Under the pieces are notes generated by a model. That model saw only the letters and a list, made by a program, of their open reading frames with translations. It ran no database searches and had not been told where the DNA came from. The position numbers and the translations under genes are program-made. Of a stretch of DNA of 64,000 nucleotides, positions 1-64,000 are shown in pieces (position 1 is the stretch's first letter; each line of letters begins with the position of its first letter). This DNA is from Methanocella arvoryzae MRE50 (lineage in GTDB: Archaea; Halobacteriota; Methanocellia; Methanocellales; Methanocellaceae). The DNA is taken from contig NC_009464.1 of assembly GCF_000063445.1 (NCBI RefSeq), positions 1,984,001-2,048,000 of the forward strand, read 5' to 3'.

Positions 1-48
1 ATGTTCTCAGTCACTCTCTTTCTCTCTATCCTGGTCTCTCTTTTAGTC

Positions 49-417
49 TTAGTCGCGCCTCGTCATCAGCGAGCCTACCATGAAGCCTATGCCCACGGCG
101 ATCATGACCGAAGCAAACGGGTGCTCGACGATGAACGTCTCTACCGGCTCCACTTTCTTGTCTACCTCTGCCTTGAGCTCCGCGGTGCGGGCCTCGATGT
201 CGTCTATGATGGCCTTGACTTCCTGGCCCTTGGATCCGAGGTCTGCTTCCCTGAGCTTTCTGGCAGCTTCCGCAAGAGCCTCGGCTGTATGCAATTTCAT
301 CTCGTCAGCCCTGGATACTGTGGTATCGACTAAACGCTCTGCCTTTAACGCAGCCTGTGTTCTGGCATGCGGGGTAGACGTGGTGGTACCGATCATTTGT
401 TCTACATCTTCCGCCAT
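49..417 (-). CDS. DUF883/ElaB-like membrane-anchored helical protein
   Basis: The product is about 122 residues, mostly a long charged amphipathic helix, ending in a single hydrophobic segment and the tail MTRRD. The pattern 'EHPFASVMIAVGIGFMVG' before a basic end is typical of the DUF883/ElaB/YqjD group, in which bacterial members sit at the inner membrane by their C-terminus and can bind ribosomes. I chose the ATG at 417; a GTG at 429 in the same frame would add four residues. No operon partner is visible, as the next gene on this strand lies more than 130 bp upstream. The family call rests on the tail pattern only, and the archaeal role is unknown. Confidence 0.6.
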   Translation of the reverse strand: MAEDVEQMIGTTTSTPHARTQAALKAERLVDTTVSRADEMKLHTAEALAEAARKLREADLGSKGQEVKAIIDDIEARTAELKAEVDKKVEPVETFIVEHPFASVMIAVGIGFMVGSLMTRRD

Positions 418-549
418 ATCGATCAACACTCAGTTGTATTAATTTAATAATATAATAATGTTTTGTTACCGATTGCACGGCTATCGATAAAGAGAAAAAC
501 GTATGGGGTGACGCCGAAGGCGGAGCAGCCCCGGCGCCGGGCTGAAGGG

Positions 550-1302
550 TTAGTGCTGTTTGGAGCTCTGCACGGTCTCCATCATGGCATCGAGGGCCGC
601 GGAGAGCGCCGTCTCGTTGCTGAATCCCCCGGCGATCTTTTCCAGCTCGGGCCGGGGCAGGCTCTTCATCTCTTCAGCCAGCTTCACCATGTTCGGCAGC
701 GCCCTGACGATGTTGTCGACTATGGTGACCGTCGCAGTTCTGGCAGATCTGGACAGCGGGTTCAGGTCAACGACGATGACCTTTTTGCCCATCTTCACCA
801 GCGCCTCGCACCGGTCACCGTCTTCCAGCGGCACGAGCACCACGTCCGCCGTGAAGATGCCTTCCGAAGAAGCTTTCGCCCGGTCGTGAGACAGGCCCGG
901 AATAAGCCGGTCAGGGTGCACTCCGAGGGGCTCACAGCCGTTAGACCTGAGCAGGCCGGCGATCTTGCCCACCCTCTCCTCGGTCCGGTGGAACAGGTTG
1001 ACCTCCACGCCTGCGTTCACCTCTTTCGCCAGCGCCACCATCTCCGGCGCCGCCAGGGCCGCGGCGTTGCCGTTCACCGAGACGACCGGGTTCCGGGCGA
1101 GCAACAGCATCGCCACGGCAGCCTTCTCAGCGCCGAGCGCCGGGGCTGTCGTTTTTTCGCCGAGCAGGTAGTCGAAAGCTTCGCCCCTGCCATGGGCGAT
1201 GAGCCCCTGCATACTCGTGATGCCGTCCCGCACGCCCTTCACCAGCATCTCCCTGGTCACCAGGGACTGGTACCGCGGATGATCTCGTGGAATGTCGGTC
1301 AT
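550..1302 (-). CDS. 4-phosphopantoate--beta-alanine ligase (archaeal phosphopantothenate synthetase)
   Basis: This 250-residue protein matches the archaeal DUF137/phosphopantothenate synthetase family, which joins 4-phosphopantoate to beta-alanine with ATP in coenzyme A synthesis, replacing bacterial PanC. The diagnostic N-terminal block 'GITSMQGLIAHGRGEAFDYL' and the start 'IPRDHPRYQSL' are clear. The ATG at 1302 follows an AGGTG ribosome site about 10 bases upstream. The frame could begin at 1350, but the extra 16 residues do not look like the family. The enzyme is cytoplasmic. No other CoA gene is adjacent. Confidence 0.9.
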   Translation of the reverse strand: MTDIPRDHPRYQSLVTREMLVKGVRDGITSMQGLIAHGRGEAFDYLLGEKTTAPALGAEKAAVAMLLLARNPVVSVNGNAAALAAPEMVALAKEVNAGVEVNLFHRTEERVGKIAGLLRSNGCEPLGVHPDRLIPGLSHDRAKASSEGIFTADVVLVPLEDGDRCEALVKMGKKVIVVDLNPLSRSARTATVTIVDNIVRALPNMVKLAEEMKSLPRPELEKIAGGFSNETALSAALDAMMETVQSSKQH

Positions 1303-1513
1303 AGTAAGTAACACCTGTAAGCAGAGGCTGATCAGGGCTGCATCCACCAAATAAGTATCGCGGAGCCAGAGCGCAGACTTCAGCGATTATACCTGAATAT
1401 CCATCACTATCCCATTGATCTCTGGATACTATAGGCTTGCATATTAAGCCCGCGATAAAAAGGCTTAATACAGCACGCTGATATAAGTCCCATCGATAAG
1501 GGGGAGTGTAGCA

Positions 1514-2383
1514 GTGTTCGACAAGCTCAGGGAAGCGCTGAAGGGAAAGGCCGCAGTCACGCCGGCTAAGAAAGTACAGCAGCCTGTTCAGGAGCGCATC
1601 CAGATCGAGGCGCCAGTCCTCCTGCCTTTTACCGACTCCACGACCGACATGGGCGGGGAGCGTATCCGGCAGCCCGACCTCCTCAAGGGCAACGTGGACC
1701 ACGCCGGGCACCTCCGCATCCTGGCGAGGAACGACGAGGAGGCCGGCAGGCTGTGCATCGACGCGCTGGGGGCGTCAAGGGACCGGAAAACGGTGCACTA
1801 TGGCACCGACGACATCTCCGGCTACCTGTCGGGCAAAGGCCCGCTGGAGATCCTGACGCTCACCAAAAACGGCGAGACTCTCGCCGTCTACCCCCTGTTC
1901 CCTGTGGGCAGGCCGCTCCCGGCGAGGATCACCCAGATCACCGAGTGTAACAACACGTACGAAGGCCAGCTCGAAGTCTGGCTGAACGAGGGCACAGCCA
2001 CCTTTTTCGACTCTTTATACTTCAAGAACCGCAACTCGTACTACCCGGGCAAGGACGTGCGGGTGCTCATCTCGGGCGTCGCCTACGTGCTCAGCAAAGC
2101 CAGAGCCCAGTCCCATGATCTAAAATCGGCCGCGGACGAAGTTCTCATCCGGTACGAGAACGGCGACGTCGACGACTACGTTTTCAGAGGCGTCGTACAG
2201 GGCGTAAAAGACTTCACCGCCTTCGACAAGAAAGCGGTGATCATCAAGACCACCGCCCGCACAGGCCCCGATTCCGCCCCGTTCGACCTGTACCTCTGCG
2301 CCACTTCCAACGCCATCTCGGAGAAGATCTCCCCGGGCGACCACGTGAGCGGCATCATCTGGCTGCAGGGCTACATAGTCTAA
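1514..2383 (+). CDS. hypothetical protein, 289 aa
   Basis: I do not recognise this protein. It starts with GTG at 1514, about 8 bases after a GGGGAG ribosome site. There is a short basic helical N-terminus (residues 1-25), then a mixed alpha/beta soluble body without signal peptide or membrane segments. The last 90 residues, from about 'DDYVFRGVVQGVKDF' to 'GIIWLQGYIV', read as alternating strands and could be an OB-like barrel; that is only an impression. It is followed by leuS after 206 bp with its own promoter, so it is probably a single-gene unit. Confidence 0.7.
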   Translation: MFDKLREALKGKAAVTPAKKVQQPVQERIQIEAPVLLPFTDSTTDMGGERIRQPDLLKGNVDHAGHLRILARNDEEAGRLCIDALGASRDRKTVHYGTDDISGYLSGKGPLEILTLTKNGETLAVYPLFPVGRPLPARITQITECNNTYEGQLEVWLNEGTATFFDSLYFKNRNSYYPGKDVRVLISGVAYVLSKARAQSHDLKSAADEVLIRYENGDVDDYVFRGVVQGVKDFTAFDKKAVIIKTTARTGPDSAPFDLYLCATSNAISEKISPGDHVSGIIWLQGYIV

Positions 2384-2527
2384 AATACTCGGTGTCCTGG
2401 CGTCCTGGCGTTTAATTAGTTTTCCTGCTGTCGTTCACCCGCAGCCCGGCAGATAGGGAAGCGCAAAGTGTTGTCCCTGTCCCCGGCCTCGGCCGATGCT
2501 GAAATGAAAAGCCTTATACAGTCATAC

Positions 2528-2536
2528 TTATATAAG
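2528..2536 (+). promoter_or_regulatory. TATA box of leuS
   Basis: The sequence CTTATATAAG lies 54-62 bases before the leuS start codon in an otherwise G+C-rich region. An archaeal start site about 25 bp downstream would leave a leader of roughly 30 bases. Confidence 0.5.
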
Positions 2537-2589
2537 ACTACGACAAGACTTAACAGATTCACTATCATTCTCCAGCGAGGCATTCAAAC

Positions 2590-5403
2590 ATGGATTTCAA
2601 GGCTATCGAAGAAAAGTGGCAGAAACGCTACGAGGACGCTAAGGCCTTCGAGCCCGTGGTCGAGCCGGGCCGGCCGAAGTACTTCATCACCTTCCCCTAC
2701 CCGTACATGAACGGCTACTTCCACATCGGCCGGGCTTTCAGCGGCATCCGGGCCGAGGTCATGGCCAGGTACAAGCTCATGCAGGGCTTCAACGTCCTGT
2801 TCCCGTTCGGGTTCCACTGCACCGGCACGCCGATCGTCGCAGCGGCCGAGCGCATCGCCGAGGGCGAGAAGAAGCAGATGGACATCCTCCGCAAGATGGG
2901 CATCCCCGAGGAGGAGATCCCGAAGTTCGCCGACCCAGTATACTGGACTGAGTTCTTCCCCAGGGAGACGAAGAAGGACCTGAAGCGCATCGGCGCCGCG
3001 GTCGACTGGACCCGGTCGTTCATCACCACCTCATTAAATCCGCCGTACGATCACTTCATCCAGTGGCAGATGCGGAAGCTCAAGGCCGGCGGCTACATCG
3101 TCATGGGCGAGCACCCCGTCGTGTGGTGCCCCAGGTGCAAGTCGCCCGTGGGTGATCACGGCAGGCTCGAGGGCGAGGGCGTCACCCCCGAGGAGATCTA
3201 CCTGATCAAGTTCAAGGTCGGCGACGCAATTCTGCCCTGCGGCACTTACAGGCCTGAGACCACCTTCGGCGTCACCAACCTCTGGCTCAACCCCGAGGTC
3301 ACCTACGTCAGGGCGAAGGTCAACGACGAGGTCTGGATCGTTTCCGAGGAGACCATCGGCAAGCTGGAGAACCAGAAGTTCGCCGTGACCATCCTGGAGA
3401 AGGTCCCCGGCAAGACTTTAATCGGCCAGAAGGTCCTCAACCAGGTCACCGGCACCGAGATACCCATTCTCCCCGCGACGTTCGTCGACCCCGGCGTCGG
3501 CACCGGCGTGGTCATGTCCGTGCCTGCCCACGCTCCGTATGACTACGCGGCGCTCAGGGACATCGAGAACGACCCGAAGAAGTTCGGCTTGGACGAGAGC
3601 GTCATCAGCGGCATCAAGCTCGTCAACCTCATCACCATCGACGGCTACGGCAAGTTCCCCGCCAAGGAGATCGTCGAGGGCATGAACATCAAGAACCAGG
3701 ACGATCCCAAGCTGGAAGAAGCGACGAAGGAGATCTATAAGAAGGAGTTCCACACCGGCATCCTGAACGAGAACACGGGCAAGTACAAGGGCAAGAAAGT
3801 CATGGAGGCGAAGCTGGAGCTTGTGTCAGACTTCGTCCACGCCGACAAGGCCGCCATCTTCTACGAGCTGCCCGAGCCGGTTGTCTGTCGCGACCTGACC
3901 CGGTGCGTGGTCAAGATCGTCTCCGACCAGTGGTTCCTCAACTACAGCAACCCCATCTGGAAGGCACAGGCCCACAAAGCCCTCGACCAGATGAAACTGT
4001 ACCCGGAGAAAGCCCGGAAACAGTTCGACTACGTGATAGACTGGCTCAAGGACTGGGCGTGCACCAGGGAATACGGCCTCGGCACCGAGCTGCCCTGGGA
4101 CAAGCGCTGGGTGGTAGAATCCCTGTCCGACTCGACCATCTACATGGCGTTCTACACGATCTCCAAGTACATCGAGAACCCGGAGTACGGCATCAAGCCG
4201 GAGCAGCTCACGGACGAGTTCTTCGACTACGTGTTCCTCAGTATCGGCGACGCCGAAAGCGTCTCGAAGCACACCGGCATCAGCAAGGACCTGCTCAACA
4301 CGTGTAAGCAGGAGTTCGAGTACTGGTATCCCTTCGATTTGAGGAACAGCGGCAAGGACCTCGTGCAGAACCACCTGGCATTCTGCATCTTCAACCACAC
4401 CGCCCTCTTCCCGGAGAAGTACTGGCCTAAGGGCATGAGCGTCAACGGTTTCCTCCAGCTGGACGGCCAGAAGATGTCCACCAGCAAGGGCAACGTCCAC
4501 ACATTACGCCACATCTGCGACCTGTACGGCGCCGACGCTACCCGGATGACCCTCATGTACGGCGGCGAAGGCCTCGAAGACCCCAACTGGGACAGCGAGT
4601 TCGCCCGCAACGCCGGCCCGAGGCTGACCCAGTGGTACGAGTTCGCCGTCGAGAACTACGGCAAAGGCCGGGACGATGAGAAGTACATCGACCGGTGGCT
4701 GGAGTCCATGACGATCAAGACCCTCAAGCTGACCAAAGAGTCCATGGACAACATGGACTTCCGCTCGGCAATTCAACGTGGGTATTTTGATATGCAGCGG
4801 TATCTCAAATGGTACATCAGAAGGTCGCCCGTGCCCAACAAGCGGCTCATCAGCTGGTTCATCGAGGCGGAGACCAAGATCCTCGCCCCCTTCTGCCCGC
4901 ACGTCTGCGAGGAGATCTGGGAGAAGATCGGCGGCCAGGGCTTCATCGCCAGGGCTCCTTACCCGTCCTGGGACGACAGCGTGCCCGTGGACGAGTCCAT
5001 CGAGAAGTCCGAGGACTTCATCCGCAACGTGATCGAGGACATCCAGGAGATCGTCGAAGTGGCCCAGCTCAAGGAGGCCAAAGAGGTGTTCATCTACACC
5101 GCCGACGAGTGGAAGTACAAGGCTTTACAGCTGGCCTCCGGCAAGAACATGGGCGACGCCATGAAGGATGTCATGGCGGATGCGGAGATGCGAAAGCATG
5201 GCAAGGAAGTCAGCAAGTACGTCGGCAAGGTCGTCAGCGAGCGGCTCGTGTACAGCGGAGTAGACGAAAAGGCCGTCCTCGACGAGGCGAAGGACTTTGT
5301 TAGTCGAGAGGTCGGCATGACCGTGACCGTCAACCCGGAGACCGACCCCGAGAACAAGAGGCGGCATGCTATACCCGGCAGGCCGGCCCTGCTGATAAAA
5401 TAG
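2590..5403 (+). CDS. leuS: leucyl-tRNA synthetase, archaeal type
   Basis: The enzyme charges tRNA-Leu with leucine using ATP. At 937 residues it has the length of archaeal/eukaryotic-type LeuRS, and its order of blocks follows that type: catalytic N-terminus ('EEKWQKRYEDAKAFEP'), CP1 editing domain with 'GVVMSVPAHAPYDYAAL', 'DWACTREYGLGTELPWD', the KMSKS-class loop 'GQKMSTSKGN', anticodon-binding region 'APFCPHVCEEIWEKIGG' and a C-terminal extension ending 'RPALLIK'. The usual HIGH signature reads HIGR ('GYFHIGRAFSG'), which is unusual. KMSKS reads KMSTS, as in many class I synthetases. The start ATG at 2590 fits the family N-terminus. Confidence 0.96.
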   Translation: MDFKAIEEKWQKRYEDAKAFEPVVEPGRPKYFITFPYPYMNGYFHIGRAFSGIRAEVMARYKLMQGFNVLFPFGFHCTGTPIVAAAERIAEGEKKQMDILRKMGIPEEEIPKFADPVYWTEFFPRETKKDLKRIGAAVDWTRSFITTSLNPPYDHFIQWQMRKLKAGGYIVMGEHPVVWCPRCKSPVGDHGRLEGEGVTPEEIYLIKFKVGDAILPCGTYRPETTFGVTNLWLNPEVTYVRAKVNDEVWIVSEETIGKLENQKFAVTILEKVPGKTLIGQKVLNQVTGTEIPILPATFVDPGVGTGVVMSVPAHAPYDYAALRDIENDPKKFGLDESVISGIKLVNLITIDGYGKFPAKEIVEGMNIKNQDDPKLEEATKEIYKKEFHTGILNENTGKYKGKKVMEAKLELVSDFVHADKAAIFYELPEPVVCRDLTRCVVKIVSDQWFLNYSNPIWKAQAHKALDQMKLYPEKARKQFDYVIDWLKDWACTREYGLGTELPWDKRWVVESLSDSTIYMAFYTISKYIENPEYGIKPEQLTDEFFDYVFLSIGDAESVSKHTGISKDLLNTCKQEFEYWYPFDLRNSGKDLVQNHLAFCIFNHTALFPEKYWPKGMSVNGFLQLDGQKMSTSKGNVHTLRHICDLYGADATRMTLMYGGEGLEDPNWDSEFARNAGPRLTQWYEFAVENYGKGRDDEKYIDRWLESMTIKTLKLTKESMDNMDFRSAIQRGYFDMQRYLKWYIRRSPVPNKRLISWFIEAETKILAPFCPHVCEEIWEKIGGQGFIARAPYPSWDDSVPVDESIEKSEDFIRNVIEDIQEIVEVAQLKEAKEVFIYTADEWKYKALQLASGKNMGDAMKDVMADAEMRKHGKEVSKYVGKVVSERLVYSGVDEKAVLDEAKDFVSREVGMTVTVNPETDPENKRRHAIPGRPALLIK

Positions 5404-5474
5404 CCTTCGGCTCGGGCTTGCCCGACGTTAGAAGGCAGGATCGCAGTAGCCTGACAAAAATAGTCCGCTCGAAT

Positions 5475-5517
5475 GCTACGATGGGAATGGTGTCTGATAT
5501 CCCCTGCCCATCGTAGC
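5475..5517. terminator. inverted repeat between leuS and the next small gene
   Basis: GCTACGATGGG at 5475-5485 is exactly repeated in inverse as CCCATCGTAGC at 5507-5517, giving an 11-bp stem with a 21-base loop. It sits 70-115 bases after the leuS stop and just before the ATG at 5540. It could be a transcript end for leuS or an operator of the following gene; there is no clear T-run. Confidence 0.4.
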
Positions 5518-5539
5518 TCGACCGACATTCTTTCTTTTT

Positions 5540-5782
5540 ATGCGCATACCAGACGATATCGAGGACCTCGTGCTTGCATTCGTGGAGCCTGACAAGAAAA
5601 AGGACCTCATGCGAATGAGCCGGGCGGAGATTGACGAGCTTATTCTGGCCGAGATATCGTGCGCCGTCGAGCCCGGGTTTATCGAGAAGAGCCCTGACTC
5701 CGGCGGCTTCCCATACCGGGTGACGCCGAGGGGCCGGGAGATCCTGCAGATGCTGGCACCTTGCAAGAGGAGCGGCCGGTGA
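5540..5782 (+). CDS. small winged-helix-like protein, 80 aa
   Basis: This 80-residue product has an acidic helical N-terminus and ends with 'FPYRVTPRGREILQML', which looks like the wing and last helix of a winged-helix DNA-binding domain (pattern Y-x-x-T-x-x-G). There is no signal peptide or membrane segment. It lies alone between leuS and tRNA-Ala, just after a perfect 11-bp inverted repeat that might be its operator. The function is unknown, and the fold call is based on the C-terminal pattern only. Confidence 0.55.
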   Translation: MRIPDDIEDLVLAFVEPDKKKDLMRMSRAEIDELILAEISCAVEPGFIEKSPDSGGFPYRVTPRGREILQMLAPCKRSGR

Positions 5783-5854
5783 ACTTATAGTTTATATGCC
5801 TGGTGCTCTATGGCCGTACTTTTCTCCTTTTTTCCGTCGCTATCTACCGATAGA

Positions 5855-5862
5855 TTTATAAG
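5855..5862 (+). promoter_or_regulatory. TATA box of tRNA-Ala
   Basis: TTTATAAG lies 38-45 bases before the first base of the tRNA, in a T-rich stretch. The spacing suits transcription starting a little upstream of the mature 5' end. Confidence 0.55.
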
Positions 5863-5899
5863 TTATGTGGCACTATGAAGTGCTGGATTCTACACATTT

Positions 5900-5971
5900 G
5901 GGCACGTAGATCAGGGGTAGATCGCTTCCTTGGCATGGAAGAGGCCTCGGGTTCAATTCCCGACGTGTCCA
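5900..5971 (+). tRNA. tRNA-Ala (GGC)
   Basis: The cloverleaf is complete over 72 bases. The acceptor arms GGGCACG and CGTGTCC pair, with one G-T pair, and the discriminator is A at 5971. The anticodon stem CTTCC/GGAAG encloses the loop TTGGCAT, so the anticodon is GGC for alanine codon GCC. The T arm contains GGTTCAATTCC. CCA is not encoded, and there is no intron. No copy of its 3' half was seen elsewhere in the window, so there is no sign of an element integrated here. Confidence 0.95.
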
Positions 5972-6087
5972 CTAAGTTTTTCGAAAGGCTGTCGGAAAAC
6001 CTTTTTCCAAAAAAGGTTTTCCTGACTCTCGACACCCGAATAAGCCCGAAGGGCATTTTTAAAGCGATGTTTTTGAGGGGGTGGCGA

Positions 6088-6113
6088 GGGGGGCTTTTTA
6101 CAAAAAGCCCCCC
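6088..6113. terminator. perfect 12-bp hairpin downstream of tRNA-Ala
   Basis: GGGGGGCTTTTT (6088-6099) and AAAAAGCCCCCC (6102-6113) form a perfect 12-bp stem with a minimal loop. A second inverted repeat, GGAAAACC...GGTTTTCC, lies nearby around 5994-6027. Together they probably bound transcription units between the tRNA and the structured region that follows. Confidence 0.45.
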
Positions 6114-6166
6114 TAACACCTATCATTAAAAGGGCTATTACTACAGTTCAATAAACTCTTTCGCGA

Positions 6167-6407
6167 GTCGACGTCCGACCCTTCGGGTCGTCCTACTCCG
6201 GCTTTTCGGGTGCTCCGATGTCCGGGCCGGACTCGCACCCTCGCAACGGAAACCCGGCTGGCGCTTCGCAGCCGCCGGTTTACGTTGCTTCGCAAGTCCT
6301 AAGCGACGCCACTTCGTAGGCGACGACTGCCATGGGCAGTCGTCCATTACCCGGCCATCTCCGCATCCTGCCTGATGGCAGGACAAGCCCGAAAAGCCTC
6401 CGTCGAC
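6167..6407 (-). ncRNA. candidate structured RNA of about 240 nt, class unknown
   Basis: This G+C-rich stretch has no credible reading frame but folds strongly. GTCGAC at each end (6167-6172 and 6402-6407) can close it. GGCTTTTCGGG (6200-6210) pairs with CCCGAAAAGCC (6388-6398). Local hairpins include GACGACTGCC/GGCAGTCGTC, TCCTGCC/GGCAGGA, GACCC/GGGTC and GCAACG/CGTTGC. The minus strand is preferred because several loops then read C(GAA)G. It begins about 20 bases after the stop of the minus-strand gene at 6429, so it may be a processed 3' part of that transcript. I tested it by eye against RNase P, SRP and tRNA signatures and found none. Confidence 0.4.
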
Positions 6408-6428
6408 CGCTTACCCATACGTTTTACC

Positions 6429-8522
6429 CTAGGCTCCGCTTAGCGGATCGGTTACTTGATCTATAATCCCCGGTTTCTCACAGCAGGCCTTTACTATCGG
6501 CAAGAATCGATCGCTGATCCTGTATGTCGGCTTCTGTCCTGTCTCTGTCGTCCTTGCGACGACACTTTTCTCATATAGCACACGCAAGTATTTGCTCACC
6601 GCACTCTCGGGCAGGCCCAGCTTCGCCGCGAGCTCCATGTTTGTGATGCCCGGGCTGTTCAGAAGGACAAGTATCATCCGACCGTATGATTCCCTGCGCA
6701 GCAGGGCTATGATTAGCTTTTCCTCTGGCGAGTAGCTGTTGGAATTGGTGAAATACCTGACGTATTTAGTGTCGTCGGTGTACTCCGTGATCTTGTGGTT
6801 CATCGACAGGATCAGCAAGTGATACCTCACGGTACCGACGTTCATCGGCAGTTCCCTGGATAGCTCGTGCAGGGTGGACCCCGGCCGATCTGCAATAAGC
6901 TTGTATAACCTGTTCCTGTTATCGTTTCTGTCGATCCTGGAGCGAGCGCGGGTAATAGTGCCCGCGGATAGAACGTGCAGGCAAAGGTAGCCGGCCGCCG
7001 CAGCCAAACCAGCTGCTATGCCGAAGCCGATGGCAGACAGCTTGCCATCGGCAGTCCTGTAGTAGAGTGTGCCATTTCGCTCGACCATGTCTATTACAAG
7101 CGAGCCTGTCGGCCGGCTCCACAGCAGGTGACCATCTGCCATATCCAGCGCATATATTCCTCCTGTATACGTGCAGTTGGATCGGCCGGCGAAGAAGGGG
7201 TACTCGTAGTTTGAGACCCAGTAGCTAACGTATACAGTGTTATTGCCCGGTACCACCCAGGCGATGGCATGGCTTTTGATAATCTGCGAACCAGGCTTCA
7301 TGCCTCGTTCCTGATACCACTCATCGGCAGGAGTTTCGTTGGCCTCAACGCTGAAAGCGGGTTCGTAGGAGTTCGTGATTATGTTGAACTCATGTGCATC
7401 TGGCCTGATTGCGTAGACCTTTCCTGCGGGAATGGTGTATTGCCAGATCTGTTCGCCTGTCTCCGAATAGTGGGCGCTGACCTTGACAGGCTGGAAATCA
7501 TACAGGTTAGCCACCTGTCTATCCCCTACGTCGTTAACATCTGTACTGTATGCTACGCCGTTTTTTATGTTGGCGGTATTGATTCTCATGGTATTGTTTT
7601 CAAGTATCGTTTCTCCGCCATCAACTGTAATAATGTGGATAGGTGAGTTGACGTCCCCTCCAGACACGAAAAACCGGCCTTGAGCATCCGGTAAGTAGCC
7701 GTATATAGGGCTCATCCATCCTTCCGGGCTGGTCTTCACCCACTTCAGCGAGCCGTCTTTAGTGATGGCCACAAGGCTGTCATGCGTCCACAAGTACACC
7801 GTCCCGTTATCGTAGGAGATCGCTCTCCACGCCCTGAAAGGTACTCCGTAGTCGGCGAGGCTGCGCTGCCAGGCTGTCGTTCCGTTTGGCGAGCGGGCGA
7901 TAACTCCGGTCATGTCAAGCGAACCGGAGAGCTGGTACATATTTCCTCCTTCATCGAAGGCAGGTTTGAAGAGGATGCCAGCCTGCCGCCATAGCTCTCT
8001 ACCATTCTTACCGAACGCAATCACAGAATAGCCGTTTACGTAAGCGTAAATTCGCTCGTTGCAGAGGGTCAGCTTTACGGTCTGGGAGTTATTCAGCTGT
8101 CTGGACCAGAGTATGGTTCCACTGCGTGAGACTGCTACGATTTCACTCTCTCCCCGGCTCCAATTATTGCGGACGCTACCTTTTGACGGATAAACTGACA
8201 TGTAGATCGTATTATTATCCGATACAGCGGTTTCCATATTCCAGTTGTCGTACTTGCCGGCTGCCTCGTCATATACTGGCAGAACCACATTCCAGCGGGC
8301 GCCTTGAGGGCCCATGGCGTGAAGTGTTTTGCCACTGATGAAATAGAACGTATCGTCATCTTCGACATATGGTTTTGAATTAATGCCAGTATCGTTGATT
8401 TTGACGGACCACATTTCCACAGGTCCTTCACTATTGTTATCCAGCATAATGGCGGCAAGCGTCGCCGCCATGAAGACGAGGGCTGCTATCAGGATCGCCG
8501 TGAATATGCTGCTCCGTTTCAT
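6429..8522 (-). CDS. membrane-anchored PQQ-like beta-propeller with cytoplasmic double winged helix
   Basis: This protein of about 697 residues appears to combine a sensor and a regulator. A single N-terminal membrane segment (residues 5-28) is followed by a large outer domain with propeller-type repeats such as 'GTILWSR', 'GRELWRQ', 'GSLKWVK' and 'GHLLWSR'. A second membrane segment (about 497-515) leads to two winged-helix domains. The first carries 'RPGSTLHELSREL...GTVRYHLLIL' and the second 'SPGITNMELAAKLGLPESAVSKYLRVL'. A one-component transmembrane transcription regulator reading an outside signal is the likely role (inference). The ATG at 8522 is used rather than the TTG at 8525. Its last domains resemble those of the genes at 35875 and 36804. 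Confidence 0.8.
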   Translation of the reverse strand: MKRSSIFTAILIAALVFMAATLAAIMLDNNSEGPVEMWSVKINDTGINSKPYVEDDDTFYFISGKTLHAMGPQGARWNVVLPVYDEAAGKYDNWNMETAVSDNNTIYMSVYPSKGSVRNNWSRGESEIVAVSRSGTILWSRQLNNSQTVKLTLCNERIYAYVNGYSVIAFGKNGRELWRQAGILFKPAFDEGGNMYQLSGSLDMTGVIARSPNGTTAWQRSLADYGVPFRAWRAISYDNGTVYLWTHDSLVAITKDGSLKWVKTSPEGWMSPIYGYLPDAQGRFFVSGGDVNSPIHIITVDGGETILENNTMRINTANIKNGVAYSTDVNDVGDRQVANLYDFQPVKVSAHYSETGEQIWQYTIPAGKVYAIRPDAHEFNIITNSYEPAFSVEANETPADEWYQERGMKPGSQIIKSHAIAWVVPGNNTVYVSYWVSNYEYPFFAGRSNCTYTGGIYALDMADGHLLWSRPTGSLVIDMVERNGTLYYRTADGKLSAIGFGIAAGLAAAAGYLCLHVLSAGTITRARSRIDRNDNRNRLYKLIADRPGSTLHELSRELPMNVGTVRYHLLILSMNHKITEYTDDTKYVRYFTNSNSYSPEEKLIIALLRRESYGRMILVLLNSPGITNMELAAKLGLPESAVSKYLRVLYEKSVVARTTETGQKPTYRISDRFLPIVKACCEKPGIIDQVTDPLSGA

Positions 8523-8665
8523 CAAACCACTGATCGAATAAACAGTGACAGCTTAAATATAGGTTCTCTCAGTATCGGATAATTGGCTGCTTATGATAGA
8601 AGTTCACCATTCTCGACCATGGCTTGCGCTTGGGTACCGGTACCAGTGCCCGGTCATCTGTTGTA

Positions 8666-8687
8666 GCCCGAAAAGCCCCCGTCGACC
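8666..8687. repeat. 22-base copy of a segment of the candidate RNA
   Basis: GCCCGAAAAGCCCCCGTCGACC occurs here and, with one change, at 6387-6408 inside the candidate RNA, in the same orientation. The two copies bracket the propeller-regulator gene. Flanking words such as CCCGGTCATCT are also partly shared, so this may be a decayed second copy. Confidence 0.5.
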
Positions 8688-8717
8688 ACGGGCTGAATAA
8701 TAACTAAAGCACTCTGG

Positions 8718-9212
8718 CTACGGCGGAGGATTTGCGGCCGGCCCCCAGTTCAGGGCAAACTCGTACCTCATAACGTCCTTTTTACCGTACTTGACAGGTA
8801 TCTCGAACGATGCCGTGCCATTACTCTCGACAAAGACCGACTGGAACCACGGCCTGGCCGACTTTGTTATTACAGTCCCGACGCTCTGCCCGCCTCTATC
8901 ATAGAGCCTGGTAGTGATGCCGACCCAGCAGTCGTCGGCCCCGTCATTTCTGATCGTTCCCCTGACAACGACACACGGGTCTCCCTTTATGTAGAAGTAT
9001 TTATCCATCAGGTACAAGACGTAGCTGTCTTCGAACCTATCGTAGCTGAGATTGGAGTCGATCAGGTATACTTGGGTTGATTGGATATAGCCGGGAGCAG
9101 GCGGAGTAATTTGCTCCACTGGCACCGAGCCTCCCTGCTGTACTGCGAAAATCAACGCGGCCCCTGCTATGGCTACTACAGTCAGGATGGCCAGGAAATA
9201 GTTTTTATCCAC
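8718..9212 (-). CDS. membrane-anchored extracellular protein, 164 aa
   Basis: An N-terminal hydrophobic segment (about residues 5-23) is followed by a beta-rich outer domain. The stretch 'VVVRGTIRNDGADDCWVGITTRLYD...SFEIPVKY' resembles FxLYD-type domains, in which a short chain describing differences in extension folds as an immunoglobulin-like sandwich. The protein ends in a proline-rich tail. It is transcribed toward the propeller regulator at 6429 on the same strand with a gap of about 195 bp. The precise function is not recognisable. The stop is TAG at 8718-8720. Confidence 0.6.
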   Translation of the reverse strand: MDKNYFLAILTVVAIAGAALIFAVQQGGSVPVEQITPPAPGYIQSTQVYLIDSNLSYDRFEDSYVLYLMDKYFYIKGDPCVVVRGTIRNDGADDCWVGITTRLYDRGGQSVGTVITKSARPWFQSVFVESNGTASFEIPVKYGKKDVMRYEFALNWGPAANPPP

Positions 9213-9313
9213 GGCTTATTATTTCATCTTACTGGATAACAACTTTTCTAGCATACCTTTACTCTGGCGGATAACGTATTTCAACCATAAGGCAGTTCAT
9301 CGGATTACTATCT

Positions 9314-10126
9314 ATGAGTGACTTTAGCCCTGATACTCCGGAACTCGCAGAGGCATACGACAGGACTAGCGACGGCCAGCTCGAGAAGGGCGGCGTGCTG
9401 ATCTCCCGCATGGGCATCGGGGCCGGGGATCGAGTTCTTGATGTGGGGTGCGGGACTGGCAGGCTGGCCTTGCGAGTTTCTGAGCTTGTGGGGCCTTCGG
9501 GGTGCGTGGTGGGCGTCGACCCCTCGGAGCCTCGCATCGCGCTGGTCCGGCGCAAGCTGGCCTCGTGTGAACATTCCAGCGTCCGGTTCGTCGTCGGCAG
9601 GGCCGAAGACTTGAGCTTCCTGCCAGGCCAGGCGTTCGATCACGTCTACTATTCCTCTGTGTTTCACTGGATCAGCGATAAAAAGGCCGCACTGCGAGAG
9701 GCTTTCAGGGTTCTGGCGCCGGGCGGGCGGATCGGCATCACTACGGCCGACGCTGGCGATCTCAGGAACGTACCGGCAGTCATGGACCGGCTTATGCTTC
9801 AGCCGCCCTATGCGGGGAGAGTGGATGCTTCTCTGGCTGCCAGGCGGCCAGTGAGCCGGAAAGAGCTGGAGGCCATGCTGGCAGAGGCTGGTTTCGGGAG
9901 CATTGATGTGACTCTCCACGAGCTAAACCGGGTCCGCAGCTCTCCTGAGGCTGCACTGGAGCAGGCGGAGGCAGACTCTGCGGGCACTCTGCTGGCTCAC
10001 GTGCCCGTAAATCTGCGAGCCCTGGCCAGGCAGGATATCCTCCGGGAACTGGAAGCTTTCAGGACCCCTGCCGGCATCGTGCTGTCGACGAGCAGCCTCG
10101 TCGCCGTAGCGATCAAACCTCGCTGA
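9314..10126 (+). CDS. class I SAM-dependent methyltransferase
   Basis: The 270-residue protein has the standard Rossmann methyltransferase motifs. Motif I is 'VLDVGCGTGRLAL', the acidic residue at the end of strand 2 is in 'VVGVDPSEP', and 'HVYYSSVFHWISD' followed by 'EAFRVLAPGGRIGITT' are motifs IV and V of the Methyltransf_11/25 type. The variable C-terminal half should choose the substrate, which I cannot name. It is divergent from the gene at 8718 with about 100 bp between them, which must hold both promoters. Confidence 0.85.
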   Translation: MSDFSPDTPELAEAYDRTSDGQLEKGGVLISRMGIGAGDRVLDVGCGTGRLALRVSELVGPSGCVVGVDPSEPRIALVRRKLASCEHSSVRFVVGRAEDLSFLPGQAFDHVYYSSVFHWISDKKAALREAFRVLAPGGRIGITTADAGDLRNVPAVMDRLMLQPPYAGRVDASLAARRPVSRKELEAMLAEAGFGSIDVTLHELNRVRSSPEAALEQAEADSAGTLLAHVPVNLRALARQDILRELEAFRTPAGIVLSTSSLVAVAIKPR

Positions 10127-10669
10127 TCACACTGAGTCAATGGCATCATGAGCTTGTGAACTAGGACGAACGCTGCGCTGCGCCCGACCCACAGAGATTC
10201 CACAGATGGCTCGGCCCCGAGAGGCCTCGTTTTTTAATCGCAAAGAGTCCGGTGATGATCGGAGCCTTGATCAGGCATAAGTGATGAAAAACTGGCAGTT
10301 CTCAGTTTCCCCGCTATTAAAGCTGCCAGCACTCGCCATATGATAAATAGGATATTTGGGTAGAGGCTATGAAAAATTGAAAGTTGGCCCTGCGTGAGTC
10401 GAAAATACCGCCAAGCTCGCCAAGGAGCCAGGCTCGCCAAGATATAATTTTTCACGGAACGACAAGCAATAATTTTAGTGATCCGCGTGGTTCCGATCGA
10501 AAAAGTCCTTGGCGTGCTTGGCTTCTTGGCGTGCTTGGCGGCCTTGCAAGCGTCCTTGCGCCTTTGCGAACTAATAACAAGGCGGCCTGGCGCCGAACGC
10601 TGCCCCGATTATCATGGGAATCTCTGAGGGTCTGGCACAGCTCAGCGTCCGTCTGTTGTCTCACTCTTC
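10127..10669. repeat. intergenic region with a 'cgccaag/cttggcg' inverted-repeat element
   Basis: No gene is seen. A T-run at about 10229-10236 may end the methyltransferase transcript. From 10329 an element begins with ACTCGCC..GGCTATGAAAAATTGAAAG and CGAAAATACCGCCAAGCTCG. It continues in direct repeats of CGCCAAG to about 10441, and is followed from about 10510 to 10565 by the inverse words CTTGGCGTGCTTGGC. The same left arm recurs near 35329, 35433 and 44580. The right arm here lacks the terminal part kept at 35700-35779, so this copy is incomplete. Confidence 0.65.
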
Positions 10670-11914
10670 TTAAATCCATTTCCACCTTCTGGCTAGCATG
10701 AGGATTACGATATCCACGATAATAAACGTCGCTATCAGGGCGTACCCAAAAGCGCTGCTGCCGTAGGTGGGTATCAGCAGGAGGGTCCCGCCCAGCAGGA
10801 CTACGAAGATGATGGCGTTGAGCAAAATAATCGTATTCACGTTCATCCTGATGTTGAGCACGGGGATGAATAGCGAGTATATGGTATAAGGGAAGCTGGC
10901 GAGGACGATGAGCTTCATCAGCTCCAGGCCTTCGAGGTACCGGGGCCCGAAGAAGCCCATGATGGCGGGACCGAATAAGAATAAGAAGATGGCGCCGGGG
11001 ATGAGTATGGAGTACACGGTCAGGGCTGCCCTGGTGAAGTTCTTCTTCAGGCTCTCCCCGTATACGCCTTCCACGAAGAAGGAGGTGCTCAGGGAGATCG
11101 GGATCTGGAGCAGGAAGTTGCCCAGGGTATACGCAATGTAGTAGATGGCTGCCTGCGCTTCGCCCAGCTGTGCTGAGATGATGAGGGGCACTGACAGGTA
11201 GGCGGCGTTATAGAGGATGCTGGCCACGTAGTTCCTCGATGATGTCCTGAAGCTGGTTTTGATGAACTCTGGGTCTACCCGCAGGTCGAACCTGACCACC
11301 TTTTGCAGTATCCAGGCCACGAAGATGAAGGCCACTATATAGGAGAGCACGTTGGCGCTGAAGATGCCGAAGAACCCGAGGGCGGCCAGCAGGAACAGCA
11401 GGGGTAGCCTCGTCAGGTAAAGCAGGTTCTGGATGAACGTGTATTTCGCGTCCCTCATCGCTATGAAGGTCTGGGTGGCGACGGCTCCTGCGGCGCCTGT
11501 GCCGACGAAGACGAGGAAGATCAGGATGTACTGCCAGTCGAGCAGGCCGGCGATGTCGGGTGATATGTACGGTGCGGTAGCCACGTACAGCAGGCCCAGC
11601 ACTAAGGCGGTGGATACCATGACCACCATCGAGGTGTTGAACGCCTTGCTCTTGTCGTAGTGGTGGAAGTAGCGGAGGAGTGATATGTCGAAGCCCATGC
11701 TGGAGAAGGCGAGGATCAGGGACGCGGCGGATATCAGGACTACGGCGTTGCCGACGTCGTTTACTGAGTATAGCCTGGCCGCTATCGCCCAGAAGAAGAA
11801 GCCGGCGGCAACGCCCAGGCCTTTGTTCGCCATGATGAAGAAAGAGTTCTTGAAGAACGGGTCTTTCAGGCTGCGTTTTAACCCGCCGAAGTAGTGCTTG
11901 ACCGTGGTGCTCAT
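10670..11914 (-). CDS. polysaccharide flippase of the MOP (Wzx/PST) family
   Basis: This 414-residue integral membrane protein has about 12 membrane segments and the MATE/PST-like N-terminus 'FFIMANKGLGVAAGFFFWAIAARLYS.DVGNAVVLISAASLI'. Such proteins move lipid-linked sugars across the membrane for surface glycan or S-layer glycosylation. The ATG at 11914 follows GATAGGTAGC, a good ribosome site; a TTG at 11929 is less likely. It is divergent from the SGNH-like gene at 12152. A shared role in surface glycan assembly is plausible but inferred. Confidence 0.85.
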   Translation of the reverse strand: MSTTVKHYFGGLKRSLKDPFFKNSFFIMANKGLGVAAGFFFWAIAARLYSVNDVGNAVVLISAASLILAFSSMGFDISLLRYFHHYDKSKAFNTSMVVMVSTALVLGLLYVATAPYISPDIAGLLDWQYILIFLVFVGTGAAGAVATQTFIAMRDAKYTFIQNLLYLTRLPLLFLLAALGFFGIFSANVLSYIVAFIFVAWILQKVVRFDLRVDPEFIKTSFRTSSRNYVASILYNAAYLSVPLIISAQLGEAQAAIYYIAYTLGNFLLQIPISLSTSFFVEGVYGESLKKNFTRAALTVYSILIPGAIFLFLFGPAIMGFFGPRYLEGLELMKLIVLASFPYTIYSLFIPVLNIRMNVNTIILLNAIIFVVLLGGTLLLIPTYGSSAFGYALIATFIIVDIVILMLARRWKWI

Positions 11915-11929
11915 GCTACCTATCAACAA

Positions 11930-12151
11930 ATATAATATGTGGCTTATTATATAATATTACTTCAAGGGGTATTCTGCCGGTGGTTGGCCGGCCCGTCAGA
12001 TGATTAGCCGGTCATATCTCACAAAGGATCTACTGCGCATTTCCTGTCATATCTATAGTATATGCCGCCATCGACTCCACCTGGAGAGGCGTTCGACCAA
12101 ATTATTATATAATAAATTATTAATATAACTATAATATATTGATTTAGGGGC
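11930..12151. promoter_or_regulatory. divergent A+T-rich promoter region
   Basis: The 222 bp between the flippase and the SGNH-like gene contain several TATA-like words, including TTATTATATAATATT near 11943-11957, ATTATTATATAATAAATT near 12100-12117 and CTATAATATATTG near 12128-12141. The first suits the flippase and the last suits the rightward gene. Confidence 0.45.
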
Positions 12152-12985
12152 TTGATTTGCATATACGCCAATCGCTATTACTGGCTCGTGTCGGAAATTA
12201 TCGGTGAGCGTGGCATCATTTTCCTGATCAAGTACACGCTTGCCATATATGTGGATATGGTGGTGAGGGAACTGTACCAGGTTTACTCGTACTTGTATGC
12301 CTGGGTGTTCAACAAGCCTCTTATCTACGTTATCGGGGACAGCCACTCGTGGGCGTTTAAGAAGCAGAGGTCCTTCATCATCAATAACATCGGGCCGGCT
12401 ACCGCTTACAATCTGTGCAATCAGGACAGCACCATCCAGTCGTACCGGAAACTGCTTCAGGCTGTAGGGAAGATCGACCGGCGCAAGGACTACGTCATCC
12501 TCACATTCGGGGAGATCGACTGCCGGGTGCACTTCTATAACCAGTACATGAAAAACGGCGGAAAAATTTCCCTTGACAGCCTCATGGACATGACGATCGA
12601 GAACTACGGCAAGGTCCTTTTCGAGTTGCGGGAAAAGGGCATCAACTTCCTGGTGTACGGGGTAGTCCCGGCGGCGAGGGACGTGGTCCGCTACCCTCCC
12701 TACTCCACCAAGAAGATCCGGGAAGAGCTGGTCAACAGCTTTAAAAGCAGCTATCGTTACCAGGCTTCTCCAGAAATGCGCAGCTATATCAACCGCCGGT
12801 TCAACGAAAAGCTGAAAGCCTTCTGCAAGGCGAACCAGATCAAGTATCTCGACATATATTCGGTCGTGGCCGATAAGCAGGGTTTTGTAAAGGATGAGTT
12901 CGTGGCCGACGAGATCCACGTCAACGGGAAGATCATGCCATACGTCAAAGCGATGCTCAAAGAAGAGATGGGGCTCGAGACCTGA
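12152..12985 (+). CDS. SGNH/GDSL hydrolase-like protein
   Basis: The protein of about 277 residues shows the spaced blocks of the SGNH fold: 'VIGDSHSW' (block I with the catalytic serine), 'LTFGEIDCR' where block III normally is, and 'VADEIHVNGK' supplying the Asp-x-x-His pair. Such proteins act as esterases or acyl-transfer enzymes on glycans. An N-terminal stretch with two hydrophobic runs (about residues 10-58) may attach it to the membrane. The start is uncertain: the frame opens with TTG at 12152 after AGGGG, while a GTG at 12188 is possible. It sits beside a flippase, so a role in glycan decoration fits. Confidence 0.7.
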   Translation: MICIYANRYYWLVSEIIGERGIIFLIKYTLAIYVDMVVRELYQVYSYLYAWVFNKPLIYVIGDSHSWAFKKQRSFIINNIGPATAYNLCNQDSTIQSYRKLLQAVGKIDRRKDYVILTFGEIDCRVHFYNQYMKNGGKISLDSLMDMTIENYGKVLFELREKGINFLVYGVVPAARDVVRYPPYSTKKIREELVNSFKSSYRYQASPEMRSYINRRFNEKLKAFCKANQIKYLDIYSVVADKQGFVKDEFVADEIHVNGKIMPYVKAMLKEEMGLET

Positions 12986-13099
12986 TTATATCCTGTGGTG
13001 AAGCTCCGGCAGCTACCCTTAAATCCGTTAACCCTCCCGTCCACAGCGTGTTCCCGCATCAGCAACCCTTATGAGAAGAAGTAAACATAGTGTTATATT

Positions 13100-15007
13100 A
13101 TGGACTGGAGGGTCATGCTGGCCAAGGGCTTTAATACCTTTATCTTACTGCTGATAGTGGTCCAGTTCCTCCTTTTGCTGGGCATCATCGTCTTGCTCTC
13201 CTACCTTGGGTCCGGGCTTTTCATGTCGATCATCACCGCGGTGTCGACCATCACTCTCGTGGTGCTGTGCTTGCCCCTGTCTGTTCTCCAGTACTTCTCG
13301 AGCCGGGACCGTAAGCTCAAGGTACTCTTCGCAGGGCTGATCATGGTGTTCCTGATCTCCTCTCTCGCAGTTATCATCTGGTATCTGGCAGAGTTTCCCG
13401 GCTACTTCTGGCTGACAGACGTCACCAAGTTCCTCACTCTCCTGACCTATCTGCCTCTGCTAGTCTCCCTGCTGGCGGTTTCCCGGGCCAGGGACCTGAA
13501 AATCGAGCCGTATAACAAAGCTGCTATCGTATTTCTCAGCGTCGTCTCCGCGCTGGTCGTGGCCTTTTACGCCCTCGCAAACGCGGGCAGGGCAGGGGCG
13601 GACACCTTCGGCATCATAAACTATACCGTGTCGATCCTCCTCGACATCGTCGTGCTGGCCTTGACGTCTGTCCTGATCCTCACCCACCTGCAGGGCAAGC
13701 TACGGTACCTGCTATCCATTATTCTCATCACTTACCTTCTCAGCACGGTGGCAGATGTCGCTGTGCTGATCGACAGCCTGAACCTGTACGAGGCTTTCGA
13801 TGTGGGGCGCTTTGTCTACGCGATCATGATCAACTTTACCGGGCTGGCCTTGCTGGCGTATTCGCTGGGCAACATCAAGGTCATAACCGTGGAGGAGGTA
13901 TCCAGGAAGCTGAACGATGTCACCCTGCTCATGTCCGACCTCGTGGAGCAGTCGCCGCTGGCCATCTGCATATGCGATACCACGGGCGCTATCCTGATGG
14001 CGAACGATCGCTTCCTGGACATCTGCGGCCTGAGCCGGCCCGATGCGCCGGGCGGGCTTACCGTCATTCAGGCGCTACCTGAAGCAGGAAAAGTATTGCC
14101 ACCTCTATCCCGGCTGACGACCGGTACCGGGGCTTTCACCGTCGACGGATTGCGAATCGAGAGGGCCGGCAAAGCCCCTGCGTACTTCCGCATGAAGGCG
14201 TTCCCGACTCGCGGATCAGACGGCCTCGTCGCCAGCATTGTCATCATCCTGGACGACGTCACCGAGCGGAAAGCCTTCGAGGACCAGCTGGTGATAGAAA
14301 AAAAGCAGACCGAGCTATACGTCGATTTGATGGGCCACGATGTCAACAACATGAACCAGATTGCGATGGGCTTTCTGGAGATCGCCGAAGAAAAGCTCCG
14401 GCAGGAAGGCCGGCTCGGGGAGGATGACCTGTACCTGCTGTCGAAGCCGATCGAAGCACTGGCCCACAATTCCCGCATCATCTACAACATCAGGAAGCTA
14501 CAGCAGGAGAAGGCCGGGGAGTACCGGCACAAGCCGGTCGACGTAGGCGAGACGCTCGCAGGCGTGACCTCCCGGTACTCCGGCCTCGCAGGAAGAGACG
14601 TCCGGGTGAGCCTGTGCATCGGGGAGGACTGCACCGTCATGGCCAACGAACTGCTGGGAGAAGTGTTCGACAACCTCGTCGGCAACGCCGTCAAGCATAC
14701 AGAAGGGCCTGTCTGCATCAGGGTAGCCGTGGATAAGATCAGCGGCGCAGGGGGCAAGGATTACTGCAGGGTGACCGTGGAAGACGACGGGCAGGGCATC
14801 ACGGACGAGATGAAGGGCAAGCTGTTCGACAGGCTGTCTATGGACAACAAGAGGGCGAGAGGCAGCGGGTTCGGCCTGTGCCTGTCAAAAATTCTGGTCG
14901 AGGACTTCGGCGGCCGGCTGGAGGTCGAGGACAGGGTGCAGGGGGATTATACAAAAGGCGCGAAGTTCGTGGTCACACTGCCCTTGATCACGGATAATCC
15001 CCGCTAA
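13100..15007 (+). CDS. membrane sensor histidine kinase with PAS domain
   Basis: The 635-residue protein starts with about seven membrane segments (residues 10-265), then a PAS domain ('SPLAICICDTTGAILMANDRFLDICGLS'), a phosphoacceptor helix and an ATPase domain. The H-box reads 'LMGHDVNNMNQIAMGFLE' with histidine at residue 413, a form common in methanogen kinases. N, G1 and G2 boxes are 'DNLVGNAVKHT', 'VEDDGQGI' and 'GSGFGLCLSK'. There is no response regulator in the neighbourhood, so its partner is unknown. The start ATG at 13100 lies right after TTATATT, and no clear ribosome site is seen. Confidence 0.9.
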   Translation: MDWRVMLAKGFNTFILLLIVVQFLLLLGIIVLLSYLGSGLFMSIITAVSTITLVVLCLPLSVLQYFSSRDRKLKVLFAGLIMVFLISSLAVIIWYLAEFPGYFWLTDVTKFLTLLTYLPLLVSLLAVSRARDLKIEPYNKAAIVFLSVVSALVVAFYALANAGRAGADTFGIINYTVSILLDIVVLALTSVLILTHLQGKLRYLLSIILITYLLSTVADVAVLIDSLNLYEAFDVGRFVYAIMINFTGLALLAYSLGNIKVITVEEVSRKLNDVTLLMSDLVEQSPLAICICDTTGAILMANDRFLDICGLSRPDAPGGLTVIQALPEAGKVLPPLSRLTTGTGAFTVDGLRIERAGKAPAYFRMKAFPTRGSDGLVASIVIILDDVTERKAFEDQLVIEKKQTELYVDLMGHDVNNMNQIAMGFLEIAEEKLRQEGRLGEDDLYLLSKPIEALAHNSRIIYNIRKLQQEKAGEYRHKPVDVGETLAGVTSRYSGLAGRDVRVSLCIGEDCTVMANELLGEVFDNLVGNAVKHTEGPVCIRVAVDKISGAGGKDYCRVTVEDDGQGITDEMKGKLFDRLSMDNKRARGSGFGLCLSKILVEDFGGRLEVEDRVQGDYTKGAKFVVTLPLITDNPR

Positions 15008-15018
15008 TAGTAGTACCG

Positions 15019-15495
15019 CTACTTACCGCTACTAACAGTAGCCGCGCTACCGTTCAGCTTCTCTATGGTCTTCGCTATGCGCCGGGCTCTGGTCTCCTCT
15101 TTCTTCGCCTCCGTGATCCACTCTATGTACTCCCTTTTATGGGTATAGGACAGCTTCTCGAAGGCCGAACGTGCCATCTCGCAGCCTGACAATGCCCGGG
15201 CAAGGTCTTCCGGCATGTCTACGACTCTCGGCGCGTCGTCCACGTCCATGGTTATGTGCACGCTATCCCCGGGCTCCTTGCCGATGGCCTCCCGGATCTT
15301 CTTCACCACGCCCAGGTAATAGACGCCTCCATAGGGGTGGATTGACCCCCTGTACTCGACGCCGTCTATGGTACAGCGCACTTTCACCTGGCCTTTTCGG
15401 CCGAACGCCTGCTGCACGTCGAAGGGTATCTTTACTCCTGCTCCGCCGCTGTCGTCGTCCTTGACCAGAATTGCCTCGAATTCCTGCCCCGCCAT
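15019..15495 (-). CDS. DUF1905/YdeI-type protein
   Basis: The N-terminal 95 residues match the DUF1905 barrel ('VKIPFDVQQAFGRKGQVKV...GSIHPYGGVYYLGVVK'). The C-terminal part matches the OmpD-associated/YdeI helical tail ('YTHKREYIEWITEAKKEETRARRI'). The two-part arrangement and the length of 158 residues are usual for the family. Bacterial relatives are named for bacteriocin protection, but the biochemical activity is not known. It is a cytoplasmic protein. The gene converges on the histidine kinase gene with only 11 bp between them. Confidence 0.85.
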   Translation of the reverse strand: MAGQEFEAILVKDDDSGGAGVKIPFDVQQAFGRKGQVKVRCTIDGVEYRGSIHPYGGVYYLGVVKKIREAIGKEPGDSVHITMDVDDAPRVVDMPEDLARALSGCEMARSAFEKLSYTHKREYIEWITEAKKEETRARRIAKTIEKLNGSAATVSSGK

Positions 15496-15552
15496 AAATG
15501 TGGATATATGCGGGGCTTTATCAAAATGATTACGGGACGAGTGTCACGTCTT

Positions 15553-15867
15553 CTACTTTTTCCTGGCCTTGAGCTTCTTCATCATCTCCTCGACTTCCCT
15601 GGCACCTTCCTCGTAGTGCGCTTTCTCGTCCGGAGCCAGCTCGTCCAGCAGCCTCAGAAATTCGCCCACGTGCTCCAGCTCTTCCTCCGCTATGTCTCTC
15701 AGTACCGCGATGGCCAGCTTGTTATCCGTAGACTCGGCGAGCTGAAGGTAAAGCTGGACTGCCTCGTATTCAGCTGCGATATCGAAGCGTATCGCCCTCT
15801 TGAGCTCTTCGTCGGTCAGCTTCCGGTCTGCTTTCATGCCCGAAAAATTAGTAGCGAACTCTGGCAT
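15553..15867 (-). CDS. ferritin-like diiron protein, 104 aa
   Basis: This short helical protein has one E...E-x-x-H set: 'FDIAAEYEAVQLYLQLAE' in the first helix and 'DIAEEELEHVGEFLRLL' in the second. A single half-site per chain in about 100 residues resembles the encapsulated-ferritin (EncFtn) and small rubrerythrin-like group, in which the iron site is completed between two subunits. No encapsulin shell gene is seen in the window. The ATG at 15867 follows GAGGAGATTGT, a strong ribosome site, and TTATATAAAC at about 15901-15910 is a TATA box for it. A role in iron or peroxide handling is inferred. Confidence 0.75.
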   Translation of the reverse strand: MPEFATNFSGMKADRKLTDEELKRAIRFDIAAEYEAVQLYLQLAESTDNKLAIAVLRDIAEEELEHVGEFLRLLDELAPDEKAHYEEGAREVEEMMKKLKARKK

Positions 15868-15994
15868 ACAATCTCCTCACCAGGTAACTACTATCACGAC
15901 GTTTATATAATATTCCTGCGGGGTACACGGGCCATCTCCTTAAACTTATCCTTTGCCAGGCCTAAAAAAAGTTCACATAGGGCTATACTAGCTA

Positions 15995-16153
15995 TTACTT
16001 GCCCTTGTCAATCTCAGTCCGGTAGCCGGCCTCGATCTCGCGCTTTTCCTTCGCTTTCTCGTACCTTTTCACTTCCGCCTTCTCAGCGCCGGTCAGCGGC
16101 CTGTGCTCCTCCACATCCTCGTGCTCGACTTTGACGTTCTTATCTATGCCCAT
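15995..16153 (-). CDS. small charged protein, 52 aa
   Basis: A short open frame starts with ATG at 16153, after GGGGATC about 8 bases upstream, and stops with TAA at 15995. The product is very hydrophilic and rich in Lys and Glu ('GAEKAEVKRYEKAKEKREIE'), probably one helix. It has no membrane segment and no family that I recognise. Codon use looks normal for the genome, and it lies in the same direction as the genes on both sides, which supports it as real. Confidence 0.5.
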   Translation of the reverse strand: MGIDKNVKVEHEDVEEHRPLTGAEKAEVKRYEKAKEKREIEAGYRTEIDKGK

Positions 16154-16241
16154 GCCATGATCCCCATGAAGACGACGTCATCGAAGCATAATTAGGTTGC
16201 CCGCTCTTTCCGGGCCAGAAAAATGTAGAGTGGCCCCTTAA

Positions 16242-16814
16242 TCATGGCGCCTTCGGCCGGGTGCGGGACAGTGCTGCCGGCCATTCGGCCTTCAGCATCG
16301 AGTAAACCACCATGTCGTGGTAGCGGCCGTAGAGCAATATTGCCTCCCGGAGGACCCCGTCCTGAGTAAAGCCCGGCCTCCCAGCGATCGCCCGGCTGCG
16401 GCCATTCTCTGTCGCCACGCGGATCTCCACCCGGTGCAGCCCGAGGTCTTCGAAAGCTGTCGTGACAAGGGCACGGCATGCCCTGGTCGCCAGTCCTTTT
16501 CCCCTGTATTGTGTGCCGATCCAGTATCCCATTTCCGCCTTTTCGTTCTCCCAGTCGATGGTGACCAGCGAGACAATGCCGGCGATCTTACCCCTGTACA
16601 TCAAGGCCAGGATGATCGCCTCGTTCTTCTCGTGCTGCTCCAGCGATCGGCGGATGAACCCGGCCGTGTCCTCGGAGGTGGTCGTCAGGTCCACCCAGGG
16701 GAGCCAGGGCCTGAGGTGTTCCCGGCTGCTGTCGATCAGCTCGAAGATCTCCTGCACATCCTGCTCTTCCACCAGCCGGAGCTCGGTTTCAGCGTCGATT
16801 CTGCACTGGAACAT
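16242..16814 (-). CDS. GNAT acetyltransferase, RimJ/RimL-like
   Basis: The 190-residue protein has the GNAT fold of the Acetyltransf_3 type: 'LRLVEEQDVQEIFELIDSSREHLRPWLPW', then 'AEMGYWIGTQYRGKGLATRACRALV' with the acetyl-CoA binding loop, and 'LHRVEIRVATENGRSRAIAGRPGF'. Relatives acetylate N-termini of ribosomal proteins or small amines. The loop Q-Y-R-G-K-G-L-A is the pyrophosphate-binding Q/RxxGxG/A motif. I chose the ATG at 16814; a GTG at 16832 overlaps the TGA of the upstream CPBP gene as GTGA, so coupling with a longer start is possible. Confidence 0.85.
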   Translation of the reverse strand: MFQCRIDAETELRLVEEQDVQEIFELIDSSREHLRPWLPWVDLTTTSEDTAGFIRRSLEQHEKNEAIILALMYRGKIAGIVSLVTIDWENEKAEMGYWIGTQYRGKGLATRACRALVTTAFEDLGLHRVEIRVATENGRSRAIAGRPGFTQDGVLREAILLYGRYHDMVVYSMLKAEWPAALSRTRPKAP

Positions 16815-16828
16815 AATGCCTGCCAGTA

Positions 16829-17761
16829 TCACGCGTTCTCTTTGACTCTTTCGCCCGGGAGCGGCTCGCTACCCGAATTTCTGGCCCTGGCAGCCAGCAT
16901 GGCCAGCAGGACGACAATTCCGGCGCACAGGACTGCGATGTTGATTGCGTAGTACAGGTCGCCGGTGACCGTGTAGCTGAAGAGTGACGTACTGAACGTG
17001 GTTCCCTGTCCCGCTATGCCGAACGGGTTGGTGTCCATCCAGTTCCACGCGGCGTGGAAGCCGCAGACACCCCATATACACCTGTCAGACAGTGCGTACA
17101 GTGACAGGAGCACGGCGAACACGAACAGGAACGGGAAGACCAGGAGGCTGTCGACATCGGCGATCAGGTGCAGCGCGGTAAAGGTCAGGGCAGAGAGCCC
17201 GACAGCTACAGGTATCCCGTACTTCGACGCCAGGGCCGGCAGTTGCCAGCCCCTGAAGATGATCTCCTCTGCCGCACCCTGGACGACGAAGCCCGCCATG
17301 CCCCAAATGACCAGCAGGGCGACGAGCGGCCCAAATTCCAGAGCCTGTTCCACCCGGACTGCGCCGGCTGCAATCAGCAAGGCCATGCAGACCAGGTACA
17401 GGGCTATCCCGCAGGCCATGCCCAACGCATATTTCCAGGCAGCACCCCTCCTGCCCAGCCCCAGCGTCGACAGCGGCCTCTTCTCCCGGAGCAGCACCCA
17501 CGCCGCCAGCGCGACGATCATCAGCCCGAACGGGATGACGTAGTCGAGGTTCTGGACTACTAACGCCAGGGCCAGAGACGAGCCTGCTATATTCTCCGGC
17601 AGAACTGCATTCAGGATCATGCCTCCGATCAGCGAGAACGCGATGACGATGACCAGCGGCAGCAACAGCAGAGTAATTATGTGTGGCGGCTTCCGGGATT
17701 TGCCGGCTCCTGCCACCAGGGGATTATCGGGGCTGAAAGGGCCCCCGGTCGGCGCAGACAT
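16829..17761 (-). CDS. CPBP-family intramembrane metalloprotease
   Basis: This 310-residue membrane protein has about eight hydrophobic segments and the conserved motifs of the CAAX/Abi (CPBP) group: 'GAAEEIIFRGW' (EExxxR), 'ALTFTALHL' (FxxxH) and 'GFHAAWNWMD' (HxxxN/B). Family members cleave within the membrane near prenylated or other substrates, and some protect against bacteriocins. The ATG at 17761 follows GAGGAGATAATTCTC, a very good ribosome site. It overlaps or abuts the GNAT gene, so the two are likely co-transcribed. Confidence 0.88.
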   Translation of the reverse strand: MSAPTGGPFSPDNPLVAGAGKSRKPPHIITLLLLPLVIVIAFSLIGGMILNAVLPENIAGSSLALALVVQNLDYVIPFGLMIVALAAWVLLREKRPLSTLGLGRRGAAWKYALGMACGIALYLVCMALLIAAGAVRVEQALEFGPLVALLVIWGMAGFVVQGAAEEIIFRGWQLPALASKYGIPVAVGLSALTFTALHLIADVDSLLVFPFLFVFAVLLSLYALSDRCIWGVCGFHAAWNWMDTNPFGIAGQGTTFSTSLFSYTVTGDLYYAINIAVLCAGIVVLLAMLAARARNSGSEPLPGERVKENA

Positions 17762-17820
17762 GAGAATTATCTCCTCTGCGTATTATGTTACGGTTGGCTT
17801 TATGGATTATGCTCCGGGGG

Positions 17821-18315
17821 CTAAGCGCACTCGTAATCAAAAGCATCCTTGCGGCAGAAAGACCTGAAGAGCTTCTCCACGATCTCCGAGTCCCTGCCCC
17901 GGAAGTACATGCGGATGCGCTTTCTGGTCCGGATCCAGACGATCAGGCCCCGCCTGGTCTTGCGCATTTCGCAGCACCGGATCTCCGGCCACCTCTGGAA
18001 CATGTCGCCGTAGAGTATGCCAGCGTCGGTGATCACCGTGGTCCTCCGTTCGCCCAGGATCGCCACGAGAGCTGATATGATAAAAAGCCCTGCCAGGCCC
18101 GAGACGACCAGCATGTAAAAACCGCTCTGCTGCATGTCACCCGGCAACAGCAGGGCGATCTGGGAGAAGGCGATGACGAGCACGCAGCCTGCGATGATGA
18201 TGGCGGCCATGAACAGCAGCATCCGGGAAGATCGATAGCGATGCAGCACGTCCAGCACCAGGCTCTCCCGCCTGAACAGCACCTTACCCACAAACGTCCT
18301 TTCTCTCATACCCAC
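17821..18315 (-). CDS. two-TM protein with PH-like cytoplasmic tail
   Basis: The 164-residue protein has a basic N-terminus and two membrane segments (about residues 32-51 and 65-87). The C-terminal half is beta-rich: 'RRTTVITDAGILYGDMFQRWPEIRCCEMRKTRRGLIVWIRTRKR'. That order of short strands with a Trp-Pro-Glu-Ile turn resembles bacterial PH domains (PH_10/DUF5673 type) fixed to two membrane helices. No function can be named. It is in the same direction as its neighbours, with gaps of 40-60 bp. Confidence 0.65.
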   Translation of the reverse strand: MGMRERTFVGKVLFRRESLVLDVLHRYRSSRMLLFMAAIIIAGCVLVIAFSQIALLLPGDMQQSGFYMLVVSGLAGLFIISALVAILGERRTTVITDAGILYGDMFQRWPEIRCCEMRKTRRGLIVWIRTRKRIRMYFRGRDSEIVEKLFRSFCRKDAFDYECA

Positions 18316-18356
18316 ATCACTGCCTTACCGCCAACCATCATATCTGCCTGCTTGCC

Positions 18357-18812
18357 CTACTGCCTGCTCCCCTGTCTGTCCGGCTGGTGCACCATGATCG
18401 TCGTGCACCTGCTTTCCACCAGCACTCCATGGGCGACGCTGCCCATCAACAGCTGTTTTAAGTGCCTGCGGCCCCGGTGCCCCATCACTATAGCGTCATA
18501 ATTCCCGGCCGAAGCCTCGTCTATGATCGCCTCCGCCACGTTCTCGCTGACGACGGTCCTGGCATCGGCCTTCACCCCGTACTCTTCCAGGGCCTCGCGG
18601 CACCGCTGGAAAAGCGCCTTTTCTTTCTCTTTCTCCGGAAGCTCGAAGAGCTTGTCTCTCGTCACCATGTCCGTGATTACTTCCGGCACCGGCTTCCGCA
18701 CGTGCAGCAAGGTCAAGGACGCGCCTGTCGTCGACCCTATCAGGCCTGCTGTTTTGACCGCGCCGAAGCTCTGCTCCGAGTCGTCTACCGGGACCAGGAT
18801 TTTTTTGTACAC
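18357..18812 (-). CDS. universal stress protein (UspA family)
   Basis: The protein of about 151 residues has the UspA fold: 'KKILVPVDDSEQS' for strand 1 and the ATP-binding motif 'GHRGRRHLKQLLMGSVAHGVL' (G-x2-G-x9-G-S) near the C-terminus, so it probably binds ATP. I chose GTG at 18812 because the fold begins there and a TATA box (GCTATAATATTTT, 18829-18841) lies about 24 bp upstream, which would make the transcript leaderless. A longer frame from TTG at 18833 would place the promoter inside the gene. It is a cytoplasmic stress-associated protein. Confidence 0.88.
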   Translation of the reverse strand: MYKKILVPVDDSEQSFGAVKTAGLIGSTTGASLTLLHVRKPVPEVITDMVTRDKLFELPEKEKEKALFQRCREALEEYGVKADARTVVSENVAEAIIDEASAGNYDAIVMGHRGRRHLKQLLMGSVAHGVLVESRCTTIMVHQPDRQGSRQ

Positions 18813-18828
18813 GAAAAAAATTTCGGCG

Positions 18829-18841
18829 GGCAAAATATTAT
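18829..18841 (-). promoter_or_regulatory. TATA box of the UspA gene, leaderless arrangement
   Basis: Read on the minus strand, GCTATAATATTTT is centred about 24 bp before the GTG at 18812. That is the normal TATA-to-start distance in archaea, so the mRNA probably begins at or next to the start codon. Confidence 0.45.
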
Positions 18842-19045
18842 AGCTTGGCCCGCCAGATACCTGAAATGATAGCCCCGCCGCGGGGTTCAGGCGGGCGGGT
18901 TCACTTATGGCTCGGAGACTTTTCCTTCTCTACGGCAGTGCTTTCAGCTCAATAGCGATCGCTGTAAAACTGCCCGAATTTCTCGTCCGTCCACCCTGCA
19001 TAGTTCATGGCCGTGCGCCGGGCACAGGACAGGGGTGACTAGCGG

Positions 19046-19630
19046 TTGCGCTCTAAACCAAAGCCCGAGATCCGCATCCTCGGCATCGACGACTCGCCCC
19101 TTTTATCCGACCGCATCCTCGTAGTCGGAGCTCTGCTGCGGGGCAGCGGCTGGGTAGACGGCGTGCTCAGCACCTGCGTCGCCAGAGACGGCACGGATGC
19201 AGGCGAGCGCCTTGCGGCCATGATCACCGGAAGCAAGCACTACGGCCAGATCCGGATCGTCATGCTGAACGGCGTCACATTCGGGGGCTTCAACGTGGTC
19301 GACCTGAAAGAGCTGCACCGGGCAACGGGACTGCCTGTCATCGCAGTCATGAGACACCTGCCCGACATGGCCAGCATCAAAGCAGCGCTGGACAATCTGC
19401 CGGACCCGGAGCTAAGGTACCAGGCCATCCTGAACGCAGGGCCCATTACGGAAGTGCAGACCCCCTGGCGAGGTCAGCCCGTATACATCCAGTGCCAGGG
19501 CATCGAAACCGCCGCCGCAGCAGAACTCGTCGCAGCCACCGCCATCCACAGCCGGCTGCCAGAGCCCCTGAGACTCGCTCACCTGATAGCGACAGGCATT
19601 GTCCTCGGAGAGTCGAGTAAGCGGGCATAG
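19046..19630 (+). CDS. DUF99 family protein (endonuclease dU type)
   Basis: The 194-residue protein begins 'EIRILGIDDSPLLSDRILVVGALLRG' and contains 'QIRIVMLNGVTFGGFNVVDLKELHRATGLPVI', typical of DUF99, an archaeal family distantly related to endonuclease V. One member was reported as a deoxyuridine-specific endonuclease. Here that is family knowledge, not proof. The conserved Asp pair of 'IDDS' fits a metal site. The start is TTG at 19046, supported by AGGGGTGA about 8 bases upstream. It lies alone between oppositely directed genes. Confidence 0.85.
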   Translation: MRSKPKPEIRILGIDDSPLLSDRILVVGALLRGSGWVDGVLSTCVARDGTDAGERLAAMITGSKHYGQIRIVMLNGVTFGGFNVVDLKELHRATGLPVIAVMRHLPDMASIKAALDNLPDPELRYQAILNAGPITEVQTPWRGQPVYIQCQGIETAAAAELVAATAIHSRLPEPLRLAHLIATGIVLGESSKRA

Positions 19631-19710
19631 GCTAGTTGCGGTCATAGCACAGCGCTTGTTTGTTTTCCGCCGGCCTGGTGATAACTTCTTGAAAAATGTG
19701 GGCGTATGCT

Positions 19711-20115
19711 CTACTCGCTAAACCACTTCTGGGTCTTGCCGTAGTATAGCAGGTAGACCGGCAGCAGCGCGAGCGGGGTGAGCAGAATTGCGGCGGGGCT
19801 GTCTATGCCTGTCGTGAGCAGGTAGTACATGATCGTGATGGCGGAGCCGGCGATCATGCTGGCGGTGACGATAGATACAACGGCGCCGATGTTGTTGAGC
19901 ATCTCCATGCGGCTGTGTCTGGCCATCGCTCTGGCCCCCATGCCTTTCAGTTCCTCAAGCTGCTCTGGGGTGAGGTTCTCCCGGTCGATGAACTCGGTTA
20001 GCTCTATCAGGAGCGGGACGATCTCCTCCGGAGTCTTTGCGTTCCTGATTTCCTTAAACACCATGTCCACTTTGTTTTCGATCTTTTCCTTGGTCAAGTT
20101 GTCCAGGAGGTTCAT
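19711..20115 (-). CDS. two-TM membrane protein, 134 aa
   Basis: The N-terminal 75 residues are helical and charged ('LTKEKIENKVDMVFKEIRNAKTPEEIVPLLIELTEF'). Two membrane segments follow (about 78-102 and 106-124), with a short basic tail. There is no family that I recognise. I chose the ATG at 20115 ('MNLLDNL'); an ATG at 20139 would add eight residues. The promoter region is A+T-rich and faces the divergent apgM gene. Confidence 0.6.
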   Translation of the reverse strand: MNLLDNLTKEKIENKVDMVFKEIRNAKTPEEIVPLLIELTEFIDRENLTPEQLEELKGMGARAMARHSRMEMLNNIGAVVSIVTASMIAGSAITIMYYLLTTGIDSPAAILLTPLALLPVYLLYYGKTQKWFSE

Positions 20116-20248
20116 CAGTAACCTATTAGAATAAAACATATAAAAGCATATTGTTACAAAAATTTACTTATAGGGGTTTATAAACATGCGAGCGCCGGCC
20201 CGTTTAAGGCGCATAATTTTATTATTATACTGACAACTGGTTCGCAAT

Positions 20249-20256
20249 TATTTATA
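20249..20256 (+). promoter_or_regulatory. TATA box of apgM
   Basis: ATTTATAC lies about 30 bases before the ATG at 20285, which leaves a very short leader or none. This supports a start at 20276-20285 rather than the earlier ATG at 20258. Confidence 0.45.
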
Positions 20257-20284
20257 CATGGCAGGCTATTTATGTATGATTTCT

Positions 20285-21511
20285 ATGTCAGACGTGGCTA
20301 GTAAAATTTTGCTCATCGTGCTGGACGGGGCGTCCGATCGTCCGGTCAACGGCACCACTCCGCTCGCTCACGCGGTCACTCCCAACCTGGACGCGCTCGC
20401 CTTCGGCGGCATCAACGGCCTCATGGACACCATCGCCCCGGGCATCCGGCCGGGGTCAGACACCTCTCACCTCGCCATCCTCGGGTACGATCCATATAAG
20501 TATTACACTGGCAGAGGCCCCTTCGAGGCCGCCGGGGTGGGCATCGAAGTCAAGGGCGGGGACATCGCTTTCAGGTGTAACTTCGCCACTCTGGAGGGCG
20601 GCATAGTCACCGATCGCAGGGCAGGCCGCATAGAGGATACCGACGAGCTGGCGAAGGCCATCAACGAGAAGGTCAAAGTGCCCGGCGTCGAGGTCATCTT
20701 CAAGCGCTCCACCGGCCACAGGGCTGCGCTGGTGCTAAGAGGAAAAGGCCTCTCCGCCGCGATCACGGACACCGACCCGAAGAAAGAAGGTCTTCCTATT
20801 AAGGAGTGCCACCCGACCGACGACTCCCCGGAGGCAAAGCGGACGGCTGAAATCGTGAACAGCGTCTCGAAGCAGGTGCTGGAAGCCATCGACCAGAGCC
20901 CGGTCAACGTCGAGCGCCGCAAAATGGGCCTGCCTGCAGGCAACGTTATCCTCATCCGGGGCGCCGGCGAAGTGCCTCACATACCGCCCTTCCCCGAGAG
21001 GCACGGCTTGAAGGCCGCAGTAGTGGCCAACGCCGGCCTGATTATCGGTATAGGCAAGATGTGCGGCCTTGAACACCTCACCGTCAGCGGCATGGAAAGC
21101 ATGGAGCCGGTGGAACGGATCAGCGTAAAGGTGAATAAGGCCCTGGAGGCGCTGCAGACCCACGACTTCGTGCTGCTGAACATCAAGGGCGCGGACGAGG
21201 CCGGCCACGACGGCGGCTTCGAGAGAAAAGTCCAGTTCCTGGAAGCGGTGGATGCAGCGTTCGCCCCGCTCAAGAACCTCAAGGACACGCTGGTCATCAT
21301 CACCGTCGACCACAGCACCCCCGTAACGCTGAAAGATCACTCCGCAGACCCGGTGCCCATCCTGATGAACGGCCCCGGGGTCAGAGTCGACGAAGTGACG
21401 AGGTACACCGAGCTCACCGCCCACAAGGGCGGGCTGTGTCGCATCAGGGGCATGGACGTCATGAACATCGCCATGGACCTGATAAACAATACCAAGAAGT
21501 TCGGGGCCTGA
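20285..21511 (+). CDS. apgM: cofactor-independent phosphoglycerate mutase, archaeal ApgM type
   Basis: The enzyme interconverts 3- and 2-phosphoglycerate in glycolysis and gluconeogenesis. It belongs to the alkaline phosphatase superfamily: 'KILLIVLDGASDRP' supplies the first metal-binding Asp, 'PGSDTSHLAILGYDP' the catalytic Ser, 'NIKGADEAGHDGGFERKV' and 'ITVDHSTPVTLKDHSADPVP' the other metal ligands. Its length of 408 residues is normal for ApgM. The frame is open back to 20258, but the promoter and family N-terminus favour the ATG at 20285. It is cytoplasmic. Confidence 0.95.
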   Translation: MSDVASKILLIVLDGASDRPVNGTTPLAHAVTPNLDALAFGGINGLMDTIAPGIRPGSDTSHLAILGYDPYKYYTGRGPFEAAGVGIEVKGGDIAFRCNFATLEGGIVTDRRAGRIEDTDELAKAINEKVKVPGVEVIFKRSTGHRAALVLRGKGLSAAITDTDPKKEGLPIKECHPTDDSPEAKRTAEIVNSVSKQVLEAIDQSPVNVERRKMGLPAGNVILIRGAGEVPHIPPFPERHGLKAAVVANAGLIIGIGKMCGLEHLTVSGMESMEPVERISVKVNKALEALQTHDFVLLNIKGADEAGHDGGFERKVQFLEAVDAAFAPLKNLKDTLVIITVDHSTPVTLKDHSADPVPILMNGPGVRVDEVTRYTELTAHKGGLCRIRGMDVMNIAMDLINNTKKFGA

Positions 21512-21560
21512 GAGCCTAAAGAGTATGGGGGCTGGTTAACCCGGCTGCCCCTGTACTTTT

Positions 21561-21668
21561 TTACGGCACCTGCACGAACTCTTCTGTCGGCGCCCCACAT
21601 ATCGGGCATATTTCGGGGGGTTCCTCGCCTTCGTGTATGTAGCCGCAGACTTTGCACATCCATTTCAT
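21561..21668 (-). CDS. rubredoxin-like protein, 35 aa
   Basis: This very short gene encodes a one-iron electron carrier. It has two knuckles, 'CKVCGY' and 'CPICGAP', within 35 residues, as in the rubredoxin-like tail of rubrerythrins. The ATG at 21668 comes 4 bases after the fprA stop, and a GGAGG ribosome site lies inside the end of fprA. The two genes are therefore surely one operon, and this protein is the natural electron donor or partner of the flavodiiron enzyme (inference from context and from known Fpr-rubredoxin pairs). Confidence 0.88.
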   Translation of the reverse strand: MKWMCKVCGYIHEGEEPPEICPICGAPTEEFVQVP

Positions 21669-21672
21669 CTTT

Positions 21673-22854
21673 TTACTGGCCTCCTTTGACTTTCCTGGCG
21701 ATCATCCTGCCTGTCTCCCGGCACTGTTCCACCTGAGCTTTAGTGGCAGGATACCGGATCTCCAGCCCGTCCAGGACTTCCATGTCTGTCTCTTTGAGCC
21801 GGGCGGTGATCTCTTTTACGGCTCCGCCCATCCACCCGAAGGAGCCGAAGCCCATGGCGATCTTATTCTGTGGCCTGAGGCCTTTGAGGTAGTACAGGAA
21901 GCCTCCGACCGGCGGGAATATGCCGTTGTTCAGCGTGGCGGAGCCGAGTAGCACGGCTTTAGCGTCCTGGATCTCGCTGATGATCTCGCTGTTCGTGGAC
22001 TTGCGGATGTTGAAGAACTTCACCTCTACTCCGCCCTCGTCCATCACTCCTTCGGCCAGCAGGTGAGCCATCTTCTCGGTGCTGCCCCACATGGTATCGT
22101 AGGCGATGACCACTCTGGGCCTGGCCTCGAACCTCGACCACCGGCCGTAGGCTTCGATGATCTTTCCGGGGTCTGTCCAGATGACGCCGTGGTCGGGGGC
22201 GATGATCTCTGGCTGGAGGTTGAGCTCAGGCACTTTGCTGAGCAGGCTCTGGATCAGGTGGGAGAAGGGCATGAGGATGTTGGCGTAGTACGTCTTAGCC
22301 TCCGCCACCGGATCGAAGCTGGCGTCCCTGTCGAACCGCTCCGATGAGGCCACGTGCTGCCCGAATGCGTCGCTGGACAGCAGGACTTTATCCTCCTCTA
22401 CGTAGGTCATCATGCTGTCCGGCCAGTGCATCATGGGGGTCTCGATGAAGCGAAGCGTCTTTTTGCCGAGCGATAGCGTGCTGCCTGTCTTCACCGCCGT
22501 CACCGGCCACCGCTCTCCGTAGACGTCCACGATGCCCTTCCTGCCCATGGTGCCGGAGTACACCTGCGCATTCTTCGCCACTTCCATGACGCCGGCGAAC
22601 GAGCCGAAGTGGTCCCTTTCGAGGTGGTTGACGATCAGGTAGTCGATCTTCTCCGGGTCCACGATCTCGCTGATGCGGGCCAACAACTCGTCTTTGAACG
22701 GCTCCTTGACCGTGTCGACCAGCGCCACCTTCTCGTCCACGATGAGGTAAGCGTTATACGTCGAGCCTTTCGGGGTGGTGTACCCGTGGAAGTCTCGCAA
22801 GTCCCAGTCGATGGCTCCTACCCAGTAGATACCGGGCCTGATCTCGGTCTTCAT
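21673..22854 (-). CDS. fprA: flavodiiron protein, F420H2 oxidase type
   Basis: The 393-residue protein joins a metallo-beta-lactamase-like diiron domain to a C-terminal flavodoxin domain. The iron ligands are all present: H77, E79, D81 and H82 in 'NHLERDHFGS', then H143, D162 and H222. The flavodoxin FMN loop is 'AYDTMWGSTEKMA'. In methanogens such enzymes reduce O2 to water with F420H2 and protect the cell from oxygen. The gene is followed by a tiny rubredoxin gene in the same operon. The promoter lies in the 126-bp gap shared with the divergent ITPase gene. Confidence 0.92.
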   Translation of the reverse strand: MKTEIRPGIYWVGAIDWDLRDFHGYTTPKGSTYNAYLIVDEKVALVDTVKEPFKDELLARISEIVDPEKIDYLIVNHLERDHFGSFAGVMEVAKNAQVYSGTMGRKGIVDVYGERWPVTAVKTGSTLSLGKKTLRFIETPMMHWPDSMMTYVEEDKVLLSSDAFGQHVASSERFDRDASFDPVAEAKTYYANILMPFSHLIQSLLSKVPELNLQPEIIAPDHGVIWTDPGKIIEAYGRWSRFEARPRVVIAYDTMWGSTEKMAHLLAEGVMDEGGVEVKFFNIRKSTNSEIISEIQDAKAVLLGSATLNNGIFPPVGGFLYYLKGLRPQNKIAMGFGSFGWMGGAVKEITARLKETDMEVLDGLEIRYPATKAQVEQCRETGRMIARKVKGGQ

Positions 22855-22980
22855 AAAAACATCCTGCCTGCGGCAGCCATACTAACTCAGCCGCTAAGTC
22901 CATATTACCCCTATATAATTATATATTTATCCGGAAGTGCCTATCGAAACAATTTTTTGCACAGGAATCTATTAGCTACT

Positions 22981-23550
22981 ATGCAGAAACCTACACTTTA
23001 TTTTGTCACCCACAACGCCGGCAAGTTCCGGGAGGCTCAGGCTCTCTTCCGGGAGTACTTCAACCTCGAGCAGATCGACATGACCTACCCGGAGCTGCAG
23101 GAGGATGACCTCTCTAAGATAGCGGCGTACGGGGCAAGGTACTGCTCCGTAGAGCTCGACAGGCCCGTCATCGTCGAGGACTCCGGGCTGTTCATCGACG
23201 CCCTGAACGGTTTCCCGGGACCGTATTCTGCGTACGTCCAGAAAACCATCGGCAACAAGGGGATTTTAAAGCTGATGGAGGGCGTTTCTGCGAGGCGGGC
23301 TGAGTTCCGCTCAGTAGTGGCCTACTGCGCCCCCGGCGAGGAGCCTACCGTGTTCACCGGCATCTGGTGGGGCGACCTGCTGACCGAAGAAGTCGGCACC
23401 GGAGGCTTCGGGTACGATCCGATATTCTCATACAGAAGGTTCCCGGTGGGAGAGATGACGGTGGAGCAGAAGAACGAGGTCAGCCATCGGCGGAGAGCGC
23501 TGCTGGAGTTCAGGCAGTGGTACGAGAATAAGCTGAATGCGGTCAGGTAG
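22981..23550 (+). CDS. XTP/dITP diphosphatase (HAM1/RdgB family)
   Basis: The enzyme removes inosine, xanthosine and similar non-canonical nucleoside triphosphates by hydrolysis to the monophosphate. The family motifs are 'YFVTHNAGKFREA' at the N-terminus, 'PVIVEDSGLFIDALNGFPG' for substrate and metal binding, 'GFGYDPIF' and 'KNEVSHRRRAL'. Its length is 189 residues from the ATG at 22981. The frame is open further upstream but runs through the fprA promoter and antisense to fprA, so the longer form is not real. It converges on the MscS gene. Confidence 0.95.
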   Translation: MQKPTLYFVTHNAGKFREAQALFREYFNLEQIDMTYPELQEDDLSKIAAYGARYCSVELDRPVIVEDSGLFIDALNGFPGPYSAYVQKTIGNKGILKLMEGVSARRAEFRSVVAYCAPGEEPTVFTGIWWGDLLTEEVGTGGFGYDPIFSYRRFPVGEMTVEQKNEVSHRRRALLEFRQWYENKLNAVR

Positions 23551-23566
23551 CCGGCGCAGATGTCCG

Positions 23567-24313
23567 CTATTTAAGGTGGATACTGCCGTCTCCCCGTATC
23601 CTCTCTATAAACTCAAGGCTGATCTTGGTCTTCAGATCGTTGCGGGTCTTGATGGTCGTCACGAACCGGCCGTTGATCCAGATCCTCTCCTCGTCGATGT
23701 GAATGGTGATTTTAGGGCCGCTCTGCAGGTCGTGGAAGAAGTTGGGCAGGTCGTCCTCACTGAAGGTTTCCATGGCCTGCCTGGCGAAGGCAGCGTTTTC
23801 CACCCTGAGCAGATCGCTTAATATCTGGGCCGCCTTCGTGACGTCGCTATCGGTCGTCAGGGGTATCCTGATCTCGTCGAAGATGTAGTCGCAGGTGATG
23901 AGCTGGTCTCTGGTCGAGTAGTCCTTGGAGTAGTTCCGCACCGGCTGGTCGAGGACAAGCAGGTTCGGGATGTGGAGCAGCCTGCCGGTGAGCTCGCCTC
24001 CCATTTTATCGTCGTCGCCGACCTCGTCGAGGATGATGTGGAAGAGGCCGATGTGCCGGACGTCGCCCTTGATGTGGCCTATCATGATCCGGTCGCCGAC
24101 GTCGACGGCGCTGGACCGCCTGATGACGAAGTGGGCGGCGAAGCTGGCGATGTACTTCTGCAGCGCCACCGAGGCCCCTAACGCGATGATTGTAATGTAG
24201 ATGCTCAACTCAGGCCGGAAAAAGGGAATGGCGAGGATGGACGCGATGACGCCTATGATCAGGAGCGACACGAGGATGTCCTGAATCTGAGTCTTCAATC
24301 CCGAACTGATCAT
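23567..24313 (-). CDS. MscS-like mechanosensitive channel protein
   Basis: The protein has two membrane segments (about residues 12-30 and 34-52), then the MscS pore-lining and beta-domain region: 'SVALQKYIASFAAHFVIRRSSAVDVGDRIMIGHIKGDV', 'TGRLLHIPNLLVLDQPVRNYS' and a soluble C-terminal domain. This matches the small-conductance mechanosensitive channel family, of short type with 248 residues. Channels of this group open under membrane tension to release solutes. It overlaps nothing, and it ends 16 bp from the convergent ITPase gene. Confidence 0.8.
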   Translation of the reverse strand: MISSGLKTQIQDILVSLLIIGVIASILAIPFFRPELSIYITIIALGASVALQKYIASFAAHFVIRRSSAVDVGDRIMIGHIKGDVRHIGLFHIILDEVGDDDKMGGELTGRLLHIPNLLVLDQPVRNYSKDYSTRDQLITCDYIFDEIRIPLTTDSDVTKAAQILSDLLRVENAAFARQAMETFSEDDLPNFFHDLQSGPKITIHIDEERIWINGRFVTTIKTRNDLKTKISLEFIERIRGDGSIHLK

Positions 24314-24437
24314 AGCGTACCCTTCCCAACTGTTCTCTTTACCGTAGGTTAGGGGGCGAATTAATAAATGCTTTCTTCCGCGGGCGGCATTAAAAATAGT
24401 CCGGAGCTGCCCGGAGGCAGCCCTTGCTGTTTTCCGT

Positions 24438-26522
24438 TTACGAGATGGTCATCCTGGCGTCCAGCGCCAGGCAGCCGGTGCCCTTCTCGTACACTTTGAC
24501 CGGGTTGATGTCCAGCTCCAGGATCTCCGGGAAGTCGGTGACCAGCTGGGACAGCCTCTGCAGGAACTCTACCAGCTTCTCGATGTCGGCGGGCTTCTCG
24601 CCTCTGACACCCTCCAGTAGCTGGTGAGCCTTGATGCCGTAGATCATGCCCAGTGCGTCGTGCTCCGACAGCGGGGCTACCCTGAACTGGACGTCCTTCA
24701 ACACTTCGACGTAGATGCCGCCCAGGCCGAACATGATGAGGGGGCCGAACTGCGGGTCTCTGTTCACGCCGAGGATGACCTCCTTGCCCCCGACCGCCAT
24801 CTGCTGGATGAGGACGCCGCTGATCTGGCAGTGGGGCACTGCCACTTTGACGTCTCTCATCATCTTGTTATAGGCGTTCAGCACCGCCTCGTCGCTGTCG
24901 AGGCCGACCCTGACGCCGCCCACGTCCGACTTGTGGACGATCTGCGGGGACACGATCTTCATGACTACCGGGTAGCCGAACTCCTTCGCGGTGGCGACCG
25001 CCTTGTCAGCGCTGTCCACAATGCGGTACTTGAGCGTGGGAATGCCGTACGCCTCGAGGACGGGGAGCGCCTCTAAGCCGAGGACGGATATGCCTGCCTT
25101 CCTCGCGTCGTCGATGACCTTGCGTACTGTGTCCTTGTCCACCTCGAACTGCCGGGGCTTCTCGAACACCCTGTTGCGGATGCTGTTGTACTTCGTCAGC
25201 ATACGCATAGTGTATGCCGCCCTCTCCGGGGCGTTGTAGTTGAGCAGCTTGTACTTTCTGAGGACTTTCACGCCCTCGTCCATGACCACGCCGCCTACGA
25301 AGCACGGCAAGATGGGCTTGTCCGTGGTCTTCTTGGCCTTGGCGATGACTTCGGCGATGCCTACCGGGTCCGTCATGGACTGCGGGGTGGCGACCACGAT
25401 GACGCCGTCGACCCCGTCGTCGGCAAGCACGGTGTTGAGCGCGAACTCGTACAGCCTCGCGGGGGCGTCTCCCAGCACGTCTACCGGGTTGTAGAAGTTG
25501 GCAGCAGGCGGCAGAGTCGTTTTGAGCTTGTCCACCGTCTCGGTGGACAGCGTGGCGATCTTCAGCCCGTACCTTTCGCAGGCGTCGGTGGCGATGATGC
25601 CCGGGCCGCCGGCGTTAGTCACGATGCAGACTCTGTCGCCCTTGGGGATCGGCTGGTTGGAGAACCCGCCGGCGAGGTCGAAGAACTCGTCCATGGTCTC
25701 CGCCCTGATGACGCCGCACTGGGCGAATGCGGAATCGTACGCAGCGTCAGCCCCGGCCAGGCTGCCCGTGTGCGAAGAGGCTGCCCTGGCGCCGGCGCTG
25801 GTCCTGCCGCTCTTGATGATCACGATGGGCTTCTCCCTGGAGACCTCCCGGGCTACGTTGATGAACCGCTGGCCGTCGGTAATGCTCTCGAGATATGCGA
25901 GGATGATGTTGGTCTCCTTGTCGTCCTTCCACGCCTGCATGAAGTCGATCTCGTTGAGGTCGGCCTTGTTGCCGAAGCTCACGAAGTTGGCGAAGCCGAT
26001 GTCGGTCTTCTCCGACCAGTCCAGGATGGCGGTGCCCAGCGCGCCCGACTGGGAAATGATAGACATGTGCCCCCGGGGCGGCATTTTCTTGGCAAAAGAG
26101 GCGTTGCACCCGGAGTACGTGTTGAGGACGCCCAGGCAGTTCGGACCTACGATGCGGATGCCGTAGCTCTTGGCTACTTCCTTGACCTCGTTCTCCAGAC
26201 GGGCACCCTCTACGCCGACCTCTTTGAAGCCGGCGGAGATGATGATGACGTTCTTGATGCCCTTCTCGCCGCACTCCTTAACCGCCTGAGCGACGAACCT
26301 GGCGGGGATGACGATGACCGCGAGGTCGATGCTGCCCGGCACGTCGAGCACGCTTTTATAGCACTTGATGCCCTCGATCTCCGTCGCTTTGGGGTTGATC
26401 GGGTAGATCGCGCCCTTGAATTCCTCAATCAGGTTGTTGAGGACATCTCTGCCTACCTTACCTTTCTCCTGCGATGCTCCGATAACAGCAACGCTTGCCG
26501 GGTAAAACATCTTTTCTAACAT
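24438..26522 (-). CDS. acd: acetate--CoA ligase (ADP-forming), fused alpha and beta subunits
   Basis: The 694-residue protein has the alpha part first ('MFYPASVAVIGASQEKGKVG', the CoA-binding Rossmann domain, and 'SSHTGSLAGADAAYDSAF' with the histidine that is phosphorylated), then an ATP-grasp beta part ('PVVMKIVSPQIVHKSDVGGV', 'GVNRDPQFGPLIMFGLGGIYVE'). It converts acetyl-CoA, ADP and phosphate into acetate, ATP and CoA, or works in reverse. I chose the ATG at 26522; the in-frame start at 26558 adds residues that do not fit the family. An A+T-rich promoter lies upstream near 26555-26580. Confidence 0.93.
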   Translation of the reverse strand: MLEKMFYPASVAVIGASQEKGKVGRDVLNNLIEEFKGAIYPINPKATEIEGIKCYKSVLDVPGSIDLAVIVIPARFVAQAVKECGEKGIKNVIIISAGFKEVGVEGARLENEVKEVAKSYGIRIVGPNCLGVLNTYSGCNASFAKKMPPRGHMSIISQSGALGTAILDWSEKTDIGFANFVSFGNKADLNEIDFMQAWKDDKETNIILAYLESITDGQRFINVAREVSREKPIVIIKSGRTSAGARAASSHTGSLAGADAAYDSAFAQCGVIRAETMDEFFDLAGGFSNQPIPKGDRVCIVTNAGGPGIIATDACERYGLKIATLSTETVDKLKTTLPPAANFYNPVDVLGDAPARLYEFALNTVLADDGVDGVIVVATPQSMTDPVGIAEVIAKAKKTTDKPILPCFVGGVVMDEGVKVLRKYKLLNYNAPERAAYTMRMLTKYNSIRNRVFEKPRQFEVDKDTVRKVIDDARKAGISVLGLEALPVLEAYGIPTLKYRIVDSADKAVATAKEFGYPVVMKIVSPQIVHKSDVGGVRVGLDSDEAVLNAYNKMMRDVKVAVPHCQISGVLIQQMAVGGKEVILGVNRDPQFGPLIMFGLGGIYVEVLKDVQFRVAPLSEHDALGMIYGIKAHQLLEGVRGEKPADIEKLVEFLQRLSQLVTDFPEILELDINPVKVYEKGTGCLALDARMTIS

Positions 26523-26667
26523 TGCAATTCCGCATCCCTGAGTTTTTATATGACTCAATCTATTATATTATTTTACACTTGAGCATCCCCATGTAGAGGA
26601 ATCTATCATTATTGACCATTGTAGATAGTGATATCTAGTAAATAATGTTTACCATGAAAAGGCATGG

Positions 26668-26696
26668 AAAAAAGGGGCATGCACACAGGGCATGCC
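26668..26696 (-). terminator. hairpin plus T-run after the BtuF-like gene
   Basis: On the minus strand GGCATGC and GCATGCC (26676-26696) form a 7-bp stem with a 7-base loop. It is followed by CCTTTTTT, 25-55 bases after the stop of the binding-protein gene. Confidence 0.6.
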
Positions 26697-26721
26697 GTTT
26701 ACTGTGTCAGAAACCCGTTGC

Positions 26722-27699
26722 TTACGGGAAAAGCTCCGGGTGGATCGCGCGGGCGATGTCTAAGGCTGCGTCCGGCATCCTCGGGCCGGGGCGCATCATC
26801 ACGTTGCCGTCGGCCTGGATCACGTTGCCGTTCTTCACGGCAGACAGGCCCTGCATCCACGACTCGTTGCCGTACCTGAAGTTGTCGAAGCTGCTCTGCG
26901 TCGTCATCACGCCGTCCACCGGGATGATGATGAAGTCCGGGTCCGCCGCGATGATCGCCTCGGTGCTCATGACCTTGTACTCGGTGACGTCTCCGGCTGC
27001 GTTGATGCCGCCGGTCAGCCTGATCATGTCGTCGCCGTAGGTGTTGGCACCGTACACGTAGATCGACTCGCCGGTCAGGTAGCTTGCCACCAGCAGCACC
27101 GTAGGCTTCTGACTCTCGTCCAGATCTGCAGTCTTAGAGTTGATGGCATCCATGCGGGCGTTGATGTCGTCTATGAGCGCAGCAGCGTTGCTCTCAGTGC
27201 CCGTGGCCCTTCCCATGAGCTCGATGGTCTCCACGATAGCGCTCATGTTGTTGTTCTTGACCTCAATGACCTTGAATCCCTTATCCTTCAGGCTGGTCAC
27301 AGCCTCTTCGCCCACAATGTCTTCCACGAAGATCACGTCCGGGTTAACCGCTATGATCTTCTCGTAGCTGACGCCGCTATACCCGCTGACGTGAGTAATG
27401 TTCTTCGCCTCGGGCGGGTACTCGCTGTAGTCGTCGGTTCCCACGATCTTGCTCCCCAGCCCGAGGGCGAAGAGGACCTCTGTGTTGGCGGCGGAGAGCG
27501 ACACAATACGCTCCGGAGCCTTATCAAGGGTCGTGGTCTTGCCAAAGGCGTCGGTGATCGTCACGGGGAAAGCCGATCCGGCGGCCGGAGTGGCGGTAGG
27601 GCTCGCCGGGGCCGAAGGGCCGGGCGACGGCGTAGTGCAGCCGCTCATAGCTACGATCAGTGCTATCAGTATCGCTACGATTGTAATGCGCTTCATCAT
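26722..27699 (-). CDS. lipoprotein substrate-binding protein, BtuF/FepB-like
   Basis: The 325-residue protein carries a lipoprotein signal with lipobox 'VAMSGC', a Pro/Ser/Thr-rich linker, and a type III periplasmic-binding fold: 'AFGKTTTLDKAPERIVSLSAANTEVLFALGLGSKIVGTDDYSEYP', later 'YEKIIAVNPDVIFVEDIVG'. The family binds cobalamin, cobinamide or ferric siderophores for an ABC importer. The divergent cbiZ next door points to corrinoid as the ligand (inference). The permease and ATPase are not in the window. The start ATG follows GAGGTGTGTGA. Confidence 0.85.
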   Translation of the reverse strand: MMKRITIVAILIALIVAMSGCTTPSPGPSAPASPTATPAAGSAFPVTITDAFGKTTTLDKAPERIVSLSAANTEVLFALGLGSKIVGTDDYSEYPPEAKNITHVSGYSGVSYEKIIAVNPDVIFVEDIVGEEAVTSLKDKGFKVIEVKNNNMSAIVETIELMGRATGTESNAAALIDDINARMDAINSKTADLDESQKPTVLLVASYLTGESIYVYGANTYGDDMIRLTGGINAAGDVTEYKVMSTEAIIAADPDFIIIPVDGVMTTQSSFDNFRYGNESWMQGLSAVKNGNVIQADGNVMMRPGPRMPDAALDIARAIHPELFP

Positions 27700-27803
27700 T
27701 CACACACCTCAAATTAATTTAAGTTAAATCAAATTTACTTGTGTATTTATGACGATCATATATATAGATTATTGTGCAAGCCCCCGCCTCAAGTTAAGTA
27801 TTT

Positions 27804-28802
27804 ATGCCAGCGCGGAGACAGTATCGAAAAACACGCGGGCCGACCGGCCCTGCGGCGGTGGCGAAAGTGAGATACTACGTTAAGAACAAAACGCTGGTCA
27901 TAAAGGGCGACTTCGACGGCATCAGCACCGGGATCAACGGCGGCAGAGGCAGAGTCCGGACAGTGATCAACCACGAGGTCGGCAAAAACTTCAACGAGCC
28001 CGATCCGATGCAGTACCTGGACGGGGTAGCCGATTCTCTCGCAGTGGAACGCCCGTACTTCGGCTTCATGACCGCCGTGCACATGACCAACCTGTGCATC
28101 GTCAGCGACCGGCTCGTCACTGCGTTTATCACCGCCGGCGTCAGCAACCAGTGCCACGACCCCGGCGTGCCCGGCACTATCAATATTCTACTGGTGATCC
28201 CCGGCAGGATGACGGAAGGCGCGTTGTCCAGCGCCATCATCACCGCCACGGAAGCCAAAGCCAAAGCCCTGTTCGAGATGGGCTTCGACTTCACCGGCAC
28301 CACCACTGACGCCGTCGCAGTGCTCACCGAGCCCCGGGAAACCGGCATCTGCGAACCCCCACGGTACGAGTACTCCGGCACCGCCACCGAGATCGGCCAG
28401 AGCATCTACCGGTGCGTGAAAAAGGGCGTGACTGAAGGCATCAAGCGCCAGCACCGCATCGGCGAGGAAAGCGCCCTCAGAAGCAGGCTGTTCGTGCTCG
28501 CCAGCGGCGACGACGGCTTCCGGTGGATCGAGTTCCCCCCGGAGAAGCGCGGCAAAGGCGCCTGCAAATACTACCCGTGCCACTACGAAGGCCAGGACTG
28601 CACCTACTGCTTCTGCCCCCTGTACCCGTGCGAAGACCCCGAGCTGGGCGAATGGATCATGAGCAGCAGCGGCTGCCCAGTATGGGGCTGCAAAGACTGC
28701 ACCCTCCTCCACCACCCCGAGGCCGCAAAGCACCTGACAAAGCACCCCGAAGCACCCGTGGCAGAGCTCAAAAAGATCAGAGCGTCAAACGGCACTCAAT
28801 AG
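27804..28802 (+). CDS. cbiZ: adenosylcobinamide amidohydrolase CbiZ with C-terminal Cys-rich domain
   Basis: CbiZ removes the aminopropanol side chain from salvaged adenosylcobinamide to give adenosylcobyric acid. The N-terminal 230 residues carry the family signature ('DFDGISTGINGGRG', 'VITAGVSN'-like 'FITAGVSNQCHDPGVPGTINI', 'TTDAVAVLTEP'). The last 85 residues form the Cys-rich small domain ('CKYYPCHYEGQDCTYCFCPLYPC', 'GCPVWGCKDCTLLHHPE'), a known fusion in methanogens. The start could be the ATG at 27804 or the GTG at 27858; the first 18 residues are basic and not conserved. Confidence 0.9.
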   Translation: MPARRQYRKTRGPTGPAAVAKVRYYVKNKTLVIKGDFDGISTGINGGRGRVRTVINHEVGKNFNEPDPMQYLDGVADSLAVERPYFGFMTAVHMTNLCIVSDRLVTAFITAGVSNQCHDPGVPGTINILLVIPGRMTEGALSSAIITATEAKAKALFEMGFDFTGTTTDAVAVLTEPRETGICEPPRYEYSGTATEIGQSIYRCVKKGVTEGIKRQHRIGEESALRSRLFVLASGDDGFRWIEFPPEKRGKGACKYYPCHYEGQDCTYCFCPLYPCEDPELGEWIMSSSGCPVWGCKDCTLLHHPEAAKHLTKHPEAPVAELKKIRASNGTQ

Positions 28803-28824
28803 GCGCTGGCTTATTGGACAGGGC

Positions 28825-30171
28825 CTATCTTCTTCTATACTTGCGGGCGCTGTCGACGAGGGCACGGGCCATTTCTGGCGTGAAGTAGGCGTGGGTGTAG
28901 GTGCCGACTGCGTTGTGCTCGTACATGCCGTCGAGGCCGTCTGCAATGCCTTTGCCTCTGGCCATCGTGATGGCGAATCGGGCATCGCCGTTGTGCTCTA
29001 CCCTGGAATAGTGGAACTCGTGGCCCCGGTATTCCATGCCCCGGGCGAACAGCGGTCCGGCGATCGCCTTCGCTTCCACGTATCCCAGGGCCTGGAGGCG
29101 GGTGGTCATAACCGCCTTTGCGGGGAGGATGCCGGCCATGCGGTGCTCTTTTTCCGCCGTGGAGATGCTCTCGGTCAGGTACATCAGGCCGCCGCACTCG
29201 GCGTAGACGGGCATGCCATCCTCTGCGGCTTTCTTCAGGTCGTCCCTGCACCGGGACGCTTCGAGCTTACCGGCATGCAGCTCCGGGTAGCCTCCGCCGA
29301 GGTAAACGGCGTCGACGTCCGGGAGCCTGTCCCGGGCGGGGCTGAAAAAGACCAGATCTGCACCCGCTTCGGTCAGCCGGTCGAAGTTGTCCCGGTAGTA
29401 GAAGCAGAACGCCTCGTCCATGGCGATGCCTATTTTGACATCTTTCCTGGCGGCCGTTATTCCCGCGCCGTCGGCAGCCGCTGTCTTGCGGGGCTGTCCG
29501 GCGATCTGCAAAATCGCGTCCACATCACAGTATTTCTCGACGATTTCCCCTGCCTTCTTCAGGGTATCCGCCTCGTGAGCCATATTTAAGCCCAGGTGCC
29601 TGCTTTTCACGTTCACCGTCTTCTCGAACGGTATCCATCCGACCGGCCTGACCTGCAGGGAGGGCTCTATCATTCGCCTGTGGCTCTCCCCTCCGACCCG
29701 GTTTAAGATCACTCCGGCCAGGTCGACGGCCGGGTCGAACTCCCTGAACCCCTTGACCAGGGCACCGGCGCTGCGGGACATGCCTCCTGTATCGACGACC
29801 AGCAGCACCGGCGCTTTCAGGATTTTAGAAACGTGGGCGGTGCTCGCCGTATCCGTACCCTCCAGCCCGTCGTACATGCCCATCACGCCCTCGATGACGG
29901 CAATATCGGCTCCCTCACAGGCAGCGCCTCCTTCGGAGGCGGCATTAAACGTGTCGAGTATGCCCTGCTCGCCCATCATGAACGCGTCCAGGTTGCGGGA
30001 CGCCCTGCCACAGATGGCGGTATGGTGGGACGGGTCGATGAAGTCCGGGCCTACTTTGAAGGGCTGTACCGTGTAGCCACGGGCAACCAGCGCGGCCATC
30101 AGGCCGCTGGCTACAGTGGTCTTGCCGCAGCCGCTGTGGGTGCCTGCGACGATGATGCGGGGGATAGTCAT
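28825..30171 (-). CDS. cobyrinate / Ni-sirohydrochlorin a,c-diamide synthase (CbiA/CfbB)
   Basis: This 448-residue ATP-dependent glutamine amidotransferase has an N-terminal P-loop domain ('GTHSGCGKTTVASGLMAAL', 'VGPDFIDPSHH') and a C-terminal class I glutaminase domain with the nucleophile in 'YAECGGLMYL' and histidine in 'YRGHEFHYSR'. The family amidates the a and c side chains of cobyrinate for B12 or of Ni-sirohydrochlorin for coenzyme F430; sequence alone does not separate them. The ATG at 30171 follows GAGGCATTTC. It converges on cbiZ with a gap of 22 bp. Confidence 0.9.
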   Translation of the reverse strand: MTIPRIIVAGTHSGCGKTTVASGLMAALVARGYTVQPFKVGPDFIDPSHHTAICGRASRNLDAFMMGEQGILDTFNAASEGGAACEGADIAVIEGVMGMYDGLEGTDTASTAHVSKILKAPVLLVVDTGGMSRSAGALVKGFREFDPAVDLAGVILNRVGGESHRRMIEPSLQVRPVGWIPFEKTVNVKSRHLGLNMAHEADTLKKAGEIVEKYCDVDAILQIAGQPRKTAAADGAGITAARKDVKIGIAMDEAFCFYYRDNFDRLTEAGADLVFFSPARDRLPDVDAVYLGGGYPELHAGKLEASRCRDDLKKAAEDGMPVYAECGGLMYLTESISTAEKEHRMAGILPAKAVMTTRLQALGYVEAKAIAGPLFARGMEYRGHEFHYSRVEHNGDARFAITMARGKGIADGLDGMYEHNAVGTYTHAYFTPEMARALVDSARKYRRR

Positions 30172-30286
30172 GAAATGCCTCGTCATGGATTGTTAAAGTA
30201 AAGTTGCGGTAGTACAACTGAATTTGGTTAAGGGGCGGGGCAATAAATAGATTGCCGTAACGCGTCTGTAGCATATTTCGCAAACC

Positions 30287-30346
30287 TTTAAATACCAATA
30301 ATTCTTACTGACTAAGCGTCAGTCAACACTGACTTACAATCAGTCA
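30287..30346 (+). promoter_or_regulatory. promoter with two tandem TetR-type operators
   Basis: A TATA box, TTTAAATA (30287-30294), is followed by two palindromes of form TGACT-N7-AGTCA at 30309-30325 and 30330-30346. Their centres are 21 bp apart, two helical turns. They cover the expected transcription start, so binding should block initiation. The adjacent TetR-family gene is the obvious binder. Confidence 0.75.
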
Positions 30347-30366
30347 ATCATTACGTCGTGATAAAA

Positions 30367-31011
30367 ATGCGAGTTTCGAAAAACCCCGACGTCAGAAGGA
30401 GCGAGCTCATCGAGGCCGCAGAAATCCTCTTCCGCGAGAAAGGCTTCAAGCAGACCTCGGTCAGCGACATCGTGAAGAAAGTCGGCGTGGCACAGGGCAC
30501 CTTCTACTACTACTTCGACTCGAAGGACGACGCCCTGAACGCGGTGATCGACCACTACATCGACAACTACAAGGCAGGGCTGGAAAGGCTGCTGGCTGAC
30601 GAGGGCCTGACTCCCCTGAGAAAGGTCGAGATCATCGTGAACGACGCGCTCGGCATGCACACCTGCGACCGGCAGTTCGTCGAGTTCCTGCACTCGGAGG
30701 AAAACCTCGTCACCCACCAGAAGTACATGATCAAGTCGTTCGGGGAGACCATCCCGCTGATGACGAAGATCGTGAGGCAGGGCATCGAGGCGGGCGCGTT
30801 CGACGTCGACTACCCCGAAGAGACCGTGGAGATGATGGCTTACGCGTTCGGCTACCTGGAGGACGCCCTGTCCAGGTCTCCACAGGATGCCAGATATGAT
30901 ACCCGGCTCCGGGCTGCCGAGAGGCTCATCGAACGGGCACTGGGCATCGCCAGAGGATCTCTGCACATCACCCCGTCCACGGACCGCAGCTTATTCACGA
31001 CTCACGGATAG
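30367..31011 (+). CDS. TetR-family repressor
   Basis: The N-terminal helix-turn-helix is typical: 'RSELIEAAEILFREKGFKQTSVSDIVKKVGVAQGTFYYYFDSKDDAL'. The rest of the roughly 215 residues is helical and should bind an effector. I chose the ATG at 30367; a GTG at 30358 is also in frame. Two tandem 17-bp palindromes sit at its own promoter, which indicates autoregulation. The next gene, 23 bp downstream, encodes an MMPL/RND transporter, so the regulator probably controls that pump as well. Confidence 0.93.
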   Translation: MRVSKNPDVRRSELIEAAEILFREKGFKQTSVSDIVKKVGVAQGTFYYYFDSKDDALNAVIDHYIDNYKAGLERLLADEGLTPLRKVEIIVNDALGMHTCDRQFVEFLHSEENLVTHQKYMIKSFGETIPLMTKIVRQGIEAGAFDVDYPEETVEMMAYAFGYLEDALSRSPQDARYDTRLRAAERLIERALGIARGSLHITPSTDRSLFTTHG

Positions 31012-31034
31012 TTAGCGCCGGAGGCGCGATCATC

Positions 31035-34000
31035 ATGTTCAAAGAACTAGGCCAGTTCATCACCCGGCACCCGGTGGCGGTCATCGCCGTCTGGATCATC
31101 ATACTCCTGGCGGCAGTTCCCCTGGCAATCACCTTCGGGGACCGCCTTTCATACAACATGGAAACCTTCATCCCGGACGACCTGGAATCGGTCAAGACCG
31201 GCGACGTCTACGAGTCTCTGTTCCCCGACACGGCCAAAAGCCAGATCATCGTGGCCGTAGTGTCAGAAAACAAGACTGCTTCCGCGCTCTTCATCGACGA
31301 GCTGAACCAGTCGATCAACAACGGGTCAGTCAAGAACATCACTTCCACGTCGTCGATCTACGACATCCAGCGGGAAGCGCTGGTCAACGCCTCGCCGGAC
31401 CTCCACGCCGGCTTGCACGATCTATACAATAATACCACGAGCGTAAACCGCGAGCTGTACAACGCCACCCGTGATCTGGCCGACGCCAGCCGGGACGTTT
31501 ACTACCTCCGGGACAACGTCACGAAGATCAACAGCGAGCTCTACACCGCATGGGGCCAGGCGGCCGGCGCCAGCCAGCAGATGTACGATGCGAGGGCGGG
31601 GATCGAAACAGCATACGATGGCATGGCCCAGATGAAAGGCATCGGCGACGTGCTCTTCGGCCTGCCCGCGGGCTACGCCCGGGCGTGGGATGACATCGGG
31701 GCTGCCAATACCAGCATGGACGAAGGAGCGAGAAAAGCGGCAGCATACAATCAGATCGCTGGTACGGTGCCATCTGGCCCGGCCCAGCAGCTGGCGATCG
31801 GCTACCTGCAGGCCTTCAACTCCACCTGGACGACGCCGTCCGGAAGCTCGGTGCAGCACGCCAGCGACATCGTTAAGGGCGGCTTCGCGGCGAACTTCAT
31901 CAACAGCGCTCCTGCATCGGCTGAAGAGAAGCAGATGATGCAGGCCATACTGGACTCGTTCCCGTCGATACAGGCATACCAGGACGCCTCGACAAGAAAG
32001 AACGTCTTCGTGGGCATGGTCATGAGCCAGGGAGGGATGACCTCTGACGCCGATCGTGCCCGGATGAACGCCATCTACGATCAGGTGGAGAGCGGAAACC
32101 GGGACATCGACGGACTGACTCTCGGCTTTGTGACAGCGGGCATGGACGGCGACGCAGCCTCGCAGGCCCGTGAGCTTTACGGCCTCGGCAACGACAGGAA
32201 CCGCATCGGCAGCTACGTCGTCGACAAAGCGGTCAGCGCCCAGAACAATTCCACTGTAAAAGACCTGATCCGGGACGCGTGGAACCTGGGCCCTCAGGCC
32301 ACTAACGAGACCTTCGACAAATACATTATCGGCAAGGCCACTGAGGACATGAACGAGTCGGAGAAGGCCGATTTCCTGGTGATCTACGGTTGGGGCCCGA
32401 ACCCGGGCGCTACTGTCATCAGGGACTACGTGCTGGGCAAGGCCGGCGAGGACCTGAACCAGACTGAGAGGGACTTTCTGGCCGACGTCTACGACCTCGG
32501 GGACAACCCGGGCGACGCCACGGTCAAGGCCTTCGTGGTCGGCAAGGTCAACGACGAGCTCAACCTGACCGGCAACCTGTCCTACATGTACGCGCTGCTG
32601 GACCTGGACCGGAACGCCACGAAGGCAGAGGTCGAGGCGTTCGCCGCTGACTGGGCGGCCACCCACGACTACACAAACCCGCAGCTGATGCCGGACTCGG
32701 TGGTCAAGAACCTCGCCGCCGGCAACCTGACGATGTTCGTGGTCAGCACCAGCGACAGCGACGAATCCCTGTCCGCCAAGAACAACGTCATCGCCATCCG
32801 GGCATGCGTCGACGGCCTCGAGAGCCGCCCCGAATACGGCGAGGTCGACGCCCACGTCACCGGCAGCACCGCCATGAGCCTGGACGCGGAAGCCGCGGCC
32901 ATGGCCGACGTGAACAACATCGACCGCATAGCGATCGTCCTCATCCTGATCCTGCTGGGCCTGTACTTCAGATCATTCCTGACCCCGTTCGTGCCATTAT
33001 TAACTATCGGCATCGCCATCGTGGCCGCCTTCGGCGGGCTGACCCTGTTGAGCTACGTGATGCCCATGTACAGCCTGATCATGACCTTCGTCATGGTGAT
33101 CATGTTGGGCGCGGGCACCGACTACTGCGTCTTCCTGCTCTCCAGGTACTCCGAGGAGCGGTCGAAGGGCGTGGAACAGAAAGAGTCGATCATCACCGCC
33201 GTAGAGCACGCCGGCAAGAGCATCGTCTCCAGCGGCAGCACCGCCATGATCGGCTTCGGCGCGCTGCTGCTCGTCGACCGGGGCATCTTCGGCGGCATCG
33301 GCATCAGCGTGGCCGTCGGCATCTTCTGCGCCATCCTCGTGGCGACGACGCTGCTCCCCGCGGTACTGACGCTTGTGGGAGACCGGCTGTTCTGGCCTCG
33401 CAAGCTCTACAACTCGGGCGACAGCAGCATTGTCAAGAACCTTTGGTCCAGGATCACCAGACAGGTGCTCAAGCATTCCCGGCTTGTCCTGATTGCCGCC
33501 ATCCTGGTCAGCATACCCGCAGTCCTGCTCGCCACCCAGATCACGCTGGGCAACGACTTCGTCTCCATGATGTCCCCCGGCATCGAGAGCAAACAGGGCT
33601 TCGACGCGATCAACGCCGCGATGGGCAGCGGCAGCATCGACCGGGTCATGATCCTGGCCACCCTGCCCCAGAACGTCACCGACGCATCGGGCAACTATAC
33701 CGCCGCCTCGCTCGACACCATCGAACATCTGTCGGGCGTGATCGCGGGCATCCATAGCATCGACAAAGTGAACTCGCCCACCCGGCCCGAGGGCGCCACT
33801 ATAAACTACAATAACCTGTCCGTCTACTCGATGACGGAAAAGGAGTACTATCGGTCGTATATGACCGACAGCCTCGGCAATGACGACAGAACCGTGGTCC
33901 TGTACGCCTCCTTCAAAGGCTCTCCGTATTCGGACGAGAACATGCAGTCCGTAGACGAGATACGGGCCAAACTGGCCGACTACACCGCCGCCACAGGCGT

Positions 34001-34601
34001 CACCACCATGGTCGGCGGCAGCGTCGCGGGCATATACGACTACCAGAAGTCCTGCACCAGCAACTACCCGCTCGTGTACCTGGCAGTCTTCGTGGGCATC
34101 TTCCTGGTGCTGGCCGCCGTGCTGAGATCAGTGTTCACCCCGCTCAGGCTGATCATCACCCTCCTCATGAGCGTAGTCTGGACCCTGGGCGCCTACGTGC
34201 TCATCATGCAGATAATGTTCGGCTACGTCACCTCATGGATCCTCCCCATCTTCCTCTTCTGCGCATTAATGGGACTGGGAGTGGACTACGACATCTTCCT
34301 GGTGTCGAGGGTGAGGGAAGAAGTGATGAAAGGGAAGAGCGACGAGGAAGCCATCGAAACCGCCGTCGAGTCCACCGGCTCGATCATCACCCTGTGCGGC
34401 GCCGTCATGGCCTCGGCCTTCGGATCGATGCTCCTGTCGACCAGCGCCGAGCTACAGGAGTTCGGATTCGTGCTGTCCCTGGCAATCATCCTCGACGCTA
34501 CGGTGATCAGGCTCATGCTCGTGCCCGCCATTATGGTGCTGATGAAAAAGTACAACTGGTGGATGCCCTTCGTGGGCCATGCTAAAGATAAGCGTCCGTA
34601 G
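31035..34601 (+). CDS. MMPL/RND-superfamily transporter
   Basis: This 1188-residue membrane protein has the two-fold RND layout. One membrane segment (residues 12-36) is followed by a very large outer loop up to about residue 630, then five or more membrane segments (to about 810), a seventh near 815-840, a shorter outer loop and five final segments. Both sterol-sensing-like cores are visible: 'MLGAGTDYCVFLLSRYSEE' and 'ALMGLGVDYDIFLVSRVREE', each with the Asp-Tyr pair used for proton coupling. MMPL proteins export lipids or lipophilic compounds. The first loop is extra long with helical repeats ('YIIGKATEDMNESEK', 'YVLGKAGEDLNQTER', 'FVVGKVNDELNLTG'). Confidence 0.9.
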   Translation: MFKELGQFITRHPVAVIAVWIIILLAAVPLAITFGDRLSYNMETFIPDDLESVKTGDVYESLFPDTAKSQIIVAVVSENKTASALFIDELNQSINNGSVKNITSTSSIYDIQREALVNASPDLHAGLHDLYNNTTSVNRELYNATRDLADASRDVYYLRDNVTKINSELYTAWGQAAGASQQMYDARAGIETAYDGMAQMKGIGDVLFGLPAGYARAWDDIGAANTSMDEGARKAAAYNQIAGTVPSGPAQQLAIGYLQAFNSTWTTPSGSSVQHASDIVKGGFAANFINSAPASAEEKQMMQAILDSFPSIQAYQDASTRKNVFVGMVMSQGGMTSDADRARMNAIYDQVESGNRDIDGLTLGFVTAGMDGDAASQARELYGLGNDRNRIGSYVVDKAVSAQNNSTVKDLIRDAWNLGPQATNETFDKYIIGKATEDMNESEKADFLVIYGWGPNPGATVIRDYVLGKAGEDLNQTERDFLADVYDLGDNPGDATVKAFVVGKVNDELNLTGNLSYMYALLDLDRNATKAEVEAFAADWAATHDYTNPQLMPDSVVKNLAAGNLTMFVVSTSDSDESLSAKNNVIAIRACVDGLESRPEYGEVDAHVTGSTAMSLDAEAAAMADVNNIDRIAIVLILILLGLYFRSFLTPFVPLLTIGIAIVAAFGGLTLLSYVMPMYSLIMTFVMVIMLGAGTDYCVFLLSRYSEERSKGVEQKESIITAVEHAGKSIVSSGSTAMIGFGALLLVDRGIFGGIGISVAVGIFCAILVATTLLPAVLTLVGDRLFWPRKLYNSGDSSIVKNLWSRITRQVLKHSRLVLIAAILVSIPAVLLATQITLGNDFVSMMSPGIESKQGFDAINAAMGSGSIDRVMILATLPQNVTDASGNYTAASLDTIEHLSGVIAGIHSIDKVNSPTRPEGATINYNNLSVYSMTEKEYYRSYMTDSLGNDDRTVVLYASFKGSPYSDENMQSVDEIRAKLADYTAATGVTTMVGGSVAGIYDYQKSCTSNYPLVYLAVFVGIFLVLAAVLRSVFTPLRLIITLLMSVVWTLGAYVLIMQIMFGYVTSWILPIFLFCALMGLGVDYDIFLVSRVREEVMKGKSDEEAIETAVESTGSIITLCGAVMASAFGSMLLSTSAELQEFGFVLSLAIILDATVIRLMLVPAIMVLMKKYNWWMPFVGHAKDKRP

Positions 34602-34949
34602 CGGCGCTTATCTACCCCTTATTTTTCTCTCAGCCCGGGCGTAGCAGAGCGATCGGCTTACCACAGAGGCACAGAGACGCACAGAGGTTCACAGAGAACG
34701 GTTCACCACAGAGGCCACAGAGACGCACAGAGATTTTTAATGTAATCCTCGCTGACCTTACCACACTCCCGGACCTCCTCTCCGACCTCTCTTACCTCTC
34801 TAACCTTCCAGCTTGAAAATCCTCCCCGGCCTCCCGGGTACTCCCCGACCTCCGGCTTTCCAATCGTCTAATTTTGTTCGTTCTTAAGCGAATCGTAGAC
34901 GACTGTTATATACACCTTCTTCATACCCTTGTAGATTGATGGGGTTAAC
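34602..34949. repeat. intergenic repeats: CACAGAG words, then a GACCTC-word element
   Basis: No gene is present. From 34661 to 34732 words of the form CCACAGAGGCACAGAGACGC are repeated. From about 34745 to 34861 lies an element made of words such as CGGACCTCCTCTCCGACCTC and CTCCCCGACCTCCGG. The same element occurs at 43996-44112, in both orientations at 44731-44994, and at 55056-55170. The first base of the large duplicated unit is near 34745. Confidence 0.65.
34865..34913 (+). promoter_or_regulatory. promoter and possible operator of the winged-helix gene, unit A
   Basis: CGTCTA (34865-34870) and TAGACG (34896-34901) form an inverted repeat around an inner TTCG...CGAA pair. Directly after it comes the TATA word GTTATATAC (34905-34913). 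The start ATG is 37 bases further on, after GATGGGG. The same arrangement is at 44116-44164. Confidence 0.5.
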
Positions 34950-35243
34950 ATGTCAGAATTCAGCGACGATATAGTGGCTTCGATAGGGCGAAGCTCGGTG
35001 CGGAAGAAGATTTTATTATACCTGTATCACTCCACTGCGTCCACGATGTATGACATCGCCCGGGACACGAGGACTGCCTACACCAACGCGACCGGGGCCA
35101 TCGCCGGGTTCGGGAAGAGGTACGGGAAAGAGCGCTCATTGATCCACCTCGGGCTGGTGCGGATGGAAAAGGGCAACCGGGGGCTTAATGTTTACTCGCT
35201 GACGCCAGAGGGCCGCAGGCTGGCCGACGTGCTGGATCGGTAA
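34950..35243 (+). CDS. small winged-helix regulator, unit A
   Basis: The 97-residue protein reads as one winged-helix domain: 'SSVRKKILLYLYHSTASTMYDIARDTRTAYTNATGAI' then 'LGLVRMEKGNRGLNVYSLTPEGRRLADVL', with the wing and final helix. It is identical in protein sequence to the gene at 44201, with only silent base changes. It is also a clear paralogue of the gene at 42181 (shared 'F.DDIV', 'S.VR..LL.' and 'TMYD' positions). It probably controls genes of this locus. It has its own promoter. Confidence 0.8.
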   Translation: MSEFSDDIVASIGRSSVRKKILLYLYHSTASTMYDIARDTRTAYTNATGAIAGFGKRYGKERSLIHLGLVRMEKGNRGLNVYSLTPEGRRLADVLDR

Positions 35244-35874
35244 AAGTTTAATGTGAGTGCCAGAATCGTTTGCACGAAGTATATTTTCCCTAAAACGTTT
35301 TGTACGAGTGCCCGTACCATTTACACGAAGCACTCGCTTTATGGAAAATGGAGTATTCAGGTAAAGGCTGTGAAAAATTGGAAGTTGGCCCCGTGTGAGT
35401 CGAAAATACCGCCAAGCTCGCCAAGGTGCCAAGCACTCGCTGGATGATAAATGGGGATTTTCAGGTAGAGGCTATGAAAAATTGAAAGTTAGCCCTGTGT
35501 GAGTCGAAAATACCGCCAAGCCCGCCAAGGAGCCAAGCTCGCCAAGAGCCATTTTTCATGGAACGCCAAGAAACACATTTTTCGTGGAAAGCCAAGCCAT
35601 ATTAGATATTCGTCTTAATTCTGATCGAAAAGCCCTTGGCGAGCTTGGCTTCTTGGCGTTCCATGAAAAATTAGCTCTTGGCTTCTTGGCGGGCTTGGCG
35701 GTATTTTCAACCTATACGTGGCCAACTATTAATTTTTCATAGCCTCTACCTGAATATCCATTTTTCATTAGGCGAGTGCTTGGCGGCCTACAAACACAAG
35801 ATCAGGCAACCGTAGATCAATCATGACTATACTACATATGAAACGTCAGTCGATTTCTTTTAAATCGAATATGG
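35244..35874. repeat. intergenic mobile-element-like repeats, unit A
   Basis: No gene is seen. Positions 35252-35328 carry half of the element found complete at 54835-55026 (shared words TACGAGTGCCCGTACC and ATTTACACGAAG). A left arm of the CGCCAAG element follows (35329-35432). Then comes a complete copy at 35433-35779: the left arm starting GCACTCGC and the right arm ending GCGAGTGC match in inverse over about 90 bases, including GGTAGAGGCTATGAAAAATT and GAAAATACCGCCAAG. The whole resembles a non-autonomous element with long terminal inverted repeats. Confidence 0.7.
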
Positions 35875-36654
35875 TCAGGCCGAGCTTTGCCTGTCGATGA
35901 GAGCTTTAACATCCTCTCTCAGGTAATACCTCAGGTACCTCCCGGCCGGCTCTGCCCTGATGATCTGGTCTCTCAGCAGCTTTTTCAGCTGGACGTTGGT
36001 GCCGCTGTCGGTGATGTTGATGCTGCCGGCGATCTGGGGAGTGGTGGTGCCCGGGTGGTCGTGGAGGTACGAGACGATGGACAGGGCCGTGGGGCGATTG
36101 ATGGCTGACAGGACGGTCTTTTCCCGGTCGGTATATGTATTGGAGTTCTGGAAGAGCCTGACAAACTTGTCGGACTTGACCAGGGTGATCCGGTGGGTGG
36201 ACTGGAGCTGGCCGACGTGGTAGCGGACGGTGCCGAGGTTGAGGCCTTCTTTACGGGCGATGCTGGCCACGGTCGACCCGGGGTTGTCTTTAATGTGATT
36301 GTATATCCGGTCCCTGATCTCGTTGTCCCGGGGCGTCTTCAGCTTGCCTATAATCAGCGGCCCGAACTTGAGGATCAGGGCCAGTGCAGTTGCTGATAAC
36401 GTGGCTATCCAGGTGACCTGGGTGAGCTGGATCCACAGGGGCAATTGCCAGAAGGTGATCGTGCCGTCGGCGCCGCTGGTGTCGCCGATCAGGCTGGCAT
36501 TGTCAGTCTCATTCTCAATAACGTGAGCAGGCACTACCTCATAGGGGCCCACACGCTGGATGACGTCGCTTTCGTTATATGCATGTGCTCCCGGGCCTGC
36601 CCATGCCAGCACGACGAGTAGTAAGGCCATGCAAATCAGGAGCTTCGATCGCAT
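35875..36654 (-). CDS. membrane-tethered double-winged-helix regulator, 259 aa, unit A
   Basis: The protein has a signal peptide (residues 1-25), a short outer region of about 45 residues ending 'DGTITFWQLPLWIQ', one membrane segment (about 78-98) and two cytoplasmic winged-helix domains ('NPGSTVASIARKEGLNLGTVRYHVGQL' and 'HPGTTTPQIAGSINITDSGTNVQLKKLL'). It should carry an outside signal directly to DNA (inference). It is the last gene of the leftward group in unit A and has its own 150-bp upstream gap. The copy at 45289 is identical in protein. Confidence 0.82.
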   Translation of the reverse strand: MRSKLLICMALLLVVLAWAGPGAHAYNESDVIQRVGPYEVVPAHVIENETDNASLIGDTSGADGTITFWQLPLWIQLTQVTWIATLSATALALILKFGPLIIGKLKTPRDNEIRDRIYNHIKDNPGSTVASIARKEGLNLGTVRYHVGQLQSTHRITLVKSDKFVRLFQNSNTYTDREKTVLSAINRPTALSIVSYLHDHPGTTTPQIAGSINITDSGTNVQLKKLLRDQIIRAEPAGRYLRYYLREDVKALIDRQSSA

Positions 36655-36803
36655 GAAAGTGGTATTATAATCGAGCGTGATATATAACTTTGCGGTCGTG
36701 GATATAGGGCGTAAACGGTTATCTCACAAAATGGGCTTAGCGGGCGCTGTCGATTTTCAACAATGAGCCCATGTAGTAATTACTATCGCTGCTCCGTGCC
36801 GGG

Positions 36804-37607
36804 CTAATCCTGGCCGCTGGCAATAATCATGTCTAAGGCCGGCTTCAGGTCGTTCTGGATGTAAAGCTCTTTCAGCTTCATCTTCTTCTCAGCGATGACT
36901 ATTCTGTCCCGAATATATCGACTGGTATGCCAGTGTACCGTACCCTCCGGGATGCCGAGCATCTCCGACAGCCGGGCGTTCGTAATGCCTGAATTATCTC
37001 TTATGATAATCAGGATCATCCTGCCAGTCTCACTTTTCATGGCGGCAATCAATCGCTTTTCTCTTTCAGAATAGTCGTCGGACCTCTTGAACAGCCGGAC
37101 GTATCTTCCGATCTTCTCCGTGGTGATCCTCGCCGAACGCTCCAGCATGCTGGTGTGATGTTTCACAGTGCCGAGGTTGAGGCTCTCGTTCCTGGAGATC
37201 TCGGCGGTAGTACATCCGGGGTTCTTTTCCACGTAGGTGTAAATTCTTCTTCTGTTCTGGTTTTCCAGGACATCGGCAATTTTAGCTATAATGAATGGGA
37301 TAATTTTAGCAATCCCTAACAGAGAAAATGAAAGTCCTCCGATCGCCCCAGATATGATAGCTATCTGAATCCACAACGGAAGGTCCCAGAAGGTTAGATC
37401 TCCATCAGCGCCGCCTGTAGCAGATATGTCGTCCGGATGCGGGGTGAGCACGATTTCATAGCCTGCAGCAGCGCCTCCGTTTGGACTCACGTTGCCCGGA
37501 GGGGGGCCAATTACCACCTCATACCCGCCCTCTGCATATGCTAAAGAGCAGGAAATGGCGAGAAATAAAATTAGAATTCCCACGCAGAGGTGAGGCTTCC
37601 AGTGCAT
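36804..37607 (-). CDS. membrane-tethered double-winged-helix regulator, 267 aa, unit A
   Basis: This has the same design as the downstream 259-residue protein: a signal peptide, an outer region with two repeats ('GGYEVVIGP' and 'GYEIVLTPHP'), 'DGDLTFWDLPLWIQ' before the membrane segment, then two winged helices ('NPGCTTAEISRNESLNLGTVKHH' and 'NSGITNARLSEMLGIPEGTVHWH'). It differs from the copy at 46218 by one residue in the outer region (GPPPGN here, GPYPGN there). It starts 18 bp after the secreted-protein gene on the same strand, so they are co-transcribed. Confidence 0.82.
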   Translation of the reverse strand: MHWKPHLCVGILILFLAISCSLAYAEGGYEVVIGPPPGNVSPNGGAAAGYEIVLTPHPDDISATGGADGDLTFWDLPLWIQIAIISGAIGGLSFSLLGIAKIIPFIIAKIADVLENQNRRRIYTYVEKNPGCTTAEISRNESLNLGTVKHHTSMLERSARITTEKIGRYVRLFKRSDDYSEREKRLIAAMKSETGRMILIIIRDNSGITNARLSEMLGIPEGTVHWHTSRYIRDRIVIAEKKMKLKELYIQNDLKPALDMIIASGQD

Positions 37608-37625
37608 GGGCTATTAATTAGTCTT

Positions 37626-38081
37626 TCAAATAGTATAACTTTGCGTTCCTGACACACTATGCCCATAGACCTCGTATTTCCATGTCCCCTGTGCGATGCC
37701 GTTGGAATTCCTTATGTTAATGCTGATTTTACCATCGATCACTCCGTCGGCATTGTCGTAAAATGGTCCGAAGGTAATCTTATCCGGAGAATATACATTC
37801 AGTCTCAGGGAGTTCGCGGAATTCCCCCAGTCCAGATCAACAGGCAGATTCGTATAGTAGCCGCTGACAGTTTTATAGTGCAGGTTTAAATTTCCCTGAG
37901 TAATCGATCCGGATATGGTTAATATTCCAAATGACCATGGGTAACTTGTCCCGGGCTCCACAATATATCCGCCTTTGCTCTCATAATCCGCATCTACGTT
38001 CGATGCGACAGCCGTACCTGCCGTGAGGAAAACGGCAGCTAAAAAGGTTGCAAACACGATGGTGCGACGATAGTTTGGCAT
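37626..38081 (-). CDS. secreted beta-rich protein, 151 aa, unit A
   Basis: After a signal peptide ending near 'VAS' the mature part of about 125 residues is all-beta: 'FGILTISGSITQGNLNLHYKT', 'LRLNVYSPDKITFGPFYDNADGVIDGKISINI', 'GTWKYEVYGHSVSG'. This pattern resembles pre-peptidase C-terminal or related jelly-roll domains. The ATG at 38081 follows GGTGGTTAC and is better than the start at 38108. The copy at 47040 is identical. It lies between the RCC1 gene and the two membrane regulators and might be an outside partner for them. Confidence 0.7.
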   Translation of the reverse strand: MPNYRRTIVFATFLAAVFLTAGTAVASNVDADYESKGGYIVEPGTSYPWSFGILTISGSITQGNLNLHYKTVSGYYTNLPVDLDWGNSANSLRLNVYSPDKITFGPFYDNADGVIDGKISINIRNSNGIAQGTWKYEVYGHSVSGTQSYTI

Positions 38082-38288
38082 GTAACCACCAAACGATCGT
38101 TTGATCAACTTGTCTTAACTGGCCTCTACTAATCGTCTAGGAAAAATAATTATAATATTTAAAGTATAATATTAGATCTAATGTCCAGATCGACAATACA
38201 CATGGTGCTTTACTTTACTGGACATTTCCAACAAAGTCAGTACTAAGGTTTTATCGATTGCAGCCATTGGAGTTGAAAGGGCAGGGGG

Positions 38289-39731
38289 TCACATGCCTTT
38301 TCTTCTCACGAATCCTTTCAGCAGTCCTACGATAATTAACAAGCTGCAAAGTCCGGCGATGTTGTTGAAGCCGAAGCCCGGGGTAGATTCAGGGGTTACG
38401 CTTGGTAACGGGACTGGAGTCGGAGAAACCGGGGCTACTGCTGCAGGCTTGGATGTTTCAGTCGAATTATCCTCCATGTTAGGAATAGCGGTATACGTAG
38501 GTGCCTGCGCTGGTGTCGAAGTCACCAAAGAGGTACCTGTTACTGCCCGTAAATCCACATGGAGATCGGTCACCTGCACAGCATAGGGTTTGCCGCCTAT
38601 GCCAGAGATTTCTCCATTACCCAGCTCACCATGTTTATTACATCCCCATGCCCAGACTGTGCCATCCTTCTTAACGCCGAGTAGGTGCTGACTACCCGTT
38701 GCGATTGAGACGATGTCTGTGAAGCCCGCCAGCTTTACAGGCGTGTTGCTGTCGAGGGAATTTTGTCCATCATAGCAGTAGGGATTACTACCCCATGCCC
38801 AGACGGTACCATCCTTCTTCAAAGCTGCATAATAATCAACTCCGCTGCCGATCTCAATGACGTTGCTCATCCGTGGCACGGGGTGAGGGGAAGAAACGAT
38901 AGAGCTGGTTGGGAAACTGGAATCGCCGGCCACCCAGTATGTATTGTCACCCCAACCGTAAACTTGTCCAACCTCATCCAGCGCCAGCACGCTGGAGGCA
39001 GACACGAACTCATCGTTGACACCAAAGCACATGGACTCAGCGCTGACCTCTTTAACGTTAGCAAGCCGCATCCTGACCGGCGTATCCCGAGAGACGTTAG
39101 TACCATCATTTAGCTGGTAATCCCTGTTTTCGCCCCAGCTCCACCACGAACCGTCATCCTTCAGCACATACACAAAACTCGACGTCACAACTATATTACT
39201 GACATCACTCACGGGGCACTGTACTGGATCGTAAATATGCTCTGTATGTAAAATATCATCCATACTCAGGCATAGCTCACTTCCGCACATCCAGAGGCTG
39301 CCATCCTCCTTTACCATGTATACAGAACTGCCAGAGCTTGTGCAGGCGACAAATTTCACATCAGATATAGGGATCTGGATAGGCATAGTGCTGTTATCGC
39401 CAGGATAAGCACCAGCACAGTTTGCTGGCAGGTTTCCCCAGGCCCAAACTGTTCCGTCATCTTTTAACGCTACAGCACACCCGGCAGTACCCGGGGCTAT
39501 CATCTTCACATGATCGATAAACGACAGCCTGGTCGGATGTGCATACTTCTCATTGAGAAAACTACCCCACACCCAGACATTACCGTCAACATCCACCGCA
39601 TAGCTAGTAAAGCCTCCTGCGTATACTTCCTTTACAGTGACAGCTCCAGCGGTCACCGGTATAATCGCGACCAAACCTGATAGCAGAACCAGAATGATAA
39701 CAGGTTTAATATAATTCTTACACATAATCAC
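38289..39731 (-). CDS. RCC1-repeat surface protein with PGF-CTERM tail, unit A
   Basis: The protein of about 480 residues has a signal peptide, then RCC1-type beta-propeller repeats recognisable by 'ALKDDGTVWAWG', 'ALKKDGTVWAWG' and 'GVKKDGTVWAWG', then a Thr/Pro/Ser-rich stalk. The end 'STPGFGFNN' plus a hydrophobic segment and the basic tail 'RRKGM' fits the PGF-CTERM signal processed by archaeosortase A. It should be a cell-surface protein. The GTG at 39731 overlaps the stop of the permease gene (GTGA); an ATG at 39725 is an alternative. It is only moderately similar to the unit B protein at 47706. Confidence 0.85.
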   Translation of the reverse strand: MIMCKNYIKPVIILVLLSGLVAIIPVTAGAVTVKEVYAGGFTSYAVDVDGNVWVWGSFLNEKYAHPTRLSFIDHVKMIAPGTAGCAVALKDDGTVWAWGNLPANCAGAYPGDNSTMPIQIPISDVKFVACTSSGSSVYMVKEDGSLWMCGSELCLSMDDILHTEHIYDPVQCPVSDVSNIVVTSSFVYVLKDDGSWWSWGENRDYQLNDGTNVSRDTPVRMRLANVKEVSAESMCFGVNDEFVSASSVLALDEVGQVYGWGDNTYWVAGDSSFPTSSIVSSPHPVPRMSNVIEIGSGVDYYAALKKDGTVWAWGSNPYCYDGQNSLDSNTPVKLAGFTDIVSIATGSQHLLGVKKDGTVWAWGCNKHGELGNGEISGIGGKPYAVQVTDLHVDLRAVTGTSLVTSTPAQAPTYTAIPNMEDNSTETSKPAAVAPVSPTPVPLPSVTPESTPGFGFNNIAGLCSLLIIVGLLKGFVRRKGM

Positions 39732-40531
39732 AAGTTATCACCTTTCGTGTATACGGACATCGCAACCAGACAGATGAGAACGATCGCTGCCGCGAGGAAA
39801 AACAGGTTGAGTAGGTTAGCGCTGAACCACTGGCTGACCGTTAAAGAAGTACTCTGAAGATTGGCTGCGCTACTGATATACAGGTTGCACATCGCACTTC
39901 TCGGGCTGAAATTCCTCAGGCCTGGAAGCAGCCACGTCCAGCCGACATAGCCGTCCATGAATATATACGCTATAGCCACTGTGGTCGAGATCAGTAAATC
40001 CCTAAAAATAATACTGATCAGCAAAGCGATAGCCAGCGTTATAGACGTATAGCAGAACGCGATTATAACGTATATAACGATCTTAGCGAGAAAATCTAGG
40101 GGATTCGTAGGGGTGAAATAAAATAGTGATAGCACCAATCCTGCAAGAAGCATACTGTAAACAATAATTGCTAGCATATAGCAGTTTAAACCCAGGAACT
40201 TCCCCGCGAGAAGATCTCTCCGGTATACAGGCTTGGATAAAACGATGTTCAGCGAATGATTCCGTCTCTCCTCAGCGACCGACATCACACCTATAAACAC
40301 GGCAACGACCACACCATAGATCGACGTGAACATAAATGTCTGACCGATACAATAGTACAGGCCAGCTTCATCGGGTCCTCCTATAAAGTTCGCAGCAGTA
40401 CCGCCAGCCCCGTTTAAAACCGCTAAAAACGACAACAGGAGAACAATCACCGGAGTCATTGGATGATAAAACACTCGGGCAAACTCATTCAGGGCAATAT
40501 TAATAAGTACGTTGAACGGATTCCGGTACAT
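39728..40531 (-). CDS. ABC-2 type permease, second of the pair, unit A
   Basis: This 267-residue membrane protein has six segments, with the N-terminal pattern 'INIALNEFARVFYHPMTPVIVLLLSFLAVLNG' and the coupling helix region 'EERRNHSLNIVLSKPVYRRDLLAGKFLG' typical of ABC-2/LanE-LanG-type permeases. It overlaps the first permease gene by one base (TGATG) and the RCC1 gene by GTGA, so all are translationally coupled. No ATPase is in this operon; the nearest is the divergent gene at 42543, which is broken, and the intact one in unit B. Confidence 0.85.
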   Translation of the reverse strand: MYRNPFNVLINIALNEFARVFYHPMTPVIVLLLSFLAVLNGAGGTAANFIGGPDEAGLYYCIGQTFMFTSIYGVVVAVFIGVMSVAEERRNHSLNIVLSKPVYRRDLLAGKFLGLNCYMLAIIVYSMLLAGLVLSLFYFTPTNPLDFLAKIVIYVIIAFCYTSITLAIALLISIIFRDLLISTTVAIAYIFMDGYVGWTWLLPGLRNFSPRSAMCNLYISSAANLQSTSLTVSQWFSANLLNLFFLAAAIVLICLVAMSVYTKGDNL

Positions 40532-41412
40532 CAGGCCACATCCCTCCGCAGAAATATAATGTAGCTTATAATAACCAGAATAACCACATACAAGAGCAAT
40601 TTAACAACATTGGGCATCGATTCAGATAAAGCCAGGATCAAGTCATTAGAAGGCCTCAGGATATTGTTGCTCTCGATAGGTTTTTTAAAAATGCTACTCA
40701 TGATACCGTTCGGTATGAAATCGTGGAATGGATTACCGGTATTAAAGTTCATGCCGAGCAGAGTAGTTAACTTCCCGGAAATTTCCACCGAAAGGGCGTC
40801 GACAAAAAAACACTTTACCATCATGCTCAGGATCAGTGCGAAGGCAAGGTCGGTTACGATCAGTGATATCAGCATGGATAAGGAGAAGAAAAACAGCACA
40901 TAGAGCAATGAAATTAGTGCTATAATCGGAAGCCTGACGAAATATCCCTCGGCCAACGAGATAAAAGAGCCGCCCCAAAAAAACTGAATGTAACCTGTAT
41001 AAATTAAAATGGAAAGGACGAAGATAGATAAGATAAATAGAGAACAGCCGAGTAGCTTTCCGTTAAGTATAGTGTCACGGTAGAGTGGCTTTACTGTCAA
41101 AGTATTCAAAGTATTATTGTACCGTTCTGCAGCCACAGTATATACGCCGAGAACCATCCCGAAAAATGCCCCATAATACCATAGGACATATCCGATGTTC
41201 CAGAGAAGAACGGACGTATAATAATCAGAATCCCCTACCCCCATCATATGAATCATAGAAAGCGTCTGTGAGTAAGCCTCATTCCCGGGCGCCTGAATCT
41301 CGATCATAACTTTGACAAATAGCAAGACATAGATGGCGCCAATTACGAGAATCAGCTTACTTCGCAACAGGTTAGTATACTCATTTACAGCTATGACACC
41401 GATATTTCTCAA
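40531..41412 (-). CDS. ABC-2 type permease, first of the pair, unit A
   Basis: The 293-residue protein has six membrane segments. The conserved stretch 'AAERYNNTLNTLTVKPLYRDTILNGKLLG' matches its partner and the unit B protein 'SSERFSNAINTLIVKPLYRDTVINGKLLG' at 49904. Outside such patches the two units differ greatly. Two permeases of 250-290 residues next to each other and served by a separate ATPase resemble LanFEG-type exporters that remove peptides from the membrane. This assignment of role is an inference. Confidence 0.85.
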   Translation of the reverse strand: MRNIGVIAVNEYTNLLRSKLILVIGAIYVLLFVKVMIEIQAPGNEAYSQTLSMIHMMGVGDSDYYTSVLLWNIGYVLWYYGAFFGMVLGVYTVAAERYNNTLNTLTVKPLYRDTILNGKLLGCSLFILSIFVLSILIYTGYIQFFWGGSFISLAEGYFVRLPIIALISLLYVLFFFSLSMLISLIVTDLAFALILSMMVKCFFVDALSVEISGKLTTLLGMNFNTGNPFHDFIPNGIMSSIFKKPIESNNILRPSNDLILALSESMPNVVKLLLYVVILVIISYIIFLRRDVA

Positions 41413-41478
41413 CAGACTCCCTCCGAAAAAAGGGCCACCTAGGTACCTATGTGGCTATCTCGATACTCCACAACCATT

Positions 41479-41928
41479 TTAAGTCACTGTGATGGTTTCC
41501 TGATCCGTCGACGTGAAGTAATTATTCAGACCCCACCAGAACCCAAGGCAAATATTGTAGGGCTTATTCGCACCATAATTTGTACTACTCGCCGTCACGG
41601 TCGTGGACCTCTCTTGAGACTGACCTGGCGCACTTAGCAGATCCCTGTAGAGAACCTGATTATACTGTGGCGACGTGTAAATACTGGAATAACAGTATAC
41701 ACCATCTATATTACCCGAAATATCATCGGTAGCATACACCCATTTACAGGTCTCGGAAAAAGTACTACCTCGTGCAACAGTAAAACTGTTACTCGGATCG
41801 TTATCCCATCCTGCGCTTGGCCCATCATTCAACGATGCCTGCGGCACCATTGCCGACGCGTTTCCGCTGGCGACCACCGCAAGTATTATTGCGGCAAACG
41901 CCAATACAAAGACTTTGTTGTATTTCAC
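41479..41928 (-). CDS. small secreted protein, unit A variant
   Basis: The 149-residue product has a 25-residue signal peptide ('MKYNKVFVLAFAAIILAVV..' to 'NASA') that is almost identical to that of the gene at 50797. The mature part ('MVPQASLNDGPSAGWDND...') has no visible similarity to the other. It contains two cysteines and is Ser/Thr/Asn/Tyr-rich. The start is GTG at 41928 after GGAGT. It is the first gene of the leftward operon, directly before two ABC-2 permeases, so it is a candidate exported substrate or effector. I recognise no family. Confidence 0.75.
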   Translation of the reverse strand: MKYNKVFVLAFAAIILAVVASGNASAMVPQASLNDGPSAGWDNDPSNSFTVARGSTFSETCKWVYATDDISGNIDGVYCYSSIYTSPQYNQVLYRDLLSAPGQSQERSTTVTASSTNYGANKPYNICLGFWWGLNNYFTSTDQETITVT

Positions 41929-41950
41929 GATACTAACTCCATTTATTGTT

Positions 41951-42024
41951 CGGCAGGCATTGCCTTGCCTGCCGATTTATTGTTTTACAAGAGGAATTAT
42001 ATAAAGTAGTATTGATACGTATCA
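41951..42024. promoter_or_regulatory. leftward promoter region with hairpin and TGATACGTATCA palindrome, unit A
   Basis: CGGCAGGC and GCCTGCCG (41951-41958, 41967-41974) form an 8-bp stem in the leader of the secreted-protein mRNA. AATTATATAAAG near 41996-42006 is the TATA box read leftward. Immediately beyond it lies the perfect 12-bp palindrome TGATACGTATCA (42013-42024), well placed for an activator or repressor. The same sites are in unit B. Confidence 0.55.
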
Positions 42025-42123
42025 CTACCTCTCGTTGATAGGTACTTATTTTGGGCTAATTTTTGATGAATAGTATAAAATAAATAATATAGCGCACGAT
42101 TCCTAGGCGATTAGGAGAGGCCA

Positions 42124-42172
42124 TTTATATACACCTACTTATTAACCCCTTATTATAGTGAGTTAAGGGGTT
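42124..42172 (+). promoter_or_regulatory. rightward promoter with 9-bp inverted repeat over the start site, unit A
   Basis: TTTATATAC (42124-42132) is the TATA box. AACCCCTTA (42144-42152) and TAAGGGGTT (42164-42172) are perfect inverse copies around the expected transcription start, and the right copy contains the AGGGG ribosome site. It can act as an operator or, if transcribed whole, hide the ribosome site. Confidence 0.55.
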
Positions 42173-42180
42173 GGTATAAA

Positions 42181-42546
42181 ACGGAAAATTTCCAGGACGA
42201 TATAGTTCAAACCAAAGAGAGCCGCAGACGTGAGCGTCTGGAGGGGCTTAAAGAACTTGGCTTTGACGTCTACTATTCGCTGTCACGGAGCACGGTCAGG
42301 CAAGAATTACTCTTGTTTTTGAAGGCCGTCGGGAAAACGACCACAATGTATGATGCGTCCAAGCTGACAAAGCTGGGCTATACCAACATCAAGCTGGCCG
42401 TTATCGGTGATGACCGGAAGTACAAGAGAATGTATTCACTTGTAAATACCGGTCTTGTCTGCTGTGAAGAGGTTGAGGACCGCTGCTACCTTACTCTGAC
42501 TGATAAAGGGGCAAGGGCAGCTCTCGTGCTGGAGGCCTCCAGATGA
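42181..42546 (+). CDS. winged-helix regulator with apparent ACG start, unit A
   Basis: The conserved frame begins at ACG 42181, giving 'xENFQDDIV' which lines up with the 'MSEFSDDIV' start of the 97-residue paralogue at 34950; AGGGG lies about 10 bases upstream. The winged helix follows ('[40 protein letters not shown]', '[13 protein letters not shown]'). There is no ATG, GTG or TTG in frame until TTG at 42313, which would cut off the first third. Either ACG is used or the start codon has been lost. Its stop overlaps the ATPase start (ATGA). Confidence 0.65.
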
Positions 42547-42895
42547 TCGAGACGCAGAGCCTGACCAGGCTTTATGATCAGAAGGCAGTGGTCAACAACC
42601 TGAGTTTCAGCGTAGGTGCAGGTGAAATCTTCGGCTTTCTGGGGCCGAACGGCGCTGGGAAGAGCACGACGATGAAGATGCTTCTCGGGCTGGTGCAGCC
42701 CACTTCGGGCACGGGCAAGGTGGCCGGTCACGATATTATCCACGATGTGCTGGAGGTGAGAAAGGCTTGCGGTGTCCTTCCTGATCCTTATGGTTTCTAT
42801 GAGAACCAGACTGCGTGGCAGAACCTTGAATTCTACTGTAAATTGTACGGCATCCGTGGCAAGGAGCTGGAGGAGAAGGTTGATAAGACTCTGGT
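42543..42895 (+). pseudogene. ABC transporter ATPase truncated by the insertion sequence, unit A
   Basis: The first 117 codons match the intact ATPase at 51867, including Walker A 'GPNGAGKST'. The frame then runs into the IS and stops at once (VTFA). Signature motif, Walker B and C-terminus are missing, so the product cannot work as an ATPase. The first 240 bases or so are almost identical to unit B, and the last 110 differ at many silent sites. Confidence 0.92.
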
Positions 42896-43952
42896 GACTT
42901 TTGCATAAGTCGGTAACAAGTATATGGGCATTGCAGCCGTGTCGTTTTTCATGCTAAGTAAAAACGTTGGTACGGGCTGGCAGATGCCCGTTTCTTGCTT
43001 CGATTGCCAGTGTAAAATACTTTCTGATGTGCCGCTCATGATGCTGGAAGCGGTTGACTGGCAGCGTTTCAGGTATCTCGAGAAGAATAATAAGATGGGC
43101 AGACCCTCCACGTACAGTCGGATCGCCTTGCTTCGGGCGCTTCTATATATGGAGCTGGCAAATCTCTCGAGTGTTAGTGAACTGGTAAGAATACTCAAGG
43201 GCGACTATTATAAAATGAATGTTCTCGGTCTCAATAAGTTGCCTAGTGAAAGCACGTTCAGCAGGTTCAAAGATACTGTGGATATCGACCGGATCTTGAC
43301 TATCATCGCAAGCATGATTAAAGATGAGGAACAGGACTTCATGTGTATGGTCGGTGTGGACAGTACCAGTCTGAACGCTTACAGTCAGAAAGATCCTGAC
43401 GCCTCGTGGGGTCTCGATCATATCACTGATGAATGGTATTATGGGTACAAAATCCACTTACTGTACGACCTTTTAACACTGGCACCCATCTGCAGTGTAG
43501 TTACTCCCGCCAACATCCATGATACCACTCAACTCTTCCCTTTGCTAAAGAAAATGGGCGCACGAACACTGCAGATGAATGGGTTGCTCGCTGATATGGC
43601 GTATGACTCGAAAGAAAACCTGGAGCGTCTCTACCAGGTAGGCATACCTTTGATTAACCGGGTCAACCCGAGGAACAGTAAGAAAGAGCTGCCCAGGTAC
43701 CGGATACAGGAGAAGATACCCTTCCATGACATCACCATGAACAAGATATATAAAAATCGAATGCATTGCGAGTACACGAACTACCTTTTGAAGGAGCATC
43801 TGGACCTAAAACGAGTAAAAACAACCAGAATATTTAGGGTTACAGCAAAGACCGGACTCACCCTGATCGCACGACAAATCCAAGTACTCTACCAGATCAG
43901 ACAAGGAGCAAACCCACGGACAACAATCATCGAGTGAATTATGCAAAAGTCT
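42896..43952 (+). mobile_element. insertion sequence with 13-bp terminal inverted repeats (IS5/IS4-like)
   Basis: The ends GACTTTTGCATAA (42896-42908) and TTATGCAAAAGTC (43940-43952) are perfect inverse copies. The 1057-bp element carries one transposase gene. No target-site duplication is visible: the left flank is ACTCTGGT and the right flank TCTGAGAGG. It stands exactly between the two duplicated units. Confidence 0.9.
42924..43937 (+). CDS. DDE transposase
   Basis: The 337-residue protein has the DDE_Tnp_1 layout. An N-terminal DUF772-like part contains 'GRPSTYSRIALLRALLYMELANLSSVSELVR'. The first Asp is in 'VGVDSTSLNAYS', the second in 'LLADMAYDSKENLE', and the late Glu is in 'HCEYTNYLLKEHLDLKR' or close by. 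The block 'YYGYKIHLLYDLLTLAPICSVVTPANIHDTT' is typical of IS5/IS4-type enzymes. It appears complete and ends 3 bases before the right inverted repeat. Alternative starts are the ATGs at 42924 and 42951. Confidence 0.92.
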   Translation: MGIAAVSFFMLSKNVGTGWQMPVSCFDCQCKILSDVPLMMLEAVDWQRFRYLEKNNKMGRPSTYSRIALLRALLYMELANLSSVSELVRILKGDYYKMNVLGLNKLPSESTFSRFKDTVDIDRILTIIASMIKDEEQDFMCMVGVDSTSLNAYSQKDPDASWGLDHITDEWYYGYKIHLLYDLLTLAPICSVVTPANIHDTTQLFPLLKKMGARTLQMNGLLADMAYDSKENLERLYQVGIPLINRVNPRNSKKELPRYRIQEKIPFHDITMNKIYKNRMHCEYTNYLLKEHLDLKRVKTTRIFRVTAKTGLTLIARQIQVLYQIRQGANPRTTIIE

Positions 43953-44200
43953 CTGAGAGGTAAGTGAGGAGGCCGGAGAGGATTAACATCAGAAAATCCT
44001 CTCTGACCTTTCCACACTCCCGGACCTCCTCTCTGACCTCTCCTACCTCTCTGACCTCCCAGCTTGAAAATCCTCCCCCGCCTTCCGGGTACTCCCCGAC
44101 CTCCGGCTTTCCAATCGTCTAATTTTGTTCGTTCTTAAGCGAATCGTAGACGACTGTTATATACAACTTCTTCTTACCCTTGTAGATTGATGGGGTTAAC
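43953..44200. repeat. start of unit B: GACCTC-word element and promoter
   Basis: There is no gene. The element at 43996-44112 matches 34745-34861. It is followed by the CGTCTA/TAGACG inverted repeat (44116-44152) and the TATA word GTTATATAC (44156-44164) of the next gene. The first 40 bases after the IS (GAGAGGTAAGTGAGGAGGCC) are not shared with unit A. Confidence 0.6.
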
Positions 44201-44494
44201 ATGTCAGAATTCAGCGACGATATAGTGGCTTCCATAGGGCGAAGCTCGGTGAGGAAGAAGATTTTATTATACCTGTATCACTCCACCGCGTCCACGATGT
44301 ACGACATCGCCCGGGACACGAGGACTGCCTACACCAACGCGACCGGGGCCATCGCCGGGTTCGGGAAGAGGTACGGGAAAGAGCGCTCATTGATCCACCT
44401 CGGGCTGGTGCGGATGGAAAAGGGCAACCGGGGGCTTAATGTTTACTCGCTGACGCCAGAGGGCCGCAGGCTGGCCGACGTGCTGGATCGGTAA
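44201..44494 (+). CDS. small winged-helix regulator, unit B
   Basis: The protein is identical to the one encoded at 34950 over all 97 residues. The gene differs only by a few silent changes (for example TAT/TAC codons). The winged-helix reading is the same. Having two identical copies with separate but equal promoters implies that both units are still under the same control. Confidence 0.8.
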   Translation: MSEFSDDIVASIGRSSVRKKILLYLYHSTASTMYDIARDTRTAYTNATGAIAGFGKRYGKERSLIHLGLVRMEKGNRGLNVYSLTPEGRRLADVLDR

Positions 44495-45288
44495 AAGTTT
44501 AATGTGAGTGCCAGAATCGTTTGCACGAAGTATATTTTCCCTAAAACGTTTTGTACGAGTGCCCGTACCATTTACACGAAGCACTCGCTTTATGGAAAAT
44601 GGAGTATTCAGGTAAAGGCTGTGAAAAATTGGAAGTTGGCCCCGTGTGAGTCGAAAATACCGCCAAGCTCGCCAAGGGGCCAAGCACTCGCCTCATGAAA
44701 ACTGGTTTTTCAAGTAAAGCCGATGAAAAACTCCTGGAGGTTGGGGAGTTCCCGGGAGGTCTAGGAGGATTTTCAGGCTGGGAGGTTGGGGAGGGTGGAG
44801 AGGTCTGAGAGGAGGATTGGGAGTGTGGAAAGGTTTGGGAGGATTTTTTAAAGATATTCTCTCTGACCTCCGGGTACCTCACATAACCTTCTCTCTGATC
44901 TCCATGACCTCCATGACCTCCCAGCTTGAACGTTCTCTCTATACTCCGTGAACCTCTCCGACCTCCCCTCCGACTTCTCAACACCTCCCGGACCCAGATT
45001 TTTCATGGAACGCCAAGAAACACATTTTTCGTGGAAAGCCAAGCCATATTAGATATTCGTCTTAATTCTGATCGAAAAGCCCTTGGCGAGCTTGGCTTCT
45101 TGGCGGGCTTGGCGGTATTTTCAACCTATACGTGGCCAACTATTAATTTTTCATAGCCTCTACCTGAATATCCATTTTTCATTAGGCGAGTGCTTGGCGG
45201 CCTACAAACACAAGATCAGGCAACCGTAGATCAATCATGACTATATTACATATGAAACGTCAGTCGATTTCTTTTAAATCGAATATGG
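44495..45288. repeat. nested intergenic repeats, unit B
   Basis: No gene is seen. The half element shared with 54835-55026 lies at 44503-44579, then the left arm of the CGCCAAG element (44580-44683). At 44731-44994 two GACCTC-word elements face each other (GGAGGTTGGGGAG... and ...CTCCGACCTCCC), forming a long hairpin that is inserted into the CGCCAAG element. The right arm of that element follows from about 45080 to 45195 and ends GCGAGTGC. Short open frames here are made of repeat words. Confidence 0.65.
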
Positions 45289-46068
45289 TCAGGCCGAGCT
45301 TTGCCTGTCGATGAGAGCTTTAACATCCTCTCTCAGGTAATACCTCAGGTACCTCCCGGCCGGCTCTGCCCTGATGATCTGGTCTCTCAGCAGCTTTTTC
45401 AGCTGGACGTTGGTGCCGCTGTCGGTGATGTTGATGCTGCCGGCGATCTGGGGAGTGGTGGTGCCCGGGTGGTCGTGGAGGTACGAGACGATGGACAGGG
45501 CCGTGGGGCGATTGATGGCTGACAGGACGGTCTTTTCCCGGTCGGTATATGTATTGGAGTTCTGGAAGAGCCTGACAAACTTGTCGGACTTGACCAGGGT
45601 GATCCGGTGGGTGGACTGGAGCTGGCCGACGTGGTAGCGGACGGTGCCGAGGTTGAGGCCTTCTTTACGGGCGATGCTGGCCACGGTCGACCCGGGGTTG
45701 TCTTTAATGTGATTGTATATCCGGTCCCTGATCTCGTTGTCCCGGGGCGTCTTCAGCTTGCCTATAATCAGCGGCCCGAACTTGAGGATCAGGGCCAGTG
45801 CAGTTGCTGATAACGTGGCTATCCAGGTGACCTGGGTGAGCTGGATCCACAGGGGCAATTGCCAGAAGGTGATCGTGCCGTCGGCGCCGCTGGTGTCGCC
45901 GATCAGGCTGGCATTGTCAGTCTCATTCTCAATAACGTGAGCAGGCACTACCTCATAGGGGCCCACACGCTGGATGACGTCGCTTTCGTTATATGCATGT
46001 GCTCCCGGGCCTGCCCATGCCAGCACGACGAGTAGTAAGGCCATGCAAATCAGGAGCTTCGATCGCAT
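45289..46068 (-). CDS. membrane-tethered double-winged-helix regulator, 259 aa, unit B
   Basis: The protein is identical to that at 35875: signal peptide, short outer part, one membrane segment and two winged helices. The bases are identical as well over almost the whole gene. Such identity beside strongly diverged neighbours points to recent copying or gene conversion of this part of the unit. Confidence 0.82.
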   Translation of the reverse strand: MRSKLLICMALLLVVLAWAGPGAHAYNESDVIQRVGPYEVVPAHVIENETDNASLIGDTSGADGTITFWQLPLWIQLTQVTWIATLSATALALILKFGPLIIGKLKTPRDNEIRDRIYNHIKDNPGSTVASIARKEGLNLGTVRYHVGQLQSTHRITLVKSDKFVRLFQNSNTYTDREKTVLSAINRPTALSIVSYLHDHPGTTTPQIAGSINITDSGTNVQLKKLLRDQIIRAEPAGRYLRYYLREDVKALIDRQSSA

Positions 46069-46217
46069 GAAAGTGGTATTATAATCGAGCGTGATATATA
46101 ACTTTGCGGTCGTGGATATAGGGCGTAAACGGTTATCTCACAAAATGGGCTTAGCGGGCGCTGTCGATTTTCAACAATGAGCCCATGTAGTAATTACTAT
46201 CGCTGCTCCGTGCCGGG

Positions 46218-47021
46218 CTAATCCTGGCCGCTGGCAATAATCATGTCTAAGGCCGGCTTCAGGTCGTTCTGGATGTAAAGCTCTTTCAGCTTCATCTTCT
46301 TCTCAGCGATGACTATTCTGTCCCGAATATATCGACTGGTATGCCAGTGTACCGTACCCTCCGGGATGCCGAGCATCTCCGACAGCCGGGCGTTCGTAAT
46401 GCCTGAATTATCTCTTATGATAATCAGGATCATCCTGCCAGTCTCACTTTTCATGGCGGCAATCAATCGCTTTTCTCTTTCAGAATAGTCGTCGGACCTC
46501 TTGAACAGCCGGACGTATCTTCCGATCTTCTCCGTGGTGATCCTCGCCGAACGCTCCAGCATGCTGGTGTGATGTTTCACAGTGCCGAGGTTGAGGCTCT
46601 CGTTCCTGGAGATCTCGGCGGTAGTACATCCGGGGTTCTTTTCCACGTAGGTGTAAATTCTTCTTCTGTTCTGGTTTTCCAGGACATCGGCAATTTTAGC
46701 TATAATGAATGGGATAATTTTAGCAATCCCTAACAGAGAAAATGAAAGTCCTCCGATCGCCCCAGATATGATAGCTATCTGAATCCACAACGGAAGGTCC
46801 CAGAAGGTTAGATCTCCATCAGCGCCGCCTGTAGCAGATATGTCGTCCGGATGCGGGGTGAGCACGATTTCATAGCCTGCAGCAGCGCCTCCGTTTGGAC
46901 TCACGTTGCCCGGATAGGGGCCAATTACCACCTCATACCCGCCCTCTGCATATGCTAAAGAGCAGGAAATGGCGAGAAATAAAATTAGAATTCCCACGCA
47001 GAGGTGAGGCTTCCAGTGCAT
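46218..47021 (-). CDS. membrane-tethered double-winged-helix regulator, 267 aa, unit B
   Basis: This is the copy of the gene at 36804. One residue differs (Tyr in 'GPYPGN' instead of Pro) and it lies in the outer region, which is the part expected to meet the signal. The rest, including both DNA-binding domains, is the same. It follows the secreted beta-rich protein gene by 18 bp. Confidence 0.82.
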   Translation of the reverse strand: MHWKPHLCVGILILFLAISCSLAYAEGGYEVVIGPYPGNVSPNGGAAAGYEIVLTPHPDDISATGGADGDLTFWDLPLWIQIAIISGAIGGLSFSLLGIAKIIPFIIAKIADVLENQNRRRIYTYVEKNPGCTTAEISRNESLNLGTVKHHTSMLERSARITTEKIGRYVRLFKRSDDYSEREKRLIAAMKSETGRMILIIIRDNSGITNARLSEMLGIPEGTVHWHTSRYIRDRIVIAEKKMKLKELYIQNDLKPALDMIIASGQD

Positions 47022-47039
47022 GGGCTATTAATTAGTCTT

Positions 47040-47495
47040 TCAAATAGTATAACTTTGCGTTCCTGACACACTATGCCCATAGACCTCGTATTTCCATGTC
47101 CCCTGTGCGATGCCGTTGGAATTCCTTATGTTAATGCTGATTTTACCATCGATCACTCCGTCGGCATTGTCGTAAAATGGTCCGAAGGTAATCTTATCCG
47201 GAGAATATACATTCAGTCTCAGGGAGTTCGCGGAATTCCCCCAGTCCAGATCAACAGGCAGATTCGTATAGTAGCCGCTGACAGTTTTATAGTGCAGGTT
47301 TAAATTTCCCTGAGTAATCGATCCGGATATGGTTAATATTCCAAATGACCATGGGTAACTTGTCCCGGGCTCCACAATATATCCGCCTTTGCTCTCATAA
47401 TCCGCATCTACGTTCGATGCGACAGCCGTACCTGCCGTGAGGAAAACGGCAGCTAAAAAGGTTGCAAACACGATGGTGCGACGATAGTTTGGCAT
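47040..47495 (-). CDS. secreted beta-rich protein, 151 aa, unit B
   Basis: The protein is identical to that at 37626. The start ATG at 47495 follows GGTGGTTAC. Sequence identity between the units stops about 80 bases upstream of this gene, so this is the last conserved gene before the variable middle section. Confidence 0.7.
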   Translation of the reverse strand: MPNYRRTIVFATFLAAVFLTAGTAVASNVDADYESKGGYIVEPGTSYPWSFGILTISGSITQGNLNLHYKTVSGYYTNLPVDLDWGNSANSLRLNVYSPDKITFGPFYDNADGVIDGKISINIRNSNGIAQGTWKYEVYGHSVSGTQSYTI

Positions 47496-47705
47496 GTAAC
47501 CACCAAACGATCGTTTGATCAACTTGTCTTAACTGGCCTCTACTAATCGTCTAGGAAAAATAATTATAATATTCAGCGTATGGGATTAGATTTAAAGTAC
47601 CAGATCGACAATACACATGATGCTTTCCTTCTTTATCTAACAATTTCCTAATGTCAGTAATAGGGTTCTATCGATTGCAGCCATTGAAGTTGAAAAGGCA
47701 GGAAG

Positions 47706-49082
47706 TCACCTGCCTTTTCTTCTCACGAATCCTGTCAGTAGTCCTACGATAATTAACAAGCTGTAAAGTCCGGCGATGTTGTTGAAGCTGAAGCCTGGTG
47801 TTGTGACAGGCGTATTGGGCGTGACCGTGCTTATATCGTTAAGAGTGCCCGGAAATGATGAATTATTTATGGCCGTGTTCGTCGGCTCAATCATCTGAGT
47901 AGATGTCGTCACAGGTGAACCTTCAAGGAGCATAACTGGCTCGGCTACATATTTACCATGATCTAGTAACGCATTATAGTGGTTATCTCCCCATCCCCAG
48001 ATACTGCCATCCTCTTTTAACACGATACAGCATTGATCCCCTGCGGCTATGTCCACTACTTGATCAAGACCACTAATCTGGTAAGGTGTCGACGTACCTT
48101 GCACGTTATTATACATTGTTCTGCCGTCGATGAACTTACCCCAGAACCAGACAGTACCGTCACGCTTAAGCGCCACAGTGTGATAAAAAGTGGAGGATAT
48201 CTTTTCTACATCTGATATTTTTGCCTGCACCCGGGTATTGGTAATCTCCTCAACGAACGGGGGACAACAGGAAGAATTCTGGTTACCATCTCCTAGTTCA
48301 CCATAAAATTTGCCGCCCCATCCCCACACGGTACCATTATTCTGAAGATATAGTGTGTAAGATTCCCCGCCTCTGATAATTTGCTTAACATTCTGGAGGC
48401 CACCCACCTGGAATGGCGTCCGTACCCCAGGCCCTGTCGTATCACCGAGGGCACCGTATGAAATCGTATAATAATCGCCGTAGTCGTTACTTCCCCATGC
48501 CCAGACTGTGCCATCACCCTTAATGGCGAACGATCCTTTTTCGCCCAGGGCAACAATGTCCGTCAGCCCATTTATTTGGGCCGGTATCAACCGATTCTCA
48601 GTGGTATCATCACCAAGTGCACCATTATAATTATTACCCCATGCCCAGACTGTGCCATCGTCCTTTAAAGCATAACAGCCATAACCACAAGCAATGGCAG
48701 TCACATTGGTGAGATCGGTCACCTGCACCGGAGAATATTTAGGTTCGGTCCCGCCATTTCCTAGACTACCATCCGCTCCATTTCCCCATGCCCAGACTGT
48801 GCCGTCCTTCTTCAAAGCCAGGCTATTGGAGCCCGATGCGGCGATAGCGGTCACATTATCGATGAGGACTTTCTGAGGAGTCTTTTGCGAGTTTCCGGCC
48901 ACACCAATGCCTAGTTCACCCATACGGTTATGTCCCCACGCTAACACGGTCCCATCGTCATTTAAGGCGAGCACATGTCCGCCACCCGCTGCTATTGAAG
49001 TCACTCTCGCTTCGGCAGTACACGGCAATACCACTATGAACAATATTGCTAAGAATGCTATGGATGTAAGTTTGAAGTACAA
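47706..49082 (-). CDS. RCC1-repeat surface protein with PGF-CTERM tail, unit B
   Basis: The 458-residue protein has a signal peptide, about seven RCC1 repeats more regular than in unit A ('ALNDDGTVLAWGHNRMGELG', 'ALKKDGTVWAWGNGADGSLG', 'ALKDDGTVWAWGNNYNGALG'), a Thr/Pro-rich stalk and the end 'TTPGFSFNN' plus hydrophobic segment and 'RRKGR'. The last 30 residues are nearly the same as in unit A, while the propellers differ in most positions. It lies 15 bp after the permease gene. RCC1 propellers bind proteins; the target here is unknown. Confidence 0.87.
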   Translation of the reverse strand: MYFKLTSIAFLAILFIVVLPCTAEARVTSIAAGGGHVLALNDDGTVLAWGHNRMGELGIGVAGNSQKTPQKVLIDNVTAIAASGSNSLALKKDGTVWAWGNGADGSLGNGGTEPKYSPVQVTDLTNVTAIACGYGCYALKDDGTVWAWGNNYNGALGDDTTENRLIPAQINGLTDIVALGEKGSFAIKGDGTVWAWGSNDYGDYYTISYGALGDTTGPGVRTPFQVGGLQNVKQIIRGGESYTLYLQNNGTVWGWGGKFYGELGDGNQNSSCCPPFVEEITNTRVQAKISDVEKISSTFYHTVALKRDGTVWFWGKFIDGRTMYNNVQGTSTPYQISGLDQVVDIAAGDQCCIVLKEDGSIWGWGDNHYNALLDHGKYVAEPVMLLEGSPVTTSTQMIEPTNTAINNSSFPGTLNDISTVTPNTPVTTPGFSFNNIAGLYSLLIIVGLLTGFVRRKGR

Positions 49083-49097
49083 GTTTCTCTCTCCATT

Positions 49098-49907
49098 TCA
49101 GATTTTGTCTTCCCTGGTGAACAGGTGGATGCCTGCCAGCAGGAATACGAGTATTTCGATGAGCATGAGCCCGATATATGGGACTGCGCTGGAAAACCAC
49201 AAGGTGAACGGAGTAAGCGTATCGTACAGAGTCGGATACAGGGTTGTGATCGGATTGATAAGCTTGTTATACAGGTTCATCGGGGTTAAAAAGGCAAGGT
49301 TGCCCAGCATACGGTCGTTATTCCAGATCCAGTCGAAGTAGATATAGGTCATGGCTGCTGAGGTGACCACTAGGATGTTTTTAGACAGAACACCGATCAG
49401 CATATTTAACGCAATCACCAGAGAGCAGGACATTGTCATTACAATGATGTACGCTATGACCCGAAGCAGGAAATCCGAAACGGATAAGGGCTCTCTGAAG
49501 TAGACTATGATCAGAAGGCCGGTAAACATGACGGCAAAGGTGTTGAAGACCAGCATAAACGCGGTCAGTCCAACGAATTTTCCGGCAATATAATCTTTTC
49601 TGTACAGGGGTTTGGTAAAAAGCACGTTTAGGGTATGTTTCCACTTTTCATACGGGATCGTGGTGGCCCCGAGAAACGCTGCCATAATCGTGCAGATCAT
49701 AGACGTAGCCTGCCAGGACTGGCCGAAGCCAACCATGACCGCGTCCAGATCAGCCTGCGCATTTACGATCTCAAGAGTATCTACACCGCCAGCACCGTTG
49801 ATATAAGCTACCGCTAGTACGATACCACCTACCAGGAGTGCTAACGGATGGGTTAGAGTATGAGTAAACTCCTGCATTGCGATCATAAGCATAACCCTCA
49901 TATTCAC
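49098..49907 (-). CDS. ABC-2 type permease, second of the pair, unit B
   Basis: The 269-residue protein has six membrane segments. 'AMQEFTHTLTHPLALLVGGIVLAVAYINGAGG' and 'YEKWKHTLNVLFTKPLYRKDYIAGKFVG' place it with the ABC-2 permeases and with its counterpart at 39728, from which it differs in most residues. It overlaps the first permease gene by four bases (ATGA type). The functional ATPase is probably the product of the divergent gene at 51867. Confidence 0.85.
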   Translation of the reverse strand: MNMRVMLMIAMQEFTHTLTHPLALLVGGIVLAVAYINGAGGVDTLEIVNAQADLDAVMVGFGQSWQATSMICTIMAAFLGATTIPYEKWKHTLNVLFTKPLYRKDYIAGKFVGLTAFMLVFNTFAVMFTGLLIIVYFREPLSVSDFLLRVIAYIIVMTMSCSLVIALNMLIGVLSKNILVVTSAAMTYIYFDWIWNNDRMLGNLAFLTPMNLYNKLINPITTLYPTLYDTLTPFTLWFSSAVPYIGLMLIEILVFLLAGIHLFTREDKI

Positions 49908-50743
49908 AAAATATCCCTCTTCACGAAGACGATATAACTCAGAACTAAACAGATGATCATGTACAGAAGCAACTGTAAGAAATCCGGAAGACAGTCGAGA
50001 AACGCATCGTAAGCATCTACCCCCGTGTTCATGATCAAAGGCTGAGCATGCTCCAATATTCCCCTCGGCGACAACTTCACCAGCAGACCACCCAATCCTG
50101 AACCGGGCAAGATATTGTCAATATAAGCGGATATTGTATAGAAGTAGACGATCAGAGACAAATACACGGTAAGAATGCTAAGAATCATTGCGAAAGCCTG
50201 ATCCCTGACCAGCAATGAGATCAGCATCGACAGCAGCAAGAACACCAACACGTAGATCAAGGCGAATATCAAAACGAAAGGCAGACGGGCCAGGTAATCG
50301 AGTAAATAGGCAGAAAAGGCATTACCGCATAATATTAGAAATCCCGCCGTAAATGTGGCAATGATCAAAACCATCGTAAATGTGAGAAAAGCGATCGAGC
50401 CAAGCAACTTCCCGTTAATAACCGTATCCCGATACAACGGCTTAACAATCAAAGTATTAATGGCATTACTGAAACGCTCCGAAGAAATCGTCGAACATCC
50501 TATAATAATACCAATCAATGTGCCAATCCAGGTTATCGAATAAAAGATCGAGTTAGCACAGGCAACCCCAGGATTATCTTGAAACAATACAGTAACCCCT
50601 GGCCTGCCCCCGAAAAAAACGATACTATAGTCATAAATAACGAATATTGAATATACCAAATAAGCTATAATAACAACAAGAACCACTGGATTACTCAACA
50701 AATCCACGAATTCTTTCCTGGCCATGACCATTATGTTACTCAT
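49904..50743 (-). CDS. ABC-2 type permease, first of the pair, unit B
   Basis: The 279-residue protein has six membrane segments and begins 'MVMARKEFVDLLSNPVVLVVIIAYLVYS'. The coupling region 'SSERFSNAINTLIVKPLYRDTVINGKLLGS' is shared with the unit A protein. It is the second gene of the leftward operon, 53 bp after the small secreted protein gene. Together with its partner and the ATPase it would form a complete exporter. Confidence 0.85.
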   Translation of the reverse strand: MSNIMVMARKEFVDLLSNPVVLVVIIAYLVYSIFVIYDYSIVFFGGRPGVTVLFQDNPGVACANSIFYSITWIGTLIGIIIGCSTISSERFSNAINTLIVKPLYRDTVINGKLLGSIAFLTFTMVLIIATFTAGFLILCGNAFSAYLLDYLARLPFVLIFALIYVLVFLLLSMLISLLVRDQAFAMILSILTVYLSLIVYFYTISAYIDNILPGSGLGGLLVKLSPRGILEHAQPLIMNTGVDAYDAFLDCLPDFLQLLLYMIICLVLSYIVFVKRDIL

Positions 50744-50796
50744 AAAATCCTCACTAAAAAAAATAAAAGTTTAGGAGTTCATCCTCAGCCGTTCAT

Positions 50797-51252
50797 TTAA
50801 TAAAACGTCATCTGCGAATTTACCGGAGATGTGTAGCTGTATGAGCCATCCCTGTACGAGTGAGTCGCCTGAATCGTATAGGAGTTCGACCAATCGTCGA
50901 CCAGAGTCTGGAATGTGTTGGAGGTAACACTGTTCTGCGACATGCCGAAAGTGTTTTCAGTATTGTATAACACGTCAGCATACTGGCCAAAGCGGTTTGT
51001 TGCGAATGCATCATTGTAAACTGTGACGCTTCTGCCAACATTGTTGTGCATAGTGTTAAACCAGGTAAGCAGATCGCTACCACTGGTTACATCCCGAGAT
51101 CCGGACGAGTACCCGTTTACTGATGGATAACTACCCGAATAGGTCGTTTCAAACGTGCCATCATATGGTGATGCCGCAAATGCGCTTCCGCTGGCGACCA
51201 CCGCAAGTATTATTGCGGCAAACGCCAATACAAAGACTTTGTTGTATTTCAC
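50797..51252 (-). CDS. small secreted protein, unit B variant
   Basis: The 151-residue product has nearly the same 25-residue signal peptide as at 41479 (ending 'SAFA' instead of 'NASA') but a different mature domain: 'SPYDGTFETTYSGSYPSVNG...' with many Ser, Tyr, Thr and Asn and no cysteine. Base identity between the units starts abruptly at TTCCGCTGGCGACC (51186 here, 41862 in unit A), inside the signal-peptide coding part. It begins with GTG at 51252. I recognise no family; it is the likely cargo or effector of the adjacent transporter. Confidence 0.75.
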   Translation of the reverse strand: MKYNKVFVLAFAAIILAVVASGSAFAASPYDGTFETTYSGSYPSVNGYSSGSRDVTSGSDLLTWFNTMHNNVGRSVTVYNDAFATNRFGQYADVLYNTENTFGMSQNSVTSNTFQTLVDDWSNSYTIQATHSYRDGSYSYTSPVNSQMTFY

Positions 51253-51274
51253 GATACCAAATCCATTTATTGTT

Positions 51275-51348
51275 CGGCAGGCATTGCCTTGCCTGCCGAT
51301 TTATTGTTTTACAAGAGGAATTATATAAAGTAGTATTGATACGTATCA
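51275..51348. promoter_or_regulatory. leftward promoter region with hairpin and TGATACGTATCA palindrome, unit B
   Basis: The region is the same as in unit A: the CGGCAGGC/GCCTGCCG stem, a TATA word (AATTATATAAAG) and the palindrome at 51337-51348. Two base differences near the ribosome site (GGATT instead of GGAGT) may lower translation of the unit B secreted protein. Confidence 0.55.
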
Positions 51349-51447
51349 CTACCTCTCGTTGATAGGTACTTATTTTGGGCTAATTTTTGATGAATAGTAT
51401 AAAATAAATAATATAGCGCACGATTCCTAGGCGATTAGGAGAGGCCA

Positions 51448-51496
51448 TTTATATACACCTACTTATTAACCCCTTATTATAGTGAGTTAAGGGGTT
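51448..51496 (+). promoter_or_regulatory. rightward promoter with 9-bp inverted repeat, unit B
   Basis: TTTATATAC (51448-51456) and the arms AACCCCTTA (51468-51476) and TAAGGGGTT (51488-51496) repeat the unit A arrangement exactly. Confidence 0.55.
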
Positions 51497-51504
51497 GGTA
51501 TAAA

Positions 51505-51870
51505 ACGGAAAATTTCCAGGACGATATAGTTCAAACCAAAGAGAGCCGCAGACGTGAGCGTCTGGAGGGGCTTAAAGAACTTGGCTTTGACGTCTACTAT
51601 TCGCTGTCACGGAGCACGGTCAGGCAAGAATTACTCTTGTTTTTGAAGGCCGTCGGGAAAACGACCACAATGTATGATGCGTCCAAGCTGACAAAGCTGG
51701 GCTATACCAACATCAAGCTGGCCGTTATCGGTGATGACCGGAAGTACAAGAGAATGTATTCACTTGTAAATACCGGTCTTGTCTGCTGTGAAGAGGTTGA
51801 GGACCGCTGCTACCTTACTCTGACTGATAAAGGGGCAAGGGCAGCTCTCGTGCTGGAGGCCTCCAGATGA
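51505..51870 (+). CDS. winged-helix regulator with apparent ACG start, unit B
   Basis: This is the same gene as at 42181, again with ACG where the paralogue has ATG, so the change is older than the last exchange between the units or has been copied between them. The coding region is complete and without stops, which suggests that it is still used. Its stop overlaps the ATG of the ATPase gene (ATGA), so its translation matters for the next gene. Confidence 0.65.
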   Translation, partial: TENFQDDIVQTKESRRRERLEGLKELGFDVYYSLSRSTVRQELLLFLKAVGKTTTMYDASKLTKLGYTNIKLAVIGDDRKYKRMYSLVNTGLVCCEEVEDRCYLTLTDKGARAALVLEASR

Positions 51871-52802
51871 TCGAGACGCAGAGCCTGACCAGGCTTTATG
51901 ATCAGAAGGCAGTGGTCAACAACCTGAGTTTCAGCGTAGGTGCAGGTGAAATCTTCGGCTTTCTGGGGCCGAACGGCGCTGGGAAGAGCACGACGATGAA
52001 GATGCTTCTCGGGCTGGTGCAGCCCACTTCGGGCACGGGCAAGGTGGCCGGTCACGATATTATCCACGATGTGCTGGAGGTGAGAAAGGCTTGCGGTGTC
52101 CTTCCCGATCCTTATGGTTTCTACGAGAATCAGACTGCGTGGCAGAACCTCGAATTCTACTGCAAACTATACGGTATTCGTGGCAAGGAACTGGAAGAGA
52201 AGGTGGATAAGACGCTGGATAAGGTCGGCCTTCACGATGCCAAGCACAAGAAGGTACACAAGTTCAGCAAAGGCATGAAGCAAAGGCTCGGCGTCGCCCA
52301 GGTCATCGTCCACGATCCACCAGTGATGATGTTCGACGAGCCCACCGCCGGCATAGACCCTCAGGGAGCCGAGGACTTCCGCAACCTCATGCTGGAAATG
52401 AAAGCGAAGGGTAAGACCATTTTCCTGACTTCGCATGTCATGCCCGAAGTAGAGGCGATCTGCGATCGTATCGGTATCATCGTGAACGGCGAGATGAAGA
52501 TCTGCGGCAACGTCGATCAACTGGTGGACCAGTTCTCCCGTAGGCAGGGTTACCAGCTCAGATTAAGAGTAAAAGAGATCGACGAGCCGGTCGTGAGGAA
52601 TTCCATTTCAGGCATTACCGGCATCTCCTCTGTCGCCAGGAATAATGGTTTCTATGTGATCAATGCTTCTGAGGACGTCTCGGAAGACGTGTCCCGGGCT
52701 GTATGCAGGACCGGCGGTCTGGTCACCGAGTTAGACGTGTACCGGCCTACGTTGAACGAGATCTTCTTAGAGGTCACCCGGCCTGTTCAGGTGAAAGAAT
52801 GA
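51867..52802 (+). CDS. ABC transporter ATPase (NatA/DrrA/LanF type), unit B
   Basis: The 311-residue protein has Walker A 'GPNGAGKS' (residues 34-41), signature 'FSKGMKQRLG' (133-142), Walker B 'VMMFDEPTAGID' (about 153-164), the switch histidine in 'IFLTSHVMPEVEAICD', and a C-terminal extension (DUF4162 type). It should energise ABC-2 permeases. It is the only intact ATPase of the locus, so it may serve both permease pairs. It is coupled to the surface-protein gene by ATGA at 52799-52802. Confidence 0.93.
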   Translation: MIETQSLTRLYDQKAVVNNLSFSVGAGEIFGFLGPNGAGKSTTMKMLLGLVQPTSGTGKVAGHDIIHDVLEVRKACGVLPDPYGFYENQTAWQNLEFYCKLYGIRGKELEEKVDKTLDKVGLHDAKHKKVHKFSKGMKQRLGVAQVIVHDPPVMMFDEPTAGIDPQGAEDFRNLMLEMKAKGKTIFLTSHVMPEVEAICDRIGIIVNGEMKICGNVDQLVDQFSRRQGYQLRLRVKEIDEPVVRNSISGITGISSVARNNGFYVINASEDVSEDVSRAVCRTGGLVTELDVYRPTLNEIFLEVTRPVQVKE

Positions 52803-54139
52803 AGCTCTCAACTAGATTACTCCTCCCAATCCTCCTTTCCATATTTTTAGTTACCACCTCCACCTCAGCCCTCGCCGACAGTCCCGTCACTGTTCTGGTG
52901 AAGGATAAGAATGGGGCGGTCGGCGGGGCCCTGGTGTCCGTGCAGGTCAACGGCGTCACCCATTCTACGCAGACCGATCTGAACGGTATCGGCAACTTCT
53001 CCCTGCCCCCGGGCCAGTACTACTTCACCGCCTCAAAAACAGGATATGCGAGTGGAAGTGGAACTGCAACGGTCGGCGACAATTCCACGGTTACTATCAC
53101 TCTCACTAACCTCTACACGTTAAGCGGCACCGTGATCGATTCGGCTACTGGCCAGCCAGTAAAGGATGCTGCAATAACGATCACTAACAAGGAGACTGAT
53201 AAGTCGTACACCGGCGGCACTAATGACAACGGCGTATTCAGCATTCCCGTCTCCAACGGTTACTACAGTGTTACTGTCAGGGCTCCATTCTACCAGCTAA
53301 CCGTAATGGATGACAAGGGTGCAGGGTACCACGTGCTGGACAGCAGCCTGTACATCGGGTACCTGCCAATTGCTACTGATAATAATATTACTAGTTTGAA
53401 CGGCGTGAAGCTGACTACAGATTACCCTGGGAAAGTCATCAAAGTCAACCAGACTGTCACCTTCGACGTCACGTTGACTAACAATGGTATCGTGGATAAG
53501 TCGTACGCTGTCAGTGTAAAGGATGCTCCCGCCGGGTGGAACGTTCAATTACTGTCCGGCTCGGACGTGATCAGCCGGGTCTTCGTAGAGAAAGGAACGT
53601 CTAAGACCTTCCAGGTCAAGACTACTCCTTTATCGGCAGGCAATAATGTGATTACCATTATCGCTGGCAGTGAAGGCGACTCGGGCCAGGTACAGTTATA
53701 CGTGGACTCCACAGAGGATACTGATTACAAGATAGAGTTCTCCTTACCAGATAATCTTAGCCTCGCTGCCGGAACGAGTAAAAATGTTGATGTCTACGTT
53801 AAGAATAATGGCAGTGGTAAGCTTTCCAGTGTAAGGATTGACATCGGGAGCGATGATGTGCCGGAATCGCTGAACGCAGAGGTAGTGACTCGGGAAGCTG
53901 GCGAGCTCAGCCCGGGCGAGTCGAAGCGGTTCGTAGTCAAGATAACGGCCAAGGCTGACGCCTCCGAAGGCACTGACAGACTGTACATGCGAGCGGTGAG
54001 CGCTGAGGCGAAGACGGAGCAGAAGTACGTCGAAGTAAGTGTGACCCGGAGCAATTCCTGGCTCGGCATCGGCATCGGTGTAGCGTTACTAGCGATTCTG
54101 GCCTTCGGCTTCATCGTCTGGAAATACGGCCGCCGCTAA
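52799..54139 (+). CDS. membrane-anchored surface protein with carboxypeptidase-regulatory and NEW3-like domains
   Basis: The 446-residue protein has a signal peptide (residues 1-27), two carboxypeptidase-regulatory-like beta domains ('VLVKDKNGAVGGALVSVQVNG' and 'LSGTVIDSATGQPVKDAAITI'), two NEW3/CARDB-like domains ('VTFDVTLTNNGIVDKSYAVSV' and 'KNVDVYVKNNGSGKLSSVRID') and a C-terminal membrane helix with the tail 'WKYGRR'. Start and ATPase stop overlap, so it is made together with the ATPase. Archaeal ABC-2 transporters are often accompanied by such proteins. The one beginning beyond 64000 has a similar end. Confidence 0.85.
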   Translation: MKLSTRLLLPILLSIFLVTTSTSALADSPVTVLVKDKNGAVGGALVSVQVNGVTHSTQTDLNGIGNFSLPPGQYYFTASKTGYASGSGTATVGDNSTVTITLTNLYTLSGTVIDSATGQPVKDAAITITNKETDKSYTGGTNDNGVFSIPVSNGYYSVTVRAPFYQLTVMDDKGAGYHVLDSSLYIGYLPIATDNNITSLNGVKLTTDYPGKVIKVNQTVTFDVTLTNNGIVDKSYAVSVKDAPAGWNVQLLSGSDVISRVFVEKGTSKTFQVKTTPLSAGNNVITIIAGSEGDSGQVQLYVDSTEDTDYKIEFSLPDNLSLAAGTSKNVDVYVKNNGSGKLSSVRIDIGSDDVPESLNAEVVTREAGELSPGESKRFVVKITAKADASEGTDRLYMRAVSAEAKTEQKYVEVSVTRSNSWLGIGIGVALLAILAFGFIVWKYGRR

Positions 54140-54343
54140 CTGACGATTATCAAAACAATTTGTACACAAACCCAACTCTCCGAAAACGGCGGTATACCAA
54201 CCCCGCCAACCCCACAAACACGGCACGGGGGCCACACCCCTGGCTCCCCGTGCACCCCAACCCCTATGCGACAGACTATCAGAGCCATAAAAAGACGTGA
54301 AGTACGCCAGTTGCCGGTTAGCTGCCGGAAGATTCTCCTGTGA

Positions 54344-54490
54344 TCAGATGACGCCCATAGCCTTCAGCACCAGGCAGAACACGAAGAGTGTAGCCATATA
54401 GATCAGCGCAAACTTGTCCATGTTCTCGTTGGGATCGAACTTGCCGTCGTCGTTGGAGAATTCACTGACAATATTATCGATCAGGGACAA
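54344..54490 (-). CDS. small membrane protein, 48 aa
   Basis: The frame starts with TTG at 54490 and stops at TGA 54344. The product has an acidic front half ('DNIVSEFSNDDGKFDPNEN') and a single C-terminal membrane helix ('FALIYMATLFVFCLVLKAM'). A TATA word (CTTTTATATTTGG on the minus strand, about 54549-54561) lies upstream with a reasonable leader. I know no family for it. The clean split into a soluble and a hydrophobic half supports a real protein, while the start codon is uncertain. Confidence 0.5.
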   Translation of the reverse strand: MSLIDNIVSEFSNDDGKFDPNENMDKFALIYMATLFVFCLVLKAMGVI

Positions 54491-54834
54491 GGCTGATACA
54501 CCCGGTATCCTGTACGATAGCCAAAATTAAAAACTTTTGCTACTCATTTGCCAAATATAAAAGCATAAGTGCGCTTTATCCCGGCGCTATCCGGGTGATG
54601 CGGACAGATAGTATCTCATCACCCGATAAGCAAGATGATCACTGCGCTATGCAGGCGTCACAGATTCTACAAATGATGCAGAATATGGCGATTCTGACCA
54701 ATTGCACAGATTGGAACCTGCCATGGCAGGCGTTCTCAAGGCGAATATCCAGGCACAGGAACTGCTTAAAAAGTTTTGGGATAGACAATACTTCGTCTAC
54801 CTTGTGTATATTTATTCTTGAAACTTTTAGGACA

Positions 54835-55026
54835 GTCAGGTACCGTTTACACAAAGTACACAAGGTACACGAAGTACACGAAGTTTACTATAAGATCATC
54901 TTAAAGCATGCCGTTTTTTACAGTACTTCGTGTACTTTGTGTACTTTGTGTACTTCGTGTAAATGGTACGGGCACTCGTACGAAACGTTTCAGTAATGAT
55001 TATATTTTGTGTAAACGGTACCTGAC
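54835..55026. mobile_element. 192-bp element with 21-bp perfect terminal inverted repeats
   Basis: GTCAGGTACCGTTTACACAAA at 54835-54855 is repeated in inverse at 55006-55026. Inside, arms at 54841-54884 and 54925-54968, made of the word GTACACGAA, match in inverse over 44 bases with about five changes. No protein is encoded. About 75 bases of its right half are also present, inverted, at 35252-35328 and 44503-44579. It looks like a non-autonomous (MITE-like) element. Confidence 0.65.
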
Positions 55027-55055
55027 CCTCCGAGAAACCGGGAGTCACTAAAAAA

Positions 55056-55170
55056 TTATCCTCTCTAACCTTTCCATTCTCTCAGACCTCCTCTGCGACC
55101 TCTCCATCCTCTCTGACCTCCCACTTTGAATATCCTCTCATACTCCCGGGAACTCTCCGACCTCCAGTTT
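55056..55170. repeat. GACCTC-word element, third locus
   Basis: Words such as TCAGACCTCCTCTGCGACCT and CTCCCGGGAACTCTCCGACC match the elements at 34745, 43996 and 44731. It is directly next to the 192-bp element, as a related pair also is near the duplicated units. Confidence 0.55.
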
Positions 55171-55317
55171 TTCATGAGCTGTACTTGAAAATGCCCTTTT
55201 CACGACCGAATCAATCTGCGGAATCAGTGGCGCCAGCACAGCGATCGCCTTTCTTCATTGCTCCCCATAGAAGCTCCGGTATAGCTGTAGCTATGTCCTG
55301 ATGCTCCAACGGGTAAT

Positions 55318-55372
55318 GTTTATATACTATGTATGATGTACAACATATATCGTTAATGTATAACATTGTACA
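55318..55372 (+). promoter_or_regulatory. trp promoter with TGTACA (TRP-box-like) sites
   Basis: GTTTATATAC (55318-55327) is the TATA box. TGTACA occurs at 55337-55342 and 55367-55372, 30 bp apart, with the near match TGTATA at 55357-55362. The outer pair lies in the inverse context ATGTACAA...TTGTACAT. TGTACA is the TRP box bound by TrpY in Methanothermobacter, where it represses trp transcription. The sites here cover the initiation region and reach the start codon. Confidence 0.7.
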
Positions 55373-55374
55373 TA

Positions 55375-56133
55375 ATGGTGGTGTCTAAACTGGACTTCGG
55401 CGAGATCATGCAGGCCTGCAAGGCATCCTACAAGCCCTTTGAGGGCACGGTAGAGATGACCAGGAAGCCCGCCAGCCTCGTCGACAGCATCGCCGCGGCG
55501 AAGAAGGACGGCAGGCGGCCGGTGATCGCGGAGATCAAGCCCGCGTCGCCCACGGCAGGCGCCATCAGGACGGTCGGCGACCCGGCGGAGATCGCGAAAG
55601 AATACGCCGGTGCCGGGGCCTGCGGTGTCTCTGTACTGACAGAGCCCAAATACTTCGGCGGCTCGCTCGCCAATCTACAGTCTGCAGCCGGGATCAGCGT
55701 GCCCGTGCTGCGGAAAGACTTTCTGTTCGACCTCTCCCAGGTAAAAGAATCGTATTATTATGGTGCCGACACCCTGCTGCTGATCTCGTCCTTCTTCTCT
55801 GCCGATTCCCTCGCCGCCATGATCGCCGAATGCCGGCGGTACGGCATGGAGCCGCTGGTCGAAGTGCACGACAGGGACGACGTCGAGCGCTCCGCATCGG
55901 CGGGAGCCACGCTGTATGCGGTCAACAATCGCGACAGGCACACCCTGAAGGTCGACCTCCGGCGCACCAGGGATCTGGCTCCTGCGATAGACGGTACTGT
56001 AGTCAGCGCGTCCGGCGTGTCCACCGTCGATCAACTGAAATTTGTTCTCTCGTATTCCGACGCTGCCCTTGTCGGCACCGCGTTAATGAGGGCTGAACGT
56101 CCGGGTTCGGCTCTTCAGAACCTGATCTGGTGA
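55375..56133 (+). CDS. trpC: indole-3-glycerol phosphate synthase
   Basis: TrpC closes the indole ring from CdRP, the fourth step of tryptophan synthesis. The 252-residue TIM-barrel protein shows 'PVIAEIKPASPTAGAI' (catalytic Lys), 'VSVLTEPKYFGGSLANLQ', 'PVLRKDFLFDLSQVKES', 'LVEVHDRDDVERS' and 'TVVSASGVSTVDQL'. I chose the ATG at 55375; the frame is open to 55366, but that lies in the operator. It is the first gene of the operon, and trpE follows after 6 bp. Confidence 0.95.
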   Translation: MVVSKLDFGEIMQACKASYKPFEGTVEMTRKPASLVDSIAAAKKDGRRPVIAEIKPASPTAGAIRTVGDPAEIAKEYAGAGACGVSVLTEPKYFGGSLANLQSAAGISVPVLRKDFLFDLSQVKESYYYGADTLLLISSFFSADSLAAMIAECRRYGMEPLVEVHDRDDVERSASAGATLYAVNNRDRHTLKVDLRRTRDLAPAIDGTVVSASGVSTVDQLKFVLSYSDAALVGTALMRAERPGSALQNLIW

Positions 56134-56139
56134 TCTGCT

Positions 56140-57621
56140 ATGCTTATTGAGGAAATCGTTACCCGGCGGGCTAAGCCCGCGCTTATGGTTCCCGTCGTGG
56201 AGGCCCTCGAGCTGGACTTAGACCCGCTCGAGGCATTTGTAAGATTATCCGCGCCGGGCAGCCGCTCGTTCCTGTTCGAGTCCGCCGAGATCGGCGGCAA
56301 GTCGGCCCGCTACTCTTTCGTGGGCAGCGGGGCCACAGCAATTGTGGTAAAAGACGGCCGCATCACAGTCGGTGGCGCCGAAGTCAAGTCCGAAAAAGGC
56401 CCGGTGGCCTTCCTCAAGGACTTCATGGCCGGCTACAGGCAGCAGGCACCGGTCTACGTCAGGAAGGAGTCCTTCAGCGGTGAAAACCCGCCTCTGCCCC
56501 CGTTCTCCGGCGGGCTGGCCGGGTACATCTCCTACGACTTCGTCCGGTACGTGGACCCGATCGGCAGCACGGCAGTCGACGACCTGAACTGCCCTGATGT
56601 CGAATTACTCTTCGTGCAGGATTTAGTGGTCTTCGACCACGTGCGGCGGAAGAAACTGCTCATAGCAAACGCCGACGGCATGGATGACACGGCGATCATG
56701 CAGGCCCGGGAAAGGCTTCGCTCCATGGAGGACAGGCTCGCCCACCCGGCCAGTACTGTCTCCCGGCCGCCTGCCGTGAAGAAGCCCTTCGTGGTGAAGT
56801 GCCCCACCTCAAAAGAGCAGTACATGAAGATGGTGGAGCGGAGCAAGGAGTACATCCTGGACGGCGACGCCTTCCAGATCGTGCTCTCCCAGCGGCAGGA
56901 AGTGGAGACCGACGTCGACCACGTTGCCCTGTACAGGCACCTGAAGCAGATCAACCCGTCTCCGTACATGTATTTCCTGGAGTTCGGGGACATTTCAGTC
57001 GTGGGCTCCAGCCCGGAAATCCTGGTCAGGCTGCAGGACAAAAAGGTCATCGTCAGGCCCATCGCGGGCACCCGGCCCCGGGGTAAATCGGACGAGGAGG
57101 ATAAGGTGCTGGAGGCCGAGATGAAGGCCGACCCCAAAGAGGTAGCGGAGCACGTGATGCTCGTCGATCTGGGCAGGAATGACGTGGGCAAGGTGTCGAA
57201 GTTCGGCTCTGTAAAGGTGGACGACTTCATGGGCGTGGAAAAGTACTCTCACGTCCAGCACATCGTGTCCAACGTGGTCGGCGACCTGGCCGATGGAAAA
57301 GATGCAGTCGACACACTCGCCGCCACCTTCCCGGCCGGTACCGTGTCCGGGGCGCCGAAGACGAGGGCCATGCAGATCATCGAAGAACTGGAGGGCCGGC
57401 GCAGGGGACTGTATGCAGGCTGCGTGGGGTACATCTCGTTCAACGGCAACACTGACATGGCCATCACCATCAGGACTATCGTCCTCAAAGGCGGAAAAGC
57501 ATATGTGCAGGCCGGGGCAGGCATCGTGCTGGACTCGGTGCCCGAAAACGAGTACTACGAGGCGATGAGCAAGGGCGCCGCCATGCTCCGGGCGCTCGAG
57601 ACGGCAGCCGGAGGGAAGTGA
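56140..57621 (+). CDS. trpE: anthranilate synthase component I
   Basis: TrpE makes anthranilate from chorismate, using ammonia from TrpG. The 493-residue protein has the chorismate-binding fold: 'FLFESAEIGGKSARYSFVG' at the N-terminus with the tryptophan feedback-site region, then 'ILDGDAFQIVLSQRQEVETD', 'PIAGTRPRGKSDEEDKVLE', 'MLVDLGRNDVGKV' and 'FPAGTVSGAPKTRAMQIIEELE'. The 'LFESAE' element is the usual Trp-inhibition motif (LLES-like). It is followed by trpG after one base. Confidence 0.96.
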   Translation: MLIEEIVTRRAKPALMVPVVEALELDLDPLEAFVRLSAPGSRSFLFESAEIGGKSARYSFVGSGATAIVVKDGRITVGGAEVKSEKGPVAFLKDFMAGYRQQAPVYVRKESFSGENPPLPPFSGGLAGYISYDFVRYVDPIGSTAVDDLNCPDVELLFVQDLVVFDHVRRKKLLIANADGMDDTAIMQARERLRSMEDRLAHPASTVSRPPAVKKPFVVKCPTSKEQYMKMVERSKEYILDGDAFQIVLSQRQEVETDVDHVALYRHLKQINPSPYMYFLEFGDISVVGSSPEILVRLQDKKVIVRPIAGTRPRGKSDEEDKVLEAEMKADPKEVAEHVMLVDLGRNDVGKVSKFGSVKVDDFMGVEKYSHVQHIVSNVVGDLADGKDAVDTLAATFPAGTVSGAPKTRAMQIIEELEGRRRGLYAGCVGYISFNGNTDMAITIRTIVLKGGKAYVQAGAGIVLDSVPENEYYEAMSKGAAMLRALETAAGGK

Positions 57622-57622
57622 C

Positions 57623-59212
57623 ATGAAAGTAGTGATCGTCGACAACGTGGACTCCTTCGTCTACAACTTGTACCAGTACGTGGGCGAGCTTGGCGCAGAC
57701 CCTGTGGTAGTGCCGAATACCACCACAGTAGAGGAGATAGAGGCGCTGGAGCCGGACCGGATCATCCTCAGCCCCGGCCCGGGCAAGCCGGAGGACGCGG
57801 GCAACTGCGTAGAGATCATCAAACAGCTCGGCACCAGGATACCTGTGCTGGGCGTGTGCCTCGGCCACCAGTGCATCGGCATCGCCTACGGCGGCACCGT
57901 TTCCAGGGCTCCGGCTGCTATGCACGGCAAGACCAGCATGATCCAGCATGACGGCACCGGCATTTACAGCACCCTGACAGGCCCGATCAAGGCCACTCGG
58001 TACCACTCCCTGACCATCAAGCAGCAGGGGCTCCCGGAATGCCTGAAAGTCACTGCCTCCGCAGACGATTCGGAGATCATGGGCGTCCGGCACAAGGAAT
58101 ATCCCATCGAGGGAGTGCAGTTCCACCCCGAGTCCATCCTGACCGGGGACGGGAAGAAGATGATGCTCAACTTCCTGTACGGCGGCACCATGAAGGACTA
58201 CATCGAGAAGCTCGTGGAAGGCACCGACCTCACCCCTGCCGAGGCCACTGACGCAATGCGGCTGATCATGGCCGGCAAAGCGACACCTGCGCAGATCGGG
58301 AGCTTCCTGACAGCGTTGAGGGTCAAGGGCGAGTCCATCTCGGACATCACCTCATTTGCACTGGCAATGAGGGAGTTCGCCACCAGGATCAGCCCGAAGA
58401 CGGAGCGGCCTGTCGTGGACATGTGCGGCACGGGCGGGGACACGATCAAGACCTTCAACATCAGCACGATATCGTCGTTCGTCGTCGCCGGGGCCGGCGT
58501 CCCGGTGGCCAAGCACGGCAACCGGTCCGTCACCTCCAAGTCGGGCAGCGCCGACATCCTCGAAGCACTTGGAGCGAAGATCGACGGGAAACCCGCTGAC
58601 GTGCAGAGCTCGATCGAGCAGATAGGCTTCGGCTTCATGTTCGCCCCGGTCTTCCACGGGTCGATGAAGCATGCGATAGGGCCGAGGAAAGAGGTCGGCA
58701 TCAGGACGGTCTTCAACCTGCTCGGCCCTCTCACTAACCCGGCCTCGGCAAAGGCCCAGCTCGTAGGCGTCTACGATCCAAAACTGGTGGTCCCGGTGGC
58801 CAAAGTGCTCCGCAACCTCGGCGCCGAGCGGGGCATGGTCGTCCACGGCATTGGGGGTCTGGACGAGGTCTCCACCTTCGGCCGGACTTTAGTGGCCGAG
58901 ATAAAGGATGACAAAGTGATCACCTACGAGATCAGCCCCGGGGAGTTCGGCCTCCCCCAGGTGCATCCCCGGGACCTTAAAGGCGGCAGCGCGGAGGAGA
59001 ATGCTCAGCTGGCCTATAAGCTGCTGCGAGACCTCGAAAAAGGCCCGAAGCGGGACATCGTGCTGTTGAATGCCGCCTGCGGCATATACGTGGGCGGAGC
59101 AGCCACCTCCATCAAGGAAGCGTTGCAGCTTGCCGCAGACTCCATCGACTCAGGCAGGGCGCTGGCAGTCATGGAACGATACATCGAGCTCTCGAAGGGG
59201 GCTGCAGCGTGA
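57623..59212 (+). CDS. trpGD: TrpG-TrpD fusion: anthranilate synthase glutaminase and phosphoribosyltransferase
   Basis: The 529-residue protein joins a class I glutaminase (residues 1-190: 'VLGVCLGHQCIGIAYGG' with the nucleophile Cys, 'GVQFHPESILT' with His and Glu) to anthranilate phosphoribosyltransferase (from about 192: 'DMCGTGGDTIKTFNIST', 'KHGNRSVTSKSGSADILEALG', 'RTVFNLLGPLTNPA'). It supplies ammonia to TrpE and converts anthranilate to phosphoribosylanthranilate. The fusion is known from some bacteria and archaea. It overlaps trpF by GTGA. Confidence 0.95.
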   Translation: MKVVIVDNVDSFVYNLYQYVGELGADPVVVPNTTTVEEIEALEPDRIILSPGPGKPEDAGNCVEIIKQLGTRIPVLGVCLGHQCIGIAYGGTVSRAPAAMHGKTSMIQHDGTGIYSTLTGPIKATRYHSLTIKQQGLPECLKVTASADDSEIMGVRHKEYPIEGVQFHPESILTGDGKKMMLNFLYGGTMKDYIEKLVEGTDLTPAEATDAMRLIMAGKATPAQIGSFLTALRVKGESISDITSFALAMREFATRISPKTERPVVDMCGTGGDTIKTFNISTISSFVVAGAGVPVAKHGNRSVTSKSGSADILEALGAKIDGKPADVQSSIEQIGFGFMFAPVFHGSMKHAIGPRKEVGIRTVFNLLGPLTNPASAKAQLVGVYDPKLVVPVAKVLRNLGAERGMVVHGIGGLDEVSTFGRTLVAEIKDDKVITYEISPGEFGLPQVHPRDLKGGSAEENAQLAYKLLRDLEKGPKRDIVLLNAACGIYVGGAATSIKEALQLAADSIDSGRALAVMERYIELSKGAAA

Positions 59213-59850
59213 CACGAGTAAAGATCTGCGGCACAACCACGCCTGAGGATGCCCTTGCATGTGCCGTATCGGGTGCCGACGCCATCGGGATGCTGGTGGA
59301 CGTCAGGATTTCCCCGAGATGTATCACCGCCGACCAGGCCAGGCTGATCACGTCGGTGCTGCCGCCTTTCGTCGCCAGCGTTATCGTGATGCAGCCGTCC
59401 ACCCCGGGCGAAGTGGTCGACGCTGTCAGGAAAATCAGGCCGACAGCGGTCCAGTTACATGGCAGCGAGCCGCCCGATTTTTTAAAGCACATCAAGCTGC
59501 AGGTGCCCGGCGTTCGGCTGATTAAGACCATTCACGTGGGCGAGGGGGGCGAGATCGAGAAGGCCCGTCAGTACGAGGGTGTAGCCGATGCCATTCTACT
59601 GGACACTGCGTCAGCCCGGGGAGGGGGCATGGGGATTACCCATGACTGGAATGTGTCCCGGGAGATCATCGGCTCGGTAAGGCTGCCTGTCATCCTGGCG
59701 GGCGGGCTGTCACCGAAGAACGTCGCCGAAGCTATTGAGGCCGCCAGGCCTTACGCGGTCGACGTGTGTAGCGGTGTGGAAGCAGAGAAGAGAAAGAAAG
59801 ACCTCCGGCTGGTCCGGGAGTTCATCGAGCAGGTAAGGGTTACAAAATGA
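59209..59850 (+). CDS. trpF: phosphoribosylanthranilate isomerase
   Basis: TrpF performs the Amadori rearrangement of PRA to CdRP. The 213-residue barrel has '[26 protein letters not shown]' with the catalytic Cys, '[13 protein letters not shown]', '[20 protein letters not shown]' with the catalytic Asp, and '[16 protein letters not shown]'. It starts with GTG overlapping the trpGD stop and ends overlapping the trpB start (ATGA), which indicates tight coupling. Confidence 0.95.
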
Positions 59851-61019
59851 CAGAGGGAAGGTATGGGGAGTACGGCGGCACCTACGTGCCGGAGATGCTG
59901 GTCCCGGCGCTGAAAGACGTCGACGCAGGCTACAAGAGATACAGGAACGATCCGGCGTTCCGGGAAGAGCTCGACGCTTACATGAAGGAGTTCGTGGGCA
60001 GGCCCACACCCCTGACGAAGTCCAGGAACATGAGCCGGAAGTACGGCTTCACTCTCTATTTGAAGAGGGAGGACCAGGCCTTCACCGGCGCTCATAAAAT
60101 AAACAACACCATCGGGCAGGCTCTGCTGGCGAAGCGGATGGGCAAGACCCGGCTGATCGCCGAAACCGGGGCAGGCCAGCACGGCGTCGCTACCGCAACG
60201 GCGGCGAGGGCGCTGGGCATGAAGTGCACGATTTACATGGGTGAGGTCGACATCGAGCGGCAGAAGATGAACGTGTTCAGGATGCGGCTGCTCGGCGCCG
60301 AAGTAGTATCTGTCAAGAACGGCACCCGCACTTTAAAAGACGCGATCAGCGAAGCCATGCGGTCCTGGGTCACCTGTCTGGACGACACCCACTACCTGTT
60401 CGGCACCGCATACGGCCCCCACCCATACCCTGAAATGGTCAAGGACTTCCAGAGTGTCATTGGCAAAGAGGCCAGAGAGCAGGTGCTGAATCAGGAAGGC
60501 AGGCTGCCAGATGCAGTCGTCGCCTGCGTGGGCGGAGGCAGCAACGCGATCGGGATATTTTCCGGGTTCATACCCGATGAAAGCGTCCGCCTGATCGGCG
60601 TGGAAGCCGGCGGCTGCGGTATTGAAAGCGGCAGGCACGCGGCCCGGTTCCAGACCGGCACCAAAGGCGTTCTCCACGGCTCATACACTTACGTGCTGCA
60701 GGACAGGTACGGACAGATCTCGGACACCCACAGCGTTTCTGCTGGTTTGGACTATGCCGCCGTAGGCCCCGAGCACGCTTTACTGAGGGATCTAAAGAGA
60801 GCAGAATACAGCTACTGCACCGACGACGAGGCACTGTTCGGATTCCAGGAGCTGGGCATGGTGGAAGGCATCCTGCCCGCGCTGGAATCCTCGCATGCAG
60901 TGGGTTACGTAATCAAGAACAGGAAGCAGTTCCAGGGCCAGACGGTCATCGTCAACCTGTCCGGCAGAGGAGACAAGGACGTGTACACTGTAGCCAGGTG
61001 CATGGGGGTCGACATCTGA
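59847..61019 (+). CDS. trpB: tryptophan synthase beta chain
   Basis: TrpB joins indole and serine to tryptophan with PLP. The 390-residue protein is of the TrpB1 type that pairs with TrpA: '[19 protein letters not shown]', '[16 protein letters not shown]', the PLP lysine in '[19 protein letters not shown]', '[16 protein letters not shown]', the phosphate loop '[12 protein letters not shown]' and '[16 protein letters not shown]'. It overlaps trpF at its start and trpA at its end. Confidence 0.97.
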
Positions 61020-61840
61020 TGACGTCGAGAAGAAATATGAAGCTGTCCGAAAAATTCGCCGAGCTGCGCCGCAACGGGGAGGGCGCCCTTGTCGCCTACA
61101 TCACCATGGGAGACCCCTCCCCGGTAGAGTCTCTCGCCATAGCGCAGTCGCTCATCGACTCAGGCGCGGTAGACGTGCTGGAGCTGGGCGTGCCATTCTC
61201 CGATCCGATAGCAGACGGGCCGGTCATCCAGAACGCCGTCGACAGAGCGCTGAGGGCCGGCATGAACACTGACCTTGCTTTCGAGATCTCGGCGCAGCTT
61301 GACAAGAAAGTGCCCATCGTGTACCTGACGTACTACAACATCGTGCTCCAGTACGGGGTAAAGAGATTCTTCGAATCCTGCCAAAAATCGGGCATTTCCG
61401 GCGTGATCATCGCCGATCTGCCCTACGAGGAAGGTGCGGAAGTCCGGCAGGCATGCGCGGACAACGGCGTGGACTACATCCACATCGTCACGCCCAACAC
61501 GAGCGCGGAGCGCATGCAGATGATCCTGGCCGAGTCGTCGGGCTTCGCCTACCTTGTCTCCACCAGAGGTGTCACCGGCAAGCGCGCCAGCCTCTCTGCC
61601 GGCATAAAGGAAGTCCTCGACCGGGCCAAAGCAGCCGCAGGCAACACCCCTGTAGCAGTCGGCTTCGGCATCTCCGGCCCCGACCACGTCACCGAGATCA
61701 TATCCATGGGCGCCGACGGCGCCATCGTCGGCAGCGCCATCGTGGACCTTATAGCGAAGGGTGCCACCACCGAGGAATTGCAGGCGTACGTCCGCAGCCT
61801 CAAACAGGCTACCAGAACCGTCAGGGCCGTCGTGGAATAA
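61019..61840 (+). CDS. trpA: tryptophan synthase alpha chain
   Basis: TrpA cleaves indole-3-glycerol phosphate and passes indole to TrpB. The protein of about 273 residues has 'LVAYITMGDPSPVESL', 'VLELGVPFSDPIADGPVIQNA' with the catalytic Glu and Asp, 'GVIIADLPYEE' and 'GFGISGPDHV'. The ATG at 61019 overlaps the trpB stop as TGATG; another ATG at 61037 is possible. It is the last gene of the operon, giving the order trpC-E-GD-F-B-A. Confidence 0.96.
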   Translation: MTSRRNMKLSEKFAELRRNGEGALVAYITMGDPSPVESLAIAQSLIDSGAVDVLELGVPFSDPIADGPVIQNAVDRALRAGMNTDLAFEISAQLDKKVPIVYLTYYNIVLQYGVKRFFESCQKSGISGVIIADLPYEEGAEVRQACADNGVDYIHIVTPNTSAERMQMILAESSGFAYLVSTRGVTGKRASLSAGIKEVLDRAKAAAGNTPVAVGFGISGPDHVTEIISMGADGAIVGSAIVDLIAKGATTEELQAYVRSLKQATRTVRAVVE

Positions 61841-62473
61841 ACCATGGCGGTCACGGCTTTTTATCCCAACAACTGGGGAATAATTATTCTAACCACGGCG
61901 GCACGGCGGCACGGAGACCGTGCGAGAAGCGATGGCTGGATGGTTATTTGAACCACGGCGGCACGGCGACACGGAGACAACCGTATCGGAATAACTAGGT
62001 CCTCTTTTTATTGAACCACGGCGGCACGGCGGGCTGACGGCATGGAGACAATCATTCCATTGTTATTATCTGGAGAACTCAGGAATCGCTATAGATAGTA
62101 GCTTACCGGTCACGTGATCATAAGGATATATTGAAACACCTGGCCAGTAAACCGTTTTTGGTTAATGCACTGTCTCCGTGTCGCCGTGGATTAAAAAAGA
62201 ATACCATGTTCGGCGTCGCATTGTCTCTGTGTCGCTGTGCCGCCGTGGTTCTAGTTACCATCTATTTGTAGCTGATCGCATTGTCTCTGTGTCGCTGTGC
62301 CGCCGTGGTTCCATCATTTGATTTCCATTTGCCGGAATAAGGGGCTGTGCTGCCGTGGTTCTATTTACCACCCTGTTATTGCCGATCTACTTTACCTCAT
62401 ACTGGCGTGGATCGTGATAACACTATTATAGAAAAAGTAAGGCCCACCAGATGGTGAGCCACTAAACTCTGGC
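61841..62473. repeat. intergenic region with GGCGGCACGG word repeats in inverse arrangement
   Basis: No gene is present. Three rightward copies of AACCACGGCGGCACGGCGAC (from about 61891, 61952 and 62014) are followed by four leftward ones, such as CTCTGTGTCGCTGTGCCGCC (about 62170, 62222, 62281, 62342). Between them is unrelated A+T-rich sequence (62060-62160). The arms could pair into a large hairpin that separates the trp operon from the next gene. Confidence 0.6.
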
Positions 62474-63118
62474 CTACTGGAACACCACGAGGACTCTGTC
62501 CATCGTACCGCCGGACTGCTGGGTGATCAGGAAGGCCTGACCCGGACTGCCGGTGAACGAGTACATCTGCATGGCGCCGCCCGGACCTACGACGACTCCG
62601 CCGCCGGTGCCTCCAATTGTCGTGCCTGCTCCTGCTCCCGCTCCTGCTCCCGCTCCAGCGCCTGCTCCTGCTCCGGGTACCTGGACGCCCACGCCGACTC
62701 CGGGAATGGTGCCTGCGTATGCGCCTGCGCCTACGAAGCCTCCGGGGCCGAAGACGATCATGTTAGTGGGCCCGGTACCGGTGGTGATCTGCGGTGGCTG
62801 GCCTGTGGTTGCTGTGACGTACACGTTAGTGCCCGCCGGGACGTTGATCACCCTGACGCCCTGCTGCTGCAGGCTGGCAGCGTCTTCCGGGCTGACCGAG
62901 GTCATGGAGTACATGAAGCCGCCCCCGAGCGAGAAAGTCTGCGTAGTTCCTCCTCCTGTGCTGCCTACGCCGACGAACTGGCTGCCTCCTCCCGTAGAGG
63001 TGCCTGCTCCGGCCCCCGCGTAGGTCTGAAGGGCCAGGACAGCCGCCGGCAGTGCAACTGTGAGCAGCAGCACAGCGGTAGCCAGGACTAGTATTTTGTG
63101 AATGCTCTTCGTTTCCAA
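62474..63118 (-). CDS. secreted glycine/alanine-rich protein, 214 aa
   Basis: The protein begins with a signal peptide or anchor (residues 8-30) and is then dominated by Gly, Ala, Thr, Val and Ser, with a run of alternating Gly and Ala of about 17 residues in 'PGAGAGAGAGAGAGA'. The less repetitive part 'SPEDAASLQQQGVRVINVPAGTNVYVTAT' may be a small fold. No domain is recognised. The alternating repeat comes from a GCTCCTGCTCCCGCT-type tandem run on the plus strand, so length variation by slippage is likely. Confidence 0.65.
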   Translation of the reverse strand: METKSIHKILVLATAVLLLTVALPAAVLALQTYAGAGAGTSTGGGSQFVGVGSTGGGTTQTFSLGGGFMYSMTSVSPEDAASLQQQGVRVINVPAGTNVYVTATTGQPPQITTGTGPTNMIVFGPGGFVGAGAYAGTIPGVGVGVQVPGAGAGAGAGAGAGAGAGTTIGGTGGGVVVGPGGAMQMYSFTGSPGQAFLITQQSGGTMDRVLVVFQ

Positions 63119-63251
63119 CTCCCCCTTGCAGCCAATGTTCCGCGTACAGGGGGAAAAGCGTGCACGAGAACTATGACGAAAAAAGAGCCCGTTGGCTGGT
63201 CTTATGCCGTCGCCGGATATTTATCTCCCGGCGTCCACTTATTGATCTGGC

Positions 63252-63569
63252 ATGTTCAAGTTCATCCGGGACCGGCTCAGGAAAAAAGACGATGGGATGG
63301 ATGCCGCGGTAAGGGCGGCTATCGCCAGCGATAAGGTCTGCGCCATCCTCCGGCTTGTGGTGGAAAACCCGGGCATCTCAGCAACTACGCTGGCCGATCG
63401 TTCGAGGCTGGAGCCCGGCGTCGTCAGGGCGTGCCTTGTGCGACTTGCAGGCCTCGGGCTGGTCGAGGGTGATGCCGATGGCGGTTACTGTGTGTCAGAG
63501 GCCGCGAAGCCTGCGGTGATGGAACATTTGCCGCTGTACTACCAGTGCCCGGGGCTAAAAAGAGCGTGA
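63252..63569 (+). CDS. winged-helix DNA-binding protein, 105 aa
   Basis: After a basic N-terminus ('FKFIRDRLRKKDD') one winged helix is clear: 'KVCAILRLVVENPGISATTLADRSRLEPGVVRACLVRLAGLGLVEGDADGGYCVSE'. It belongs to the MarR/ArsR-like archaeal group. The ATG at 63252 is used. It is convergent with the NEW3-like gene (10 bp between the stops). The regulated genes are not known; the divergent glycine-rich protein gene is one possibility. Confidence 0.75.
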   Translation: MFKFIRDRLRKKDDGMDAAVRAAIASDKVCAILRLVVENPGISATTLADRSRLEPGVVRACLVRLAGLGLVEGDADGGYCVSEAAKPAVMEHLPLYYQCPGLKRA

Positions 63570-63579
63570 CGGCGAATGA

Positions 63580-64000
63580 TCATCGCCGCCCGTATTTCCT
63601 GATGACCACCATGATGCCTGCCAGGACCAGGACCACGATGCCTCCCGCAATGTACGGGATGTAAGAGTCCGCGGTGATGTTGATCCTGTAGTCGAGCGTG
63701 TCTGCGGTAGCCTGGTCGCTCTTTACCGTCACTTTCACGTTGTAGTCGCTGGCCACGATGTTGGCGGGAGGCTGTACTGTCACCTTGAAGACCTGCGTCT
63801 CCCCTGCCCTGATGCTGCTGACCGACTCCGGGCTGGTGCTGACCGTCCACCCGGACGGGACCTCTATGCTCGGGTACACGTTGGTCAGCGCCGAGCCCTG
63901 GCCGTTGTTGGTGGCGTAGACGTTGATGGTGAACGGCTGCCCCGGTTTAGACGAGTATGAGAGCTTATCGTAGCTCGTGCTCAGCGAGGCTCCGCCTTTC
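63580..64000 (-). CDS. membrane-anchored NEW3-like domain protein, 3' part only
   Basis: The reading frame is open from 63580 to the window edge, so the start lies beyond 64000. The visible 140 residues contain a NEW3/CARDB-type beta sandwich ('KPGQPFTINVYATNNGQGSAL', 'SIEVPSGWTVSTSPESV', 'AGETQVFKVTVQPPANIVASDYNVKVTV'), then a membrane helix and the tail 'IRKYGRR'. The layout and tail resemble the surface protein at 52799. In archaea such proteins often go with ABC-2 transporters, so an ATPase or permease may lie just outside. Confidence 0.8.
   Translation of the reverse strand, partial: KGGASLSTSYDKLSYSSKPGQPFTINVYATNNGQGSALTNVYPSIEVPSGWTVSTSPESVSSIRAGETQVFKVTVQPPANIVASDYNVKVTVKSDQATADTLDYRINITADSYIPYIAGGIVVLVLAGIMVVIRKYGRR

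Follow-up and report, generated by a model that had tools for sequence, protein, structure and literature searches.

REP elements, as described in the available portions of two accounts, are single hairpins of 20–40 bp with a GTAG at the hairpin foot and an associated Y1 (RAYT) transposase; REPs, REPINs and BIMEs occupy intergenic DNA, mostly between convergent or unidirectional genes, and include head-to-head heterodimers (PMC3733652, PMC6006769). Here we describe a repeat of about 230 nt in Methanocellaceae. It is probably a non-autonomous mobile element in which the minus strand of the window—the 64,000-nt stretch of Methanocella arvoryzae MRE50 contig NC_009464.1 that was analysed, positions 1,984,001 to 2,048,000—is selected for a 12-helix, three-junction fold. 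The best reading is a large REPIN/MITE-like element that would act as folded RNA or single-stranded DNA.

The window copy is 248 nt long, and the features of its predicted fold are collected in Table 1. The original prediction had placed it at 6167–6407 (about 240 nt), which is nearly right, the natural ends lying slightly further out at 6163 and 6410. The GTCGAC/GTCGAC closing helix it proposed is present at 6167–6172 and 6402–6407, and the 11-bp helix between far ends is also found, with GGCTTTTCGGG (6200–6210) and CCCGAAAAGCC (6388–6398) pairing perfectly. The element starts 18 nt past the stop codon of the regulator gene at 6429–8525, on the same strand as had been noted, and there is no sign of a functional link between this gene for a 698-aa PQQ/beta-propeller and winged-HTH protein and the element. 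Stability exceeds that of shuffled controls: the minus strand of 6160–6415 folds at −142.1 kcal/mol against −105.5 ± 4.3 in 200 shuffles, none of which is as stable (z −8.45), and 6163–6410 folds at −140.7 kcal/mol (z −7.1 against shuffled sequence). The plus strand also scores z −8.2, as expected of any set of hairpins, and the strand assignment rests instead on the G-U and A-C counts given below.

Table 1. Features of the window copy and its neighbours (window coordinates).
Feature	Position	Strand	Remarks
Element	6163..6410	-	5' end 6410, 3' end 6163; match to covariance model R1; ends from the 33-copy alignment
P1 closing helix, 5' strand (GCGGTCGACG)	6401..6410	-	partner 6163-6173, one bulged base on the 3' side; 98.7% of cells paired
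P1 closing helix, 3' strand	6163..6173	-	CGTCGAnCCGC motif is the repeated unit of downstream tandem arrays in other copies
P2, 5' strand	6388..6398	-	partner 6200-6210; double compensatory changes in 4/9 pairs
P2, 3' strand	6200..6210	-	partner 6388-6398
P3 variable hairpin	6365..6384	-	loop C-ATCA-G in the window copy
P4 with internal loop, 5' strand	6349..6364	-	partner 6212-6227; 99.2% paired
P6 hairpin region	6308..6344	-	additional perfect palindrome 6322-6344 in the window copy
P7 long hairpin, variable tip	6229..6299	-	invariant CTTAG and GTGC on its flanks; 99.0% paired
P5 hairpin close to the 3' end	6176..6190	-	AGTAG (6193-6197) 5' of P5, invariant in 33/33 copies
tRNA-Ala (GGC)	5900..5971	+	3' end faces the element 3' end at 192 nt
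Gene upstream of the element, 698-aa PQQ/beta-propeller and winged-HTH protein	6429..8525	-	neighbour of the element only

A genome search with the window element recovered further copies in M. arvoryzae (G000; 3,179,916 bases) at 70–90% identity. An alignment of 33 copies from three genera gave a consensus fold and a covariance model (R1, 232 positions), which aligns to the window copy over positions 1–232 of 232 (208 bits, E 2.5e-52). With this model, full copies number 18 in M. arvoryzae and 15, 8 and one (diverged) in three relatives of the same family, G003, G001 and G002, respectively, along with a few partial copies; G000 and G001 are the complete genomes among the four. Units range from 207 to 286 nt, with about 230 nt typical. 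No autonomous version with an inner ORF was seen among the copies, and the one split copy (L039) is interrupted by low-complexity sequence. The model found no copy in the other 390 of the 394 genomes of a phylum sample, in which the four element-bearing genomes are the only members of their class. Phages and plasmids gave no copies or short chance matches. Searches of other genome and viral collections, which may omit close kin of the window genome and are thus uninformative on Methanocellaceae, returned nothing for a first conserved pattern, and for a second returned 14 genomic and two viral stretches, none of them confirmed by the covariance model (best E 0.57). At the Rfam gathering score the sole match is the tRNA at 5900–5971 and not the element, in keeping with the earlier view that it carries no RNase P, SRP or tRNA signature; at permissive thresholds neither the window copy nor five other loci matched any family. 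We found no relevant account of such repeats in Methanocella in the literature searched. Judged by these searches, the element family is previously uncatalogued and restricted to one lineage.

The predicted fold comprises P1, P2, a variable P3, P4 with an internal loop, a junction with P6 and P7, and P5, with AGTAG, GNAATG, CTTAG and GTGC as invariant junction sequences. Covariation among relatives, set beforehand as a test of the structure, is pronounced. Predicted pairs are formed in 96.7% of cells across the 33 copies, and double compensatory changes occur in 24 of 55 pairs. The covariation score is 0.319 against 0.134 in shuffled alignments, a value reached by none of 500 shuffles; the shuffle preserves column make-up and not relatedness, while a second control, which does preserve relatedness by sliding the partners by 1–3 columns, lowers pairing to 36–41%. 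A conserved secondary structure is strongly supported by this covariation. G-U cells outnumber A-C cells by 120 to 10 over the copies, which identifies the window-minus strand as the folded one, and this strand folds better in 40 of 40 copies, with a mean gain of 15 kcal/mol. Nearest copies of one genome differ by 52 double, 29 single structure-keeping and 44 broken changes. The differences are thus largely compensatory and preserve the structure better than decay of dead copies would, so that a function in their own right is possible for some copies.

The multi-junction fold with its invariant junctions and the compensatory changes among copies within one genome would also suit a host ncRNA gene family, its copies transcribed from their own promoter or that of the gene upstream, functional, and homogenised by gene conversion. 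Positions speak for it as well, since many copies lie 5–40 nt beyond a same-strand stop codon and some occupy the same tRNA in two genera. Several observations tell against it. Firstly, the 5' flanks share no conservation, which begins only where the element itself does, so that no promoter travels with it. Secondly, copy number varies from 1 to 18 among the species of one genus. Finally, the flanking genes are mutually unrelated, and sites in relatives are empty, as set out below. A family of host ncRNA genes is, on balance, an unlikely explanation.

The case for movement comes from comparing copies and sites. In a tree the copies from each genome form one group, although support for the M. 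arvoryzae group is only 77. Two copies (L052 and L056) are 98% identical and two others (L073 and L079) about 92%, yet their flanks are unrelated and the 5' edge is sharp, homology between near-identical copies beginning 1–8 nt from the 5' end. An inverted pair in M. arvoryzae (L033, 5550–6029) is absent between the same convergent genes in G001, which has a 4-bp gap there, and in G002, which has 164 bp; in the same convergent-gene comparison a single element copy is missing in G003. The window site between leuS and tRNA-Ala is present without the element in all three relatives. Gene conversion could give the grouping by genome, but it leaves these empty sites unexplained. The comparison of genomes shows a mobile unit, and it is from this comparison that movement is read. 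The original prediction of a new structured RNA thus stands as regards an uncatalogued conserved secondary structure, backed by covariation, and gives way as regards a single ncRNA gene, the unit being a multicopy dispersed element. Nor is the element tied to the membrane regulator gene, next to which it is a lineage-specific insertion. Head-to-head inverted pairs (three intact and one remnant) each join an A-type to a B-type copy. No target-site duplication was found, flank words shared by copies being no longer than in permuted pairs.

Several side observations were made. In G001 a tyrosine-integrase gene follows the orthologous tRNA-Ala in place of the element (L153, 1772757–1773275). Direct and inverted repeats of the CACAAAGG / CCTCTGTGG type occur in M. 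arvoryzae and G003 (L034 4635–4738, L040 2316–2557, L055 3785–4069 and L111), and at L111 (G003 C5, about 212900–213850) they fill the site of the M. arvoryzae element pair. Three G001 copies (L073 1716–2030, L082 1757–2000 and L047) have a further 5' extension in common, which in L073 and L082 contains a 24-nt tandem repeat (CCTAACCATCGTTATACTTGTAGG or similar) of its own. Within M. arvoryzae, 16 of 18 copies fall in the 1.0–2.0 Mb interval of the chromosome (3.18 Mb) in mixed orientations, a clustering noticed post hoc. A lagging-strand insertion bias is unsupported, because orientations in this genome are mixed within short stretches.

Placement relative to genes is uneven. For 36 copies, the neighbours are convergent in about 20, co-directional in 15 and divergent in one. 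No association with particular neighbour genes was found; radA, a tRNA synthetase gene, hsdM, dapB and thiD are among the neighbours. The preference for convergent sites and tRNA 3' flanks, together with a P2 strand that is U-rich in many copies, would also be expected of a cis-acting gene-end module, for example a bidirectional terminator, an insulator or an mRNA 3' stabiliser. The T run of P2 is not conserved, however, several G001 copies reading GGCGTTCCGGG at this place with the helix intact; a 230-nt fold with invariant junctions is unneeded for a terminator, and relatives do without the element at the same sites. We regard a module of this kind as improbable.

tRNA genes lie within 500 nt of 19 of 41 copies (6/8 in G001, 10/15 in G003 and 3/18 in M. 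arvoryzae), and in 17 of these 19 the 3' end of the element faces the 3' end of the tRNA. Random placement reached the observed proximity in none of 20,000 trials for G001 and in 72 of 20,000 for M. arvoryzae, figures that overstate the enrichment, since placements were uniform over the genome and not limited to intergenic DNA; we estimate that intergenic-only placement would weaken the G001 enrichment and not remove it. tRNA-Met (L046, L051) and tRNA-Asp (L048, L053) each have an adjoining copy in two genera, which is about the yield of repeated targeting among some 45 tRNAs and thus no proof of shared ancestry; these recurrences could reflect old, vertically kept loci. A second short repeat family, a TTTTTGAAAGGC..GGAAAACTTTTTTCAAAAAGTTTTCC-like hairpin, is found directly 3' of tRNA genes on the tRNA strand (window 5973–6036, L036, L047, L050, L051, L053, L058, L062 and several G002 contigs).

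The 3' side of the element shows a further peculiarity. Seven loci of G003 carry tandem repeats of the 3' terminal motif (CGTCGAnCCGCG) together with the A-rich stretch that follows it, with a period of 28–48 bp and up to 14.6 copies. The corresponding repeats in M. arvoryzae are single and degenerate, and in the G002 copy the 3' part is duplicated. Homology between copies may extend through the 3' tail (L041/L036, L053/L049), so that the unit can carry one or more repeats along with it. CRISPR-like arrays are ruled out, as units within a locus are mostly identical, A-rich part included.

Candidate mobilising enzymes were sought in all four genomes. A reverse transcriptase (RVT_1, PF00078) is absent from each, with a positive control in Methanosarcina acetivorans. 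A Y1 transposase (PF01797) is absent from M. arvoryzae and G001 and present once each in G002 and G003, while TnpB (PF07282) is absent from M. arvoryzae, G001 and G002; controls for the IscB search gave no signal. These gene searches rule out, as the mover, any reverse transcriptase that Pfam would detect and, for the two complete genomes, also Y1 transposases and TnpB. Every genome encodes one or more tyrosine recombinases similar in size to XerA, and in G003 such a gene is the sole integrase-type one found; a role for it in element movement is speculation. The same results bear on whether the element is what remains of a known mobile system with an RNA component, namely an IscB/TnpB guide RNA, a retron msr-msd or a group I/II intron. 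A multicopy structured unit of similar length whose 3' end adjoins variable sequence fits such an origin, but the missing Rfam matches, the lack of RVT_1 in all four genomes and the lack of TnpB in three largely refute it, leaving it very improbable.

Loop sequences offer a hint as to the form in which the element moves. Stable RNAs usually have GNRA and UNCG loops, and C(GNA)G loops are exceptionally stable in DNA. Of the hairpin loops predicted (179 in all), 59 have the C(GNA)G triloop form, two are GNRA and none is UNCG. One paper that discusses extraordinarily stable DNA mini-hairpins contains the GCGAAGC sequence (PMC10527192). The loop types hint weakly at a single-stranded DNA form, weakly because the loops were predicted with energies for RNA and because terminator-like hairpins nearby have similar ones. 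Under the preferred reading of a mobile element, the unit would spread as a folded single strand, either an RNA transcript or single-stranded DNA, recognised by a trans-acting enzyme. Insertion downstream of genes would be tolerated because it does little harm there, and tRNA 3' flanks would be preferred targets with fixed orientation. The 3' terminal motif would be part of the recognised end, multiplied locally into tandem arrays. A bolder form of this proposal, which we advance tentatively and hold to be doubtful, would make the family a new class of mobile element in archaea. Its mobile form would be either a SINE-like RNA with a large fold or single-stranded DNA, and the enzyme inserting it at the 3' flanks of tRNA genes, always in one orientation, would belong neither to the known reverse transcriptases nor to the Y1 transposases.

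With a model backed by covariation, over 40 copies and a number of empty sites, the element offers direct handles, and the family is a warning that a strong structured-RNA signal in archaeal intergenic DNA can come from a mobile repeat instead of a gene. Its resemblance to known systems is partial in each case. Like MITEs, it is short, non-autonomous and dispersed in intergenic DNA, with complementary ends (P1); unlike them, it has no target-site duplication, no related transposon end or gene was found, and its inner sequence is conserved as a strand-specific fold. It shares with the omega/HEARO RNAs associated with IS200/605 and IscB a structured unit of about 200 nt in a mobile context, and differs in lacking an Rfam match and, in M. 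arvoryzae, a TnpB or Y1 gene. Retrons and group II introns are set apart by the absence of both a reverse transcriptase in the four genomes and an Rfam match. Eukaryotic SINE-like and tRNA-gene-targeted retroelements combine a structured non-coding unit, an A-rich 3' flank and a fixed orientation to the tRNA gene. The element shows this combination, but its genomes have no reverse transcriptase, target-site duplication or series of 5'-truncated copies. The closest kind is REP/REPIN. Both are intergenic, multicopy, non-coding and mobile, lie mainly between convergent or unidirectional genes and form head-to-head heterodimers, and the invariant AGTAG followed by hairpin P5 recalls the GTAG class of REPs. 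Neither a preference for tRNA flanks nor 3' tandem arrays are mentioned for REPs in the available portions of the accounts cited at the outset (PMC3733652, PMC6006769). With its multi-branched, covarying fold, the element is also far longer than a REP, and neither M. arvoryzae nor G001 has a Y1/RAYT gene; because it departs from two defining REP features, unit length and, in the two complete genomes, a Y1 gene, we do not class it among the REPs. If the preferred reading is correct, it would represent an archaeal REPIN/SINE-like element, strongly oriented at tRNA genes without a recognisable mobilising enzyme, and well beyond the known palindromic repeats of prokaryotes in both size and degree of structure.

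Follow-up and report, generated by a model that had tools for sequence, protein, structure and literature searches.

We analysed a window of 64,000 nucleotides of the Methanocella arvoryzae MRE50 genome (NC_009464.1, positions 1,984,001–2,048,000). A DNA self-comparison of this window revealed two tandem copies, unit A (34744–42894) and unit B (43995 to ~54139). DNA identity was 96–98% between 34744–35481 and 43995–44730, between 35551–38384 and 44998–47801, and between 41858–42894 and 51182–52218. Between the intervening regions, 38385–41857 and 47802–51181, the self-comparison gave no long match, just 30–58 bp fragments of RCC1 repeats. The tandem duplication proposed in the original prediction was therefore borne out, and the gene content was as first described. 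Each unit begins with a small winged-helix protein (PF07381, EarA-like) and two membrane-tethered regulators having two winged helices each, continues with a secreted 160-aa protein, an RCC1 protein, two ABC-2 permeases and a small secreted protein, and ends with a second EarA-like winged helix ahead of an ATPase. The ATPase had been expected in both units; it is intact in unit B, but an insertion sequence truncates that of unit A. Unit A also lacks the membrane-anchored NEW3-domain protein that follows the ATPase in unit B. The features are given below, where L041 denotes a related cassette at 3.11 Mb.

Unit A
34950–35243, + strand: small EarA-like winged-helix protein, 97 aa (PF07381, E = 2e-31); protein identical to that at 44201–44494
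35677–38159: left conversion-like tract, also in unit B; 2483 bp with 3 substitutions between the copies, ending sharply on the right
35875–36654, − strand: reg1, signal/TM segment and two winged helices; within the left tract
36804–37607, − strand: reg2, membrane-tethered double winged helix; 1 aa differs from the unit B copy
37626–38108, − strand: s160, secreted 160-aa protein with an all-beta model; adjoins reg2
38289–39731, − strand: cassette RCC1-propeller surface protein, C-terminal TM anchor; 63% identical to L041, 34% to unit B
39728–40531, − strand: cassette ABC-2 permease 2; 65% to L041, 27% to unit B
40531–41412, − strand: cassette ABC-2 permease 1 (NosY-like); 61% to L041, 34% to unit B
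41479–41928, − strand: cassette small secreted protein, 149 aa; signal peptide as in unit B, mature part different
41938–42781: right conversion-like tract common with unit B; no differences in 844 bp
42139–42546, + strand: second EarA-like winged-helix frame before the ATPase; start codon uncertain, DNA as in unit B; PF07381 match at genome positions 2026268–2026525, within the right tract
42543–42908, + strand: ATPase truncated by the insertion sequence; about 118 of 311 codons left
42896–43951: insertion sequence with 16-bp terminal inverted repeats; DDE transposase at 42924–43937 (PF01609, E = 1.6e-21)
Unit B
44201–44494, + strand: EarA-like winged helix (PF07381)
45289–46068, − strand: reg1; winged-helix domains HTH_24 and HTH_HVO_0163_N in a Pfam search with this copy, which is identical to that of unit A
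46218–47021, − strand: reg2, winged-helix regulator
47040–47522, − strand: s160, secreted protein
47706–49082, − strand: cassette RCC1-propeller surface protein, C-terminal TM anchor (RCC1, E = 4e-47)
49098–49907, − strand: cassette ABC-2 permease 2 (PF12679, E = 1.7e-17)
49904–50743, − strand: cassette ABC-2 permease 1, NosY-like (PF12679, E = 2.3e-14); conserved loop at residues 94–114
50797–51252, − strand: cassette small secreted protein, 151 aa
51463–51870, + strand: second EarA-like winged-helix frame (PF07381, E = 5.5e-14); overlaps the ATPase start (ATGA); no ATG or GTG start found in this frame
51867–52802, + strand: ATPase (DrrA/NosF-type), one of the genome's two intact copies
52799–54139, + strand: NEW3/CarboxypepD_reg protein (PF13620, PF10633), signal peptide and C-terminal TM helix

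Conversion-like tracts in the frame

The near-identical ends and diverged middle of the original prediction were seen in the self-comparison, but the identity is uneven and lies in tracts with abrupt edges. The left tract stops abruptly at 38160, and its three substitutions are followed by 39 within 225 bp (Fisher p = 3e-40). The right tract ends abruptly within the ATPase gene, where the following 113 bp hold 13 differences (P = 5e-13). A similar patch, of 97–100% identity amid a background of 80–92%, was observed in the ATPase–NEW3 pair of another locus (L046), 490 kb off. From these patterns the tracts appear conversion-like, and the ends of units A and B appear to be alike through non-allelic gene conversion. 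The likeness of the two units extends to the small secreted protein's signal peptide and to the C-terminal anchor of the RCC1 protein, and the divergence therefore begins at the mature parts.

The middles are old and separate cassettes

Eight cassettes, each consisting of two NosY-type permeases, usually an RCC1 propeller, and in seven of the eight a small secreted protein, are present in the M. arvoryzae genome; at L041, no recognisable small secreted gene was found adjoining the permeases. The permease-1 family has exactly eight members in this genome and four in that of Methanocella sp. PtaU1.Bin125, the scores falling from 290 bits to 88 bits beyond them, and a profile search found none in two other Methanocellales genera. 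The family is so far known from one Methanocella lineage.

The unit A cassette has 61–65% protein identity to L041, 1.09 Mb away, and 27–34% to that of unit B. A and L041 were grouped with 100% support in each of the permease 1, permease 2 and RCC1 trees. L044 pairs with L046 in both permease trees, and L042 pairs with PtaU1.Bin125 cassette b in the permease 1 and RCC1 trees; statistics of cassette co-divergence rest on few such close pairs. Because the cassette of unit A is sister to L041 and the conversion-like tracts are sharp-edged, we rejected the proposal that the middle had diversified in place after a recent duplication. The idea that cargo, transporter and receptor diversify under constant control survives in another form: these genes vary together while control and motor stay common, at other loci and in the second species too, and not in place. 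On the sequence evidence, the frame is best read as recombining flanks around two distantly related, old cassettes, and not as one duplicated locus with an altered middle.

The same data bear on an ordinary expansion of paralogous ABC exporters for distinct small molecules or lipids, in which the ends would be alike from a recent tandem duplication. ABC-2 exporters expand often, and the ATPase is DrrA-like with ABCA lipid transporters as its best PDB matches. However, the middles predate any recent duplication, the identity tracts break off sharply, in one case inside a gene, and the secreted protein and the propeller travel with the permeases, so that we consider such an expansion rather unlikely.

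The cassettes differ from their surroundings in base composition, with a GC3 of 0.51 as compared with 0.80 for 23 other genes of the window (p = 3e-10). The low GC3 can fit a foreign or mobile character, and expression level or gene age may also account for it. No donor for the low-GC3 cassettes was found, and searches of viral contigs and PLSDB plasmids gave no cassettes. PADLOC returned just generic ATPase and winged-helix matches, and we rejected a defence system. A common palindromic operator before the small secreted gene was also discarded, as the inverted repeats differ at each locus and none is in common.

Different whole cassettes inside constant flanks, together with their low GC3, would also be expected of a kin-recognition or polymorphic surface system, where cassettes swapped between strains would change surface identity and the frame would be the platform for recombination. 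The two Methanocella species, moreover, have cassettes in common as distant orthologues only (35–45% identity as against 70–85% for TrpE/TrpGD). But selection between close cassette pairs is, as judged from their sequences, purifying and not diversifying: dN/dS was 0.11–0.15 between cassettes A and L041, both lacking an intact ATPase in cis, these values being averages over time that cannot date the loss of that ATPase. No partner or immunity gene was found either, and such an ecological role appears quite unlikely.

The permeases are related to NosY

The permeases belong to PF12679, and when the permease-1 profile was compared with the PDB, NosY was the sole match (E = 3e-11, positions 1–270 of 273). 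The ATPase matched NosF (E = 1.8e-43), a match that is not specific since ABCA-type and other DrrA-type chains score higher. NosD-type beta-helix/CASH domains were not found among the unit proteins, which have RCC1, CarboxypepD_reg and NEW3 domains instead. The small secreted proteins carry, as judged by eye, Sec-type signal peptides, and could therefore be secreted independently of any ABC exporter.

These properties were weighed against the LanFEG-like identity suggested in the original prediction. In a system of this kind the small secreted protein would be a toxin, such as a peptide bacteriocin, and the two permeases with the ATPase would expel it from the membrane of the producer. One ATPase, two permeases of 250–290 aa and a co-varying small secreted protein agree with this scheme; the ATPase matches lantibiotic-protection models (TIGR03740, E = 8e-57), and there are weak matches of the permeases to SagH and GldF. 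But the ATPase scores under the curated cut-offs and equally well on many other families, and none of the four permeases matched the NCBIfam LanE or LanG models at E ≤ 0.1. Short peptides resembling lantibiotic precursors and modification enzymes were absent from the ORFs and the Pfam/NCBIfam matches of the region, no toxin or immunity signature was found, and we know of no counterpart in LanFEG for the anchored propeller and the NEW3 protein. Together with the relation to NosY and the Sec-type signal peptides, these results give no support to the lantibiotic assignment, which we hold to be very unlikely. Our literature search found no paper on archaeal LanFEG systems or on these clusters.

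The PGF-CTERM assigned earlier to the RCC1 protein was a visual resemblance: no NCBIfam CTERM model matched the C-terminal ends at a meaningful E-value, and we found no paper joining RCC1 with PGF-CTERM in archaea. The model of the small secreted protein (pLDDT 68) had no significant fold match; a cupredoxin-like fold was rejected, the best match being rusticyanin (E = 0.02, TM 0.3) with no conserved copper ligands.

Regulators associated with the cassettes

The small winged helix scored 108 bits and its second copy 52 bits, against a PF07381 cut-off of 22. Of the ten PF07381 matches in the genome, nine are at cassettes, and the two genera that lack cassettes have no member of this family. By this genomic linkage, the EarA-like winged helices are putative dedicated regulators of the cassettes. 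EarA, of the same Pfam family, is the archaellum regulator of Methanococcus and Pyrococcus (PMC5512572, PMC10665913); the family here differs in being tied to transporter cassettes. Membrane-bound winged-helix regulators of Sulfolobus surface structures (PMC6396743) are a precedent for the control of surface machines by tethered proteins such as reg1 and reg2.

In Methanosarcinaceae and other Methanocellales, reg2 homologues adjoin s160 homologues, and s160 homologues adjoin reg2-like genes at L051, L047, L137 and L142. This association suggests that s160 is probably the extracellular partner of reg2. The AF2 model of s160 (pLDDT 70) had no significant PDB fold match, and a PPC domain (PF04151) was rejected for this protein, which had no Pfam match. 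A small secreted protein of a second family (described below) has a weak PPC match (E = 0.012, below the cut-off).

A probable common motor for several cassettes

For the eight cassettes there are just two intact matching ATPases (100% and 95% identity), the third being the truncated one of unit A. The NEW3 protein of unit B is 95% identical to the copy at L046 and 54–57% to those of PtaU1.Bin125. In the latter genome, the second tandem unit has kept its cassette with an internally deleted ATPase, and at a Methanosarcina locus the cassette genes are intact, with a broken ATPase and a remnant of NEW3 next to them. The low dN/dS of cassettes A and L041 given above, where an intact ATPase in cis is lacking, also speaks for a shared motor. 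In both permeases, conservation is highest in a loop with the KPLYR motif (0.84 and 0.71 as compared with median windows of 0.41 and 0.46).

As most M. arvoryzae cassettes lack a motor in cis, they probably borrow one in trans, and from this distribution the eight cassettes appear to use one or two common ATP-driven motors. The conserved loop alone does not prove this sharing, because it is a general feature of NosY-type permeases, and other DrrA-type ATPases of the genome (33–42% identity, the next relative 41%) could serve some of the cassettes. The case is clearer in M. arvoryzae than in PtaU1.Bin125, where three of the four cassettes have an intact adjacent ATPase.

Clusters of the second family (L133–L140), probably of Methanosarcinaceae, also have a small secreted protein, a propeller, two NosY-type permeases, a NEW3 protein and an ATPase, several with the s160–reg2 pair, and likewise contain several permease pairs per ATPase. 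They differ in having a PD40/WD40 propeller in place of RCC1, and their permeases score at best 135 bits with the Methanocella profile, as against about 290–316 bits.

DISCUSSION

Our preferred reading, to which we give a probability of about one-half, is that units A and B are a tandem pair from a family of exchangeable envelope-machine cassettes that use a common motor and act in a NosDFY-like manner. The cassette (a small Sec-exported protein, permeases 1 and 2, and an anchored extracellular partner, usually an RCC1 propeller) would be an old unit that moves or duplicates as a block, most cassettes bringing their own EarA-like winged helix. The motor would consist of the DrrA/NosF-type ATPase and the membrane-anchored NEW3 protein, and orphan cassettes would reach it in trans via the cytoplasmic loop that is conserved in the two permeases. 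The frame (reg1, reg2 and s160, the signal peptide, the second EarA-like protein and the ATPase) would be kept alike by non-allelic gene conversion while the cassettes stay different. Upon ATP hydrolysis, the permease pair would act on the extracytoplasmic partner (propeller or NEW3 protein), most likely as in NosDFY, and this partner may then release, fold or place the small exported protein at the cell surface. Expression may be controlled by s160 and the tethered reg2 through sensing of the envelope.

The likeness to NosDFY lies in the full-length match of permease 1 to NosY, the single DrrA/NosF-type ATPase and the extracytoplasmic partner encoded with the transporter. The target of NosDFY is exported by another route, as would be the case here. 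The two systems differ in that NosY is a homodimer, whereas two different permeases are found here; an RCC1/WD40-type propeller and a NEW3 protein stand in place of the NosD beta-helix; there are many cassettes per motor; and no nos genes were seen among the cassette genes. LanFEG, GldAFG and SagGHI also have two small permeases and one ATPase, but none of these permease models reaches its cut-off, and the units here include an anchored propeller and a Sec-exported partner.

A further step, which we put forward only tentatively, would be a combinatorial surface machine, with a constant ATPase/NEW3 motor, a horizontally acquired library of cassettes, and a homogenised frame of sensor-regulators, signal peptide, anchor and motor acting as the docking platform.

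Gene conversion around exchangeable cassettes can yield tandem copies having identical ends and different middles, which matters for the reading of similar loci. To our knowledge, little is known of how methanogens build and change their surface, and few roles have been assigned to archaeal surface proteins of the propeller type. If the exchangeable-cassette reading is true, a family whose permeases, propeller and small exported protein are inherited as a block and draw on a common motor would offer a practical way into the study of the methanogen surface. The reading predicts that one ATPase serves many permease pairs.

Two tandem units and the conversion of their shared frame

The window (1984001-2048000, on a single contig of 3,179,916 bases) holds two tandem copies of the exporter/secreted-protein locus:

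34744-42894, unit A
43995 to about 54139, unit B

Both units carry an EarA-like winged helix, two membrane-tethered double winged-helix regulators (reg1 and reg2), a secreted 160-aa protein (s160), an RCC1-repeat surface protein, two ABC-2 permeases, a small secreted protein, a second EarA-like frame and an ATPase. A complete ATPase and a NEW3-domain membrane protein are present in unit B but not in unit A, where an insertion sequence bounded by 16-bp inverted repeats interrupts the ATPase near codon 118. In both units the second EarA-like frame (51463-51640 in unit B) lacks an ATG or GTG start ahead of its domain, and it may use an unusual start codon or be misread.

From 35677 to 38159, we observed three substituted bases between the units; from 38160 to 38384, 39 of the 225 aligned bases differ. 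On the right side, 41938-42781 has no differences and the adjoining 113 bases, within the ATPase gene, have 13 (P about 5e-13 for the clustering at this edge). As the ATPase segment past this tract is about 11% diverged, the two loci are older paralogues that have been partly homogenised. An ATPase–NEW3 pair at L046, a locus 490 kb off, shows 80–92% DNA identity to unit B and 97–100% over most of one 600-bp patch, which looks like conversion. The original prediction was sound in its observation of duplicated units. The cause differs from the one it gave: the near-identical ends result from recombination, namely gene conversion of a common frame around old, exchangeable cassettes.

Two kinds of repeats were also noted. 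One of ~120 bp, partly palindromic and dispersed genome-wide in dozens of copies (35328-35784, 44579-45198, 10320-10532 and about 50 more genomic places), also lies in the interval that separates EarA from reg1 in each unit. Around the units and the trp genes lie degenerate pyrimidine-rich repeats resembling CCTCTCTGACCT (43968-44104, 44736-44994 and 55058-55205), possibly a second intergenic family.

Kinship and spread of the cassettes

Protein identities between unit A and L041 (at 3.11 Mb) are 63% for RCC1, 65% for permease 2 and 61% for permease 1; between units A and B they are 34%, 27% and 34%. The grouping of A with L041 received full support in all three gene trees. Judged by sequence, the middles of the two units are thus different cassettes. 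The permease-1 family has eight members in this genome, with a sharp score gap beneath them, and four in Methanocella sp. PtaU1.Bin125; none was found in the two other Methanocellales genera searched. Usually, an EarA-like gene is divergent from the small secreted protein, permease 1, permease 2 and the RCC1 protein. At L044 and L046 an anchored 277–280-aa protein replaces RCC1 (weak SdrD_B/SpaA-type matches at L044). No small secreted gene was seen at L041; that of L045 is as follows:

7086-7526, small secreted gene of L045

Mean third-position GC was 0.51 for cassette genes versus 0.80 for the 23 other genes of the window, with the ATPase and NEW3 genes intermediate. This fits horizontal arrival; a phylum-wide homologue search, viral contigs and PLSDB gave no donor.

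Wider relatives and regulators

In the phylum-wide search, almost all of the distant permease homologues came from a single other family, which by gene content we take to be Methanosarcinaceae. Alongside two permeases, NEW3 and an ATPase, its loci encode a small secreted protein and a large secreted propeller protein of PD40/WD40 type; often there are several permease pairs for one ATPase. The propeller role is therefore constant, and different protein families fill it.

Nine of the ten PF07381 matches in M. arvoryzae lie at cassettes, the tenth being weak (24 bits), and the domain is absent from two related genera without cassettes. In Methanococcus, EarA is described as an activator of archaellum genes (PMC5512572); for Sulfolobus, winged-helix proteins bound to the membrane are described as regulators of surface structures (PMC6396743). 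The s160–reg2 pair also adjoins several further ABC clusters, both in Methanocellales and in the second family; we infer that s160 is a sensor.

The reg2-type module also forms the C-terminal end of a 698-aa extracytoplasmic protein (6429-8525) and of at least six other large proteins of the genome. At L047:581-6042 (genome 2047.6-2053.0 kb), a neighbouring ABC locus of ATPase, ~390-aa permease and NEW3-like protein is arranged divergently to a pair of genes resembling s160 and reg2; in another Methanocellales genome (L142), the trp genes adjoin a similar layout.

A scarce ATPase, slow to change

The matching ATPase occurs in M. arvoryzae as two intact copies and one truncated copy, the next relative being 41% identical. 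Between the two Methanocella species, the ATPase is 66–75% identical, NEW3 54–57% and the permeases mostly 22–38%, the yardstick being 70–85% for TrpE and TrpGD. A second tandem arrangement, in PtaU1.Bin125, adjoins trp genes: its cassette a has intact ATPase and NEW3, and cassette b has an EarA-like gene and an ATPase with an internal deletion, lacks NEW3, and is followed by a second trpA copy. These trpA copies, about 80% identical at the DNA level, bracket cassette b (L050:9421-16231), so the arrangement includes trp sequence. At a Methanosarcina locus, presumably of M. acetivorans C2A, open cassette genes likewise lie next to a broken ATPase and a NEW3 remnant of 22 residues. For cassettes A and L041, both without an intact cis ATPase, dN/dS was 0.11–0.15 where computable. 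The scarce and broken ATPases and these low ratios suggest that cassettes are retained without their own ATPase and would draw on one in trans; we hypothesize that the motor is shared.

Both permeases belong to PF12679, and the permease-1 profile matched, full-length, only NosY in PDB. The best-conserved stretch of both is the loop at the KPLYR motif, presumably the cytoplasmic ATPase-docking loop of ABC-2 transporters. Because NosY-type permeases generally conserve this loop, its conservation in Methanocella cassette permeases is compatible with a shared motor but no proof of one.

Proposed role of the machine

Since the small secreted proteins carry signal peptides of the Sec type, their export need not involve the ABC machine. 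Rival readings are a plain expansion of exporters, LanFEG-like immunity and kin recognition. Predicted structures of the small secreted protein and s160 were all-beta models of modest confidence without significant fold matches, and hence decide between none of these rivals and a NosDFY-like action. The NosDFY-like action would be the most economical mechanism: ATP would power motion of the permease pair, this motion would act on the anchored propeller and the NEW3 protein, and these would then release the small protein, fold it or position it on the surface. We hypothesize that the machine may serve in surface assembly.
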